Positions 1 to 64,000 of a stretch of 64,000 nucleotides of DNA are shown piece by piece (within the stretch, counting starts at the first letter, position 1; the number at the start of each line of letters is the position of its first letter). The translations under genes and the position numbers were made by a program. The DNA lies in contig JAYXKI010000013.1 in the NCBI GenBank assembly GCA_037892935.1, positions 1,178,001 to 1,242,000 of the forward strand, read 5' to 3'. The DNA is from Phlebopus portentosus (lineage: Eukaryota > Basidiomycota > Agaricomycetes > Boletales > Boletinellaceae). The notes under the pieces are model-generated. The model was not told the DNA's origin. It was given only the letters and a program-made list of their open reading frames with translations, and searched no databases.

Positions 1-3000
1 CAAAATATTTTCTTATATTTTTCTGATCCATTATCTTCGATCCTATCAGAACAAGAAACAACAACGACATACTACGTTGGCGATCAGTAACAGTAGCACT
101 AATGATGATAACAGGATGCAGGATGGTACTAATACACACAGCATAACTTATCCAGAGTCACAAAGTCCAACAAGGAAACAGAAGCTCTACGGCGGAAAGC
201 ATACGACAGAAAGCGGAAGTACGGAGCAGAGTTGATGAAGCAGTGGGTAGGAATGCGTTGACGACTACTTAATGACCAAGCAACAGCGGTAGAGTCTCGA
301 CAAGGAAGGAATAAGAAGAAAGGTAGGAAAGCAGGTGGGACAATCCAGATGGACAACAACAACGAAAGGTAGATGAAAGCGATATCGGTAATGACAGGAC
401 ATATGGGATGATATGGGGATCAAATGAAGGAATGCCGACAGAAGATTAGTCGGCCACAAAGCAATGCCGCAAATGCGAATCGATAGATATGCGTAACAAG
501 AAAGTCGATAGAGATTGTATTTGTAGCTCGAGGACGGAAAAGCACGACGCGATCGAGGCCTTCCGTGTACTGATTTTGTTCGAATACGGAGATGAGGTGA
601 GCTTTCAACGTGAAGATGGCTGATGTATTGCCGAGGGAAGAACATGAGCCAGTAATGTTCATGCTACTATCCGAGGCGGCTCGGGCATGGGCGCGGGTTC
701 AGGTTCTGCATCACGACGACACATTAACCCACAGCCTGCTTCGGGGTCGGCTTCTGCTTCACGAGCAACTAGCGGCGGTGTGATCTAGACTAACGTTAGG
801 AATGTTCGAGCGGGAACTCTGATTCATAAATGTACTTACACTTAATCCACTTAATCCAGCCGCACCTGGCTCAGCATCAGGGATAGGGGCTGCAGCAGCT
901 GGAAGGAAAGTCGTCAGTATATCGATCATGCTTATTGAAGCACGTCACTCACCAGCAAAGGCTATTGAGAGGATGGCAAGGATTGAAAAAGTGCGCATGT
1001 TGAGGAGGGAATTGGATGGTAAAACTTCGGTATGACGAAAGAGACCTGCAGAGCGCAGCTTGCGAGGGATGATGGTGTTGAATCCAGAACGCAACATTGG
1101 GGCCAATATTATATACGAACCCCCGCTCGGCGACGAAAAGTCAATTTCGAAGGCTCACAAGCGAGTTTCAACGATTTCCTTTTCCGGCACAACGGTCCTC
1201 TTCCAAATTCAACCGGTCTCTTCCAAATTTGGGCGTGTCTTTCAAGTCACATCTTTGACGGCATCGTCCGACGTGTCTCTTTCATCCCAGAGAAGAAGAT
1301 GTGCACCGACATGGAGGATCGGTGGGAGTTATGCATCAGTTGCCGAGTGACACCAAGTGACCATCACGTCGCTGGCCAAATTGGCCTCCTACATTGGCCC
1401 AAGCTACAACTCCTTATAGAACATTCAATATCACTCGTCTATCAAGACATACAAATGGTGGACTCACTATAGTCATGGTTTCAGTCAAAGTTGTATTCAG
1501 CTAACACATGCATATCCGCGTGCTTGCTGTCCACAAGTGCGGAGACAGATAGCTCTGTTCTCTCCGCAACACATGGTGCCGCCACCAGCACCGTCATTTA
1601 GTGCATCCGGATCGCTAGAGGACAAATCACCGCAGATGACAAGTGACTATAAGTTCAGCACAACATACTTCAACGCCGCGGGCCTGCGATCAGATTGCCA
1701 CCGAAGCACCGGAGCACCAGACACCCTTCTGACCATCAACTGAATCAGATCCCTCAGATTTCTTGAGAAATCAAAGAACAATTTGTCGCTGGCCGATGCG
1801 AACAGTCTCGGCTCCAGCCTCCCGAGAGACCGTGCGAGCATTTGACGGTGCAAACTTTCTGACCTTTGAGGTCTAGCTCGCAGGTCTAACAAGCCATCAG
1901 AAATTGAGTAGGGCCCTTTTCCCCTGGCGAACGATGATTCCAGATCCGATCGACGTAGGTGACGACACCCGGGCTTCGAGTCGTCAGGCGTGGAACAAAG
2001 GGATCCTGTGCTCTTGTGAGTATTTAGAACTCCAGATACAACGAATCACTTTACAAACATCATGTCGCAGGTATGCTTCCGCCGCACGTAGGTGTTTGTT
2101 GAGTAGGCCACGTTATTGCTATTCGAGGCAACTTTGGAGAATAATCGCGTAAGCGATCAGGCTTGCCCGATTTGGCAGTGTCAAAGCACCCAGGTCCCCA
2201 AACCGTCAGGTCGCAAAGAACAAGATCTGCTTGGTCCTAGGCCAATCTGATATCTTGGTTCCGCCTCAAGGCTGTGCGGCCAAAGGGCGGAAGCCAGATC
2301 ACTAAGGAAGCAGACGGAGTTATATGAACTCTCCCATGCTTATTTGCGAATACATATACTCTTTGGCGGGGCTTCTCCCTAAAAATAAGAACGAGAGCTG
2401 CGGGCCGTTGCGAGATAACACCAGCACTGGCGTTGGGCTCGGTTGGATTGTGCACTAACAGCTGACTTGACAACAACCTCGACGAAGGTATGAACAAGGA
2501 GACGCTCGATATGGCCTCAAAGAGAATTCGACGTCGGACTGAGGATAGTCACTCTTGGCTTGAGGCACGACCGAGTAGCCCATTCGAACTCATAAATTTC
2601 ATCTGATTCCAGGGCCATGAGTATTCCGTGGATTACGAATGAACCTTTACTTACCCTGAATATCACCAGAGTCACGGCAGACTAACAAGAAGTTCGATAA
2701 GACCACATCTCCGCCTCCATATGACCGATACGACAAAAAAGAATCATCCATATCGGACTTGTACGCTGAAATGGGCAAATTGTAGTCCACAAGCCAAACT
2801 ATCTCCTTGACCGTGGTGTAATGTTCTCAGAATTTTGAATGGTGATCCTCGCAATTCGAAATCGCAAAGACGAGCGGAACACGGTCAATTCGTTCGAAAT
2901 GCACAAGAATAGTACTAGGCCTTCCCGGCGTATATACTATGGATTGAATTTCGAACGCCCTTTTCGTCAAGGAGGAAGAAGTATTAGCTCCATATTCCTT

Positions 3001-4200
3001 GAATGAGCACCTTCCTTCGACCTAATCGGACAACATGGACCTATCAGAAGACCCGTGGAGCCGCTGAAAAGACGGGACGATGGTGACCGTTGGTGCTTTG
3101 CCGCTTCTAAAAAGACCGCTCGCGGAACGAAACGAGGTGTATCCGGCGCATGGTTCCCATCAGAGAATATCCATGCTGAGTGGTCGACTAGAGGGTGTTG
3201 GTGAATTGCCATCGCAAACAAGGTGATAAAATGAATACTTACGAGACAATTTGGAATTTAAATACTGTATCCAACCTCGTACGAGACGCGTAATCTCTCA
3301 CTCTTCGACCAGCCTTTACGGCGCGTGCCCCTAACCCAGGGCATTCTGGTATTCCGCCCTTCTAAGAAATAATTCCGTCTGTCGAGGCCAAAGGACACAT
3401 TAAGTCCGAGAGAATTCATCCCTAAAACCTCCGATAAGCCTCTCCAAAACCCTGTTCACCGCCACAAACGCCGGCCAGTCCACCATTACTCGGGACAGAG
3501 GAGAGAAGGCTCAAGTCGTCGCACCCAGAGAGGGCGTTAAGGTATGAAGTTGAGAAGGATACCGACACGGTCCTTCGACGGAAGTATATGTATGTTGGTG
3601 GCCATTGCTCGTTCCGTGGAATGTAGAGGTGCCCATTTTGGGCGAGGACAATAGAGGGATCGGCGCCTCGTTCTCTTGCCTATTATGGATATCTTTCTAT
3701 GGCACGTGAGCCATCTTCTGGAGTTTGACGTATTTTGCCCTGTCTCTGAGTTCCAGATGAGCCTAATACATGAGCGAAGAGGCAATTTGGTACTTTTTTT
3801 GCACATTTGACATGCTTGCACGTTAACCTTCCTGGGCCTCCCGGAGAACTGCCTTACCGAATGCAGCTATAATGCAATCAACAAAGTACTGGGAACATGG
3901 AGCGCTGTGAATTATTTAGTGCTGCTGGCGCGCCTGATTTGTAAATAAGTACTACTCGTCTCTTCTGTTTGCTAGTAGATATGGATTTGTATGCGTCATC
4001 TAGCAATGTTCAGTTCAGTGTTGCAACAAGTCGCGTACGAGCGGAGGATCGACAGATCGTCGTATGGACGTGTCTTGATCACATGACCAACCGAAGAGCT
4101 TCAACTCGAATCCTACCTACTCAGCTCAAGCTGACAATCGCAAGGTACTTTGAAGCTTACGCCGTCTATCTTCTCTTCGGAAAGCGCGTGAATCAATGAG
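1..4200. other. Gene-poor stretch, no recognised gene
   Basis: I recognise no protein family here. Some segments read like coding DNA on the plus strand: around 1-235 (a Q/S/T-rich stretch), 640-780, and 955-1350, where a basic helix-like segment (about 955-1020) is followed by an ORF containing VLNPERNIGANIIYE. Frames are interrupted, however, and I could not chain them with convincing splice sites. From about 1,500 to 4,100 there are only short, unrelated ORFs on both strands. An old mobile element or a decayed or fast-evolving gene are both possible; nothing seen decides between them. Confidence 0.4.
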
Positions 4201-7200
4201 ATGAACTCGTATCCAGCTGAGCTGCTGGTGCATCTCGCTCCTGTTATGTTTGTCGCTGGACTCGAAAGTCTCAAGGCAACATCGCCAGGACCAAGTTCAG
4301 AGCAACTAGCTGCAGCACCTGGTACTCCTGCATCTGAAACAGCAGTCCCTATAGCACCAACACCAAGTAGAGCAAATTCCTCTGATCCGTTTGTACTACT
4401 GGTTCACCGATTACGCGAGGCACTTGGTGCACAACGAAAGCCTGCGATTTGGGTGCCGGACGAAGTTAGAAAGAGCAAGACATTCCAGATCGTTTTTGCA
4501 GACAAGGTATGCACTACTTGTTGGTCTGGTGATACTGGAGGAACTCTGCTTATATGCTTGAAAGACGATCCAATTCCCTCCACGAAAGATACCAGACCCA
4601 ACTTCCTCTCAGCCTCCTCATTCTCCATTATCTCCTCTCCATCCTTCTTCACCTCTCCATCCGGACGGTCTCATAGCACCAATTTGGATTCGGAAGCACA
4701 CTACTCTCGTCCCTTCTGTCTTTGTCCTATTCCTGCGTCTTTTCGAGAATCCGTCGCCTCCTGCTGGTCCTCGTTCTCCGCTCGAACCCGACGGACCTGA
4801 CGTGGTAAAGGAACGCGAAGAAAGAGAGAAGGAAGACCGTCGCCATGATGCGGAGCTTGCTCGCGAGATCTCCGAACGCAAGAAGTCTACACATGAACGT
4901 GGTATGAAGCTGACCGTCGTATTGCTTGCGAGTCGGCGTATGCTCGATGACCCCACGCTCGATGGTCGATTGACGTTCATCCGTCGAACGAGTGGTCTCG
5001 ACTCCCGGGCAGCATTATTTGTTCTTAGCCCCGTATCTCCCGCAGAATTATCCGACTTCGTCAAAAGGTATGATTTGATCTCTTATCACTCTAACGCGGG
5101 GTTTGATCGTCCATCTCAGCATTCAGCAAGCACTCTTTGATCCTGCGATCGAATACTACACCTCACACTCGAAAAGGGTGCGAAGGAAGCGGAATCGGCA
5201 TACACAAGCTTCAGCACCGAACCCATACCCTCATGGCCTCGCCCCCGCGGCTCGCGCGCTTCCCCTTCGGCCGGAAGGTTGGACAGTTCGCTACGAATAC
5301 AAGATGGCATGTTTTGCGGAATTTCGAGGTGAAGAAGAGGTTGCTCTCAAGTGAGATATTTTGTCTAGATTTTATACCTCTACTTTACTAGTTATGCAAG
5401 GCACTATCAGGATGCGTATTCAACTTTGTTGAGCATGTTTGGCTCTCCCACCATCCTCGCTCCTCGCACCAAACGGTGGGCGGAAGCCAAAGTTCTAGCA
5501 GACTCCATTAATATCAAAGTGCGTGCCGTGAATCTCTCTCGAGAACTTACTCATTCTTACTTCTCCAGATCTGCAAGCTTTTCTTGTACAATGCAGAACA
5601 CTCTTTGGCGCTTTCCCAATTCAATACGCATGTAAGACGGTTCTCCGAGCTGTCGCGCGTTTGGGGGATCAGCGAGGATACGTACGAATACTGGAGCTGG
5701 ATTGCGCGGCAGTAAGTCATCATTTCTTTCATACTTTAATTTTCTAAACCTGCGATGCAGATATCGCGTATTCGCTGAGCTCCTTGAGCAGGCCACTCAT
5801 TTTGGTATGCCGATTCCCTCACATTCACCGTCTAATAGTACTGCGATTCCCGAGGCGGGACAAGCACAACTCGAAATAGAAGCTTTACCTGCACTTGGAA
5901 TCAATCCGAGTACTGCGTTGATGCATCCTGGATTTTATTACTATTTTGCTGCGGAATACACCGAGAAAAGAAGGATGCGGTTCTTGAGAATGCTCGAAGA
6001 CGAGGTTTGTCCCTGGAAACTAGCACGATTTCTGTGACTCGTCTTCGAACCTTTCTACCTTAACAGGCGTCCTCGCAAGGCACAACTCAAGCTCCTGGGT
6101 TTCAAAATGAGAAGAAGGTTGATCATCTGGCTAGCATACTCGAGGTACGCGTCGGTCCACCGTCGAGTCAAGGAAAGGTGCTCATAACGTTTTGCAGCTT
6201 TACACGAAAGCATACGAGGTCTTCAAGAAATACAGCACCGCACCAACGACGAGCACACAGAACCAGACGCAGGGCCGCTGTACACTATGGATCGCCTATC
6301 GCATTGCGCAGACGTATTTCGATTCGGGTAAATACGAGATGTCTGTCAGGTAAGCCTGCATTATGATATCAAGTAGACAATGGTTGATTTTTGGGGACCA
6401 GGTTCTTTGAGCGCATAACCCACACATACGGTCGAGAAAAGTGGAGTGTTTTGTTGTCACCCTTGCTCTCGACCTGGTATGCCTGCTCTCAACAGCTTGG
6501 AGATGTAGAGATGAGCGTCCGGCTTTTGGTAGAAGTGATTGCTAGAGGCTGCTGTTTGTCTTTTCTATAAGGACTATTCCGGTCCCGTAAAGCTCATAAT
6601 TCCTTTTCAGCAAATGAATCTGGTGCGCATGATGATGAAGGTACTGTCGCAGAAGATTTAAATGCTATTCTGAAAGTAAGTTTGCGTTCTTTTCATGACA
6701 GGATAGCATATATTCAAACTGTACTGAACGATAGAGCACTGTTCCGAAGTCAAATGACTCGCTTATCGTTGACCTGACGGAAACTGAGCCCCTATGTAAG
6801 TGTCAGTCTTTCATCCTGATTAAGAACTTTTCTCGATCATATTTCTAGTTGATTGCTCCGTCAGTTTTTGGACCCCTGAAATTAAGCTTGGCGAACAAGT
6901 AGCATTCCAGATTAGCTTCAATGTTTCGCCAAACGTGGTTCTTTCCGGGCTTCCAATCAGGTCTCTCCGATTGTATACCTCTGACGGTCGGCCGTTGGTC
7001 AAAATATGCCGCAATAATGAACGAGGCCAGGAATCCAAGACGATCTCCTGCATTGCCGTTGGACACTTAGCTCTGCCGCTTGCCAGTGAAAAGATCATTG
7101 AATCAGCCTTGACGTTCTCGAGCGGCAAGACAATTATCCTGACCGGAACATTATCCTCTGAAGTTCCGCAAGAGATCAAAGTAACGTCCATATCTTGCAT

Positions 7201-9055
7201 TCTTATGAAATCACGGACTCACTTTTTAGCAAGTTTTCGAAGGCCGAGCTATGTATCTCTGAGGGTGCTTGGAAAATCGAAGTGCCATTCGTCCTTAGTC
7301 ACCGTCGCGATGTACCGTCGACGAACCCGAAATGGTTGAGCTCAAGTTCAGGGCAGCCTCCAAACTTCGTCTCATTACGACGGGCTAACTATTCATCTGT
7401 CACGTTTGTGCACTTCATATGTTTTGGAGTCTGCAATACTGAAAGGTCGTTTATTCAGCGTCAAATATCGACCCCACCAAGTCGACGTTGTTCTCTTGCA
7501 CCGGACATCTGCTTACCTTGACGAACGGTACCCTATAAGTATCGACGTGACCAACAACGATGACCGGGAACTAGAATTCACGCTAGACGTCCTCCTTCAG
7601 CCTGGAGACGATGGCTGTGGTGAACAACAGTACTGTTTATTAGTCAAACTGGCGCTGAATACGTTCTTCCAGAAAATCGCATCTTTATTGAAGGTGAACA
7701 ATCCTCAGGCTTGATCAAGGGAATTTCCTTCGGAACATTACATCCCGGAACAACCGCATGCAAGACGCTGCATCTGGTGAGCTCCGGCAGGGCCGGTGAA
7801 CGCATGGTCGACGTCTCTGTCCAATCACGAACACTTGCACCGTTATCTGATTCGGAGTCCGATGCGCCAGCTCCCCGTGTGGAAACAGGTGAAGTGCTCC
7901 AGACTTTGGTTGTCCCTACGGTAGATGCCTTCATCGTCGCACATGAGGTTTCATATGGTCGTCGCCCAGCGATGGGACCGGGTCCCGCTGACTTGTCGAC
8001 ATTTGATCCGGAATTCTGGGATGACAGGGAGGGTGGACGTGCCTTCATAAAAACCACGTTCGAGTGTGCAGAATGTACTGGCGCTAGCAATGTGATTATC
8101 GACAGTATTGAGCTCGATACAGAAGTATGGAAGGTTTCTGTATCTGTCGAAGTTGTAACGCTAATCAATCGGCAGGAGAGCCACTATGCCAGAGTCATTC
8201 ACTGCTCCCTAGACCATGAAGAATTTCCTGCCGGTTCGTTCCATTCGATTGGTGTAAAGTGAAATACAAACAGTGTTTTTTCTTTAGAGTTCTCTCCTGG
8301 CGACCAGTTTTCGATCATCTGCGAGTTATGCCTCGCACCTCCGGATGATTTCTTCGAGGACTCAGATGCGCTCCTCAACCATGTGGGAAGGTACTGTTTA
8401 GAGTGGAGAAGGTCAGAGCCTCGAATCCAATTTCAATTATGTTAACTCCAAATCACTCGTTATCAGATTATCTGAGGAAGGAAATCCTGGATTATCGTCA
8501 TCTACTCAATTTTCCCTACCGGATTTGAAACCTCCGCCGGGTGGACTCGTAGCTCTTCTCGATGCACCTCCTCTAGCTCATCTGCATCAACCGTTCATGC
8601 TCGAGCTTTCGCTTCGAAACCGACATCCGACCCGCTCAGCGTGTCCCATGGTCTCATTGGAACTCGAACCAACCGAAAGTTTCGTTGCAGCCGGCATCCG
8701 AAACGGACGACTGGCAACGCTCATACCGGGCGCGGAAGAGAAGGTCGTATGGCAGCTTATTCCCCTAGAATGTGGACCTGCAGTACTACTGCCGAAGATC
8801 AAAGTAACAGATAGACGAAGGGCTGCTGAGGGGCCGGAAAGTGAAACAGGCGGCGCACCGCAACAGCCGGAAGGATTAGCCACCGATGATGAGATCCAAG
8901 TCGTCGATGTGAGATGGGATAGGAGGAGATCGGACGGGTCGTGTATTTTCTCTGATGTAAGTGAAGCTCAAGAACCGAAGGAGGAAGGACTTGGGGCTTC
9001 GCGAAACCCAACCATTTCCGACAGACAGTTCACGATCCTAGTTTCTCCAGCCTGA
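4201..9055 (+). CDS. TRAPPC11: TRAPP complex subunit TRAPPC11 (foie gras / gryzun family)
   Basis: Predicted subunit of the TRAPP tethering complex, which acts in ER-to-Golgi and Golgi traffic. The start MNSYPAELLVHLAPVMFVAGL matches the usual family N-terminus and is followed by a linker and LLVHRLREALGAQRKPAIW; the first donor is near 4,507 (GACAAG/gtatgc) and exon 2 begins near 4,569. A charged coiled stretch lies at 4,805-4,910. The foie-gras domain is visible around 5,760-6,540 with YRVFAELLEQA, HPGFYYYFAAEY and the helical repeat FDSGKYEMSVR/FFERIT. The C-terminal half (6,850-9,055) is beta-rich, as expected of the gryzun trafficking domain. At least ten short introns break the frame; the product should exceed 1,100 residues. 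No break was noticed. I am sure of the family, less of individual junctions. The identification is from remembered family features, not a search. Confidence 0.88.
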
Positions 9056-9563
9056 ACCTTCGTGGGGGTATATTCTGTCTCCTCACATCGCATTTCTTAT
9101 TACGTTGAACTGATAATCGGGTAGATGAGCTGTAATCTAGAGTTATGGACTTTACCCCTGTCTTCCTGTTTTCCATTGTTTCGGGCGTCTTTACTCGAAT
9201 AGAGAAAAATGTCTGAAAATTAACGGAAGAAATTCGAATATGTTAAGGTCTGATCAAGTGCTTGAGCGATCAATTGCCAAGTAGATCCAAAATCTAGTAA
9301 TCGGAAATCGAGAGGCGGAGAGTGGTGCGATGAAGAGGATGATACGGATCCGACGCTGAGGCTAAACATTTCAAGAGCATCGTCCTACTCAAACCTCCTC
9401 ATGTTTGTGATCCGGGCGCCTCGTGCGTGTGAGCAAGAGGATGGCTGATAACAATTGTTGACATCCCCTATCTGATAAGAGGACATTAAAGTGAGTGGGG
9501 TTTCTTCATCCCATCCCATCGAACGAACATAGTCGCCACCCCGAATACTTAGATCTACTCACT
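9056..9563. other. Intergenic: TRAPPC11 3' flank and metallothionein-1 promoter
   Basis: No ORF of interest. The last 100 bases before the metallothionein start hold no clear TATA box; nothing else recognisable was seen. Confidence 0.5.
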
Positions 9564-9884
9564 ATGGCTTGCCAGTGCTGCTCTCACTCGTGCGTTATAC
9601 CCACTGCAATTACTCCGCTCCGCAGCTCATCAACCTCTGGCTGATCTTCGCTCAACTCTAAATAGAAACTGCTCGGACAGCTGCAAGTGCAGTACTTGCG
9701 CGCCCTCAGGCGCATGCGTCAATAAGTCAAAGCCTGTGTGTAATCGTTCTGCCTTTCATATCCATTCGTTAGTTTCGCTCACTACTACGTCCGCGAACAG
9801 GAGGACAGCAAGGCGGAAGAATGCACCTGGCCGAATTGCTCCTGCGGAAGCGACGTTAAGGGGGCTTGCGCGGTCCGGAAGTGA
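9564..9884 (+). CDS. Metallothionein-like protein 1 (59 aa, 12 Cys)
   Basis: Small metal-binding protein predicted to chelate Cu, Zn or Cd in the cytosol. Three exons join in frame: 9,564-9,589, 9,666-9,735 and 9,801-9,884; introns are 76 and 65 bp with GT...AG ends (donors gtgcgt and gtgtgt). The start MACQCCSHS leads into CSDSCKCSTC, an acidic/Lys linker (KPEDSKAEEC), then CTWPNCSC and a final GACAVRK. Twelve of 59 residues are Cys, in C-x-C, C-C and C-xx-C spacing, the hallmark of fungal metallothioneins; aromatic residues are nearly absent, with one Trp and one His. It is too short and too interrupted to show as a normal ORF. Its neighbour at 10,722 is a second metallothionein with a different layout, so the two are probably an old, diverged pair. 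Metal specificity cannot be read from sequence. Confidence 0.85.
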
Positions 9885-10721
9885 TGGATGATATCGCAGC
9901 TTGATGAACGGTGAGCCCCTGATAGTAACCCGTCAGTCGAGACGATAACAGTAGGAATGTTGATTCGTTGCTTGTCAGAAGACCATTCGCTTGCTTTCTT
10001 CTGCAACTATGTAACACCTCTTCATCCCCGCGTGTATTACTTTGTATGCTAAGTCAATGAAAAGATTCGCGTCGCAGAATTCATCTCGACTTCATACGGT
10101 ATTAAAATAAGTCAGCAGTGGAATCCGTCTCTCTATCTATGGAAGCTGCTGCGAAATCGAGGTCGCAGCTCACCGAAGAGCCACCCAAGCTAGTAATCGG
10201 CCGACAGTCTAGATAACGAGACTGAGCCATATATGCTTGCATGCATGAGAGCGTCCTCGATTCGGAATTTGTATTCGGCTAAATGAATAGTCTTCTGCGC
10301 GCCACAGAGCAGCTTCTCCTATCAACGAGATATAGAAGAACACTCGGATGCCTCTAGACGGGATGGACAATGCACTTCTTTACAATAGAAAGGCACCCTA
10401 GATCAAAATTCTTATCAAGAGGTGGAGCTCATAGTTGCACACGGCGCGGGCGCCGCAACGCTGGATGGATGTTATCAGTACCTGTGGCGGGCTAAGAACA
10501 CTGCACATGAGTCGTTCAGGAGACTAGATATACGTCCGCTACCTGGCCAGAGGATGCAGCATGTGACCCAACATGGAGAGATATCACGGCGACCCTGGAC
10601 TGGTGCTCTAGTGTATAAAAGGAGGTCAGTTCTTGTCGGGTGGGTCTCCGTCCCCCAGCATAAGATTTCTCTAACAACTGCGTTACACTTCAACCACTCT
10701 TCACTACAACCAGTCATCAGA
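9885..10721. other. Intergenic between the two metallothionein genes
   Basis: About 840 bases without a supported gene. The right end is the promoter of the second metallothionein, with a TATA box about 100 bases before its start. I did not identify a convincing metal-response or Ace1-type element by eye. Confidence 0.5.
10614..10620 (+). promoter_or_regulatory. TATA box of metallothionein 2
   Basis: TATAAAA lies 102 bases before the ATG at 10,722, a normal TATA-to-start distance allowing a roughly 70-base 5' UTR. It suggests a strongly inducible promoter, as metallothionein genes usually have. Confidence 0.65.
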
Positions 10722-10895
10722 ATGGCTTGCAGCTGCGCTTCTGACAATGCTTGCACGTACGTTGTGGTGATCTTTCTTCTCACTGAATGACGGCAGGCTG
10801 ACTTAGGACCATACAGTAAATGCGGCCCCACTGGCAGCGGATGCACTTGCCCGAAGGCGGAGTGCTCCTGCACCTCCTGCGCAAACAAGGCGTGA
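10722..10895 (+). CDS. Metallothionein-like protein 2 (37 aa, 9 Cys)
   Basis: Two exons, 10,722-10,756 and 10,817-10,895, joined by a 60-bp intron (gtacgt...acag), give a 37-residue protein with nine Cys. It starts MACSCASDNACTKC, passes through GPTGSGCTC and ends CSCTSCANKA. The C-x-C and C-xx-C pattern, lack of aromatics and very small size are diagnostic of a metallothionein. It shares the MAC start and two-step intron design with the gene at 9,564, but lacks the longer linker and last Cys cluster. A TATA box sits 102 bases upstream. Expected role: cytosolic binding of copper or other soft metals. The alternative, an unrelated Cys-rich peptide, is unlikely because there is no signal peptide. 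Confidence 0.85.
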
Positions 10896-11577
10896 TGTCC
10901 ACACAAGTAGGTCAACTTCGAGAGCCTCATTATCAGCTGTTATTAATATTGACACTGGCATAGTCGTCTTGATGTAGCGCCTGACCGCACGTGTGTCGTG
11001 GCCAATCTTGAGATCCGCAATTGTTCAATCGTTTGTCACTGTAGTTCCAGATAGTTTGATGGGGGGAAGGGGCGTTATTGTTGCCTAGAAAACCCAGAAA
11101 ACATAATTGCAATGTACTGTATAGCGAAGTTGTTAAGTCGAAGGGTATATATGGTGCTTTAGTTGGTGAAGATATAAGTAATGCGAATGCGAAGTCCGAG
11201 AGCGATGACCGACCGACACAGGGTGCAGGATTACGTTTCTGGACTGCTTATATAGGAATAGGAAACAGAATTGGAAAGCTCGCCTCTGATTGGCTGGATT
11301 CCAGTTCCGGAAATAGGGTTTTGCCCAGAATTCGGCACGGGCAAACCGAACGAACAAGGCCACACACAAGGATAAAAGGCACCTAAGAAAAAGGAAGCAT
11401 TCTCAAAGACTACATCTACGCGTCTTAACTATAAATGAGCCCTTCCGGCGGGAAGAATCAGCGACGCATCCAGCCAATGATAGCAGATGAGGACAGCAAC
11501 CATAGTAGTACGTGTCCTGAGCACTGAACTGGCAGTGTTCACGAGTAATGTTCACCGTCGTCCGCACAGTGTTCGAG
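10896..11577. other. Intergenic, nothing recognised
   Basis: Short ORFs on both strands only (for example 11,078-11,386). None resembles a known protein or shows good splice structure. The stretch passes into the TACG/CGTA repeat zone at its right end. Confidence 0.45.
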
Positions 11578-11912
11578 TCGCGATACGCGCGTATATTTTC
11601 AGCTTCATACGCATACGGTCGTATAAAATACGCGCGTATATTTATCTTTGAAGCAAGATACGCATACGCGCGTATAATACAGGTGGGTACAAAAAGTCTT
11701 TGGCCCCCCTGTTTTAGGAAGGTGATTTGCATGCCTTCTCGGGAAACGAACACCCGTGAAGCGAGGTCCCCCCATCTTTGCCGACATTGAGCAAGTTGGC
11801 AAGGTTGTATCCGACGCTTACAGTACCATACATAGCATGCAAATCCTCCTTCCATGAACAAGGGGGGCCAAAGACTTTTTGTACCCACCTGTATACGGCG
11901 TATACGGGGCCA
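11578..11912. repeat. TACGCGCGTATA / ATACGCATACG repeat zone, left block
   Basis: Repeated short palindromic words such as ATACGCGCGTATA and ATACGCATACG occur many times on both sides of the MITE at 11,680. The same words recur at 12,243-12,395 on the other side of a 330-base spacer. The words are their own reverse complements, so the block could fold into many alternative hairpins. Origin and function unknown. Confidence 0.7.
11680..11891. mobile_element. Tc1/mariner-type MITE, 212 bp, TA target duplication
   Basis: The ends are inverted copies: the left begins CAGGTGGGTACAAAAAGTCT and the right end is its reverse complement, with similarity continuing through TTTGGCCCCCC and, more loosely, a further dozen bases. 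The element is flanked by TA on both sides (11,678-11,679 and 11,892-11,893), the target duplication of Tc1/mariner/pogo transposons. It has no coding capacity, so it is a non-autonomous copy. It sits inside a block of TACG/CGTA repeats rich in TA sites. Confidence 0.85.
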
Positions 11913-12242
11913 CACTGACTAACATGATATCTTGACCATTACATCTCATGTTCGAGCCTCAAAAATACTTACATGATATTCCTTGACTTAAGACAACTAA
12001 TACAAGTATCGATAAACTTACAAGAAGCAAGCGGCGAGGGAGGTTGGGAACCACAACTGAAAGTCAGTCATGATTCCCACGCCTCAGTACCAAGCAGCAA
12101 CCCTCGATACCGTACCAAACCCGGTAATCAGGTGTTGAGACTGGGATCCAACACTAAAGTTTTGATGAGTAGTTGTTCATTTTGGTAGAAGCGGGGCTGA
12201 CTTTATTTAAAATTCGAGTTTTCTTACCGGTTTCAGACCCCG

Positions 12243-12395
12243 AAAATATACGCGCGTATACTGCGTATACGCGAAAATTTCTGAAACTATATACGCATAC
12301 GAGCGTTTAGATACGCGCATATATTTCGACTGCTCGAGCTGATACGCATACGGGCGTATAGCGTATACGCTATATGCGATACGCCGCGGAACCCT
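12243..12395. repeat. TACGCGCGTATA / ATACGCATACG repeat zone, right block
   Basis: Second block of the same words seen at 11,578-11,912, again mixing ATACGCGCGTATA, GCGTATACGC and ATACGCATACG. There is no MITE in this copy. It ends shortly before the TRK-like pseudogene. Confidence 0.7.
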
Positions 12396-12489
12396 AATGT
12401 CACCCAACGACGTCCAGAATGATATCACAGCGCCCCTCCGCCATGCTTGTGGGATTTTTGCCCTTTTTTCCATTGAGGTTATGATTTAT

Positions 12490-13560
12490 CTGGTTCTGCT
12501 ACTACGCAATAGTCTCCGCTTCTTCATGTGAGTCCCCTTCCTCTGATTCTCGCATTCATGTAAATGTCTCAACCAGGCCTTATAACAGTTGGTGCATGAT
12601 GAAACTTACGTGAAGTTGAGACGCTCCAATTTCTGCTCGACCATCCTCGCAGATGCTACTTATATCTGTTCCCTTCCAGCCAGACATGGATTCTTCTTGC
12701 TGCGGTTCTTCTCAAGAAGTGCGTAATTGTTTTATCTGGCCCGTATTGCTGGTTTTGTGCCGCTTTACACAAATCCGCTTCTATGCTGAGTTTTTAACTT
12801 TTCAGCGTCTTAAGCTATATATTCTTCCTGGTGTTAGACATCGGTCTACCGATTTTTGAAGCGATCCCACTTGACGTACGTTTCGCGATTGGTGTATTGC
12901 AGGTATTCATTATCAGAGCTGCTGGATTCGCTACAACATCGTTGTCAAGCCTTGCTCCCACTAGACTGTGAGTACCGCACCTGCGCTCCGGCATTTGTAC
13001 TGAAATTCGTAAAAGTGTGGTAATTAGGGTGTTATGTGTAATTCTTATGTATCTAGGCACCTGTGAGTATTCCATGCCCCTATGTTCCGCTGTAGGTCGA
13101 GCTCTATGACGCTTATCCGCAGATCCCGTCGCTTTGAGGTAAGAATATTTATAGACCTCGCATACAGTAACAATAATCTTGGCTTCAAGTGTCCGCGCTG
13201 CGAACGTCTATGAAGAAAAGACTCTGGGAATATTTGACGAGGATGATGACCTGGAACGACCACCTCAAGAGAAGGATCAAAACTTACGAAGTATGGAAAA
13301 TATCTCGCATGGCACGCACGAAAGCAATTGGCTTTTGGTCCGTTTTGCTGTCCCTGTTATTCACCCTTTCGCTGGAGCTGACCTAGTCTGCGCCTATTGC
13401 TACGCTCGGACATGTGGTGGCTATATCTGGTGTTGTTTATTCTTTGTATAATAGAGCGCCATAAGATCTAGGACGAAGAAAACTATGGATGGTTCACTAT
13501 TTTTGCTCTTAGTCTGTATCTTACTTCTTCAAAGCACGAATACGGACATAATTTCCTTTC
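12490..13560 (+). pseudogene. Decayed partial copy of a TRK potassium transporter
   Basis: The plus strand encodes stretches closely matching the TRK gene at 59,287-63,067: LQFLLDHPRRCYLYLFPSSQ (about 12,625-12,690), then after an intron a membrane segment ending EIPLDVRFAIGVLQ and the third P-loop IRAAGFATTSLSSLAP (12,840-12,965), then YPVALSVRAANVYEEKTLGI (13,110-13,220) and DMWWLYLVLFILCIIER (13,410-13,455). Introns sit at plausible places, so this is a DNA-level copy, not a retrocopy. It lacks the N-terminal half, including the first P-loop, and is out of frame after about 13,290, with unrelated sequence before the WWLYLVLF segment. I found no fourth P-loop. Best read as a pseudogene fragment of a segmental duplication. 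Confidence 0.82.
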
Positions 13561-14464
13561 CGGTTGCTTGCCAAGCAAAGTCGAGCGTCACAGCATAGCA
13601 CAGCAGACAAGATCGGACCAACTAAGAGGACCTTTGTGTATTCCGTACAGACCGTACATTTCCATCACCAGAATAGTTCCACCCTCACACTGGTTAGCAA
13701 GGCATTTTGCCCTTGTTTTAAGGATAGGCGTACACAGGAAACTTTGTCTTTGCATAGTCGCCTTCTGCACTCGTTCCTTACAGCTCGCTAAGGCGCTACA
13801 AATCACTATCTTTGGTCGCTGGGACTGATTATAGCTTACATTTATGTTTCGCGGCGGCCGTTGTTCTGACCACAGTTACGTAGAATCAAATGCCGTAAGC
13901 CTTGGCAGTGGCAGTTCCGAGTCAGGTAGGTTCCAATCTTTCGGGGTAACAACGACATTCTATTTCAGAGGCCTGATCAATTTCTGTATGTATTACAGAC
14001 ACGTTTCGGAGCCGTGCGTGCGTTGACCATCGCCATGCTCATTTGGTGTGTCACTGTGCTGGGAATTAATGCTCATGAACGGTCTGTCAATTAGGCCCGT
14101 GCCACGTCGCAATAGGTTGCGATGTGTTCATGCGAAACATATGTTGAGCCGAAAGGCATGTTGCTGTGATTAAGGGAGGAGGGGATGAATAGCATTTGTC
14201 GAGTCGGTAGCCGTTGCTACAGCGATCCGACTGCGTGAGACGGATAGTAGCGGGTACTTTACACGGGTGCACATCGGAGTCTGACTTTAACCCCTTCCCC
14301 TCCCATTTCTACGCTCCTCCCTCTCTCCTTCCTGGCTCCTACTTCTTTCTTTTCTCTTAGTTCTCTTCCTTCCTTTTTTATTACTTTTTATACTCAGGTT
14401 TACCGGCTGGCCCGTTCATTTTGCAGTGGCAGAGTAAGTTGGTGGTCCGGGAGGGTGCGCAAGT
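13561..14464. other. Intergenic, with CT-rich promoter tract of the next gene
   Basis: No supported gene. A short membrane-like segment (RALTIAMLIWCVTVLGI, about 14,010-14,060, plus) is open but isolated. From 14,284 to 14,395 the strand is strongly C/T-rich, a common feature just upstream of fungal transcription starts, and it precedes the ATG at 14,465. Confidence 0.45.
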
Positions 14465-17334
14465 ATGCGGACCAAACATATCATGAACCGACTTCAAGTC
14501 GGAGAGAGGTTGAAGATTGTCGTAAGTTCCTATCTTCTACTCTTGTATATCCTCTCTAACATTTCTCATGCACTTCTTTTCACTTCGTTTTAGTATGAGC
14601 GAATCACCCTCACTCGGTTCACCAAGGCTTTTATCATTGTTGCGGTGGTCCATTGTCTGGTGCAGATCGCACTTCAGTCAAGCGCGTTTTTCTTCAACAA
14701 ATCAGCTGGCGACAAAGTCTGGGATCTTATCGATGAATCGCAAATCCCACATCAGTTTGCTTTCGTATCTAGTGGGAAGGTGTTCGTCTGCAGCGATTTA
14801 CCACCGAGTGGGGATCCATTCGAAACTGTCTGCTGGCCGATCGCAGGTTCTGGTGTTGCAATCGGCGATACAATGCAGATGAACAGTGATGTGGAGGATA
14901 CGCAGAGCCAGAGCCAAGTGACCGACGACGTCAACGACAAAGATGAGAAACAAGACACACCAGAAAGGGAGCAGAAAGATAACCAGCAGGCTCGCTCCGT
15001 GCAGGCGCCTCGAACGCCAGGAATCGGATCGCGAGGTTTAACGGTGGTCCCGACTTTTGATGACGGATCGGTGACCGGAGTCAACGTCACTGGTTTGAAT
15101 AGTGATGATCCCCAACAAGTGACTCAGTTGTCCTCTCGATGTATCAACGCGCTGAACTGGCCAAGCATTGCGTACGTGACCGTTCCTTTCCACAATACAA
15201 GTTCTGACCTCAACAACTTTGCAAGCCTGCACGATGCGAAAAGGGAGGACATCAGCTTCTTGTGTTATCAGGTCTGGCTTCTCGGGATCTCCCTCGTGAC
15301 GGTGAGTCTGGATCCGCCTCGTCTTCTCGATTTTCTTCCCCTGTGCGTTCCGTTGGTAGTTTGATATTTCTGATCCGTTACCGAAAATAGATTCTCAATG
15401 AGTCTATACCGCATCTGTAAGATCCCAAGACAACGCCGGTTCCGAGTCGTGTTGCTAACGGAAAATACAGGGTTGCCGCGCTCGTAACGCATGGAATGTC
15501 CACCGCATGGAGCGCCTTCCAACTGTCGCGCACCGGAAAAACCGCGCGCGAGTATCAGACGCTTATCGTCAACGATGCATGCGACGGAGTCGATGTTATA
15601 ACAGGGTTCTGGGGGAACAGGATGTACTATTTAGTAAGCTTGACGATCGCGGCAAGAGAAGAGTGCTAATACGAACGTTCACGCAGATACCTATATTGGT
15701 TCTGAACGTGGTCGTGCTTCTTTTCAGCTTTGGGTTATCATTGAAGCTCTTTCGCGTATGCCAATGTACTCCTAAAAGGCGCACGAGCTAACTGATTGCT
15801 TTGGTTGCAGGTCTATGCCCGACAGACGTTCAATCGCGTTGGTGCGAGCAAGAAGATGAACGTACTCTACAGTGTAAGTTTCCGTTGCGACAATATTTTC
15901 GGAGTTTATTTATTATTCGGCTCTATTGGTTTTTAGTACGTCCTACTGTTCTCAGTATTTCTTCAGCTATCCGCGTTCTTTACTATTTGTGGATCCGCTC
16001 TTTGGCTCGACGCATTGAGTACTGGTGTTCTCAAAGGCAGTACGGCGTACCGCATCGTTTTCACGATCGTGTGTGTTGTAAGTGCATTCCCGGTTTGAGG
16101 TTCCGTCTATTATGCTTATAAGTTCTCCCCTCTTGCTCTAGGTCGAGATCCCGTGGGTGATCATGGTTTGTCCCAATCATCACGTTCATCACCACGTCCA
16201 TAAAAAATGTTCACTATTTCTTTTTAGGGTTGGATATCTATTCGTAGGGAGCATCACATCTGCTCTCTGATTTTCTTAATCACTGGTCTCGCGCTGTGCG
16301 CAGCATGGTCCTCGATGTTTGCGAGTGTCATGTACAGGTGGTCGTTCCGGAACTTCCCATTCTTTGCGACGTTAACGATCTCGGCGTTCATCGTGCTTGT
16401 TGGAACCGTCGCTCTCGCCTTAGTTTGCCGCATTGACTTCGGAAAGGGTCTTCCACAATACTGTACGTTGCTGTACTGACCTGGACACGGTGAAACTGTG
16501 ATTAACTCAATTTATGCGCAAACAGTGAAAACCGAGGTGCAGTTTGACGATTCAAGCTTTATTCCGGTCATCGTTCCGAACAAACGCCGATCAAAAGCTA
16601 TCTCTGTCGTCTTCCCGGATAAGAGAACCAGCGCCTTGAAGAGAGCACGCAATTCTAACGAGAAGCCTCCGTGGTATAACGCCAATCCATATGAGCGTCC
16701 ACCTTCCGAGACCAGCATCATCGACATCAAGGCGCCTGGTCGTGACGGATCCGGAATTCATTCAGACGTGTCGAGCGCGTCTGCGGACGATGGACACGGC
16801 AGGAGGAGCTCGTTGCTATCCCGCGTACGTGCTCCCTTCTTTCGACTCTCAGACAACTCGAGATTTGGAAGTGGGAAAATGAGCCTCCGTTTTTCCGCAT
16901 TCACTTCAAATAGTACGAGCGCAGATTTGGAGCGAGACGTGCCAGATGTTCCCCAGATTCCAGTTGCTATACCCAAGATGCCCGCACCAAGCTTCAAGCC
17001 CCAGACCCGACGATCCATGCCCGAGCCTAAGGAAGCACCGAAGCAGGAGTCAGGACTGATGAGAAGCCTTTCGGTGTCGTCGCGCGCAGCCGACTTGCCA
17101 GCGATAAACATCATTCCTGCTTCTGTGTCTCGACCAGCAATGCTTGCGGAGCAAGGCGATCTCTCTGTCCGTGCGGCCTCGGAGTACGGGGACTCAATTC
17201 GACGAGAAAGTGGCCGAATAGGAAGCTTCCCTTCTCTTGGCCGGTCGACTTCATCGCTTTCGACGCGCCGAGGCTCTCCTCCGGGACCAGGCTTCACCGG
17301 TCTACCAATAAACCCGCGCGCATACCGTCACTGA
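14465..17334 (+). CDS. Multi-span membrane protein of unknown function, paralogue 1
   Basis: Function unknown. Exon 1 (14,465-14,521) encodes MRTKHIMNRLQVGERLKIV and joins exon 2 at 14,594. There follow a membrane segment (FIIVAVVHCLVQIALQS), a long polar loop rich in D, Q and S (about 14,880-15,060), LLGISLVT, then ALVTHGMSTAWSAFQL, IPILVLNVVVLLFSFGLSLK, a segment with YVLLFSVFLQLSAFF and ALWLDAL, IVFTIVCVVEIPWVIM, and two more hydrophobic stretches near 16,250-16,450: about seven spans in all. The last exon (from 16,526) adds roughly 270 polar, Ser/Pro/Arg-rich, probably disordered cytosolic residues. It has short introns with GT...AG ends. The THxxxTxWxxFQ and LWxDxL positions are shared with the convergent gene at 17,982-20,186, so these are paralogues. 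I recall similar proteins in other basidiomycetes, without a name. A receptor-like role is possible but unproven. Confidence 0.8.
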
Positions 17335-17981
17335 TCATTTTTTATGTCTACCTTCGGTTTTGCTAGCTAGAATAGCCAAACTACGCCATCCTTGACGGCT
17401 GGATAGTTCTGTGTCGTTCCTCGCTTTCGTTGTTCACCCTTCTCCCTGTTTCTTCAGGAGGACTGGTTCCTTTCCGATTCACTCTTCTTTCTGCACGACT
17501 CGCTCATTCATTCCACATTCTTTGGCCGCCTATCCCTTGCGATTTGGGTTCTTCGCATTGTATTTATTCCCGCTCTCCGCTCACTCGCTCAATCGTCACT
17601 CATGATCCACTGCAGCCTTCCAAATGCATTGTATTGTAGAAATCAGTAGGAGATATTTCGTCGATAGGAGTCTTTCACCTGTTGGATGTGCAACACGCAT
17701 ATATTTTCAGTGTTGTCCTTTGTTGTAGAACTTGGGATGTGACCAAATTTTGGCCGTTGGAGCTGCGCTGCGAATTGCGTTGTCTTGACTACAAAGACAT
17801 TCTGGAAAACTACCCGTATGAAATTTGAAAAGCTACGAGAAAGGTCTATCAAAATACTAGAAGGCGTCCGCCATCAAGGTGCGCAAGAAGCGGCAAAAAG
17901 CAGAAGTATGTAAATACCCGAAGAACAATCGGAAGACCGATGATATGGTTCTACAAAACATCCAAAGCTCATCCTTCCACC
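17335..17981. other. Convergent intergenic region between two paralogues
   Basis: Shared 3' flank of the two membrane-protein genes. Pyrimidine-rich DNA at 17,410-17,600; nothing else recognised. Confidence 0.5.
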
Positions 17982-20186
17982 TTACTGTAATCCATCACTT
18001 TTCACCTTTGATATCGACTCCCTGTCCGCATCACTGGCAGCATCGGACTGCGAACGCGCTCCAGGACTGAGAGGAATGGTAACGATCTTGAAATCAACCT
18101 GGAAGTCATCCTTCTCGGGATCACCTTGAGGGTTATGGGGGAAGATCTCCGGCTCAAAATCGGCTTTCGTCAGCAGGCTATCGGCGTACACTATTCGCCC
18201 CGATCCATGGCCATGGGAGATATGGAAAAGAAATAGAAAACTCGTTAGCCTTCGTTTTGGAATCCCCGAAGGGAAGGAATGGAAGAGAAGTCATGAAAAA
18301 AACCGACGAGAAGAGAAGACGTACAGTATTGCGCTAGACCACAGTGGAAGTTTCTCCAGCAAATTATTCCCAGGCCGATACTCGCCAGTTGGACTATCAT
18401 GGCAGACACAGCTAAACATGCGAAGAATGGCCATTGGATCCAGGTCCAGCGGAAGACCTGTGAGTAGTAGAGTACACCCCATCCGCCGATGTAAAACACG
18501 CCGACACCAAGGAAAGCTAGCATGGTGCGACGCATTTCCTTTCGGACGGAGAACCAACCCTAAAAGGGGCGAGTGAGCTTGAGTCTGGAAGTCGGTTACG
18601 GAAAGACCCACCAAGGCGATCCATGGAATAAGCAGCTTTGAACAGCGATATTTATCATTGATTAGCTTGACGTACGGTATCGATGGAACTGGATATGGAC
18701 TCACGACGTTGGCTATTGTGAACGAGACCAGATACTCAATATTATGGTCCGATATGTTCACAAGCGGTCCGTTTATCAACTGATCAATCCATAGGGACAT
18801 TGCAGCGACCAATAAATAAACAGACATCTGGAGGCAGATGAATACACCGAGAAAGAACTGCAGCACAGATGGGAGCAATGAGTTTCTGTTACAGCGAGGA
18901 GTACGGAAAACGAACCCACCCTGTAGAGTCTGATGAGGTGCTTTGGGGCACCAACACGCGTAAACATGCATGTCGCATATGTCTTCAAGACCACGCCCGA
19001 TTAGGATCCTCTCAAAGAAGACATTCAACCAAGCAAAGCACTGACCTTGACGAGCTTCCAAACAAGGTACGCAGAGAGTAAAAGTGCAATAGCGTTCAGT
19101 GAGAGATCTGCTATCTGCACAGCAACGCGGAGGCTGAAGTAACGAGGAAAGAGATCGACACCACATGGACCATTCGTGATAAGTGCATCAAAGCGACTGT
19201 TAATATCATGAGTCCGCCAAATCTCGTACGCTGACCATCCGGTTGAGAGGATGCGCATGAAGAAACCGGCCAAGCTAATTTATCTTTGGATCAACAAGTG
19301 AGGCAAATAAACGATGAAGACGCGACTCTTACAGGTGCGGTATTGAATCATACATAATCTGATTAAGGAACGGTAGTTGCAGATCGACGAAGCAAGTTAG
19401 AGAGCGAATCAACAAACTTACCGCGAAGACTGAGATCCCAAGTAACCAGAATTCAGACCCGATCAAGGCCAACTCTTCGCGCTTTGAGTTTCTCAGCCTA
19501 TGACACGATGGTCAATTCAGGCATTCGAGATTGCGCATGTAGATTCATTTGAAACTCACACTTGATCCGCGTAAATGAGGACTCTCGTGCAAGACTCGTT
19601 CAGGAACACCTGCGATCCATTGTCGACCATGGACAAAGAGAGTTCGACTCCGACTATAATAGTCGAATTTCGCACAGCTTGAACGTCTCTTTTCAGCTCT
19701 GCCGCTCTCAGGTTCTGATCTTGGACCTAGAGACGATTGAGTGAAATTCATTACCCTGAAGTGAGCTGATCTCACATCTCGTCTCCGAAATCCTGATGGC
19801 ACGTCAATTGCTCCCATTCCTGTCTGGAAGATAAGCTCGCACTGGTCTGCATGGTCCCTTGTCAACGGAACATGCTTGCAAAGCTTTAACGTGAAGTTCC
19901 CATCATCCCTTTGAAGCCAAGCAACTTGGTCTCGAGGAACTTGCGCTTCTCCAAGAATGCTCGAGACGCGTGCGTTTGCATCATGGTCGAAAGAGAAGAG
20001 CACAGATTGCACGATTCCATGAACGAAGCAGTGAAGAAACGAAAAAAGAAAGAAGTAGGTAGTGACTTTGGAGATTGTAATGCGAAAGAACTGTTTGACA
20101 CGTTTTTTGAAGTAAAAACATCAGCATATTAATGCAAACGTACTTGCAAAGAGCCGATTCATACCATAGTTTTCGTCCATATCCAT
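17982..20186 (-). CDS. Multi-span membrane protein of unknown function, paralogue 2
   Basis: Read from ATG at 20,186 (MDMDENYGMNRLFA), a short first exon, then an exon beginning near 20,107 with FRITISKVTTYFF and LHCFVHGIVQSVLFSFDHDA. A soluble loop with CKHVPLTRDHADQCE (about 19,840) precedes KREELALIGSEFWLLGISVF, a close counterpart of LLGISLVT in paralogue 1. Further spans are visible, including FLGVFICLQMSVYLLVAAMS followed by LWIDQLINGPL, and a last pair near 18,350-18,530. The tail is short (about 65 residues after LTKADFEPEIFPHN), much shorter than the tail of paralogue 1. The two genes point at each other across 650 bp, so the duplication was inverted or rearranged. Function unknown. 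Junctions are approximate. Confidence 0.78.
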
Positions 20187-22709
20187 GTTCTCCTGGTCCA
20201 TTCAGAAAACGGATCCATTTCTTCACGAAGGCGATTTAGCGCCCAAAAAAAACAAGATAAACGCCAGACACTGATAAATACGAATATTATCTATAGAAGA
20301 TCAAATACGTCCGAGAGAACACCCGTCTCTCTTCAAGAAAGGGCCTGCCACAGAAAAGAAAAGATTGTCGGAGCGAAAAGAAAAAGTAGCGAAAGAACGA
20401 CGGGCTGAGAGGGAAGTATAGGTATGGCCACTTGGAGGGGGATAGCTCCGAGTCGGGGCTACCTGGGGAGAGGAGCGGAAAAGGATAACGTTGCGCATAG
20501 TGGTGGATTTAAGTACCCGTCGCCGTGAGGATGGTTATTAAACAGGACGTGGGGATACTGCAAACAAACATTGAGGAAGCCCAGAAGAACCTGAGCGCGA
20601 TGCGTGGCGCGGCGCGGCGCACCTTGATGAGAGAATAATCCGCTTTGAGAACAGGCTCTATGACACCCTTATTATGTAAGCTTTACCGTCCCTTGCATCT
20701 CATCTTCTTCATACCAGTTTCTCGAATAACCATGGGACACCCAGTGTAACATCAATATCGATTAATTTCCTCATAGTACTAATCTACCTTGTTATTCACT
20801 CCTATTATCTCAAAGTGTTTTTTCGCTTGTTTCCTCCGATTATCACGGGGAAGCATGTTTCGGGGTCCTCGCTGGACTCTCTTCTCTTCTCATTCTACCA
20901 TGACCATGACAACCTCTATGTCCGTCCGCTCGCAGTCCGACACGTTAATATTGATCGTCCAAAACATCTTCGCTGACCTCGAACGGCATCTGGCAGTAGA
21001 TTTGGTCATCATCCTCTCTCTCCATATCGGACTATCGCCGCACTGAACCGAACGTCTCTTCCTATTTGCGAACAAGATGCGGCCGATTTGTGTGCGAGAG
21101 TCGTCCGAACTCACGTCCGCAGAGCTAATCGCAACTCGCGAATAACCGCTGATGGGACAATGCTCTGTCGTTTTAGGCGCCCTGAGACGACTTCTGATAG
21201 AATTGCCGGATTGGCTTGTATTTCTGTCGTGAGAACTAATCAAAGCGCTCGCTGCTCAGTTGATAACCAGCCCTCGGTTCACCGAAACATCAGAAAAAAC
21301 AGACGTCCTGCCTTCGCCATCTCGACGACAATTTGAAGGGCTCCGTGCAATGGCAAAGAAATCCTTGTGTTGTCTATGATATGGCCCTTGCGCTATCACT
21401 CCGGAGCGACCGAAATGAAATCAAAGAATCTGACGGAAAGACAAGTGTCCTTTCGTCCGCATAAGGTGAAACCTCATTAATTCTCTAGCCCCATCCGACA
21501 ACACGACAACGATGATATCATCTCGAATTCTACCACCTGTGTTGCCGGATTCCACGTTTGTACTGTTCTTTCGCTCTGATGGATCCGGTGCTCGGATCAT
21601 CAAGCGTAGTATGTCCCAAGAGCGGATTTGCGAAAAAAGTTCTTGCGAGAACTTCGGAGTTTCTTGATGTAGTCGCGCGCCGAATTTCTCTCTCAGGGCT
21701 GACTTTCTCGTTGCGCTGGGATAGGAGATGAACTTGATTGTCTCTGCTGTCAAGAGCAGGGCATTCGAAGCCCTCAAGGATCCCGTTATTCTCGGCTTAG
21801 TGACTCAGACCACTTTACACTCGGGGCGCGACTGGCGGTTATACTGTGACTTCTGGGCGCCAGAGTAGACTTCGTCGGCAGCAACCTTGTTGAGGCGTTC
21901 AAACCGTTTCAAGGACATCAGAGAGATGGTCGCATTCCAAGGCTGCGATAGGCACCATATTATTAGACTGCCACCAAGTAGCGCTTTCTACACGATCTGT
22001 CAGGGCTAATGCGGTCTGGCATCTGCAACCAAGTGAGACGTCTGTGTTCCTGCTGCTGCCCCCCTGGTATTCATCTCAGATTTCGTCACTCACTTTCCGC
22101 CTAGGGTATGAATAGGAACTGTCGAATGTCTGCTTATGCTGTTCTCGTACCTATCAGTAATATTGGAACCCTATCAATGCCGATAGAAGCTGTGCTATGG
22201 AGGGGCAATCTATGCATCGGGAGACGTCGAGGAACCTGGTGTTTTTCACTCGGCATTTCCTCATTAGCACACGGGGAACTAAGAACTTATCTTTGTTACG
22301 TTGTGGCATGAAATATTACTTGGTAGGCTCGAGGTTGCTATGATTTTGCATCATGTTCCTCGATCGATTTTCAACTTTTTCTGTCGTCGAGACATTGCTC
22401 TTAAGCGAGTATATGCCAATTCACACTTTCACTGAGCATATACTCTGCTGCGAACTGGAACAAACGGCAGATTACTCGGGATACGGCTTCCATCGTCTCA
22501 CGAAACGGCGCCTTCATCTATCTCACTACATCACAAATAGATAGCTTGATGCATGCAGGCGATTTGACACATCTTTTACCTCGAGATAGGTAACCGTGGT
22601 CAATTCTCCTTTCCCAAGCCGCACACGCATAGGATTAATTACACAGTCACAGCTTGACACGTGTTCCGGCCCAGGACAGTAGATTGGAAATCGACTTATC
22701 TGAGATCAC
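20187..22709. other. Long intergenic region, possible unrecognised ORF
   Basis: About 2.5 kb. A 118-codon minus-strand ORF (21,421-21,777) has protein-like composition (ETIKFISYPSATRKSAL, ELMRFHLMRTKGHLSF) and the frame may extend into an upstream exon, but I do not recognise it. Overlapping ORFs at 20,890-21,336 on both strands are not convincing. A GC-rich run (gcgcggcgcggcgc) lies near 20,615. No tRNA or repeat seen. Confidence 0.35.
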
Positions 22710-25247
22710 TCAATATAGATATCTGAAACCCTTCTTCTTCTCCATCGCCTCTTCCAAGGTTATGCCTTCCAGACGAGCCGCATCCTCGACACGCTCGCGA
22801 TTTGCGCCTTTCAGGCCACCCAGCTCGTCTTCATCGAGCTTCTTGTTCTTATTTTTCAGGATGCAGCGCATAACTAGATCATGTTATCTCGTCAGCCTAT
22901 CTAACAGTAAAAGATTTATTGCGGTGACCTTACTGAAAGCCATAAACGAGCTGAAACTACAAGCAGCGATACCAATCGCCATGGATGGATGGTACTGCGG
23001 ACCCCATTCAGCCTTCCATGCGTATGAGCCAACGCTTCAAAGAAATCTTTAGCTCTCATAATTTCGACTGCTACTTGCAGATTCACTCACAGATTTCCCA
23101 GATTTCCGATCCCGTTGACAACACCAATTGCGGCAGCACGTTTAGCAGGCGGACGTGTAATAGTGTTTGAGACCCAAACAAGGGTGAGGGCAAAGGCTGT
23201 TCAAATGGTGAGTCAATCAGGCACATCGCTCTGTCGAACGGACTCACCGGTATGACCGCTCGTCATAAGGAAAAGGGAAAAGTAGCGTGCGCCAATGGAC
23301 TGAGTCGACAAGGCAATGATATACCCAATGATCGTTCCCCACAAAGTGTAAGAAAAATGGAAGAAACGTTCTCCGGTCTTATCTACAAGAGGAGTGAGAT
23401 ACGTTTTTGACTGTCAACTTCGGGAAACGTACCGGCATGTAATGCACTTATCCAGGCATTAACAGCAGCCCAAATCCATGGAGGTCTAAAGAACCATGAA
23501 TATCGTATAAGAATTTAACGGAACAAGTATATTACGCGGCAAGAAGCAGAGTGATCGTCGTATTGAATCCGAGTGTCGATGTCAAGCTACAAATTCTGTC
23601 AGCCGTTGGACTTTGGAGAGGCACATCATAACCTTACGTAGGGAAAAAGTTTGTATACGAAAGTCCGAGCAGTGTACAGAACTGCATCGTGGCGAAAATG
23701 AACACTTTGAAATCTGTTACGGCCATTTTCAACCCTTGCCACATTCTAAGAAAATAGACATTAGTTCGATAGGGACCCGAATTCAAAGAATTAACGCAAT
23801 CAAGCTTGTACTTACGATTCCTCAGCAAGATCTTCATCTGCTTCGCCCGTGTCCTCTGCCAAACGAGCTTGAGCAACCTGCCTCTCGGTTTTCGAAATCC
23901 ACCTTGTGTTGTGTGGCTGCTCAAGAATTTTAGAGTGATAGCTTTGGGACATAAATAACTCACATAATCTGGCAGGGCCCACCTATGAACGAAACAGGAT
24001 CAGGAAGCAAGGATGATAGGAGCTAGTCTCAAACACGTACATCGATAGGATGCCAACTGAGATGGTAATAGCTCCCTGGTGAAGAGTGTCTCAATTTGTA
24101 GAAATATCAATTGTTGCAAATCCTGTACCTCGATGAAGAACAACCTGAAAGATCGACGATAAGCGAATCGTTTGGATCAATCGAATAGCTGAATCACCAT
24201 CTCCAGCCTCTGATTCCCCGCTTTCCATCCATCGTGGAAAGAATTCCCGCCGCCATTAGCTGCAATGATAGAAATGACTTAGAGATCCAAGTATTTTATA
24301 ATACGAAAACTCACACTCCCGAACGCATTTGAGATAATTGAGCCAGAATACAGAATTGCTCCTCGAAATGCAAGTTCCTTACGAGTGTACCATCTGGATG
24401 CCAAATAGAGCATTCCGGGGTAAAAAACAGCCTGTTTATCAAAGCTTAATACCTTGAGGGTTCCTAATTCAGACTCGCACATGCCTCCGGGATACCAATG
24501 AACAAGCGGCATGCGAGAATTCCAGCGAAGCTGTGTGTGATCTATATATATATCTCAGATAATCGGCAGGACTTCATGTTCTTTGAGTCATTTACACCAG
24601 TCATAGCACTCGTGACTCCCCATGCCATGACACACAAGCCGGTATAGAGAGATGGTCTGTACACAGGAAGTATCATTTTCCATACCCTATATGATTATCG
24701 ATTTGACACACCTTGGAACTTGATTTATAATCTACCGCACGGGATCAGAGAATATTTCAACAGGACACAGAATTGGAACACACCATGTTCGATGGAAGTT
24801 GGAAGGTACAGTAAGTTGCATACAGGATGGCAATGGCAGTGTCATATTGCGTATCTAAATCAATGACTGCTTACAAACCAAAACATTCATCATGCTGCAA
24901 GAGACGTACCCGACAGACCCAGGTCTTTCTCAAGGCCTTTCAACCTAGCAGCTGTGATAGCAGTCCTCTGAAGCAGACTTATTAATGGCGACAAAAACAA
25001 ATTGTTTACAACTCACATCAATGTAGTTCATGATATATATGAGGACAATGGTCGGCATGAATCGCATATCAAGTTTGCGCAGGAGACGCCGTTCCGCAGC
25101 AGTGCGGTTTTGCAACGGTTGAACAGCATTGACTTGTCCCTCCTTCTCAATGGAAACACGAAGCAACGAAAAGTTATCCAGCCCGTCGCTAGCTTGTTGA
25201 AAAGACCTCAAGGCAGGCACGTTCTCTAGACCCAGCTGTGCATCCAT
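22710..25247 (-). CDS. MFS transporter A (anion:cation symporter family, allantoate-permease type)
   Basis: Predicted plasma-membrane carrier of the major facilitator superfamily for a small organic anion (candidates in this family: allantoate, nicotinate, pantothenate, tartrate). From ATG at 25,247 a polar N-terminus leads to RRLLRKLDMRFMPTIVLIYI and MNYID, the signature of transmembrane helix 1 in this family. Later exons give LYLASRWYTRKELAFR, SGSIISNAFG and an acidic EDTGEADED loop seen at 23,820-23,860. The C-terminus ends EEAMEKKKGFRYLY before the TGA at 22,710-22,712. About ten or more introns; the product should be near 500 residues. It is the most divergent of three paralogues here (also 51,916-54,446 and 55,520-58,116), all on the minus strand. 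The substrate cannot be told from sequence. Confidence 0.85.
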
Positions 25248-26200
25248 GATGACGATGAGTGAGCTGAAAGATAATTACTATTCGCTATTTACCCTCGGTC
25301 GTGAGTAAGGTATAAGCATCGTAACCTTCAGGGAGCTAGGACAGGACTATAAAACCTCTCACTCTGGCATGTGCACAACAGAGTAAATCGAAGAGTAAGG
25401 CACTGGATCCTATGTGAATATTCACTCAAGGAGATCACATTGTACTTGAACTGTAACTGAAGGCGGGAAGCTCAAAGCAAAAACAACTGGCATTGAAGCT
25501 TGGAAGGGTCGTCCCTGAAAACTCCTGAAAACTTTGATTGGTCCATATAACGGAGTGGAGTGCCGCAATACTGGGAGAATAGGATAGGCGGGGCTGGACT
25601 GAACCTTCGAGGTGCAACGTACCGCGTAGGTGGTGCCTTGCACAGGCATGGTACGGCACGAATACTTTCCCTCTGAATTCTGAATGGACCATTCTCCGCG
25701 GACATTAATTATAGATTACAACGAGTCACCGTTAGAATGGAAGGTCAGAAGATAGGCAAAAGGAGAGAGTGAATGAGCAGAGAAAAGCCACTCTACACTC
25801 AGTTAACCGGCATCTCGCTTTCTCTTTCGGCGCATATCGCGCAGGAACGAAGTACCCAGTCTGATTGAGGCGCTGGGAGCACTTAGAGGGTTCGCTTTCG
25901 CAAAGTAGTCCTAATAATGACGCTCACCTCAATGTAAATAGCCGAAGAATTGACCATGCACTCCCACCCAAAATCTCAAATAACCAAGACAAGCCTACTA
26001 GCCTGAAAGTTCATTGCTTCCTCTCGGACCCAGCAAACTGGTCGGGGAGGGTGACTCCTCATTGAAGAAGGCATACTTTGGGTCACTAGCGCGAGGGCAG
26101 TCCGAAGTACGATTCGTGAGTGTAGACGGTGGATGTGTGAGAGCAACTGACATTGTGGCTGATGCTAGCGAGGGACCTGAAGTGAAGAAGACTTGAATCT
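25248..26200. other. Promoter region of MFS A, up to the element insertion point
   Basis: Upstream DNA of transporter A. No supported gene. It ends in TGAGTGG (26,201-26,207), the 7-bp target duplication of the large element to the right. Confidence 0.55.
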
Positions 26201-26207
26201 TGAGTGG

Positions 26208-26291
26208 TATGGTGTACCGATGGGGAAAAAATTATTCCCCCCCCCCCTAAATAGTATAGTTGCTAAATTCAGTAATTTTCCCTCATGTGAC
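26208..26291 (+). repeat. Left terminal inverted repeat of the giant element
   Basis: Begins TATGGTGTACCGATGGGG, then an A/T segment, C11, TAAATAGTATAGTTGC, and ends CCCTCATGTGAC. It matches the reverse complement of 51,527-51,610 along all 84 bases. Looser similarity (A-run, G-run, TTCCC, C-run) continues for about 50 bases inward. Confidence 0.95.
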
Positions 26292-26480
26292 AAAAAAAGG
26301 GGGGGAGAGGATTTGTCCCTTCCCCCCCCTTTTGGCCCCCCCCCTTTTTGGCCCCCCCCCCCTTTTTGGGCCCCCCTCCTTTTTGGCCCCCCCCCCCCCC
26401 TGTTTGGAGCACCCCCCCCCTTTTTGGAGCACCCCCCTTTTTTCGGCCCCCCCCCCCCCTTTTCGGGCCCCCCTTTTAGG
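26292..26480. repeat. C-tract minisatellite inside the left end
   Basis: Irregular tandem units of roughly 18-22 bases, each a run of 6-15 C followed by TTTTTGG with variants (TTTTTGGAGCA, TTTTTCGG). The complementary strand has many G-runs and could form quadruplexes. The right end has only one short counterpart, so the array expanded on the left. Confidence 0.85.
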
Positions 26481-26799
26481 CAGTCTCCATCCCTTTAGAC
26501 TACAACACTACAACCCAGCTATGCTATCTTCGCTATAGATGAACTGTATAAGATCATCAAACAAATTCCAAACAGTCTTACTGTAGTGATGACTATAGAC
26601 AAACATCTGAGAGATGTTGATAAAAGTACCCTTGGAACGGCAACATCCATTTGCTCAACATTATTATCCTCTTTGAGGTTCTCTTGAGTATATTGACCAA
26701 AGTGATCACAAGCCAAATTGGGCTTATATCAAGGAGAGAGACATGCTGAAGACTCTGATTTCTCATTATGAATAGGGCGGAGCACTTTCAGCTGCTACT

Positions 26800-29700
26800 T
26801 CTACTAAACAAGCAGGTTCATCGTCTCCACAGGTAGATATATCTGTTTGCAAGCCAACTGAATTACAGAAGGAGCCTGAGGAATTCTGAACTAACCTTGA
26901 GGCATACCAAAAAGAAATGGGTGTTGGTACTATCAAGCTTTGTGAAGAAGTTCTGCAATACCAGCATGAATCCAGTCAACTGCATGCAGCGTTCACAAAG
27001 ACTAATGCGAGGATTGAATTCCTCAATGGTGAGTTTACTTCCTTTGTGTCCTCCGCCAGTCAAGCTCACCATTTGGGTCAGAGCAGCATCGCATGGCTCA
27101 GGAATAGTGTATCATGCATGAGCGAGAAGCTCAAAATTTGCAGAAACGGAACTGACAACTGCACAATTGATACACATGTCTGGATATCACATGTTTCCAT
27201 GCCGCTGAAGAATTAGCCTCTGCTAATACACAGATCGAGTGATTGCGGAATGAATGCTCCAATCTTTGTACAAAAAAAGAAGATCCTGTTTACTTACTCA
27301 TCTTGTGATTCATATTAATTTGAGATGTAGAACTTGAATGTGCAGACCCAATTAATTGATGAGAACAAAGCTCTATCTCTGGAGCAGTCTTGAATGGCGG
27401 ACTTGGTTGCCAATGTGCAGAAAATGCACAATGACACTGACAAGGCAAATGGCAGCGATGGGCGAAGATTTGAGTCCCACATCCATAATCTGGAGAGCCA
27501 GGCGTAAGTGTTCCTCTATATCACATTTGCTATAGCGCAGTAACATCCAATTTTTGATGCTTTAGCCAGGATCTTCGAACTCAGCTGTCCCACGAGTGTG
27601 AGTCCACGTGACACAGTCAGACAAATTTCATTGCAGAAGGATATCGAAGTCCAGGAAATGTAAATTAAGGTTGATCGCTCTGCAAGTTAGATACTTCTGA
27701 AAACGTCTCCTACATTATTGAATATCATGACAGGTGGAGAACTTATCAAAGGTCCAAGAGTCTTTTGTGGAGGCTGAGACAAGTTGGAGATAGCTACAAG
27801 AACGAGTGGATGAGCTTGTCAAGCAGGTGCAGATAAATAAAGAAAAGACTTCCATTTACGAGCGATGTACTTCCTCGGCCACTATCACAACTGGTGACAA
27901 TTCACGTCCAGCTGCTGGCGAAGATGGCTCGGAAAGGTTGAAGTCATTGAACTCCGGTAAGTTTGACCATATTTTTGTATTCACTGGTTATTGACTTTCT
28001 TGGTACCATGTAGGGCCACGTTGAAGGCTGCCAAAGTTGATCTTGCCGCTGCCCGCAGTCATGTGCAGCAATTCCAGGAAATCAGCCGGGCTAGTGAAGC
28101 TGCTTTGCAGTCATTGTCTGCCACGCATGGCGAGTATAAGGCATTGACTGAAGCTCAGATTGCTAAAGTCGAAGTACAAGAGCTTATTCGTCCTCCTCAT
28201 CATATGCTGATCTTCATTGTATCTAGGCTGAATGGAAGGCACTTGACAAGAAAGCATCATCTCTGCAGGACGAGATGATGCAACTTAATACAAAGAATGG
28301 TGAGCTCCAGCAAACACTCGAAAAGGAACGTGAAACATATGCTCAGGACAGAAAGATGCTGGAGGACACGGTTGTTGATATCACTAATGCTAAGATGAGC
28401 TCGCGCACCAATCAAACATCTCATGAGAACAAGATACAAGAGCAGATGGAACGTGCCAAGGTGGGTCTATTATGATGTCAAGAGCATCAGTGAACTTATC
28501 CGCTGTATAAAGGCTGCTGAAGAGAAATATTCATGTGAAATCGTCAATCATGCCGAGTCAATCGAAGTCATGGACACTTTCAAGAAGGAGCTCAGCGAGG
28601 TACGGGCTTCTTTACACGAGAAAAGTTCAAGCTGAGACTGCTTAGGCAAATTGGACCGCATCGAAAGCTAGTTGGAACCAGCAGCGAGAAGTTCTTAACA
28701 AGGAGATTGCAGATCTCACAGCCCAGTAAGCATAGCTATTCGTTCTCTTCCTTATAGATCTCTAAGCAAGAATATAGTTGCAAAGACCTTGCGGCACGAA
28801 TGGCCTGCTTCACCGGCACCTGGAGTCTGTCAGTTCACAGGCTCCTTGTATACATCAAGCTGCGGATTCAGACACGAACATGTCAGAGCCGGGTGATGGT
28901 GACAATGTGGATGGCCGTGTAGTGGAGCTGCATTCGTAGTCGCCTATCTGCACAAGGAGAAGGAAATCATTAACCTTCAACTGGAGCTCTCCAAGAGGAG
29001 AATGCATGGCAAAAGGCACAGATCAACCATCTCAGCCTCAGGCTCTTGAGGAAACAAGGACGGCACTGTCAAATGTTCATCCATACCATTCTGCTTATCC
29101 TTACAATGCATACTAACGCTTTCAAAAGGAGCGTGAAGAAGTGGCAGAGGCTATCACTAATTCTGCTGAGCATGCCGAACTGTTGAAGAGGATCAACCAA
29201 CTCAACATTTTCCATGAAAGCAATGTCACCCTTTGTGCAGAGTGAAGCACAAGCTCACAAAGCACGCCAGCTTGAGACAATGCTCAATCACCTCCAATCA
29301 GAACTGAATCTGCTTAAAGAAGAAGCGAAGACGGCCCACACTGAGCTCTATGCCAGGAACTCTCAGATTCACGGAGACAAGAGCTGTCAATGGAAGGAAC
29401 GGAATGCTCAGCTTCTTACAAAGGCAAGTAAAACTGATCCATATTTATAGTATTTATACTTGCAGGCTTATTGATGACGACTAGTACGATCGTATTGACC
29501 CAAATGATGTCCAAGCTCTCAAGGACAAGACCGAAGACTTACAGATCGATCTCCATAAGGCCAAGGAAGAGAAGATGGCTTACACTTGCCGAGAAGGATG
29601 CTTAGACTAAATTTGTATGTTTGGCTCACTTTTGAAACAGATGCTTCGCTGACCAACTGACCTTACAGCTTGAGGACATGCAGACTGCACTCGCCGACTT

Positions 29701-30150
29701 CCAAATGAGATACTCATCTCTAGGGAAAGAATCTCACAACCGACTTGGGTAACTGAATCATCAGATTTCTAAGTTTAATGAGACTGTCGCTGAGCTGCGA
29801 AAGCAAGTCAAGGACCTGTCCAATGAAAAGGAGTGCCTTGCCAGTCAGGCTGCAGTGACGACATCATCAGATTCTCTGAAGACTCAACTAGCAGCTGCAG
29901 TCCAGGAGAAAGAGACATCAGTGAAGTTACTAGCCAACAAAACGAGCAGAGTGACGAAGGCTGCCACTGATCACGAGGTTGCTTTGGTGAGTGTACTGAG
30001 TTTTGACTACCAGCAATAATTTCTTTAGATTTTATCTAGTCTGCTCCCTGTGAGTAAAGGACAAGTTACTCATGGGGAAACACAAGCAGGAGCAAAAGCA
30101 GGCCGAGACCGCCGCTACTAAAAAACTGCAGGCTGAACTGCAGAATCCAG
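26800..30150 (+). pseudogene. Decayed partial copy of nucleoporin TPR / MLP1 (coiled coil)
   Basis: A series of plus-strand segments, separated by intron-like gaps and stop codons, encodes heptad-rich coiled coil. The most telling are ATLKAAKVDLAAARSHVQQF (28,016), SLQDEMMQLNTKNGELQQTL (28,258), MLEDTVVDITNAK (28,358), ELSEVRASLHEK (28,590), LNHLQSELNLLKEEAKTAH (29,286) and YDRIDPNDVQALKD (29,487), all as in the central coiled coil of basidiomycete TPR/MLP1, the nuclear-basket protein. Introns are retained, so the copy came through DNA. Stop codons and frame changes (near 26,888, 27,390 and 29,608) rule out a working gene. The region left of 27,700 is a weaker match. It runs directly into a glutamate synthase fragment near 30,185. 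Confidence 0.72.
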
Positions 30151-30184
30151 GTGCAGATGCAGCAGAGATCACCACTCGACATGC

Positions 30185-30475
30185 AAAGGAACTCCATGGA
30201 AATGGTGGAACTCGGAAAGGTCACCGATCCAAAGGAAATTGCTCTCTTACGCAGTCTTATCGAGGATCATCGTCACTATACTGGTTCAGAGGTCGCCAAT
30301 CGCGTTCTTCACGATTTCCATCATCTCCTCTCATTATTCGTTCGTGTCATGCCCTTTGATTATAAACGTGTCCTTGAAGAGCAGGCCGCGAAAGTCAGAG
30401 AGGAGAAGTTGCGTCTCAGTGCCATCGAACTTGTTCCTTCCCGTACAGCCAGCCAAGTTGACCTTGGGTTGATAG
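30185..30475 (+). pseudogene. Fragment of NADH-glutamate synthase (GLT1)
   Basis: About 95 codons of the plus strand match the fungal glutamate synthase region containing [44 protein letters not shown] and [18 protein letters not shown]. The real enzyme exceeds 2,000 residues, so this is a short internal piece. It is joined to coiled-coil sequence on the left and to an Hsp70 piece in the opposite orientation on the right, with no obvious spacer. Confidence 0.85.
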
Positions 30476-31200
30476 ACTTGCATGGCGCCTTGCTGTTGAA
30501 GAGGTCAGAAAAGAGCTTGACAATATGGAGGATACGGGTGGAACCGCTGACAAGGACATTCTTCTCGTAGACATCGGACTTGCCAATCTTGAAGTCCCGG
30601 ATAAGCCTCTCGACAGGCTCAAGCGTGGAACGGAAGAGATCCTGGTCCTGGCACAGCTTCTCGAATCGTGCACGGGTAATCGAGGTGTAGAAGTCGATAC
30701 CCTCGCTGAGCGAATCAGTCTCGATGATCGTCTGCACTGCCGACGAGAGTGTACACTTCGCACGCTCACAAGCAGTACGGAGTCGGTGAAGAGTATGAAG
30801 GTTCGATGAGAGATCTAAGAAAATCAGTGTCAATACCGTGATCGTGCGTCATCGCAATGAATTAAAAATGCATACCCTTCTTATTCTTGCACTTGAACTC
30901 CTGAACGAAGTGGTTTACGAGGCGATTTTCAAAGTCCTCACCATCCAAGTGAGTGTCGCCGGCAGTCGCCTTGACTTCGAAGATACCCTCCTCAATGGTC
31001 AAGAGCGACACATCAAAGGTACCTCCACCAAGGTGCACTTGCCTTGGAGCTTCTTGTCAAGACCATACGCGATAGCGGCCACTGTGGTTTTGTTGATGAT
31101 TCGGAAGAAGTTGAGGCCAGAGATGACACCGGCGTCCTTCGCCGCTTGCGAATCGTTAAAGTAAGCAGGAACAGTGATGATGGCCTCAGTGACGGTACCG
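30470..31200 (-). pseudogene. Fragment of cytosolic Hsp70 (SSA type)
   Basis: On the minus strand the order is [38 protein letters not shown] and AIAYGLDKK (31,190-31,045), [20 protein letters not shown] (about 30,985), [16 protein letters not shown], then after a retained intron (about 30,793-30,866) [29 protein letters not shown] and [16 protein letters not shown] (30,510). The [12 protein letters not shown] phosphate-binding motif expected between the AYGLDKK and IEEGIFEV segments is missing and the frame shifts there. Both N- and C-terminal ends are absent. A retained intron shows DNA-level capture. Confidence 0.88.
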
Positions 31201-31210
31201 TGAAACAGTC

Positions 31211-32569
31211 ATGAATGAGGTGGATGAAGCAGGGACGGAGATGATTTGTAGGTGCTGGGGGTGGATAGAGTGGCATGACAGTACTAGTGGTGGCAAGAGA
31301 CAAAGAGGACGACACGTCAAAATGCATCTAAGTTCGTCTGACACTTGTCACTCAGTCTCGCGCGCGTAGATCTGTGTAGATTTACATAGTTTGATTATAC
31401 AAAATGTAGTCTAGTTCTTATATATCAACTCTCAAAATCTAATCAAGCACCACATCAGCTAGACAAAACTATACAGACTCTTATGTTGCGTGATCTACAC
31501 AGAAATGCATATATCTGTGTACAGAATGTATCTTGTTCTACACAAATTTTTGTGCAGATTTCCTTATCTTGGGTACATACGGCTACACAGGCATGTGTTA
31601 GGGACCTCCAATATGCAGTGACTAGTCAGATAAGCGCTGCTCAGATAAGTATCTTTCAATTTGGAGACATCTTGACTGACACGTCAGTGTCAGCAACCAA
31701 ATAAGGTCACGTGACAGAACTGCGACGCTTTTTCCACTGGAAAAAGCGTCGCACAGTCAAAAATCAATTTCTGCATTTTGATTTACGCCATTTCAAAATT
31801 GACCAACGTCATGAATATTGGATTTCTTTCTGTAATCGCAAGAAATTGCAAGACAAACGTTAAATTACATGGTCTATTCGAATGAATGATTTAGTCATCT
31901 CACTGATTCCATGGATCTGGATCTGGAAATGACATCGGAGGAGCAACTATTGTGAAGTCACGAAGTTGCTTGGCAGGTTATTCCCTTCTATCTTCAGAAT
32001 CATAGAGAGAAGTGCAAGAAGGAATTAGATGCTGTCGGCCGTGAATTTCCTTGCGAGGAGCTCTAGTGAAGAGAAGGTCCGAAGGCATTCTCAGGCTGGC
32101 TTTTTTACGCTATTCCTCACCACAAAAAACAACGTGAAGAAACTCCCAAAACTTATAACATGCAGTATCTTTACTTTACAGAGTTCAAAATCAACAGAAA
32201 TGAAAGGCAGAAACGCCAATAGGAGGTAAAGTACCCTCCAAAAAAAAAAAAAAAAAAAAAAAAAAAACCGAGACGTCAAACTACGATCGTTTTTTCCTCA
32301 GTGTGACCACAGAGCTACATTGGACAATCGCAAAGAATGAACAGCACCGATAGTGTTGAGCTTGACTTAAGAGCTGGTGCAGCTGATTCTCACGAAAGAT
32401 CACGCGAAACGGTAGTTCGTTGTTGTGTGCTGCTAATTTCCGACGTTGACCTATAAGTATATCAGTAGTGGAAATTCAGTTACAGAAGTGGTCTTACTGT
32501 TTCACATAAAACGTTATTCTTCGCACACCATTCACATGTGGTTGGTGGCGTTGTCTGTGGTCTGCGGCA
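31211..32569. other. Non-coding DNA inside the element
   Basis: No supported gene. It contains palindrome copy 1 (31,721), a cluster of CTACACAGA/TCTGTGTAGA words at 31,365-31,595, and a poly-A run of 28 bases at about 32,240-32,267. Confidence 0.5.
31721..31753. repeat. 33-bp palindrome, copy 1
   Basis: Arm TGCGACGCTTTTTCCA with its complement around a single central C. Perfect palindrome. CACGTG lies 7 bases to the left (31,708-31,713). Confidence 0.95.
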
Positions 32570-32960
32570 CTATTTTATAGCTTCAATCCCAGCACTGTGA
32601 GTTTCAACTGTAGTGCCTACTCCTCTCCTTGCCTGCCTGCAAGCACTGCATGGCACAGGCCGACGTGGCCTTCCGCCTGTAGCAGCCAGTGAAGATGCAT
32701 CGTAATTGATAAAGATGTTTTGGTAGGAAGCGGGAGGTGTCTGCTGGTTTGACATGCTTGTGCGATTAGATGATTTGAGAAGCGGAAAAGCTGCGTATGA
32801 TGTGGATAATTCTCTTGTGATCTGGAGAATGTACAATCGCGTTCTCTCCCAATTTATACGGAACTTTCATTATTTTAGAAATATATTAAAACGGAAATGT
32901 AAATCGGCATTGCACATATTTTATTGTGTGTTTCCCAGCACCATTATCGATGAAAGATGG

Positions 32961-33317
32961 TCAGCGGGAAGCAAAATCCATAAAGAAGTGTCGTAAAGTT
33001 TGATGCATGAGGTATAGATTGACGCTCTGGAGAAGATTGCACTCATCCGACTTAATCTCTACCTTAGGCGTAGGCCTAAATGAGTAACTCCCGTATATGG
33101 TGTGAGTTTTCCAAGTCAGATGCTCAATCAAGAGCGTGCTTCTGTATTCTATGCCTAATTCATCCAGGCTGTCCTTTCCGAAACAGTTCCAAGAAGACGG
33201 CGTAAAGTAATCTCTCCCATCGCTTGTTTTTCCAAGTTCGACGTATATGAAGATCTTGTTCAAGCCGCTTAAGCTCTGAGAAGACGTCTCATAAGTAGAT
33301 TCCTTCAATAACCTCAC
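32961..33317 (-). CDS. Possible exon of an unknown protein (118 codons)
   Basis: An open minus-strand frame with well-mixed protein-like composition (IFIYVELGKTSDGRDYF, SSWNCFGKDSLDELGIEYRS, TLLIEHLTWKTHTIYG). The frame is open upstream to about 33,353, where an AG could be an acceptor, but I could not join an upstream exon in frame. No family recognised. It may be a remnant of captured cargo. Low confidence that it is expressed. Confidence 0.25.
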   Translation of the reverse strand: MRLLKESTYETSSQSLSGLNKIFIYVELGKTSDGRDYFTPSSWNCFGKDSLDELGIEYRSTLLIEHLTWKTHTIYGSYSFRPTPKVEIKSDECNLLQSVNLYLMHQTLRHFFMDFASR

Positions 33318-33805
33318 AATGGCATTTAATACACTCTGCCAAGGGGATGCTTAGTGGACAGTAGTGTTCAGCATTTTTATAGCACTATCAGATTGTCCAA
33401 AGAAATGTGTCATTTACCTGTTCTTTGAGTACTCGATACGAAATGTACTTACCACGCAATTGAATTTAAAAATCTAGGCGCATATTCAGATAACATACTA
33501 TGAGAGGTGAAACGTGATTGTCTCGGCCTTGAAAATGTGCAGGTAAATTAATTTTGGTGAAAGAGAAAAAGTTGGGAGACAGTCATGTGCATTGCTCCTA
33601 TGTCGCCGTTGCGAATGATTTCTCTACATTGAACACCTTGCACAAATTTTTTTAAATTTTATCACAATCAATGGCATATCTATTTAATATTTATTTGATT
33701 TGATTTGTTTCGTGGCGGGGGAAGAAAAATTGAGGATGAAATGCGAGTGTTCAAAGGAATGAATGAGAAACAAAATTGTGCCGTGCTAAAGTCACGTGAC
33801 TGTAG

Positions 33806-33838
33806 TGCGACGCTTTTTCCACTGGAAAAAGCGGCGCA
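33806..33838. repeat. 33-bp palindrome, copy 2
   Basis: Same arms as copy 1 with one mismatch in the right arm (GCGGCGCA). CACGTG 7 bases to the left (33,793-33,798). Confidence 0.93.
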
Positions 33839-36137
33839 ACGTGCCAAGCTGTGCTCGTCAAATCCTATTTGCCTATTTGAGAGGCAATATGAGCTCAAAA
33901 GTGTTCCAAACTTAAGCTATCATCAAAAGTTTGCTTCGGGAGTGGGAAGAACTGGTTTAACATCGCGTACAGCCTGCAACGTGCAACTCAAATGACTATC
34001 TAGTATTGATTTCAGGATAGATAACGGGATTCTTCTGGAGAACTTTCAACAACGTATCAAGAAGCAGATCGAGGGTGTACTCGTGGCTTGCGGGCTGGAA
34101 AGCAATATCAGATCTATTCTGGTCAGCAATATGAACAGTTCCTTTAAACTTCAATCTCTACCTTGTCGTAAACAACCAGCCATGTATGTGTGCTATTTAT
34201 AGGAACATATATGCGAGCTAAAAGACATAGATTTGTACAGTTTATTTGAGATGGGGAAGCTGAACAAGCCCACTGTCACTATCCCAAAACGTCCGCGCTC
34301 GAGCTGAGGTTCTTTATTTATTTACTTATTTATTTATTTCCTTTTTAAATTTTTTTTATCTGCATTTTTACAGAGGTAGTGGTTCTTACAGCGTTCATTT
34401 CTGCACAAGGTGTCCGTGATATACCCCAGTTCGCATAATGTGGCACCCTCGTAGGTAGTATTTTACATGCGGATCAACGACTGAGTCTTGATCAGTATTA
34501 CTTAGAATTCTCTGATTTTTTTGGTTCATCCTTGACCAAGCGCTTGCTGGAGTTCTTGCCGTACTTTAAGCTTCCACATTATATACATACATTGCTGGCA
34601 TTGATATTTTAAAGCAAGTACTGCCTGTCGTCCATCAAAAGCAAGACCCTGAAGGAATAGGATGCTCGCGGATAGAAGCGGAAGTTTAACAATATTGGTC
34701 TGTAATTTAAAGAAACCCCCTGGGTCGATTACAGGACCCGACAATACCTTCAGATGAAGACTAACATCATGCTATCCAACCAGCATTGAACGTCAACGAA
34801 TTTATTACAAATGACTGTGTCCTTTATAAATCGATTCCGGAGCTGCAGCGAAAGAGCATAGCTCCGTTAGGTTCGGTCCGTAAGATTTTCTGAAAAAATA
34901 TTGCATGTCGAGGAGGAGTACAAGGCAAGAATAGAGAGAGCAGGCGAAGCTATTCGTGAGGCGTATGAGGCAACCACGACCCTGCAGACTCAACTTGACA
35001 TATACATATACACAATCATGGACCGGTCCTTGAAATAGTGCATTTTGATTCTGCTTTTCTACTAAATTTACAAAATTTAATTTCAAAAAAAAGTTATCAT
35101 ATAAAAACGTCATCTTCATTGATTGTCTGCGCAAAATCTCAAGCAGAAATGTTGAGTGTATAAATTGTTATGTCTAATTCATCATTTCAGCCCGAAGTTT
35201 CGAGTTCTGGGTGTCTCCATCTGATATTTAGCATGTTAATTGGATCTGATTCATTCTTGGTCTCTTTTTACTCTGTGAATGTCGAGTCTGATTTGCCTGG
35301 CATAAAGATCACGCACAGGAAGACCTGTCTCGATGACATCCTGAATTTATTTAAAAATAACTATTCAGTATTTCTACTTAAAAATTTGCACGGATGTACT
35401 TTCCATTGCATAAATATCTCCTATACTTTTCGTTTTGTCCCCTGATAAGGTATGTCTCGAATAATTGGATAGAACATTTTTAAGAAGGTGCAGATCACTA
35501 CCAAAAGGGCAGTATCTGAGCTATATCTCCACAGCTACACTACGGAAATGCATGAATTTTTTTCTGACAGTAAATCATGGGTTTACAGACTTTTCAGATC
35601 ATAGAGGTTTTTCTGTGGTCGAGTTACAAAAGGGATGTTTCAGGTGGTGTTTCAAGTGTCTGTATTGTTATAGTAATAGAAGCTTGTCTTGGTTATAAAG
35701 TCCAGTCGCGTACCTTTTTCTTTTCACTCCGCCCATTTTTTTCCCTTATCTACCGGCCTCCGAGTCCGTGGCATTGCTCCTTTCGCTTGCCCACCCATAT
35801 AAGTAGTGAGAGGGATGGTTGGTCAAATGGCGTAAAGTCAGTTGCATCCCCATCATCCATCCCCCTCAGCTACTGGTCAGCTCTATACCCTCCTGTCCCT
35901 TCCCTCTCGCATCCACCCTGTGCTCAAAAGTGTGCATCTTTTGGTTCTGATTCCTTCACTTGGCACCCATGACTGATCATTTTCCACCTAGAAACCAGCA
36001 GATTTTCCGGCACACTCGCCACTTGCCTCCCTCAATTTCTACCCGTTATTGTGTCGGTTCATCCTCCTCATCGCAATCTCGACCAGTTACCCGTTTCGTG
36101 TCTTCTCTCTCGCGTCGTACCGTGATCAGCTGAGAAG
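33839..36137. other. Non-coding DNA and Ras promoter inside the element
   Basis: Short unrecognised ORFs only (for example 34,526-34,744 minus and 35,170-35,445 plus). A TTTA/TTTATT simple repeat lies at 34,312-34,345. From 35,710 to 36,130 the DNA becomes pyrimidine-rich, which looks like the promoter and 5' UTR of the Ras gene. Confidence 0.45.
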
Positions 36138-37062
36138 ATGGATTCTTGGCGTGTCACTGTTTTGGGAGATGGAGGTGTCGGAAAGACTGCCCTCGCCGTC
36201 CAGGTATGCATGATCCTTTGTATTTCTTCAATGAGTATGTCTGACTTCATACTGGCTACTGTAGTTTACGCTGAACTGTTTCATTGGTATGTGTGATGCT
36301 CTACGTACTTCCCTATCTGAAATCTCACTGCTCTGGATCTCGTGCCGGAACTTCCACGTCATTCTTCCCTTCCAGAGGTACGTTAAGCTCCGCCTCACGG
36401 ACTGCTGATTCATCCCATGCCGTTACCTTTACTGACCGTTGTTTTTGTTATCTAGACTTATGATCCGACAATTGAGGATGCATATCGGAAACAGTTGGTG
36501 GTGGACAATAGAATGTGCTTTGTCGAGGTTATCGACACGGCCGGCCAAGGTGTGTATGCCTAAACAATTCACGGTCTGAATGCACCTGCTGATGGCAATC
36601 AATCAGAGGAGTACGCTACATTACGGGATCAATGGGTCCGGTTCGTAATTGGACATATTACTTGCTAGGTCAATATCCGTTGCGATCGACTGATTGCGTT
36701 GTCCCCACAGGGAAGGCCAAGGATTCATCCTGGTCTATTCAATCGCTTCACGGGCAACATTCGAGCGGCTGGAGGTATTCCGCCAGCTCATGTTGCGCGT
36801 GAAGGGCAACAGGCCTATTTTTGTCCTAGTTGGGAACAAATGCGACAAGATGTACGAGCGCGAAGTATCGCGCAAGGAGGGCGCAGCGCTGGCGCGCTCA
36901 TTCGGATGCGACTTCCTGGAAACCTCAGCAAAGACTTCGCACAACGTCGATCGGCTCTTTACGAATCTTGTTCGCGCGCTCCGTCAAACGAGGCAGCCAG
37001 ACCAAAATCCCTCGACGCCGCTCCAGGAGCGCGAAAAGAAGAGTCGGTGTATCATAATGTAA
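36138..37062 (+). CDS. Ras-like small GTPase with CaaX box
   Basis: Signalling GTPase of the Ras family, predicted to be prenylated at the C-terminal CIIM and attached to membranes. Exons: 36,138-36,203, 36,265-36,286, a 2-nt exon AG at 36,376-36,377, 36,456-36,549, 36,607-36,640 and 36,711-37,062. The product is about 188 residues. Motifs: P-loop GDGGVGKTA, effector loop [15 protein letters not shown], switch [21 protein letters not shown] and ETSAK for guanine binding, all intact. The 2-nt exon restores the Glu of the effector loop; without it the frame hits a stop. The first four P-loop residues GDGG replace the GAGG of classical Ras, as I recall from a second basidiomycete Ras lineage. 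Well-formed gene with pyrimidine-rich promoter, yet it lies inside the giant element, so it is cargo. The host's other Ras genes are not visible here. Confidence 0.9.
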
Positions 37063-38352
37063 GGACACGGTAGCTCCTCTTATTTTTACATAGACGCAAA
37101 GACTGCTCTCAAGCCCCCATATTTTTTTCTTCCGGCGCTTTCATCTACTTCGTCTTGTCCATGATCGATCCACCACTTGCTTTTTCCCTCTCTTTTTCTT
37201 TCTGTTTTCCTGTTCTTCTCAATATCTCCCCCCCCCCCCCCTTTCTTTTTCTCGCTGATGCTTCGTGATGTTTTGCGTTAGCATCTCGCCAGTCAGTTGT
37301 CCTCCTTCTTCCACTCTTTCCTCCTCCCCATCTTCTGTCCGTTCTCCCCCACCCCTCTTTTGCAGGCTTCTCGTGATACGCGTGCTTTTTGTGCATGATG
37401 ACGCTCCTCACCCCCTCTTCTATACGGACTTACAAAGAAGAAGTTCTCATTTTCCTCTTTTTTCTTCTCTGCTGTTTTTGTCTAAATGACCAAAATGCAA
37501 TTTTTTCTACTAAGTTCGTGCATGTGTGAAAAGAATGACAGCAAAGCCCGTACGGAATGTTCTGAATATAGACATAAACATGACATGGCATTTCTTCAAC
37601 AGTCAAGAAATGGAGCTTCTCATGGCAAAACTGAAGTGCATATATGTGATTTGTTGTGCCGACTAATTAGGTTAGACTCAAAACGGCAATGCATACTCGC
37701 AGAAGTGCATAATATGACGGTAGGATCTGAGGGTTCATCACTCCTGATGTATCAATATCATGTCGGATCAATACAACATAACCTAGTATAAATGTTAGCG
37801 TTTGTCTCTCGGTTACCGATTCATGGGGACCAAATCTTAGCAACATAAAGTATAAAAAAGGGGGGGATACATGAAGAGAAAGTTGCTCATGTCTGAAGAG
37901 CGACCCACGGCTGCGACACAGCGCGAGGTTCGTCTGACACCATCCATCCAAATTTGGAACGCAGCGTTTCACAGCTATGGTCGCTATACCCTTACCTTGC
38001 ACTCCTCGTTCTGTCCCGCGTTTCACTCACATGCTGTGGTCCAACCAACGCAAGCATGTGCAATGGTGAATGTGTTGTGAGACTGATCAAAGGCACGCAT
38101 CCCATCTTACGAGAGAAAGAAAGCCCCAGTCAGCTTTCAAATATACTCGCACTTCGAGATGCATGACAAGTCACCTACTTTTATTTCCTGAAGCTGTGTA
38201 GAGCATCATTTGCTATAGTGTTCAATATAGGTCTTAACCACATGGAACCAAAACCTAGGTACATCTTATACAGTGCAATGGCACTTTTCAAAATTTGTTC
38301 GACTCTGAACATCATTCACATTAAGTATGGAATAGCAAATGGTATCTAAACA
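37063..38352. other. 3' flank of Ras gene, nothing recognised
   Basis: Pyrimidine-rich DNA with a run of 14 C near 37,228, then about 800 bases of ordinary AT-balanced sequence with no supported gene. Confidence 0.5.
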
Positions 38353-41300
38353 TTATCTATTTGGGTAGACGTATATCGGTTTATACGTGAATTCAATGTC
38401 GGAGAAACGACGGTTGTGTTCCACTTGCTTCTTCAGCCGCTCCATGCGCTTCATGAGAAGATCCTTAAAGTTCTCGTTCGTTCGGAGCCTGTCTGCAAGC
38501 TCCAGCATAACGACTTGAATATAAACCATATCGAGATCAAACTCTTCTGTTTCTTGCCAAGAGGGCTCGGGCGACTCTATGGGGATTTCGGGCGCCAAAT
38601 AGAGGAGATGATTGACGAGGATTGCCAGATCGGCGAGTTCTTCTATGGGATACGCTATTTTCCTCGTATTAGATGCCAGCATGGTGAATCTGATGAATCT
38701 ACTTACTCCTGTTGATATGAGACTCATTCCCAACGACGAGCTCTGCCAGGGCCTTCATCAATACGAGTGGAGCCCTTGTATGCTGCGCGTTCGTGATCAC
38801 GGTCCCGAAGAAGTGCTCATCAACTAGCGCCTGCAGGCTCCTATCCAGTGTCTTGGAACAATAGAAATGCCCCCCGAGGGCAAAACTGTCTTCCAAGGTT
38901 AGGACGGCATGGGGCGTGTTGGGAGGTAGATATCTATCGTCTATTCAGCCGTCATAGATGTTTCAATCGCTAATCACTTACAATTTGTCGCCCTCTGAAA
39001 GATATACACAATCGAACGCCATCTCAGAAATGTTGAACCCATTGTCATCCAAATGGCAGCCATTGTCACGAGCGATCCACCAGGCTTTCGTTCCCTCAAG
39101 AAGGTACACGTGGGATGCGAAACCCGCAGCATCAATATGCACCCTTGAATATGCGCTCGTGTGCCCTGCCAGTGCCCATTGTGAAGCCAAACCATCCAAG
39201 CCGAGCATAGTTTTTGGCATCCAGAACGCTGGATTGCTGTGGGCATACTTCGAGAAGTCGTCGAATTCTCTGATGGATGGCCTTCTCTGAGCAAGCCTTT
39301 ATGCGCGAAATATAGTTACTTACAGAGGCAAGCAGTTGTGCAGGAGAGGAATATCCAGCATATTGCAGCATCGTCTCTTGTGAAGATTATCTTTATCTTC
39401 CTTGCGGTCCATCAAGTCGAACAAGAATTCCGCAACAGTCATACGCCTCATCACTGTGTCTAAGAGGGTATTCTTCTCACGTACCAGAGTGAGGTCTAGA
39501 GTGGATGAGCTTTGCAACCGCAGTGAGATGACATATGCTGACCTATGCATTGACGATCAACATGCAGAGCGATCAAATTGCTCAGCTTTGGGTCCCAGAT
39601 TCCCTTCAAGCCGTGCGGCCGTGACGATGGTGCACCGACTACATGAATGGCACCGCGCTGTAAACATTCCCTGCGCTGCTGGTACGTCAAGCTGTCCCAT
39701 CTGGCACGAGAAAAAGTCTGAAGTCGAGCTTGAGGATCTTCAATACGCCGGTCCGTGTAGAGTTTTAAGGTCTCCAATTCTGTAGTCATTTCTTTCTGTG
39801 ATAGTATTAGTACGCGCCTGCAAAGCTCGTGTATGACTTACCATTGATTGCCAGATGGGAATTGTGTGAGTCACTTCTTTGAACTCCCACACATCCGCCT
39901 CCTCGGAACTGAGAGTATCGGTGGTCACAGCAAGTTCTCGGGTCGATCTATTAACAGATACGAGCTCGTTTTGCGCTGTGGAAGTCGAGGAAGGATGGCA
40001 CGGAATTTTGACAGTGAACTTTAACATAATGTTCGTAGAAGGCTGGAAAGATTTAGTCAGAGTACTAAATCGAAGAATGGCACTCACTGTGGCAGGATCG
40101 TGAAGGAATTCTCTCGTCAGCACTTTAGTAGAAGCGAAATCTGTCGTGAGATCCGAACGAAGCTTCGGGTCCTGCCCGGCTTCCTCTGTCTCGTCCCCCG
40201 TCTCATCCTCTATCTCGTCTTCCGCCTCGTCCTTCCTTTGTCGTCGCCTTTTCTTCCTCTTTACTGTAGCTTTCATCTTCCGAACCCTCTCTCGTTCCTC
40301 TTCATTATGTTTCATCAGAGCTCGAAGTGCTTCTCGATCATGCTGAGCCTCCTCTCTTTCGAACAGTGCCAGTTCTTCCGCCGTGCTAAGCTTCTTTGTC
40401 TGTTCGTTTTCCACTACCCCTTTCCGTCGCTGAAAGCAACTTGATACGAGCCACTCAATGATTAGGTAGATGACATACCTTGCGTGCTCCTGTACCATTG
40501 CTGTTCTGCGAGCTATCGTTGTCTATTTCGGATTCTTGGAAAAAACTGTTCATGAGTTGTACTCATTTCCAAGAAGAGGGCATACCCGATTTGCGCTTCA
40601 CGGCACTTTGGACGCTCTCAATTATCCATTTCTCGGGCGTGTCCATGTTCAGATCAATGACCTCCCAGTGTCGCCTCTTGGTCTTCGGTGGTTCTACCCT
40701 TGAAGCAAGGGCTTGCACCATCAGCAGGCTGGGTGGACTTTCCTCCTGCATCTTTTGCCATTCGATTCGGAGGTCGGCTTTCTGAATTTGTGAAGCATCA
40801 ATCAGCGGTTTCCCATCCTTGATGATATTTTTGCTCTCCCATTCAGTCATAGACGTTGACATCGAAGGTTCGAATGAATTCCGTCCTCCGACTGCCATTT
40901 TGAAGATCGTCTTCATAAGGTCGTATTCGATATCGCGCCTCTGGTCATGTGGTTGTAGAGCGGTTACATTCATACCCTAGCAAGCAATTAAATACTCGAC
41001 GAATAACTATGCATTCACACATACCTTCAGAATCTGGGATAAGCCCAGGCGACATCTTGAGCTACTTGAGTACTGCATTGGTGCAAGAAGACAGACAGGG
41101 GATATAGCTGTCGCTATATACAAGGGTCTGAGAAAGCTATAGTCATCCAACTCGCGAAGAGTCTGCGGAAGGTCCTTGTAGAATTCCCTGTAGACTGTCA
41201 AAAATTTGAAGGTCCTCAAACGTACAAACTTACTGGACAATCTGTACAAGAGGTGTTTCATCATAGCTGTCGTCATCAGCAGGACGCATAGCCTCTCTCT

Positions 41301-42817
41301 AACGATGGAATTTTCAATTTGTGTCCAAATGGGCCGACGGCGAGGGAGAAACATACCTGAGCTAAAGCAAAGACTCCTAATGCCGCTTGGCAAAAATTGT
41401 CTTGGACTTTTGCTAGTTTTAAACGACTCTCCGCGTCTACTACACCTCCCACGAGAGATGTGAGAATTGATGCCTTTTGCTTCTCTGCATTTTCGTAACT
41501 GATTTCGACGGGCTGATCATTGACGGCGGGTTCAGGAGCTTGGATAGCCTTCCGTTTTACTTTTCTCCCCTTCTTCGCCGGCGGCTGAGGCTGCTGTACA
41601 GGCTGCTGTACAGAAACGTTTTCGGGCCGATATGTTTGCCAAACTTCTAGGAAGTCGGCTAGAGTATTGTTCCACTTTATCGCAAGGTTATATACTTCCT
41701 TGTGTTTCTCAGAGTCCTTGATGGATCCCGGAAACATGTGAGGTCTTGGCAGTGGACGGTCGTCATGCTCTGGACGTTCCCTAAGAGTCCATGCGAAGCG
41801 ATCGGCAACGATAAGCTGAAGGAAGGCATGCAGGAACTCGGACTGCGTCGTGCGCTCAAGGTTCCCTCGGAACGCATGTCGTGCGAACGTGCGTGAACTG
41901 GCAGAACTTGCCTCCAATAGGCTTCGCTTTAGTTGCGTTTCGTGGCGACGGACATTTTGAAAAAGGAGCGACGCAATGGATTCCTCATTAAAAAGACTGT
42001 CGGCGTTGATGCCAACAGATTGCGAGATGTGCGACTGCCAAGTATCTGGAGAGCTAAAGTAGGCGACTGAAGCACCAAGAGGCGTCAAGGCCAGTCCACC
42101 ACCTTTACCGGTCAGCGATCGGGTCACGTATATATTAAAAAGTTCATGCTCCAACTTGTCAAGATCGCCCTCGTGCAACGGCGAGACAGCACGTCCTAAG
42201 ACCATCTGCAAGTCATCCATTGAATCTGATACAGCGTCGTCCAAACCGTCTCGAGCCTCAGCCGGACTCTCATCAGCAGCTCCGGATGCGGTCACTTCAT
42301 AATCCATCTCATGAGTAGGCTCCACAGGTACGCTGTTTCCGGATGCGTTCTCCTCAATCTCTGCCGCGTGAGTAATCTCTGTGGGAGGGCCATTAACGGA
42401 CGTCCTCGACGCGGCCTCTATTTCCCCAGTAGCCTCAACGATAGTTTGCTTGGTCGCAGTAGTTGGATCATCTCCAGATGCGTTCACAGAGCCTTGTGGA
42501 CCTCGAGTAGTCTCAGAGACTGGGCCATCTCCAGATGCGTCCGCTACGGATGCCGGACTCAGGGTGACTGGCACGTCTCCACATGAGTTCGCGGCCACTT
42601 CTGTATGTTGAGAAGCCTCAGTAGAATCATTCTGCATGGCAGGTGAGTAGAGCCTGGGTGAGGCCGACAGGATGGGCTGAAGTCCTTTGACAGCCTTACG
42701 TACGGTCCGGCATATGCCGGAGCTAAGCACTTGCGACGCTTTCTCCAGTGGAGAAAGCGTCGCAGCACTCACGTGTCTCTCGAATGAATGTACAGGCGAT
42801 TCCTCTAAGTCACCCAC
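38353..42817 (-). CDS. JmjC-domain protein, large, cargo of the element
   Basis: Multi-exon gene of about 1,350 codons. The first long exon (42,817 to about 41,358) encodes an Ala/Ser/Gly/Glu-rich N-terminus with loose repeats around ASGD, then a helical region. The next exons follow by GT...AG joins: RLCVLLMTTAMMKHLLYRLS, then YREFYKDLPQTLRELDDYSF, a segment from GMNVTALQPHDQRRDIEYD, and a Lys/Arg/Glu coiled coil near 40,300. The JmjC core lies at 39,230-38,870: RVHIDAAGFASHVYLLEG gives the HxD iron ligands, and YLPPNTPHAVLTLEDSFALG the distal His. The C-terminus is helical, ending at 38,353. JmjC proteins are Fe(II)/2-oxoglutarate oxygenases, often histone demethylases; activity here is unproven. 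The start may instead be the ATG at 42,637, because the longer form reads through palindrome copy 3. Confidence 0.75.
42732..42764. repeat. 33-bp palindrome, copy 3
   Basis: Variant arms TGCGACGCTTTCTCCA, with compensating change in the other arm so that the palindrome stays perfect. CACGTG is on the right at 42,770-42,775, so this copy is in reverse orientation. It lies at the 5' end of the JmjC gene. Confidence 0.93.
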
Positions 42818-43848
42818 ATTTTGTCATTGTCATAGTGATTTGCATACCATCTAAGGAAGGTGGACAAGCCGATCTGTATCACCCGGCACTTTTGCATGAC
42901 AAGAAAAAACCATGAAAATTTATCAAATGTTAAAAAATTTATACTTGAAGAATACACTATGAAAAGAAAATGCATAGCAGAGGTGCTGTAGAAGTAGAGG
43001 CACCCGCCGATCACCTTCCAATATCTCGTGGGGTACCGTTCTTGCCAGTACATACAAATGAGGAGTGCCAACACCTTGTGGTCAGTCAAAATACATAATA
43101 GATTTTCTGAAACCGCACTAGAACTACTTCACTACAGCTGTGAGAATCAACTGGGAAATATGGCATTCGGAACCCCTTGAGGGACATGCGTAGCTAGTTC
43201 TGTGCTAGTTGCTTCGCGCCTTAGGCGCTGATCGGTGCTTTACGAGACAGGCCCCATAGATTACCTTCACCAAATTTTCATCAAAATACTTTCTCATTTC
43301 TATCACCAGCACGCACGATGTGGCAATTCTTGAGGTAAATCGCACTCGCACTAAGAATATGCTTATCCTGAGTGTGCTTGTGTTGCCTCCTATCGCTAAT
43401 TACCTTCCTTACGCTGAGAGCTCTCGATTTAGTAATGCACTTCGCATTAGATGACTATATTGTATTAATGATCTGAAAAGGGTTAGGGGCAAATAGATCA
43501 TGATTAGTGGAAATGCGAACGGGTATATGAGAGCGAAGCTGAAAAAGGAATCCGTAGCTGCTACAATTCGAAGGCAGCTAAGGATTGCTCATATACAAGA
43601 AGCGAAACTACATACAATTACCAAACAATAGCAAAAACGTATTGAATGAAAAATGAAATGATAAAGTAACGATGAGATAAAGGAGAGAATGTCTCCAATC
43701 CCAGGATCCATCCGTAGTGACTCTGATCCAGCAGCAACCTAATCCAACAAGTAATTCGACATCAATTCTGCGCTGATCCATCTATGGTAGTAGGTCAGGG
43801 CTGTTTTTGATTATTGTCGCTATTGGAAGGTACATGACTTACCAGCAT
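42818..43848. other. Intergenic inside the element, nothing recognised
   Basis: About 1 kb between the 5' end of the JmjC gene and the 3' end of the next minus-strand gene. No supported ORF or repeat. Confidence 0.5.
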
Positions 43849-45120
43849 TCAGAACCAAGGATTGAAAGGATTAGCACCCACCAGAACCTCGTATTTTGGA
43901 GCAGCCTTCTTCTCAACGACTTCTGGGTCAGACATCTCCTGATTATCTCCAAAAATCTTGCTTGAGCCGACACCAAGCATCAGCTGATTTGGAGGATAAT
44001 CATCGATGGAGTCATCCGGCAGAAGAATGTCTTCATGGTGGTCAGCCTTATTCTACAGTTTGAAAAAATGACACACTTACTGGAACTCGACGGCTCTGAA
44101 TCTGCGATGGGTACATTAAGACGATGCACAAGAAGTTTGAAAAGAAACAGAGACGTTACCGGAATTTCGTCTAAGTCTTTTTACCTTTACCCCTGGGCTC
44201 GGGCCTGGGCTCAGTGAGCGCTTCACTCGCTGCTTTCCTTTGCCTTTCACAGTCTGAGGAGGCCGATCAACCGTTTCTGTTTCCTCTAACCTGGATGCGT
44301 CATCGCCGTTCAACCAGGACTCATACTCGGCAAGGTCCAAAGGGAATCGCAAGACTAAGCAAGCAATTAGTAATAGATAATTCGACCCGAGGGACTACTC
44401 ACCGAAAATAAGGATTGAATCAGACCAGCCTGACTTCTTACTTTTCTTGGCGAAATCGTGAACAACACCGCCCATCGGATCATCATCTGCACAGAGCAAA
44501 AGCTTCCTGCCTCTCCTACCACAGAGAACCCATGGCATTTCCTTTCCCTTTTCCCAGCCCAAAAACGCTACAAGCTCTTTGAAGAGGCTTGCAACAAACT
44601 CATTGATCTTGCTAAACGACCAACTCATCTTGAACCGTATTCCTTCGAGGTGATTCTGGCATGCAAGCTTCGCTTTACGCAGACGTGCAATGTCGTTCTC
44701 ATCAGGAACAACAGGATTCAACAGTTCCTTATCCTCCTATAGCTGATATCAGCTCCAAACGGGTATATCCCAGAGAAAGACTTACATCTATCCCATCCGG
44801 CATTATGACCACAGTCTTCACAAGAAAGTCCTCGGACTGTCCTCGAAACTATATAGCTGTAGTAAGCATGCATTACTTTCCCACTCTACAATGCTTACCT
44901 TTGATGATTTTGCAGTTTTACGAAAACCCTGCAACGCCTCTAAATGAGCCTTTGAAGCATGCTTAGTTGACTTGAAAGGACTAGAGCTGGCTTGCTGAGT
45001 ATCATCGTCTGAGGACAAGTCATCAAAGATCCGATCTAGGTAGCGCTTTGATTTTTCGCGACGAGGAGGGGAGGAGTCGTCTTCTGACGAAACGTAGATA
45101 GTAGACTTAGACTTTGCCAT
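43849..45120 (-). CDS. Unknown acidic protein with basic nuclear-type segment
   Basis: No family recognised. From ATG at 45,118-45,120: MAKSKSTIYVSSEDDSSPPR, a Ser/Asp-rich start, then exons joined in frame at about 44,861 (FRGQSEDFLVKTVVIMPDGI), 44,739 (EDKELLNPVVPDENDIARL) and 44,354. The middle exon is the best-ordered part, with GWEKGKEMPWVLCGRRGRKL, LLCADDDPMGGVVHDFAK and SGWSDSILIF. The later part carries KGKGKQRVKRSLSPG, a likely nuclear localisation signal. The end reads HHEDILLPDDSIDDYPPNQL and closes FNPWF before the stop at 43,849. One junction, around 44,100, did not resolve in phase. Mixed charge and a nuclear signal suggest a chromatin- or DNA-associated role, as might suit transposon cargo; that is inference only. 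Confidence 0.65.
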
Positions 45121-45642
45121 TCCGCGACAAACGGAGTCAGAATTGAGCGAGGAAAACGAACTAATGGTAAGCAGCGTGATAGTACTGTAAATGGAACAGT
45201 AAACATGTTATATAGTATCGAGGCGAAGATGATTTATTCCGTTTGACGAGCTTTCTAGATTTCGAGCTTCTCTTACCAAGGGAGCCATCGTCAACGACAA
45301 ATGATGAACCACCCTGAAACACTATCTTTAGTGATGTCAATATTATCGGCTGCTGAGATATTCGCAACATTTCTTGGACTGTCGCTTAGGATTACTTGCG
45401 TCTCTCGCACATTTATTTCATCATTTTTGCCAAAGAATTTTCGGCTTGCTATTTCACGCGACTGGTCTGTTTCCATGACCCTCGCGTAAAGGAACTGTCC
45501 CAATTCTAACATACAGATAATAAAGTTCTTGAATACTGACTGCACTGTTGGGAATTTAAGTTACTAACAGTATACTGATACATTACTGCATCAGCCGAAT
45601 TGGAAATGCAGCAAGTAAAAAAAAAAAAAAGAGTTATGACAA

Positions 45643-45949
45643 TCACGTGCATGCGACGCTTTTTCCACTGGAAAAAGCGCCGCAGCCCACATTTTTTTAA
45701 AAAAGGCAGCGAAAGAGCAACGCCTGATGCAATCATTTCTCACAGAAAGTGTGGTCCCTAAAACTCACTGAAACATGCTCTTTGGATAGATCTCTAGCTA
45801 TAGTTTTTGCTGAGCATTCCAGTTCAGGGTTTTTCATTGTCAAATGTCAGAAATGCGACTGAAAAAACGCATTACTCTATAGGCAAGTTAAAAAATTCCA
45901 TCGTGCCAAGTGCATATTTTCAGTAAATTTATATTAGAATAACAAAGCA
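45643..45949. repeat. Tandem array unit 1 (diverged)
   Basis: Starts with CACGTG plus palindrome copy 4 and ends in a stretch alignable to the end of units 2 and 3 (CTGAAAcATG-like words, a run of A, then TTTTCAGTAAATTT versus ACTTCAGTGAACTTT). Shorter and clearly more diverged than units 2 and 3. Confidence 0.65.
45652..45684. repeat. 33-bp palindrome, copy 4
   Basis: Canonical arms with one mismatch (GCGCCGCA). CACGTG 2 bases to the left (45,644-45,649). Confidence 0.93.
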
Positions 45950-46393
45950 GAGATCACAATAATCACGCGCGTGAGCCGCTTTTTCCAGTGGAAAAAGCGT
46001 CGCAACCCTCAATTTTCTACACAGGCGATCGGAGAAATAATGCGATGGAATACTTGACTGCGCAGGGCTCAGAAGTACTTTCGCGTGCTATTTGGGCCCT
46101 TGACGTCACTGAAACATCCCCTTCCGAAGAGTCGTTAGCTGGTGCATATTAAAGTTCTTTTGCTACAGATGCGGCTCGAAAAATAAACGCCGCAGCAAGG
46201 TAAATTAGTAGTTTAAGCATCACGCCGCGATTGATAACAAAAGAACTATTGCTGAACATGCCAGCCTAGCTTCCCATTTTTCGCAAAGGTCTGAAACATG
46301 ACTATAAAAACATGCACTACTCATCGGAGAGTCCAAAAAAACCATTGTACCATGAGCATAACTTCAGTGAACTTTTGTGAGAAGGATGAAAGT
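45950..46393. repeat. Tandem array unit 2 (444 bp)
   Basis: Near-identical to 46,865-47,308 over its full 444 bases apart from a mutated head (CACGCG, and TGAGCCGC in place of TGCGACGC). It ends in GATGAAAGT, the point where the LTR has inserted. Confidence 0.95.
45972..46004. repeat. 33-bp palindrome, copy 5 (left arm damaged)
   Basis: The left arm reads TGAGCCGC instead of TGCGACGC; the right arm and centre are intact. The neighbouring CACGTG has become CACGCG. Confidence 0.88.
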
Positions 46394-46859
46394 TGTAAGG
46401 GTCACGCGCATGTATATTCGATTTCCTTTTCTTTTTCCTTTTCCTTTCCTTATCGTCGTCATCTATACCCGTCCGAACATTCTTTAACCTTCTCCGTTCA
46501 CTCCGACGTCATATGGTCTCTTAGTTAGTTCATTAGTCATTCCCTATTACTCTGCTCCGACGTTCCTCCATGCTTCCTCCGATCCGTCCGACCACATGAC
46601 CTAACCCTGAACCCTATGACATCACACTCCTTTCCTTAGTCGGTAGTCTTTTCCCAGGCTCGTAGGGTATATAGGTAGCTAGTCTCCCTGTAGAGGCCCC
46701 TTGCCTCGACATTCGTTAGATCTCCGGCTATACACTCGCTTTGTCTCTACGTCGGTGCTCACTCCTTGGATTATCTGAGGGGCTGGGTTCTCTTGCTTAT
46801 TAAGGTTGTCTCTTAGTTAGTAGGCATCGGCGATGCGGGCGTTAGGCTGTCGCCTAACA
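46394..46859. mobile_element. Solo LTR, 466 bp, 5-bp target duplication AAAGT
   Basis: Begins TGTAAGGGTCACGCGCATG and ends GTCGCCTAACA, so it has the TG...CA ends of a long terminal repeat. AAAGT flanks both sides (46,389-46,393 and 46,860-46,864). A TATA-like word (GGGTATATAGG) lies at about 46,667. No internal retrotransposon sequence is present, so it is a solo LTR left by recombination between two LTRs. It separates units 2 and 3 of the tandem array. Confidence 0.88.
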
Positions 46860-46864
46860 AAAGT

Positions 46865-47308
46865 GAGATAATAATAATCACGTGCGTGCGACGCTTTTTC
46901 CAGTGGAAAAAGCGTCGCAACCCTCAATTTTCTACACAGGCGATCGGAGAAATAATGCGATGGAATACTTGACTGCGCAGGGCTCAGAAGTACTTTCGCG
47001 TGCTATTTGGACCCTTGACGTCACTGAAACATCCCCTTCCGAAGAGTCGTTAGCTGGTGCATATTAAAGTTCTTTTGCTACAGATGCGGCTCGAAAAATA
47101 AACGCCGCAGCAAGGTAAATTAGTAGTTTAAGCATCACGCCGCGATTGATAACAAAAGAACTATTGCTGAACATGCCAGCCTAGCTTCCCATTTTTCGCA
47201 AAGGTCTGAAACATGACTATAAAAACATGCACTACTCATCGGAGAGTCCAAAAAAACCATTGTACCATGAGCATAACTTCAGTGAACTTTTGTGAGAAGG
47301 ATGAAAGT
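46865..47308. repeat. Tandem array unit 3 (444 bp)
   Basis: Begins GAGATAATAATAATCACGTG and carries palindrome copy 6. Same length as unit 2 and almost the same sequence. Confidence 0.95.
46887..46919. repeat. 33-bp palindrome, copy 6
   Basis: Canonical arms around a central G (reverse-complement form of the central C). CACGTG 2 bases to the left (46,879-46,884). Confidence 0.95.
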
Positions 47309-47520
47309 GAGATAATAATAATCACGTGCGTGCGACGCTTTTTCCACTGGAAAAAGCGTCGCAACCCCCAATTTTCTACATAGGCGATCGGAGAAATAAT
47401 GCAATTGAATACTATTGACTGCGCAGGGCTCAGAGGTATGTTTTGCATGCAATCCGGACTTTCAACATCACCGAAACATAATCTTCCGGTGCCTCACGAG
47501 CCGGTGTGTTTTCTCTCCAC
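47309..47520. repeat. Tandem array unit 4 (diverges rightward)
   Basis: The first ~135 bases match units 2 and 3 closely, then similarity fades by about 47,520. Contains palindrome copy 7. Confidence 0.8.
47331..47363. repeat. 33-bp palindrome, copy 7
   Basis: Canonical perfect palindrome. CACGTG 2 bases to the left (47,323-47,328). Confidence 0.95.
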
Positions 47521-47695
47521 GTCAGTCTAGCCCTAGTTACTTATGGTCATTAGGAAATTTCGATTCTCAATCAAGTATGCGTCACTTTGTAGTTCATTTG
47601 TATCAGCATAATCAATGAAGGTATAGTTGCATTAAGAAACCTGACATTTGTAATGTAATGTATTTACGACTCTATGAATTCGACTGAACATACCC

Positions 47696-48773
47696 CTACT
47701 CATTCCAAGTCGAAACTCCCTCCATATCGCGGAATGTATCAATTCCCATTTTAATGATCCATTTCTCTGTATCACTTGCCAAGCCAACATTTTCTGCACA
47801 ATTCTTTCGGCACTCGGGTGACACGCCTGGTTTTGGAAGATCATCTATCCATCCACGCAGTTGGTCCAGCGAGACTCGTACGGTATCGTCATAGTGGAGG
47901 AGTCGATTTGCTATTTGGGTCCACTACAGCTGTGTCCAGGACTGCTCGCAGAGCTCTGCATTGGTGCAAGAAGGATGATGATGAAATGGCGGCGGATGGA
48001 TGGCTATGCGTTTGTAATGTAGCTCCAGTTGCTCACGAGTTGTTGCAACAATCAAAATAGTTTTATCCCCAATCAACTCCCTTTGTGGGGGAACCAGGTC
48101 GCTTAGAGGAGTCCGAATAAGTGCTTCAAACGATTTGTCTATCCAGGCTTCGACGCGATGTGTTTTCGCAAGGATAAAGCGGTTTATCTCGTGTATATTT
48201 AGTTTGGTGAGGTGGCGGATGGCCCACTTGCGCGCCTGTGGGACGTCATACCGTGTGGAGAGGTCGAGTACGTTGATCAGTTTTTCTGCACTTTCCGTAA
48301 TTTCTTCTTGGAACCTTCAGACAGTTAGCTTCAGCTCGTTTGTCTCAGATGCTTGAATAAGGCTTACTGAAATAGCAACATGTCCATCAAGTCAGAAAGT
48401 TTCTCAGCCGACATCCCCAAAGGAGCCTCGATCGGGCATGCCTCAGAGTTTGCATGGAGACTTTCTTCCAAATGTGCCGGTGCAGGTAGCGTGAACATCA
48501 TATGAAAGAATGGTGAATGAGCACTCAGAAGTGATTTGTGTACTCTGAATAAGATTTTCTTTCTCGGTTCACTGTCTGTAATGGCCTATTTGCATAGTTA
48601 GAAGGTATTCAAAAACAGAAAGCCTAGCGCACTTGTATGTATAGATTACCATCTGACCAGAAGTGGCGTTCGTGCTTCTCCACTGGCATCTCAATCGGAT
48701 TTTCCGGCACTTCATTCTCGTCGTGCAACTCAGTTGGAATACCTGGTGCATGGTTCTCGCTGTGTCTGCTCAT
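47696..48773 (-). CDS. BTB/POZ-domain protein, divergent partner of the integrase gene
   Basis: From ATG at 48,771-48,773 (MSRHSENHAPGIPTELHDEN) through WSDGNLYIQ, an intron, then AITDSEPRKKILFRVHKSLL and SAHSPFFHMMF, which is the dimerisation-strand and helix pattern of a BTB/POZ domain. After a second intron (acceptor near 48,319) a helical C-terminal half runs FQEEITESAEKLINVL, STRYDVPQARKWAIRHL, and finishes GIDTFRDMEGVSTWNE before the stop at 47,696. About 320 residues in three main exons, no breaks seen. BTB proteins act as oligomerisation modules, cullin-3 adaptors or transcription cofactors. It starts 134 bp from the integrase start in the opposite direction, so the two are probably expressed together. 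Whether it serves transposition or is passenger cargo is unknown. Confidence 0.85.
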
Positions 48774-48907
48774 GCTGACAACTGCAGAGGGAGGAGCTGT
48801 GAATAGGGGCAGCTTGGTGACGCTTGAGGTACAGGGGAAAGGATGAGGTCGTGCGATCTTGGCAATTTAGTCTCGGCAAGGTTTCGACTTGCTTACGACA
48901 CCCCACC
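48774..48907. promoter_or_regulatory. Divergent promoter shared by BTB and integrase genes
   Basis: Only 134 bases separate the two start codons, so both promoters must lie here or overlap the genes. No TATA box is obvious. Confidence 0.6.
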
Positions 48908-50786
48908 ATGGAATTCCCTGCGTTACCAAATCTGTTGGCCTATCCGGTGCCTACTGTGCAAGCCTATGAGCTGTTGGAGCGAACATACGAGCAAGCACGG
49001 GATCTCCTTCATCAACATCGGACAGATCCTTTGCGCTACCGTGCACAACTAGACATCATTAGACAGCGAGCAGCCCCTCTTCTGGATGCACTCTACCGAC
49101 AGATACCAACTGGAGAAATTCCAGCTTTTTGGGTTGAAAATCTTTTGAAGGTGTATGCAAATTTGACCAGTAATCTGAAAGTGGCCATGCAAGCCGGAAG
49201 TCAAAGGTATGGTAGATACATGATTTTTAGTAATAGATGCCATTGAATTTCATAAATAGGGATGCGTTAGACAGAATAACCTTGGCTCCGGTTAGAATTG
49301 TTCACACCCATCTTCCCGGTCGCCCCAGAAAGGTGATTAGCAGGACATTCTTGAACTTGGTGCAGAAGGCCGACAGAAGTCTCACTGATGCCCAAGTTGC
49401 AAGACTGACAAAGATGTCGGCGAAGACAGTCGGAAACTACCGAAAGCTGTATGGTATTAGGAAGCAATATTCTGGAATTTCTGATCAGCGTTTGGACGGC
49501 ATTGTGAGGCGGTATAAGCAGAAGAAGCCTGACGCTGGAATTCGTTACGTATGGGCCCATCTTCGTTCCCAAAATGTGAAGGTGCAAAGGCGAAGGGTTA
49601 TCGATTCACTGATTCGGGTGGATAGAGTTGGAGGAGTTCTCAGAAATCAACGACAAATCATAAGAAGGCCTTATAAATCGTTGCGTCCCAATTATTTGTG
49701 GCATTGTGATGGCCATCACAAGTTGATTCGATGGGGCTTAGTTATTCATGGCTTTATTGATGGATTTTGTCGAACTGTGAGTCTGATTGAAAGTGATTCC
49801 TTTTTACTAGACATTAACCCTTGTATCAACAGATAACGGGTTTGCGTGCCAGCAACAATAACAAGGCACAAACTGTCGTCAAACTTTTCCTGGACGCTAC
49901 CAGGTCCTATGGCATTCCATCAAGAGTCAGAGGGGATAGAGGTGGAGAAAATATAGATGTCGCAAGACTGATGATTTTTCTTCGTGGAGAAAATCGCGCA
50001 TCTTTTATCTGGGGAACGTAAGGATCTTTCTTCGCTCCTCTGAACTTTTTTTTACCTGTTGGTTAGATCTACACGGAATACAAGAATTGAGCGCCTTTGG
50101 GTGGAGGTTGGAAAGCAGTTCGTACGCCGCTGGAAGGCATTTTTTCAGCGCCTGGAGGACTTACATGGATTGGACATCGATAACCCTCAACATCTCTGGC
50201 TCCTTCACAAGTTGTTCTTGCCGCACATAAATGATGACTGCAAGATGTTTCGAAGAGAGTGGAATGCCCATACATGCAGGGGGAGTTCCACACTAAATCA
50301 AAGCCCAAATGTAAGACAATAGCTGCACCATGCATTCTGTCATTAACCTCAATTTAGGTTCTTCGCCTCCAGGGAATCATTAAACATGGTGCATATGACG
50401 AAGACTGTGACAAGCTGTCTCCAGAGCAGGTCCGAGAGATATGCAATCAACACTTCGGGCAGATTGAGAACAACGAGCACGACCTACATGTAGAGTCAGT
50501 ACAAGTACCTGAAACGAGGTTTCCATTCTTTGATCCCCAGACAGAGGACATCTTTTTTGACTCTGTCAGGGAGGCTATGGAGCGAGGGATAATGCCACAA
50601 GGTTTCGGGATTCGTCAGGAAGAGTGGCCAGATGACGGGTATCCCACTGGAGAGATTCTGAAAGTCGGAAAGAACCCAGAGGTACTTATTGCTTTGCCTC
50701 TAGAGATTTGGTTTGAAAGAGCTTTGCTGTGGGCTAGAGGATTGTATGTCATGCTACGAATTCAGGAAGGAGACCTGGAGCTTTAA
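48908..50786 (+). CDS. rve-type DDE integrase (transposase) of the giant element
   Basis: Likely strand-transfer enzyme of the element. Five exons join in frame: 48,908-49,206, 49,260-49,776, 49,833-50,017, 50,067-50,310 and 50,358-50,786, giving 557 residues without a break. The N-terminus (MEFPALPNLLAYPVPTVQAY) is helical. Residues around 140-200 (LTDAQVARLTKMSAKTVGNY) form a helix-turn-helix-like DNA-binding region. The catalytic core is RNase-H-like: first Asp in YLWHCDGHHKLIRWGLVIHG, second in PSRVRGDRGGEN, and Glu in TRNTRIERLWVEVGKQF, a complete D, D, E triad. The core ends near LFLPHINDDC; about 150 residues of mostly acidic C-terminus follow. I recall the WHxDGxHKLIRW family as unnamed integrase-core proteins in mushrooms and some animals. 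Its position next to the right terminal repeat and its intact state make it the prime candidate to mobilise the element. Confidence 0.93.
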
Positions 50787-51096
50787 TTGCAGTGATAGAT
50801 ATTTTATGTCAAGTAGTTCTGAGGATATGCGAGTCAATTTTTTCAGCTAGAGATTAACAATGGATGCCATTTATCATCATTGCAAAACTTGAGACTGTGT
50901 ATAGCAGTGACTCTTTCCGATGTATAAATGTGCTCTTTCATCTTAGTCACTCCTGGATGGTGAGAATCTGGCTAAATCTGATACTAATACCTCATAAACA
51001 GGTCAAATGTGTTCAACTAAACGCATTTATTTCACTGTCAGTATTAATTTAGGTCTTGCTAAAATGCTGATGAAGGTCAAGTCAGGTATAACCCGC
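50787..51096. other. Integrase 3' flank, nothing recognised
   Basis: About 310 bases between the integrase stop and palindrome copy 8; no supported ORF. Confidence 0.5.
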
Positions 51097-51129
51097 TGCG
51101 ACGCTTTTTCCACTGGAAAAAGCGCCGCG
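51097..51129. repeat. 33-bp palindrome, copy 8
   Basis: Canonical left arm; the right arm has two changes (GCGCCGCG). No CACGTG next to it; instead it borders the CACATG array. Confidence 0.9.
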
Positions 51130-51440
51130 GAAATCACATGTCCAGTGACATGTGCATGCCAATCACACGAATGTCACATGCCGATCACATGCGTTTGACG
51201 TGATCTCGATTTTTTATCAGATGACCTGACCTGAGTCACATGTAAGTCGCGCAAATCTCACATGCTTTTAATTTACTCAAATAGTACATCAGGTGATCGC
51301 TTCACGATCACATGAATCATCACATGGTGAATAGGTATTTATCATGTGACCATAAACTGATCACATGATTGTCACACCAATTTCATATGACGTTAATCTT
51401 CCATATACATGCGTCATATGATCGTTTTATGATCACATGA
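51130..51440. repeat. CACATG (ATCACATGA) array next to the right end
   Basis: At least ten copies of CACATG or its complement CATGTG in about 310 bases, many in the longer form ATCACATGA or TCACATG (for example near 51,135, 51,175, 51,183, 51,237, 51,308, 51,360 and 51,433). The terminal repeat itself also contains TCATGTGAC. Dense short repeats just inside an end are typical transposase-binding sites. Confidence 0.75.
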
Positions 51441-51526
51441 AGTTTATCTGTCTGCAAATTTTCGTGAAACGAAAATTTTAACAAAAGGGGGGGGGAAGGG
51501 AAAACCCCCCCCTTTTTTTTTTCTGC

Positions 51527-51610
51527 GTCACATGAGGGAAAATTACTGAATTTAGCAACTATACTATTTAGGGGGGGGGGGAATAATTTTTTCCCCATCG
51601 GTACACCATA
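51527..51610 (-). repeat. Right terminal inverted repeat of the giant element
   Basis: Reverse complement of 26,208-26,291 over all 84 bases, ending CGGTACACCATA. Followed directly by TGAGTGG (51,611-51,617). Confidence 0.95.
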
Positions 51611-51915
51611 TGAGTGGGACTCCGGACTGCGCAAATTTCTTGTTGCACGTGATGGAAAAGATCACGCTTGCTTATCACGTCCTCAGCTTGAATCGGAGAT
51701 TCAACTACGAACATAAACAATATTTAGAGGGAGAATATGGAGTGTACATAAACTCAGAAGTCCGAGCTGACGGATATTCATTGAGAATATCGGACAGCGC
51801 GACTTATCGGACAGTTCAAACTGTGATAGTTTATTTAATTTGTACAGCTTGTCGATATACACGTGATCCGAATATATAGGAAAGTGGAAGAGACTTCAGA
51901 GAAAGCTCGCTACGA

Positions 51916-54446
51916 TCAATAAAGGTATCTAAACCCTTTCTTCCTTTCCATTGCCTCCTCCATCGTGATCCCTTCCAAGCACGCAGCATCCTCGATGCGC
52001 TTTTGATTCGCACCTTTCAGTCCGCCAATTTCATCCTCGTCTAGCCTTTTGTTCTTGCGTACAAGAATGAATCTCATCACTGGAATTATTCTAACCTTAT
52101 AATTTGCGGCTTTGGTGATTATAAATGGACCTACCAGAGGCAAGAGAGACGGAGAACAACAGCGCCGCAACGCCAATCTCCATAGACCGATGGTACTGAG
52201 GTCCCCATTTCGCCTTCCATGTGTATGAACCGATCCTTTAGTAGCTGAGATTAATAACCTGCTTTGGAGAGAAATTGTATTGCATTCTTACAGGTTGCCT
52301 ACATTTCCAACGCCATTCACCAGACCAATGGATGCAGCGCGTTTCGCTGGCGGTCTAGTTATAGTATTTGAAAGCCAAACAAGAATGAGAGTAAACCCTG
52401 TGAAGTCCAGGGAATTTATTCTTTCATAAAGAAGAACCAAGTGTCAAGTAACTTACCTGCGAAACCACTTGCCATTAGGAATAGGGAAATATATCGACCG
52501 GTAATGGAGGATGTTGAAAGGGCGACGATAGTGCCAGCGATCGCTCCCCACCATGGCAAAGATAGATGCCAAAACCGTTCCCCGGTTTTATCTGCGAGAC
52601 CTCCAGTGAGTCCCTGATAGTATGAGATACGATACGCATACCAGCATGCAGCGAGTTCAAACAACAGACGGCCGTCGCCCAGATCTACGGAGGCCTTTTC
52701 TTCACTCAGTATTGAGGTAGGTCAACATAATAAGACATCTACATACGCTGCCAGCAGAAGAGTGATCGTTGTGTCAAATCCGAGTGTTGCTGTCAGTCTA
52801 TGTGCATCATTAGTGATACTTCTCTTAAAGAGGCTTACCCACGCACGTCGGGAAGAAATTGACAAAGGAGAGGCCAAGGAGCAGGCTCATCTCCATGAGA
52901 GCAAAGATAAGGACTCTCACATCCTTCACCGCCATCTTCAAGCCTTCCCACATCCTGCGAAGATGAACGTGAGGACATGTACTTGAAAATGATCCGCGCT
53001 ACTTACGAGTCTTGAGCGAGGTCTTCATCTGCTTCGCCCGTGTCCTCTGCTAAGCGAGCCTGGGCTAATTGTCTCTCGTTTACTGAAATCCACCTGGTGT
53101 TGTTCGGCTTTTTATCGATAATTAACAGTAGTCAACCGGTAATATTGGGTACTTACAAGATCCGGAAGAGACCACCTAGACTCGTAATCAGCGTTTCTAC
53201 TCTCTAGCATTTGTTCGAGACATGTACATAGCTATAATTCCGACGGAGATTGTGAGAGCACCCTAGAAAGATGATGGATTATAAAAGCTAGGATCCGACG
53301 AGATCAAGAGAATACCTCAATGAAGAATAGCCTGTGCTAATCAGACACGAAAAAATATGCAAATGATTCAAGTGAGCTTACCATCTCCAGCCTCTGATTC
53401 CTCGCTTTCCTTCCAAGTTGGCGAGGATGCCTGCTGCCATGAGCTGCCATGGAGTCAGTATATGGCACGATTTTACCGGGTGAAGACTCACGTTTCCAAA
53501 AGCAGTAGAAAGTAGTGATCCGGAATAGAATAATGAGGCTCGGAAAGCTAGTTCCTATATTCAAGAAATAAACAAACGTCACTAATAAGAGCATCCGGAG
53601 CTTATCAGCTGCAGGAGGACTAACCTTCCTTGTATACCACCTCGAGAGAAGATAGATCGCTCCAGGATAGAATGCAGCCTTTCACAGAATTAGCCGCAAT
53701 TTCTTCGATCTCACTTGAAACGCACTTCAGGGAACCCTAGGAATAATCGACAGGACAGAATCCCGGCGTAGTTACGAGTAATCTGCATAAGAATAAGCTA
53801 ACAATGACTGTTAAAGTCGATCCAGTATCTGACCCCAGTCAATGCACTCGTAAGTCCCCAGGCGACAACGCAACATCCGATATACAGCGATGGCCTAAAA
53901 TTAGAGTTCAGCGCTGGTTTGACACTGTATGCAACATTCCATACCGTTTGATGCGGTTCAGAATCTAGGTGAGAATAAAAATCAGGCGGTTCTAAGTATC
54001 TCTTCGGACACGTTACCATATTAGATGGGATCTGGGCGGAGCAATAGGATGCATAGAGGATCGCTACAGCCGTGTCATATTGTATATCTGGACGATGACT
54101 ATATCGTTAGGATACCGTTGACTATCTGCCTGAAAGCATACCTGATAAGCCAAGGTCCTCCTCAAGACCCTTGAGCCGCGCCGTCGCAATGGCGGTCCTC
54201 TGTTACGGGTTAATCGATTCCAACTAACTTGGTGCCTGCTTTTGTACTCACATCGATGTAGTTCATAAGATAAATCAAGAATACGGTAGGCAGAAATCGC
54301 ACGTCTAGCTTCCGCAATAGGCGTGCTTCCGTGGTAGAGCGTTCATTGACAGGTGCAATATCCTCCGTATACTCTTGATCCGACAGTTTTTCGTCGGAAG
54401 TTTTGGTGTCAAGAACTGTTCTTGTAACAGAAATAACTTCCGTCAT
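51916..54446 (-). CDS. MFS transporter B (anion:cation symporter family)
   Basis: Second of three paralogues. ATG at 54,446 (MTEVISVTRTVLDTKTSDEK), then ARLLRKLDVRFLPTVFLIYL and MNYID in helix 1. Later exons include PSLYIGCCVVAWGLTSALTG (about 53,885), GAIYLLSRWYTRKVS-like sequence near 53,650, GDGRLLFELAACW near 52,650 and RFILVRKNKRLDEDEIGGLK at the end, closing EEAMERKKGFRYLY at the stop 51,916-51,918. About a dozen introns of 50-80 bases, product about 500 residues, no break noticed. It is much closer to transporter C than to A, and upstream DNA of B and C is also alike, so they arose by tandem duplication with a spacing of about 3.6 kb. Substrate unknown; family members move small carboxylates or vitamins into the cell. 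Confidence 0.85.
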
Positions 54447-55519
54447 GGTTCGTCCGTTAGGGCTAATGCCGGTGTCTGACGAATTTATCCGTTGTGGCGG
54501 TTAAGAGGGGCAACTTGAAACGGGAAAAACTAAGACGAAAGCAGGTCCGAGTTTTATCAGCAGCTAAGGACCGCTCGAGGGCTTCAAACATATCGCCGTG
54601 AGAGACAAAGCAGGGGCATTCCTTGAGCGATATTACTGTCTATCATAGTATTCCTACAGAAATGGAACGTTTACTCCTCAGAACGTGCATGCCACAAAGT
54701 GCAGCGGGATTAAGGAGCGCTCGTCTCATTATCCATAAATAACATTCGGGTCGTCTGGCCAGTTGCGAGTCATTCATTGGCCTATCAAATGACATGCACT
54801 CTCGCGTGACCAGATAATCTAGAGCTAATTATATCCTCTCGCTGAGAAGTCCGCAGCGCAGGCCAGGCGTGGAACTTAGAATCAAAGAGAGATAACGAAA
54901 AGCAAGGTATAGCAGCTCGAAGGTTTACGGCAGACACAGCGGCCAGGAGCTTGACATCGAATTCGCTTGCCGAGTCGAGAAGGAAGACATTTAAAGGTGA
55001 AGTGATTTGACCTCCTTGAGCTAAGCGTTGGTGTCTTTAATGGAAACCATGACTCCAAGGCATCTGTCGACCTATGCAAGCCAAGCAGTTGGTAGACATT
55101 TGAATATCGAAAGATGCAACAATTTTCGCCCCAAGGGTCCAAATATCACTGTTGGGCTGGTTTTCAGCCATTTTGAGCATGTGGCCTCTCGGATTCATTC
55201 TGATGGTTGAAACGCGAGTTGGAAGTTCTACCGCTTACGTAGTTTGTAGCTTTCTATCTACGTCACGTAATCTATGCCAGTCTATACAGCTTTTTAATTC
55301 AACAATATTTGTAGATGTGACGAATGCTTCAATGTGTCGGATTGAGGCGAGCGCAGAGAGATAATTGACCACGTGGCATTACTTGCAATCCTTGAGAATA
55401 AGTACTTAGCTCGACATTTCGGAAGACCTTGATACGAGAGATAATTTATACTACAATCTGTCTTCAGACTCTTGCAAAACGAATGGATGGAAAAATGACG
55501 AGAATTTGTATCGATATAA
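54447..55519. other. Intergenic between MFS B and C, part of the duplication
   Basis: No gene. Words such as GGGCTTCAA.CAT.TCGC.GTGAGA (near 54,580) and AAAATAGGACGTTTACTCCTCA-like DNA recur upstream of transporter C (near 58,190 and 58,280), showing that the duplicated unit includes the promoter. Confidence 0.6.
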
Positions 55520-58116
55520 TCAATAGAGATACCTAAACCCTTTCTTCCTTTCCATCGCCTCCTCCATTGTGATTCCTTCCAAACATGCAGCATCCTCAAT
55601 ACGTTTTTGATTTGCTTCTTTCAGTCCGCCAAGTTCATCTTCGTCCAGACTCTTGTTTTTCCGTACGAGAATGTGTCTCATTACTGGAAAAATTCTTTTC
55701 TGAGAACATACTGTTGTGATGAATAGGACTGAACTTACCATAGGCAAGAAAGATGGATAAAACCAGCGATGCGAGGCCTATCTCCATTGACTGGTGATAC
55801 TGAGGGCCCCATTCTGCCTTCCATGTGTACGAACCAATGCTGTATAAGACATTCTTATTAAGTTTATTTCACGGGAAATTTTTGAGTCCTTACAGGTAGC
55901 CTAAATTTCCAATACCGTTCACAAGACCCATAGATGCAGCCCGTTTCGCAGGTGGACGGATAATGGTATTTGAGAGCCAAACGAGGATGAGAGGAAATCC
56001 TGGATAGATGATGCCTTAGTTCATTCACATCAAAGTTATAATTAATAATTGAATATACCCGCGTAACCACTTGCCATCAGAAACAACGAGATATATCTCC
56101 CAATGGTTGAAAATGTAGAGAGAGCAATGATCGTGCCCACGATTGCTCCCCACCAAGGTAAAGATATATGCCAGAATCGTTCGCCAATTTTATCTGTGAG
56201 ACATCCAGTTAGCACTCAGTAATACTGACAGCGAAATGCATACCAGCGTGCAGCGAGTTGAGACAGTTTACAATAGCTGCCCAAATCCATGGAGGCCTTC
56301 CAAGCAATCAGCACTGAATTGGAACAACGTAATAACGTAGACACATACGCCGCGAGTAGGAGGGTGATCGTTGTGTTGAATCCGAGAGTTGCCGTTAATC
56401 TGTTACCGCGTCAGTGATGATTCTACAAAACACGGATTGCACGCCCACGTCGGAAAGAAATTGACGAAGGAAAGTCCAAGGAGCAGGCTCAACTGCATGA
56501 GAGCAAAGATCCAGACCCTGACATCTTTCACCGCCATCTTCAGGCCCTCCCACATACTGAGAGGTAAGAAAATAAGGACGCAGCTTGCTTGAGTGGGGCT
56601 GAGCTACTCACGAATCTTGAGCAAGGTCCTCATCCGCTTCACCCGTGTCCTCTGCTAATCGAGCCTGGGCAAGCTGCCTCTCACTTGATGATATCCATCG
56701 GGTATTGCTCGGCTTTGCGGATGTTTACAAATGGTCGGCCAGTGATATGCTTTACTCACAAGATCCGGAAGAGACCACCTGGATCCATAATTAGATATTC
56801 TATTCTCAGTTCTTTTCTCGTGTCACGAACATAGTTATTATCCCGACGGTGATTGTTACAGCACCCTGGAAAGACGACGATCAATAAAGTTCAGGATCAA
56901 CAGTGCAAAGAGAATACCTCTATGAAGAATAACCTTCGTGAATCGTGAGCGCATGAAGGTTCAAATGATTCCTACGAGCATACCATCTCCAGCCTCTTAT
57001 CCGTCGCTTCCCTTCCATGCCAGCCAGAATACCGGCTGCCATGAGCTGTTATAGAGTCATTAGATAGTATGACTGCTACGATTGAAGCTTACATTTCCGA
57101 ATGCGTAGGAAAGAATTGATCCGCAATAGAATAACGAGACTCGGAATGCCAATTCCTATGTCATGAGGAGAGAGAAAAAAGGACGCTTTAATAGTAACGG
57201 CATCCATAGTTTATCGTTTGAGAAGGACCAACCTTCCTTGTATACCATCTTGAAAGAAGATAGATCACTCCAGGATAGAAAGCAGCCTTTGACAAATTCA
57301 GCCGCAGTTTCTTCGCTAACGTCAAGCACGCACTTCGGGGAACCCTAGTATTAGTCGGCAGAACAGAATTCCAGCGTAATTATGAATGACCTGAGGAGAT
57401 ATAAAGTGAGAGTTTGACTCAAGAAGCCGATCCACTGACTGACCCCAGTCAATGCGCTTGTGAGCCCCCATGCTACAACGCAACACCCGATGTACAGTGA
57501 CGGCCTATTCTTGGAGATGAGCATTTTTTTTACATCGTGCACGATATACCGTACCGCTTGACTCGGTTCAGAATCTGCATGATAATAAAAAATAAGGCGG
57601 CTCTGCATGTAATTATTTGTTCGGCTACTTTACCATGTTGGAAGGGATCTGAGCTGGAGAATATGAAGCATAGAGGATCGCCACGGCCGTGTCATATTGT
57701 ATGTCTGGAAGATGGTTACATCAATAGAATTTCGTTGTATACATGCATTGTTGAAGCATACCTGTTAAACCAAGGTCACTTTCGAGACCCTTGAGCCGCG
57801 CTGTTGCGATAGCGGTCCTCTATTAAGGATTGCATGCTCTCTATTAGCTTGCTCTCTCCAATACTTGCGCACTCACATCAATGTGATTCATAAGATAAAC
57901 CAAGAAGACGGTAGGCAAGAATCGCATGTCCAACTTATGCAGCAGTCGCGTCTCTGCGATAGAGCGTTCATTTACGGGCACGATGTGATCTGTGCACCCT
58001 TGATCCGCGAGCTTCTCATCGGAATATTTGGATACACCAGTAGTTCCTGCGCCATCATCAGTTTCCGTCATAGCCCGCCCGTCAGGGTAGCCACCAGCGT
58101 CTGAAGACTTAGCCAT
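55520..58116 (-). CDS. MFS transporter C (anion:cation symporter family)
   Basis: Third paralogue. ATG at 58,116 (MAKSSDAGGYPDGRAMTETD), then TRLLHKLDMRFLPTVFLVYL and MNHID; Asn-His replaces the Asn-Tyr of A and B. PSLYIGCCVVAWGLTSALTG appears near 57,490, and the end RHILVRKNKSLDEDELGGLK through EEAMERKKGFRYLY closes at 55,520-55,522. Exon layout parallels transporter B, with many short introns and no visible frameshift. Roughly 500 residues, 12 predicted spans. Expected role as for B: proton-coupled uptake of a small organic anion at the plasma membrane. Closely related sequence and shared flanks mark it as a tandem duplicate of B. Confidence 0.85.
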
Positions 58117-59286
58117 TCAGGCGTTAAGAGGGGCAACCTGAACAGAAAGAAAGCAGTTCCGAATTTATTAGTTTCTCCAAGGAATGCTTGAGGGCTTCAA
58201 GCATGTCGCTGTGAGAAACAAAGCACGACGGTTAATAAAGCAGACTTCAGATGTCCGCCACAGTATTCATACAAAAATAGGACGTTTACTCCTCAAACGT
58301 GCACATCACGCAAGTGTCCAAAAAAACTCGGCGGGATTAAGAAGGCGCGCTCTTGTCATTGCCGAGAAGTATCGTTCAGGTCGTCTGCTCCTTCGAGAGT
58401 CACTCATTGGTCTATAAAATGGCGTGCCCGTTCTCGTGACCACAAGCTCAGGAGATAACCATATTTGCTCGTCGAGAATCCCGCAGCGAAGGACATGGCA
58501 TGGAAGCTTAGAGTCAAACAGGGCCTAGCGGAAAAGCAAAAAATAGCGACAAGAAGGTTTGTGCACGTCAGTCGGCAGGGCTGCAACTCCACGGTGAGAT
58601 TGCTGTCCGAGTTGGAATAGAAGAGCTCAATTTTCTGTCCTCCTTGCAATCAGGTCTGTACCTTCAAGGAGGATGGAATCCCTAGCCTCGATCCGGAGTA
58701 TCTATCGACCGGTACAAACAGTCCGTAAGGCATTCGTGAGGTGCAACCCAGACATGCTTCGCCACAAGGGCCCGGACATTGGCGTTGAGTTTGGCTCGAT
58801 TCCGTCACCCCTCCTTGAAGTTGACTGACGAACACAACGAACGAAGCCGACGGAACAAGTATGTCGTAGCTTACGTACATCGCTTACGTCTCCGTTTACC
58901 TAATTTGCGTCTTTCCGCGATAGTGCAGACAAATATGCAGACAAATATACAACACAAGGCAAAAATCTAAGCAATGTCATAGAATGTATCCACACGGAAG
59001 ACGGAAAACTAACTAGCTACTTGGAGTACTAGATATGCGTGTATGTGGTTGTTCATTACTTCGTGAAGATCAGTAGCAATATTAATTTAAGGTAGAAGTA
59101 CCAATAGTAATACATATAAGAGCGAACGAGTGAACGAGCGAGGGAGAGAGCGATCCAATCCAATCCAATCCGAAAGCAAAAGGCAAGAAAATAAAGAGCG
59201 AACCATACACGATCCGTCCAAAGCATTGTGACGCCATTCCTCCAGCAGCCTTCACAGAATCAAAGAGAGAGAAGTTGCAAACCCAA
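58117..59286. other. MFS C promoter and TRK 3' flank
   Basis: No supported gene. The right-hand part (about 59,110-59,170) has GAGCGAACGAGTGAACGAGCGAG-like purine-rich simple sequence and three ATCCA/CCAAT words in a row (AATCCAATCCAATCC). Confidence 0.5.
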
Positions 59287-62200
59287 CTATGATCCTAGAA
59301 CAAACCTCCTCCAAGGACTCTTCTTCCTAACCTCACCGTCATCATCTATAATCCGGTTGATCACTGAGATCTCATCATCGTCCGCATCAGAGCCCATGCC
59401 ATCTCGACCTTGTCCAGTAGCATCGGCTTGAGTTTTCTTGAACTCGAAGGGAAGCATGACTGCGCGGTCGATAGCGACAGGCAGGCCTCGATGTCGGCCT
59501 CTAAGCATGACGATCACCATGACGAGTTTCGAGAGGGGCGTGAAAGCGCCGGAGAAAGAGAAGTTAGCCTGGAGGTGTCGGGGTCGGGGTCGAAGAATGA
59601 GACATCTAAACGAGAGATAGAGATGAGATCATGTACTCACGTAGGGAACTCCCATGCTCATTCCAACACCGGAGTAGGCAGAGATGATCTCAAATACTGG
59701 GTTGCGAGATGTTAATGGGTTATACACTCCAAAATGAAGGAGTAGAAGCCTATAAGAAAAGCGGTACGCACTCAGAGCGAATATAGTAAACCACTCGAAA
59801 TTATTCGAGTCTCTTATCTTGCCTCGCTCGATAATACAAAGGAGGACCAGGACGAGGCCGAGCCACCACATATCTTATTACCGAGTCACCGAGTCAGAAC
59901 AGAACAGCTCCCGTGCGCGATAACAAAATACGGACCGAACGAGAGTTGTCTCCTCGCATGCCATGCAAGGTACCTGCCCACCGACGCAGGCTTCGTCCCT
60001 TCCACATTCGGTTCGGCCTCGTCATCTTCTTCCTCCTCGTCCTCAAAGACGCCTAGGGACTTCTCTTCGTAGACGTTTGTAGCTTGAACACTGACGAAAG
60101 GATGCGTTAATTAGTCTTATGGCAATGCGATAGATGATTATCTTGCCTCAGGGCGATAGGATCTACAATACGCAGCAAGGGTCAAATCTATCTCCGAAAA
60201 CAAAGGAAAAGAGCAAAGACAACATACAAACACCAAGGTACATTACAATTACGAACGCCACCCTTTCATCCAAAAAACCAATCAGTTCACACCAAGCTCA
60301 GAAGAAAGATGCCAACAAGAAAACGTACTGCAAAGCGGGTGCCATAGCTGAGATCGACATCGTCGCAAACCCAGCAGCTCTCGCGCATGTCGACTGTAAT
60401 ACCCCAATAGCAAACCGTACACCAAGAGGGATTTCCTCGAATGTGTCCACGCCGATATTCAGGACGAGGAAGAGGAACCAGTCTATACAGCTACATATTC
60501 ATATGGTCAGAAGGGTAGTGAGAAACGAGGAAGAAGCAGCGAAATGCGAGATGAAGCGTACTTGAGTAAGATGACAACAGCTAGAAGAAGCCACGTCTGA
60601 TGAGAAGGAAAGAGGTATATGTAACATCGACGAGGATGATCGAGCAGGAAATGTAGTGTTTCGCCGAGTCGTGTACCTGATGAGAACTTCGCGATGGACC
60701 ATCTACGATGATGCGAATCGATAATTCAATAGTGAGTCAGTACGTTGCAAGGCAGGACTTACATGAAAAATCGGAGACTGATGATCCAGGAATGACATAT
60801 TGAGCTTTGATGTGGGACATCCTTTTAAATCACGAAACTTACAAAACTGGCTAAAATCGTCCATTAATCGATCAACTCATTCGCTTAAACAGAAGAAGAA
60901 AAAGAACTTACATACGCCAAATAGCCCGCCAAGATCAAGAACGTGCACACGAATACCAGGGGGTAAGCTTCCTGGAAGGGCACCATGCTCTGATCCACTA
61001 ACGACATCCCCGACGTCGTATACGCCGAAACCACCTGGAAAGCGCTGTACCACACGGGCGAGACGTGCTGATGTAAATTTGGAGGATTGAACGCCGATGA
61101 CCACCGGGATATGGACATGTAGGGTGCAACGATCGTGAAGGAGAGGAGTTGAGTCATGATCTGGTACTGTTAAAACGAGACGGAAAATACATAGTGATTG
61201 AATAATCAAGATAATGGATATAGCTAGGGAAGAGAAGAGAAAGAAAACGCACGATAGCGATAATCCAAAGCAGCGCATTCAGCGCACGGTACTCCACTCC
61301 GCCCAGCTCTTCTAGATTCTCCTCCGTCAAATCATAAAACTTGCTATTCCGCCCAATAAGCGCACTGAAGCTCTCCGAGAAGTACTTCACCGAGTTCTTC
61401 ATCTTGTTCCTCATTTTCTCATCTTCATCCCTCGGTTGTTGATGCGAATGGAGAGTGCTGATTCGCGTTAGGGTTCGGCGGAGTCCCGGTACGGCTTTTC
61501 GTCTGAAAAGCTTGTAGAGGATAGTCGTTGGGTAGGGAAAGCCGCCGTACCCTTGGTTCTTTGTTGCTGGGAGCGGAGGAGGGAGTGGATTGTGTATAGG
61601 TCCGTTATTAAGAGGGTCGTGGGTGCCTCGCAGCGTCTGGCTCCGATGTGTCCACACTGTTGTCCGTCGACGCATCGGGGCTCCGCCTGGAGGAATGTAC
61701 GCTGACCATGAGAGACAACAAAAGCTGATAAGCCATGAAGAAGGAAAGTGAGAGGTAGAGAAATACGTACTCCGATCGTCATGTACGATGTCATCTGACG
61801 GTCGATAGCTACTCGCGACGACCGGACTTTCCACTCGCGCACCAAAATATCCTTCTTCACTTATCCTCCCATCACGGCCACTCGCATGCGACACAGAAAC
61901 ACCATCGTCACGTCCCAAATCATTCTGTGCTTGAGCTCGATCTTGGACCTGATCCTGGAACGTCACGGTATGCGTCGTCTGCACGGGTGCAAGCGGTACA
62001 CCTCCCACTTCACCAGTCTGATTTACGGGACCGTCATTCCGGAGAGTAGACGCCTGCGAGGGGAAGGCACAGTCCGAACTGAGCGGCTCGTCCTCTGGTA
62101 CAGTGTCTAGAATGACTGCTCCATTCGGGTCTACGCGCCTCGGCGTAGCGGAGGTTCGGCGGATTGCGTCGGGCCGGACCGTACCAGTACCGCGCCTTCC

Positions 62201-63067
62201 GGGTTTCTCATTCATGTTCACTCCATCCACCTGCGTATGTATACTCGCGTTCCGCGCGTGCAGCGAAGGATGAATAGTGAACACATTCGTGAGTCGTCTG
62301 AGTAGAGGAGCTCTTTGCGCTGCGCGAGCTTTGCGCTTCGCGATTTCGGTCTCGACGATGTGTTGGAGGCGTTTGTTGAAGTACCGTCTGTCGTCATCGC
62401 GTTATGGGAATGAATAAAAAAAGGAGAAGATAGAAGTTTGCATGCTCGTGAGCGCGGAAATGAAGAGGGCGAAGGGCGTGCAAGACGTACTTTCGGATGT
62501 AGACCATCACCCACGACACCGCGACCTGATTATTTCCGCGGTCGTCATCAGCTAACATGCTCCTTCATCACGGCCCAACGTCAAAGCGAAACGAGCACCC
62601 ACCGGATTCCCAATAGTCGACTGGACGAACAAGATGGCCTGCTGAAACCCCGTGAGTCCGCTCAAGTCGACGGGCGCGAGTCCGCATCCCGTGCCTGCGC
62701 TAAAGCATATGAAGAGCGCGTCGATGTACGATACGTGCGTCGTTGAGCCATTTGCGGCATAGAAGATGCCCGAGAAGATGAGAGGGGTAAATGTGCTAAT
62801 TGAGAGGAGAGTGAAGAGTCAATGGGCGTCAATTGATACAAAGTGCGACGAGCGTCAATCAGCCAGTGGCACAGGCACACACGCGACGACAAGAGAAGAG
62901 TAAATGCAAATGTTAATCGTGGCATGAGCGTCTAAAGACAAGACATGAAGAGCAAAAGACGAGACATACAAGAAAAGGACGTGTACCCGGAAGAAGTTCA
63001 GATGTTCAACAAAGTCCGACCAGAGCTTGCCTATACGTTCGCGTAGGCCCGGACTAGTAGAGTCCAT
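59287..63067 (-). CDS. TRK1: TRK-type potassium transporter
   Basis: High-affinity K+ uptake transporter of the plasma membrane. ATG at 63,065-63,067 starts MDSTSPGLRERIGKLWSDF; a second exon carries TFTPLIFSGIFYAANG and YIDALFICFSAGTGCGLAPV, the first P-loop. A long hydrophilic loop (about 62,280-61,450), rich in Pro, Arg and acidic residues, is typical of fungal TRK proteins between the first and second membrane units. P-loop 2 is SAYTTSGMSLVDQSM (about 61,010), P-loop 3 lies at 60,340-60,400 (RAAGFAT-type) and P-loop 4 is SAYSGVGMSMGVPY (about 59,670). The end, MLRGRHRGLPVAIDRAVMLP then an acidic tail to RRFVLGS, is the usual C-terminus. LQFLLDHPRRC-type sequence links it to the pseudogene at 12,490-13,560. 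About ten introns, no break seen. Confidence 0.9.
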
Positions 63068-63652
63068 CGGTCGCCACTCTAGGGGGGGGCAAAAAATCAA
63101 GGAGTAAGAAACCAGAGAGAAAGAGCGATAACAAGGAGGGAGCGTTAGAGAATAAAAAGGTGAATTGCACGGTGGCGACACGATAAAGGGCTAGAATATA
63201 AATAAAATATTGAAAGAGCACAGCAGCGTGTCGATGGCATCGAAGCTCAGATCTCGGCTCACTTCATCATGGAGTTATTCTTCATTTCCTAGGATTTGAC
63301 TTGCTCTCTTACAGACCAGCCTGCATAGGGTCAAACCCTGACGTAAATACTCATGTTTGTGGTTACTATGGAAAGAAAACAATGCTTCCGCGATGTGCAG
63401 TACCTTTGATCCAATTGAATGAGATTTACTTCCGGTCTCTCGAGTCAGAACACTCTCAGATTACTTAACTCACCTTCACATTAAGGATCACTTCGCACAC
63501 TTGCCTATCCACTCCGCGCCAAAGCATCCACTTCGCTGGCTGCGTCATTTTAATTATACAGACATGAGTAGTGGGGCCGGTACATCCTATCCCCAACACG
63601 AGTGGAATGAAGAAAACACAAAGAACCGACGCGTAACACGTTCTAGTTTATA
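63068..63652. other. TRK promoter region and 3' flank of next gene
   Basis: No supported gene; a G7 run lies near 63,083. Nothing else recognised. Confidence 0.5.
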
Positions 63653-64000
63653 TCAGCAGGCATCGCTCTCGCGCTTTTCCTCCTTTTCTTTCCGTTTCTT
63701 TTTCTTTTCTTTCTTCTCCTTTTTCTCTTCACGTTCTCGCCTTTTCTTCGCCGACTCGTCGTGAACGTCATCGGTTGCTGGCGCGGCCTTCGAAGGCACG
63801 GATTTCGTCGGTTTTGATTTTGACTTTCTCTCTTCGTTCCTCACTTCCACATCAGCTTCCTCCTGGATTGCATCTTCTTCCCGTTTATCTCCCTTTCGTT
63901 TCTTCTTCTCCTTCTTTTCCTTCTTCCTCTTAGTCTTCACCTCCCCCTCCTCGTCCTGTGGACCATCGAGCTCGCCACGGTCGCCGTCAGGATCCGGAGA
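63653..64000 (-). CDS. Lysine/glutamate-rich C-terminus of a gene cut by the window edge
   Basis: Only the last ~115 codons are inside the window. An acidic stretch (GELDGPQDEEGEV) is followed by KKEKKEKKKRKGDKREED, a Ser/Lys/Pro section and a final run of KKEKKEKKKKRKEKEEK before DAC and stop. Such KKE/D tails are common at the end of nucleolar proteins such as Nop58 or Cbf5, but composition alone cannot identify the protein. The frame is open to the edge. Confidence 0.6.
   Translation of the reverse strand, partial: SPDPDGDRGELDGPQDEEGEVKTKRKKEKKEKKKRKGDKREEDAIQEEADVEVRNEERKSKSKPTKSVPSKAAPATDDVHDESAKKRREREEKKEKKEKKKKRKEKEEKRESDAC

Follow-up and report, generated by a model that had tools for sequence, protein, structure and literature searches.

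Boundaries of the element

The question raised by this locus was whether a block of 25,403 bases (26208..51610) within the window, by which we mean the whole 64,000-nucleotide stretch of Phlebopus portentosus DNA that was analyzed, is a single mobile unit and, if so, which enzyme would move it and what its other genes would do. Our analysis suggests that the block is very probably a 25.4-kb DNA transposon, likely of the IS3EU superfamily, predicted to move in one piece through the action of the DDE transposase that it encodes on its 84-bp ends. Its boundaries are defined by the following features:

26201..26207, no strand: left target-site duplication, TGAGTGG
26208..26291, plus strand: left terminal inverted repeat (TIR), 84 bp, starting TATGGTG
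26301..26487, plus strand: subterminal C-rich short repeats of the CCCCCCTTTTTGG type (repeat family D6)
51527..51610, minus strand: right TIR, 84 bp, ending CACCATA
51611..51617, no strand: right target-site duplication, TGAGTGG

A sequence-only reading of this DNA had described perfect 84-bp inverted ends with TGAGTGG abutting both outer edges, and we confirmed both at these positions. The arms pair without a mismatch for 84 bp and are still 97% complementary when extended to 91 bp (26208-26298 and 51520-51610), and the two 91-bp arms are spaced 25,221 nt apart. Because TGAGTGG as such is no rarity (7 occurrences in the window versus 8.4 expected from shuffles), its weight rests on the exact abutment at both ends. 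A search of the 38.37-Mb genome for the 18-bp outer end, allowing up to 2 mismatches, returned 13 sites, and the backwards control returned 1. Eight of the 13 are element ends, four belong to a foldback nested a short way in from the outer edge of the copy called C7 below, and one is solitary on C8; the ends are not scattered through the genome as independent short elements, the outcome that the same reading had set against its own proposal.

The transposase and the superfamily

The gene expected to move the element is the following:

48908..50785, plus strand: transposase gene, 5 exons, 557 aa, uninterrupted
48908-49206, 49260-49776, 49833-50017, 50067-50310 and 50358-50785, plus strand: its exons

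The product is a DDE enzyme matching the Pfam family rva_4 (8.7e-64), which confirms the rve-type integrase proposed earlier. All three DDE residues (D250, D307 and E342) are present in the window protein; among 35 homologues D250 is conserved in at least 90%, while D307 and E342 are invariant. A pattern search of the 557 aa found no HHCC motif. Homologues whose aligned parts are 30-43% identical occur widely in Agaricomycetes, Rhizophagus and fish. Codon-level comparison between the copies of the element detected no significant purifying selection on the transposase; in the comparison with C7, the ratio did not depart from the null.

IS3EU/GingerRoot elements are described as having TA..TA termini, usually 6-bp duplications and an rve-type transposase without HHCC (PMC10045372), and the IS3EU families of rusts as having TAYGG..CCRTA termini, TIRs longer than 30 bp and 6-bp duplications (PMC12730594). 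The termini here are TATGG..CCATA and the TIRs 84 bp, in keeping with TA..TA and with the rust value of more than 30 bp; against the 6 bp of IS3EU, the target duplications measure 6 bp at one copy (C15) and 7 bp at two (the window copy and C7), and one copy (C13b) has none. Judged by integrase family, termini and inverted repeats, with duplications of roughly the expected length, the element likely belongs to IS3EU, and the earlier view that it fits no described superfamily is unsupported, since the integrase family and the TA..TA termini fit this one and duplications of 6-7 bp are broadly in line with it. Ginger1 and Ginger2, with target duplications of 4 or 4-5 bp (PMC10045372), were set aside, as the duplications here are 6-7 bp.

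Four copies in the genome and the site in S. sanghuang

The host genome contains four copies in total, the window copy and three relatives:

Window copy: 25.4 kb, target duplication of 7 bp
C15: 28.6 kb, target duplication of 6 bp
C7: 30.8 kb, target duplication of 7 bp, internal inversion
C13b: 113 kb, rearranged, without target duplication, internal inversion

The contents are mostly common to all four. Identity to the window copy is 98.9% over 24,841 covered bases for C15, 98.3% over 19,851 for C13b and 94.6% over 23,951 for C7. The 7-bp duplication of C7 appears only if the nested foldback is counted inside the element. At two of the copies, a known repeat is restored when the flanks are joined. 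Changes specific to each copy are predominantly C>T and frequently fall at CpG, which makes methylation of the copies likely.

The genes next to the window copy match ACEPAF_5611 and ACEPAF_5612 of Sanghuangporus sanghuang, both at 99.4%. These are consecutive locus tags on one contig, and that strain therefore has no annotated gene at the site, the empty site being read from the tags rather than from bases; a relative is present elsewhere in the same strain. The lack of an annotated gene at the site and the window copy having the fewest private changes among the four support the recent movement that had been suggested. The same low number makes the ongoing conversion that had also been invoked superfluous as an explanation for the identity of the ends.

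Probable captured and passenger DNA

The remaining contents, apart from the gene and palindromes treated in the next section, are the following:

26720..31621, no strand: block common with a multi-copy host repeat family
35003..35656, no strand: piece of another repeat family, found at 14 further places at 79-84% over its longer part
35850..37716, plus strand: stretch that aligns, introns included, with the host Ras locus on C1 at 92.8% across 1,888 columns
36138..37062, plus strand: Ras-family gene, 179 aa, uninterrupted, ending CIIM (Pfam Ras, 6.7e-41)
43849..45692, minus strand: predicted gene, 340 aa, without a Pfam family (de novo model only)
46394..46860, no strand: nested repeat of about 466 bp

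The Ras gene is apparently a host copy captured whole with its introns. The block at 26720..31621, which contains a TPR/MLP1-like coiled coil and, on the minus strand, a piece of Hsp70, is probably passenger DNA. The nested repeat has 12 near-full-length copies elsewhere and is missing at this position in the other three element copies. Protein families were sought in the gene models and in part of the 66 listed open reading frames (ORFs), parts of the element having no gene model. Within that scope the Ras gene of the sequence-only reading was borne out by Pfam, its BTB gene was not found, and a DUF3435 recombinase, of which it had seen none, was not found here either. Its picture of a single large mobile unit that encodes an rve-type integrase and has, at the window copy, a 7-bp duplication is supported.

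The JmjC-like gene and the 33-bp palindromes

A 1,222-codon gene and a set of palindromes are candidates for a role in the life of the element:

38356..42637, minus strand: 1,222-codon gene model, 13 exons, no internal stop
31721..31753, no strand: 33-bp palindrome
33806..33838, no strand: 33-bp palindrome
42732..42764, no strand: 33-bp palindrome, about 95 bp upstream of the ATG of the 1,222-codon gene
45652..45684, no strand: 33-bp palindrome
45972..46004, no strand: 33-bp palindrome
46887..46919, no strand: 33-bp palindrome
47331..47363, no strand: 33-bp palindrome
51097..51129, no strand: 33-bp palindrome, close to the right end

The product has an N-terminal part of unknown kind and a C-terminal JmjC-like domain with the putative iron-ligand motifs HID and TPHAV (at 187 and 245 of a 390-aa part), which align with KDM7/PHF8 chains through the S. 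sanghuang homologue. In S. sanghuang the region is covered by two separate proteins, ACEPAF_9322 and ACEPAF_9327, whose stretches our model spans as one gene. A PDB comparison of the S. sanghuang homologue gave the KDM7 homologue 3n9l as best match (3.7e-6), followed by PHF2 and PHF8, and its Pfam JmjC match is below the curated cut-offs; together these support a JmjC-like cargo gene, as had been noticed earlier. An AlphaFold model of the homologue alone reached a pLDDT of 32.6 and was set aside. From sequence, the gene is predicted to encode a histone-demethylase-like (KDM7/PHF8-like) protein.

Genome-wide, 27 of 31 sites of the 33-bp palindrome are inside the four copies. The palindrome at 42732 carries a symmetric arm change (TTTCTCC/GGAGAAA), in which T>C is accompanied by A>G in all four copies, and is the only remaining non-CpG case. 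Symmetric C>T/G>A arm changes were rejected as compensatory, most being at CpG and explained by decay.

We infer that the JmjC-like protein may act as an anti-silencing factor for the element. The full proposal, that an IS3EU-class cut-and-paste transposon erases histone marks by means of a histone-demethylase-type factor recruited via the 33-bp palindromes, is tentative and on the whole doubtful. It is quite plausible, with a probability somewhat short of even, that the transposon is as described but that neither the gene nor the palindromes serve it in any way, both being passengers. Codon-level selection on the gene between copies is not significant (P 0.35, 0.08 and 0.86), C15 shows 2 stops and C13b 3 when the window exons are projected onto them, and the gene is split by an insertion in C15 and corresponds to two proteins in S. 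sanghuang. Against passenger status, the window copy maintains an open frame through all 1,222 codons, C7 has no stop although chance would give 3.7 (P 0.023, uncorrected), the iron-ligand motif has been preserved, and the palindromes are concentrated in the four copies.

Proposed mechanism and alternatives

The transposon reading draws its strength from the matched ends, the 6-7 bp duplications at three of four copies, the flank joins at two, the shared contents, the unbroken 557-aa DDE frame and the consecutive S. sanghuang tags. The transposase would bind the inverted ends, excise the element and join it to target DNA with a stagger of 6 or 7 bp, which repair would convert into the target duplication. 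The JmjC-like protein may counter chromatin marks that silence the element, the palindromes may be binding sites for an element protein, and the Ras gene, like the repeat block, would be a passenger acquired from the host. We counted against this reading the rearranged C13b copy without a duplication, the inversions inside C13b and C7, the dependence of the C7 duplication on the nested foldback, an empty site read from locus tags, the lack of significant codon-level constraint on the transposase and JmjC-like genes, and JmjC matches below the Pfam cut-offs.

We also counted against it that two of the three measured duplications are 7 bp, where the usual length given in PMC10045372 is 6 bp. The same observation is what would mark, along with giant size, a new superfamily beside IS3EU; we consider this unlikely, given that a 6-bp duplication occurs within this very family, at one copy, that termini and integrase family fit IS3EU, and that homologues of the transposase are so widespread. 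Inverted segmental duplication by recombination would account for two copies being internally inverted or rearranged, but it is hardly credible, since three copies have short direct duplications flanking their matched ends and target repeats are restored at two. A Polinton/Maverick or virus-like element would share the retroviral-type integrase, a size above 15 kb and a duplication near 6 bp; the termini are TA..TA, however, and no DNA polymerase B, packaging ATPase, protease or capsid family was found among the scanned proteins and ORFs, making this origin very improbable.

Discussion of large fungal mobile units with cargo centres mostly on the tyrosine-recombinase Starships of ascomycetes. 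Our element resembles them as a large mobile unit that carries host-like genes and probably differs in presence between strains, but Starships move by a DUF3435 tyrosine recombinase, whereas the element here, in a basidiomycete, has long inverted ends and a DDE transposase, and no DUF3435 match occurs among its scanned proteins and ORFs; a Starship-like origin is accordingly very improbable. Genome-wide searches for DUF3435 and for Tet_JBP gave no match, but 14 control genomes were equally silent and both results are uninformative.

Comparison with known systems

The IS3EU transposon proposed here resembles the TET/JBP-bearing IS3EU families of rusts, as described in PMC12730594, in its IS3-like DDE class, in the TAYGG..CCRTA termini with inverted repeats above 30 bp, and in carrying an extra gene of the epigenetic-mark kind, here the candidate JmjC-like one. 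In the rust elements the TET/JBP gene is placed between the transposase and alpha-kinase genes and duplications are 6 bp (PMC12730594); here the genes are JmjC-like and Ras, duplications are 6-7 bp, and no TET/JBP or alpha-kinase match was found among the scanned element proteins and ORFs. Relative to the general account of IS3EU/GingerRoot in PMC10045372, the TA..TA termini and the rve-type transposase without HHCC are alike, while the prevalence of 7-bp duplications and the long cargo are not. If the role suggested for the JmjC-like protein holds, the VANDAL/VANC system of Arabidopsis, as presented in PMC5735166 and PMC10398659, would be a parallel in supplying its own anti-silencing factor at its own motifs, although the transposase class differs and the candidate factor here is JmjC-like.

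In the literature searched, we found no description of such an element that combines a 1,222-codon gene, free of interruptions and with a KDM7/PHF8-like JmjC domain at its end, with an intact intron-bearing captured Ras gene and 33-bp palindromes. The element presents, in a basidiomycete, a unit of 25-31 kb with a DDE transposase, long inverted ends, a whole captured host signalling gene and a candidate chromatin eraser. If the anti-silencing reading is true, this eraser would parallel the TET/JBP genes that other fungal transposons carry, and the element makes it directly testable whether a transposon-borne JmjC protein shields its own element from silencing.

Element ends and copies in the source genome

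The terminal inverted copies are perfect over 84 bp and 97% identical over 91 bp when compared within the window, and TGAGTGG directly adjoins the outer edge of both, so the ends and flanking duplication described in the sequence-only reading of a 25.4-kb transposon were borne out. A search of the source genome with the 84-bp end identified 13 matching places that resolve into four element copies, which supplies the further end pairs sought by that reading. Apart from these copies the end matches leave a solitary short end at C8:1360987 (C followed by a number denotes a contig), and ends scattered as independent short elements were not seen. The 18-bp end pattern (up to two mismatches) returned the same set of places and nothing further, with one match for its backwards control. 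Matches to PF24764 (13 of 13 candidates scored) were confined to the four copies, apart from a distant relative at C8:1925828-1926389. Over covered bases, C15 is 98.9% identical to the window copy, C13b 98.3% and C7 94.6%.

Element copies, with position, length, target duplication and arrangement
Window copy: 26208-51610; 25,403 bp; TGAGTGG, 7 bp; element proper
C15: C15:734471-763029; 28,559 bp; CAGGTG, 6 bp; collinear with the window copy, plus inserts
C7: C7:741738-772521; 30,784 bp; GATCAGG, 7 bp, measured at the outer end, beyond the foldback; nested foldback at the right edge, one internal inversion
C13b: C13:1000066-1112945; 112,880 bp; no target duplication at its edges; one internal inversion, many inserts

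The flanks of C15, once joined, match a short repeat that the window has uninterrupted at 11677-11894, and the left stub matches this repeat over 10 bases, four beyond what the duplication alone accounts for. The stretch at 11677-11894 is itself a short inverted-repeat element with 34-bp arms, and the C15 copy inserted into its relative on that contig. The joined flanks of C7 match a palindromic repeat on either side of the junction, and an uninterrupted relative of that repeat sits inside the foldback. The foldback (C7:772150-772521), which combines element ends with part of the target repeat, is bounded by the inner right end on one side and by the outer duplication on the other; the C7 element and its foldback seem to have moved as a whole composite.

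Transposase and classification

The DDE/rve-type transposase of the window copy is encoded by five exons (557 aa) without stop or frameshift and is 98.7% identical (550/557) to ACEPAF_9331 of S. sanghuang. Its DDE set is D250, D307 and E342, spaced by 56 and 34 residues; in an alignment of 35 homologues, D307 and E342 never vary and D250 is conserved at 90% or more. With ACEPAF_9331 as the reference, the gene in C13b is free of stops and frameshifts, that in C15 has two stops, and that in C7 has three stops and two frameshifts. At least 295 homologues occur among 7,996 scored candidates, and many of the 120 listed come from Agaricomycetes, Rhizophagus and fish. The sequence-only reading could not match the element to a described superfamily, but a place outside the described ones is not supported: the element likely belongs to the IS3EU superfamily of DDE transposons, which PMC12730594 and PMC10045372 present with similar termini, inverted repeats and transposase family, and with target duplications of usually 6 bp, against 6 or 7 bp here.

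Insertion site in related strains

The element lies between the first and second of three tandem MFS transporter paralogues (22713-58116). For the left neighbour (22713-25247, minus strand) the S. sanghuang match is ACEPAF_5611 at 518/521; for the right one (51919-54446, minus strand) it is ACEPAF_5612 at 506/509. In the window, the right neighbour has one stop under ACEPAF_5612 splicing and none under the A7U60 protein. On these identities the source genome is probably that of S. sanghuang or of something very close to it. ACEPAF_5611 and ACEPAF_5612 carry consecutive tags on one 3,073,096-bp contig, suggesting that this strain has no annotated gene at the element's site, gene order here coming from locus tags, not bases. 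The S. weigelae counterparts, ACEPAI_8371 and ACEPAI_8370 (494/521 and 417/449), are also consecutive. Another contig of the same S. sanghuang assembly (2,405,440 bp) carries transposase ACEPAF_9331 together with the JmjC-gene pieces ACEPAF_9322 and ACEPAF_9327. Occupation of the site is possible in A7U60, a record named S. baumii, because transposase g7887 and a right-neighbour homologue (526/529) share one 678,261-bp contig there. The two assemblies named S. baumii differ strongly from one another when set against the source genome (A7U60 at 99.4% for one gene, best ACEPAG matches at 70-90%), and one of the two names may therefore be wrong.

JmjC-like gene and palindromes

The JmjC gene model (38356-42637, minus strand) consists of 13 exons whose 1,222 codons include no stop. 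A stretch covered by ACEPAF_9322 (766/780) is linked in it to one covered by ACEPAF_9327 (381/390) across a 46-bp GT..AG intron, and these two proteins are its only matches among 7,998 scored candidates. ACEPAF_9327 matches the KDM7 homologue 3n9l (3.7e-6), PHF2 and PHF8; Pfam gives JmjC_2 at 7.5e-4 and 19.5 bits, below the cut-off of 22. HID and TPHAV, which align to iron ligands and would be their counterparts, are kept in the window copy. When the window exons are projected on the other copies, C7 is free of stops, C15 has two and C13b has three, and reading against the two S. sanghuang proteins gives none in the C15 pieces, the C7 pieces or the C13b JmjC part; the stop counts therefore depend on the splicing assumed. 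Among epigenetic tools carried by transposons, the excerpts of PMC12730594 list VANDAL anti-silencing, SET methyltransferase and TET/JBP genes, with no mention of a JmjC gene, and the literature searches brought up no paper on a JmjC-bearing IS3EU element or on a like cargo element in Agaricomycetes.

A 33-bp palindrome occurs eight times in the window element against none expected, one of them some 95 bp upstream of the JmjC gene, and CACGTG lies near several occurrences. Genome-wide (up to three mismatches), 27 of 31 places fall in the four copies (control, 0). The four outside (C1:2004423, C1:2732282, C7:1454423 and C9:293581) have a common variant that ends in GGATCA, as though they belonged to a different repeat family.

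Decay and selection

Across 18,981 positions aligned in the four copies, with C7 as outgroup, private changes number 35 in the window copy, 115 in C15 and 233 in C13b, so that the window copy is the least changed. Of these, 21, 97 and 220, respectively, are C>T on either strand, and 13, 76 and 166 are C>T at CpG. The window copy has a CpG observed/expected ratio of 0.83, its flanks 1.04 and the older C7 copy 0.91, which does not fit simple steady loss. We infer that the element copies are methylated.

Selection was assessed in four genes and three comparisons against a null of non-coding substitutions. The one clear departure is Ras in window versus C7, with 14 synonymous and 12 non-synonymous changes (uncorrected P 0.003 from 1,000 draws). 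The predicted 340-aa gene orf340 gave P 0.045 in the same comparison, and codon ratios of the transposase and JmjC genes were inside the null in all three. The JmjC gene shows 89 changes versus C7 where 226 are expected, both kinds alike, which may reflect a conversion tract rather than constraint.

Cargo of probable host origin

The segment 26720-31621 is a member of a multi-copy repeat family, for which copy counts are lower bounds (scored candidates: 40 out of 104 and 40 out of 63). Relative to window 26720-34999, C8:1844776-1854902 holds pieces of a host repeat family in a changed, circularly permuted order, and many copies lie near contig ends; this perhaps reflects a tandem or circular intermediate.

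The segment 35850-37716 matches the Ras locus on C1, introns included, at 92.8% over 1,888 columns and 96% in the gene part. The Ras reading frame is open in the window copy (179 aa, C-terminal CIIM) and has one stop in C15. At 1,699 sites compared with the host, 32 differences are common to all four copies, 19 to the window copy, C15 and C13b, and 69 are in C7 alone. Because of this pattern, the simplest reading of the sequences is that Ras was captured once, before the four copies parted.
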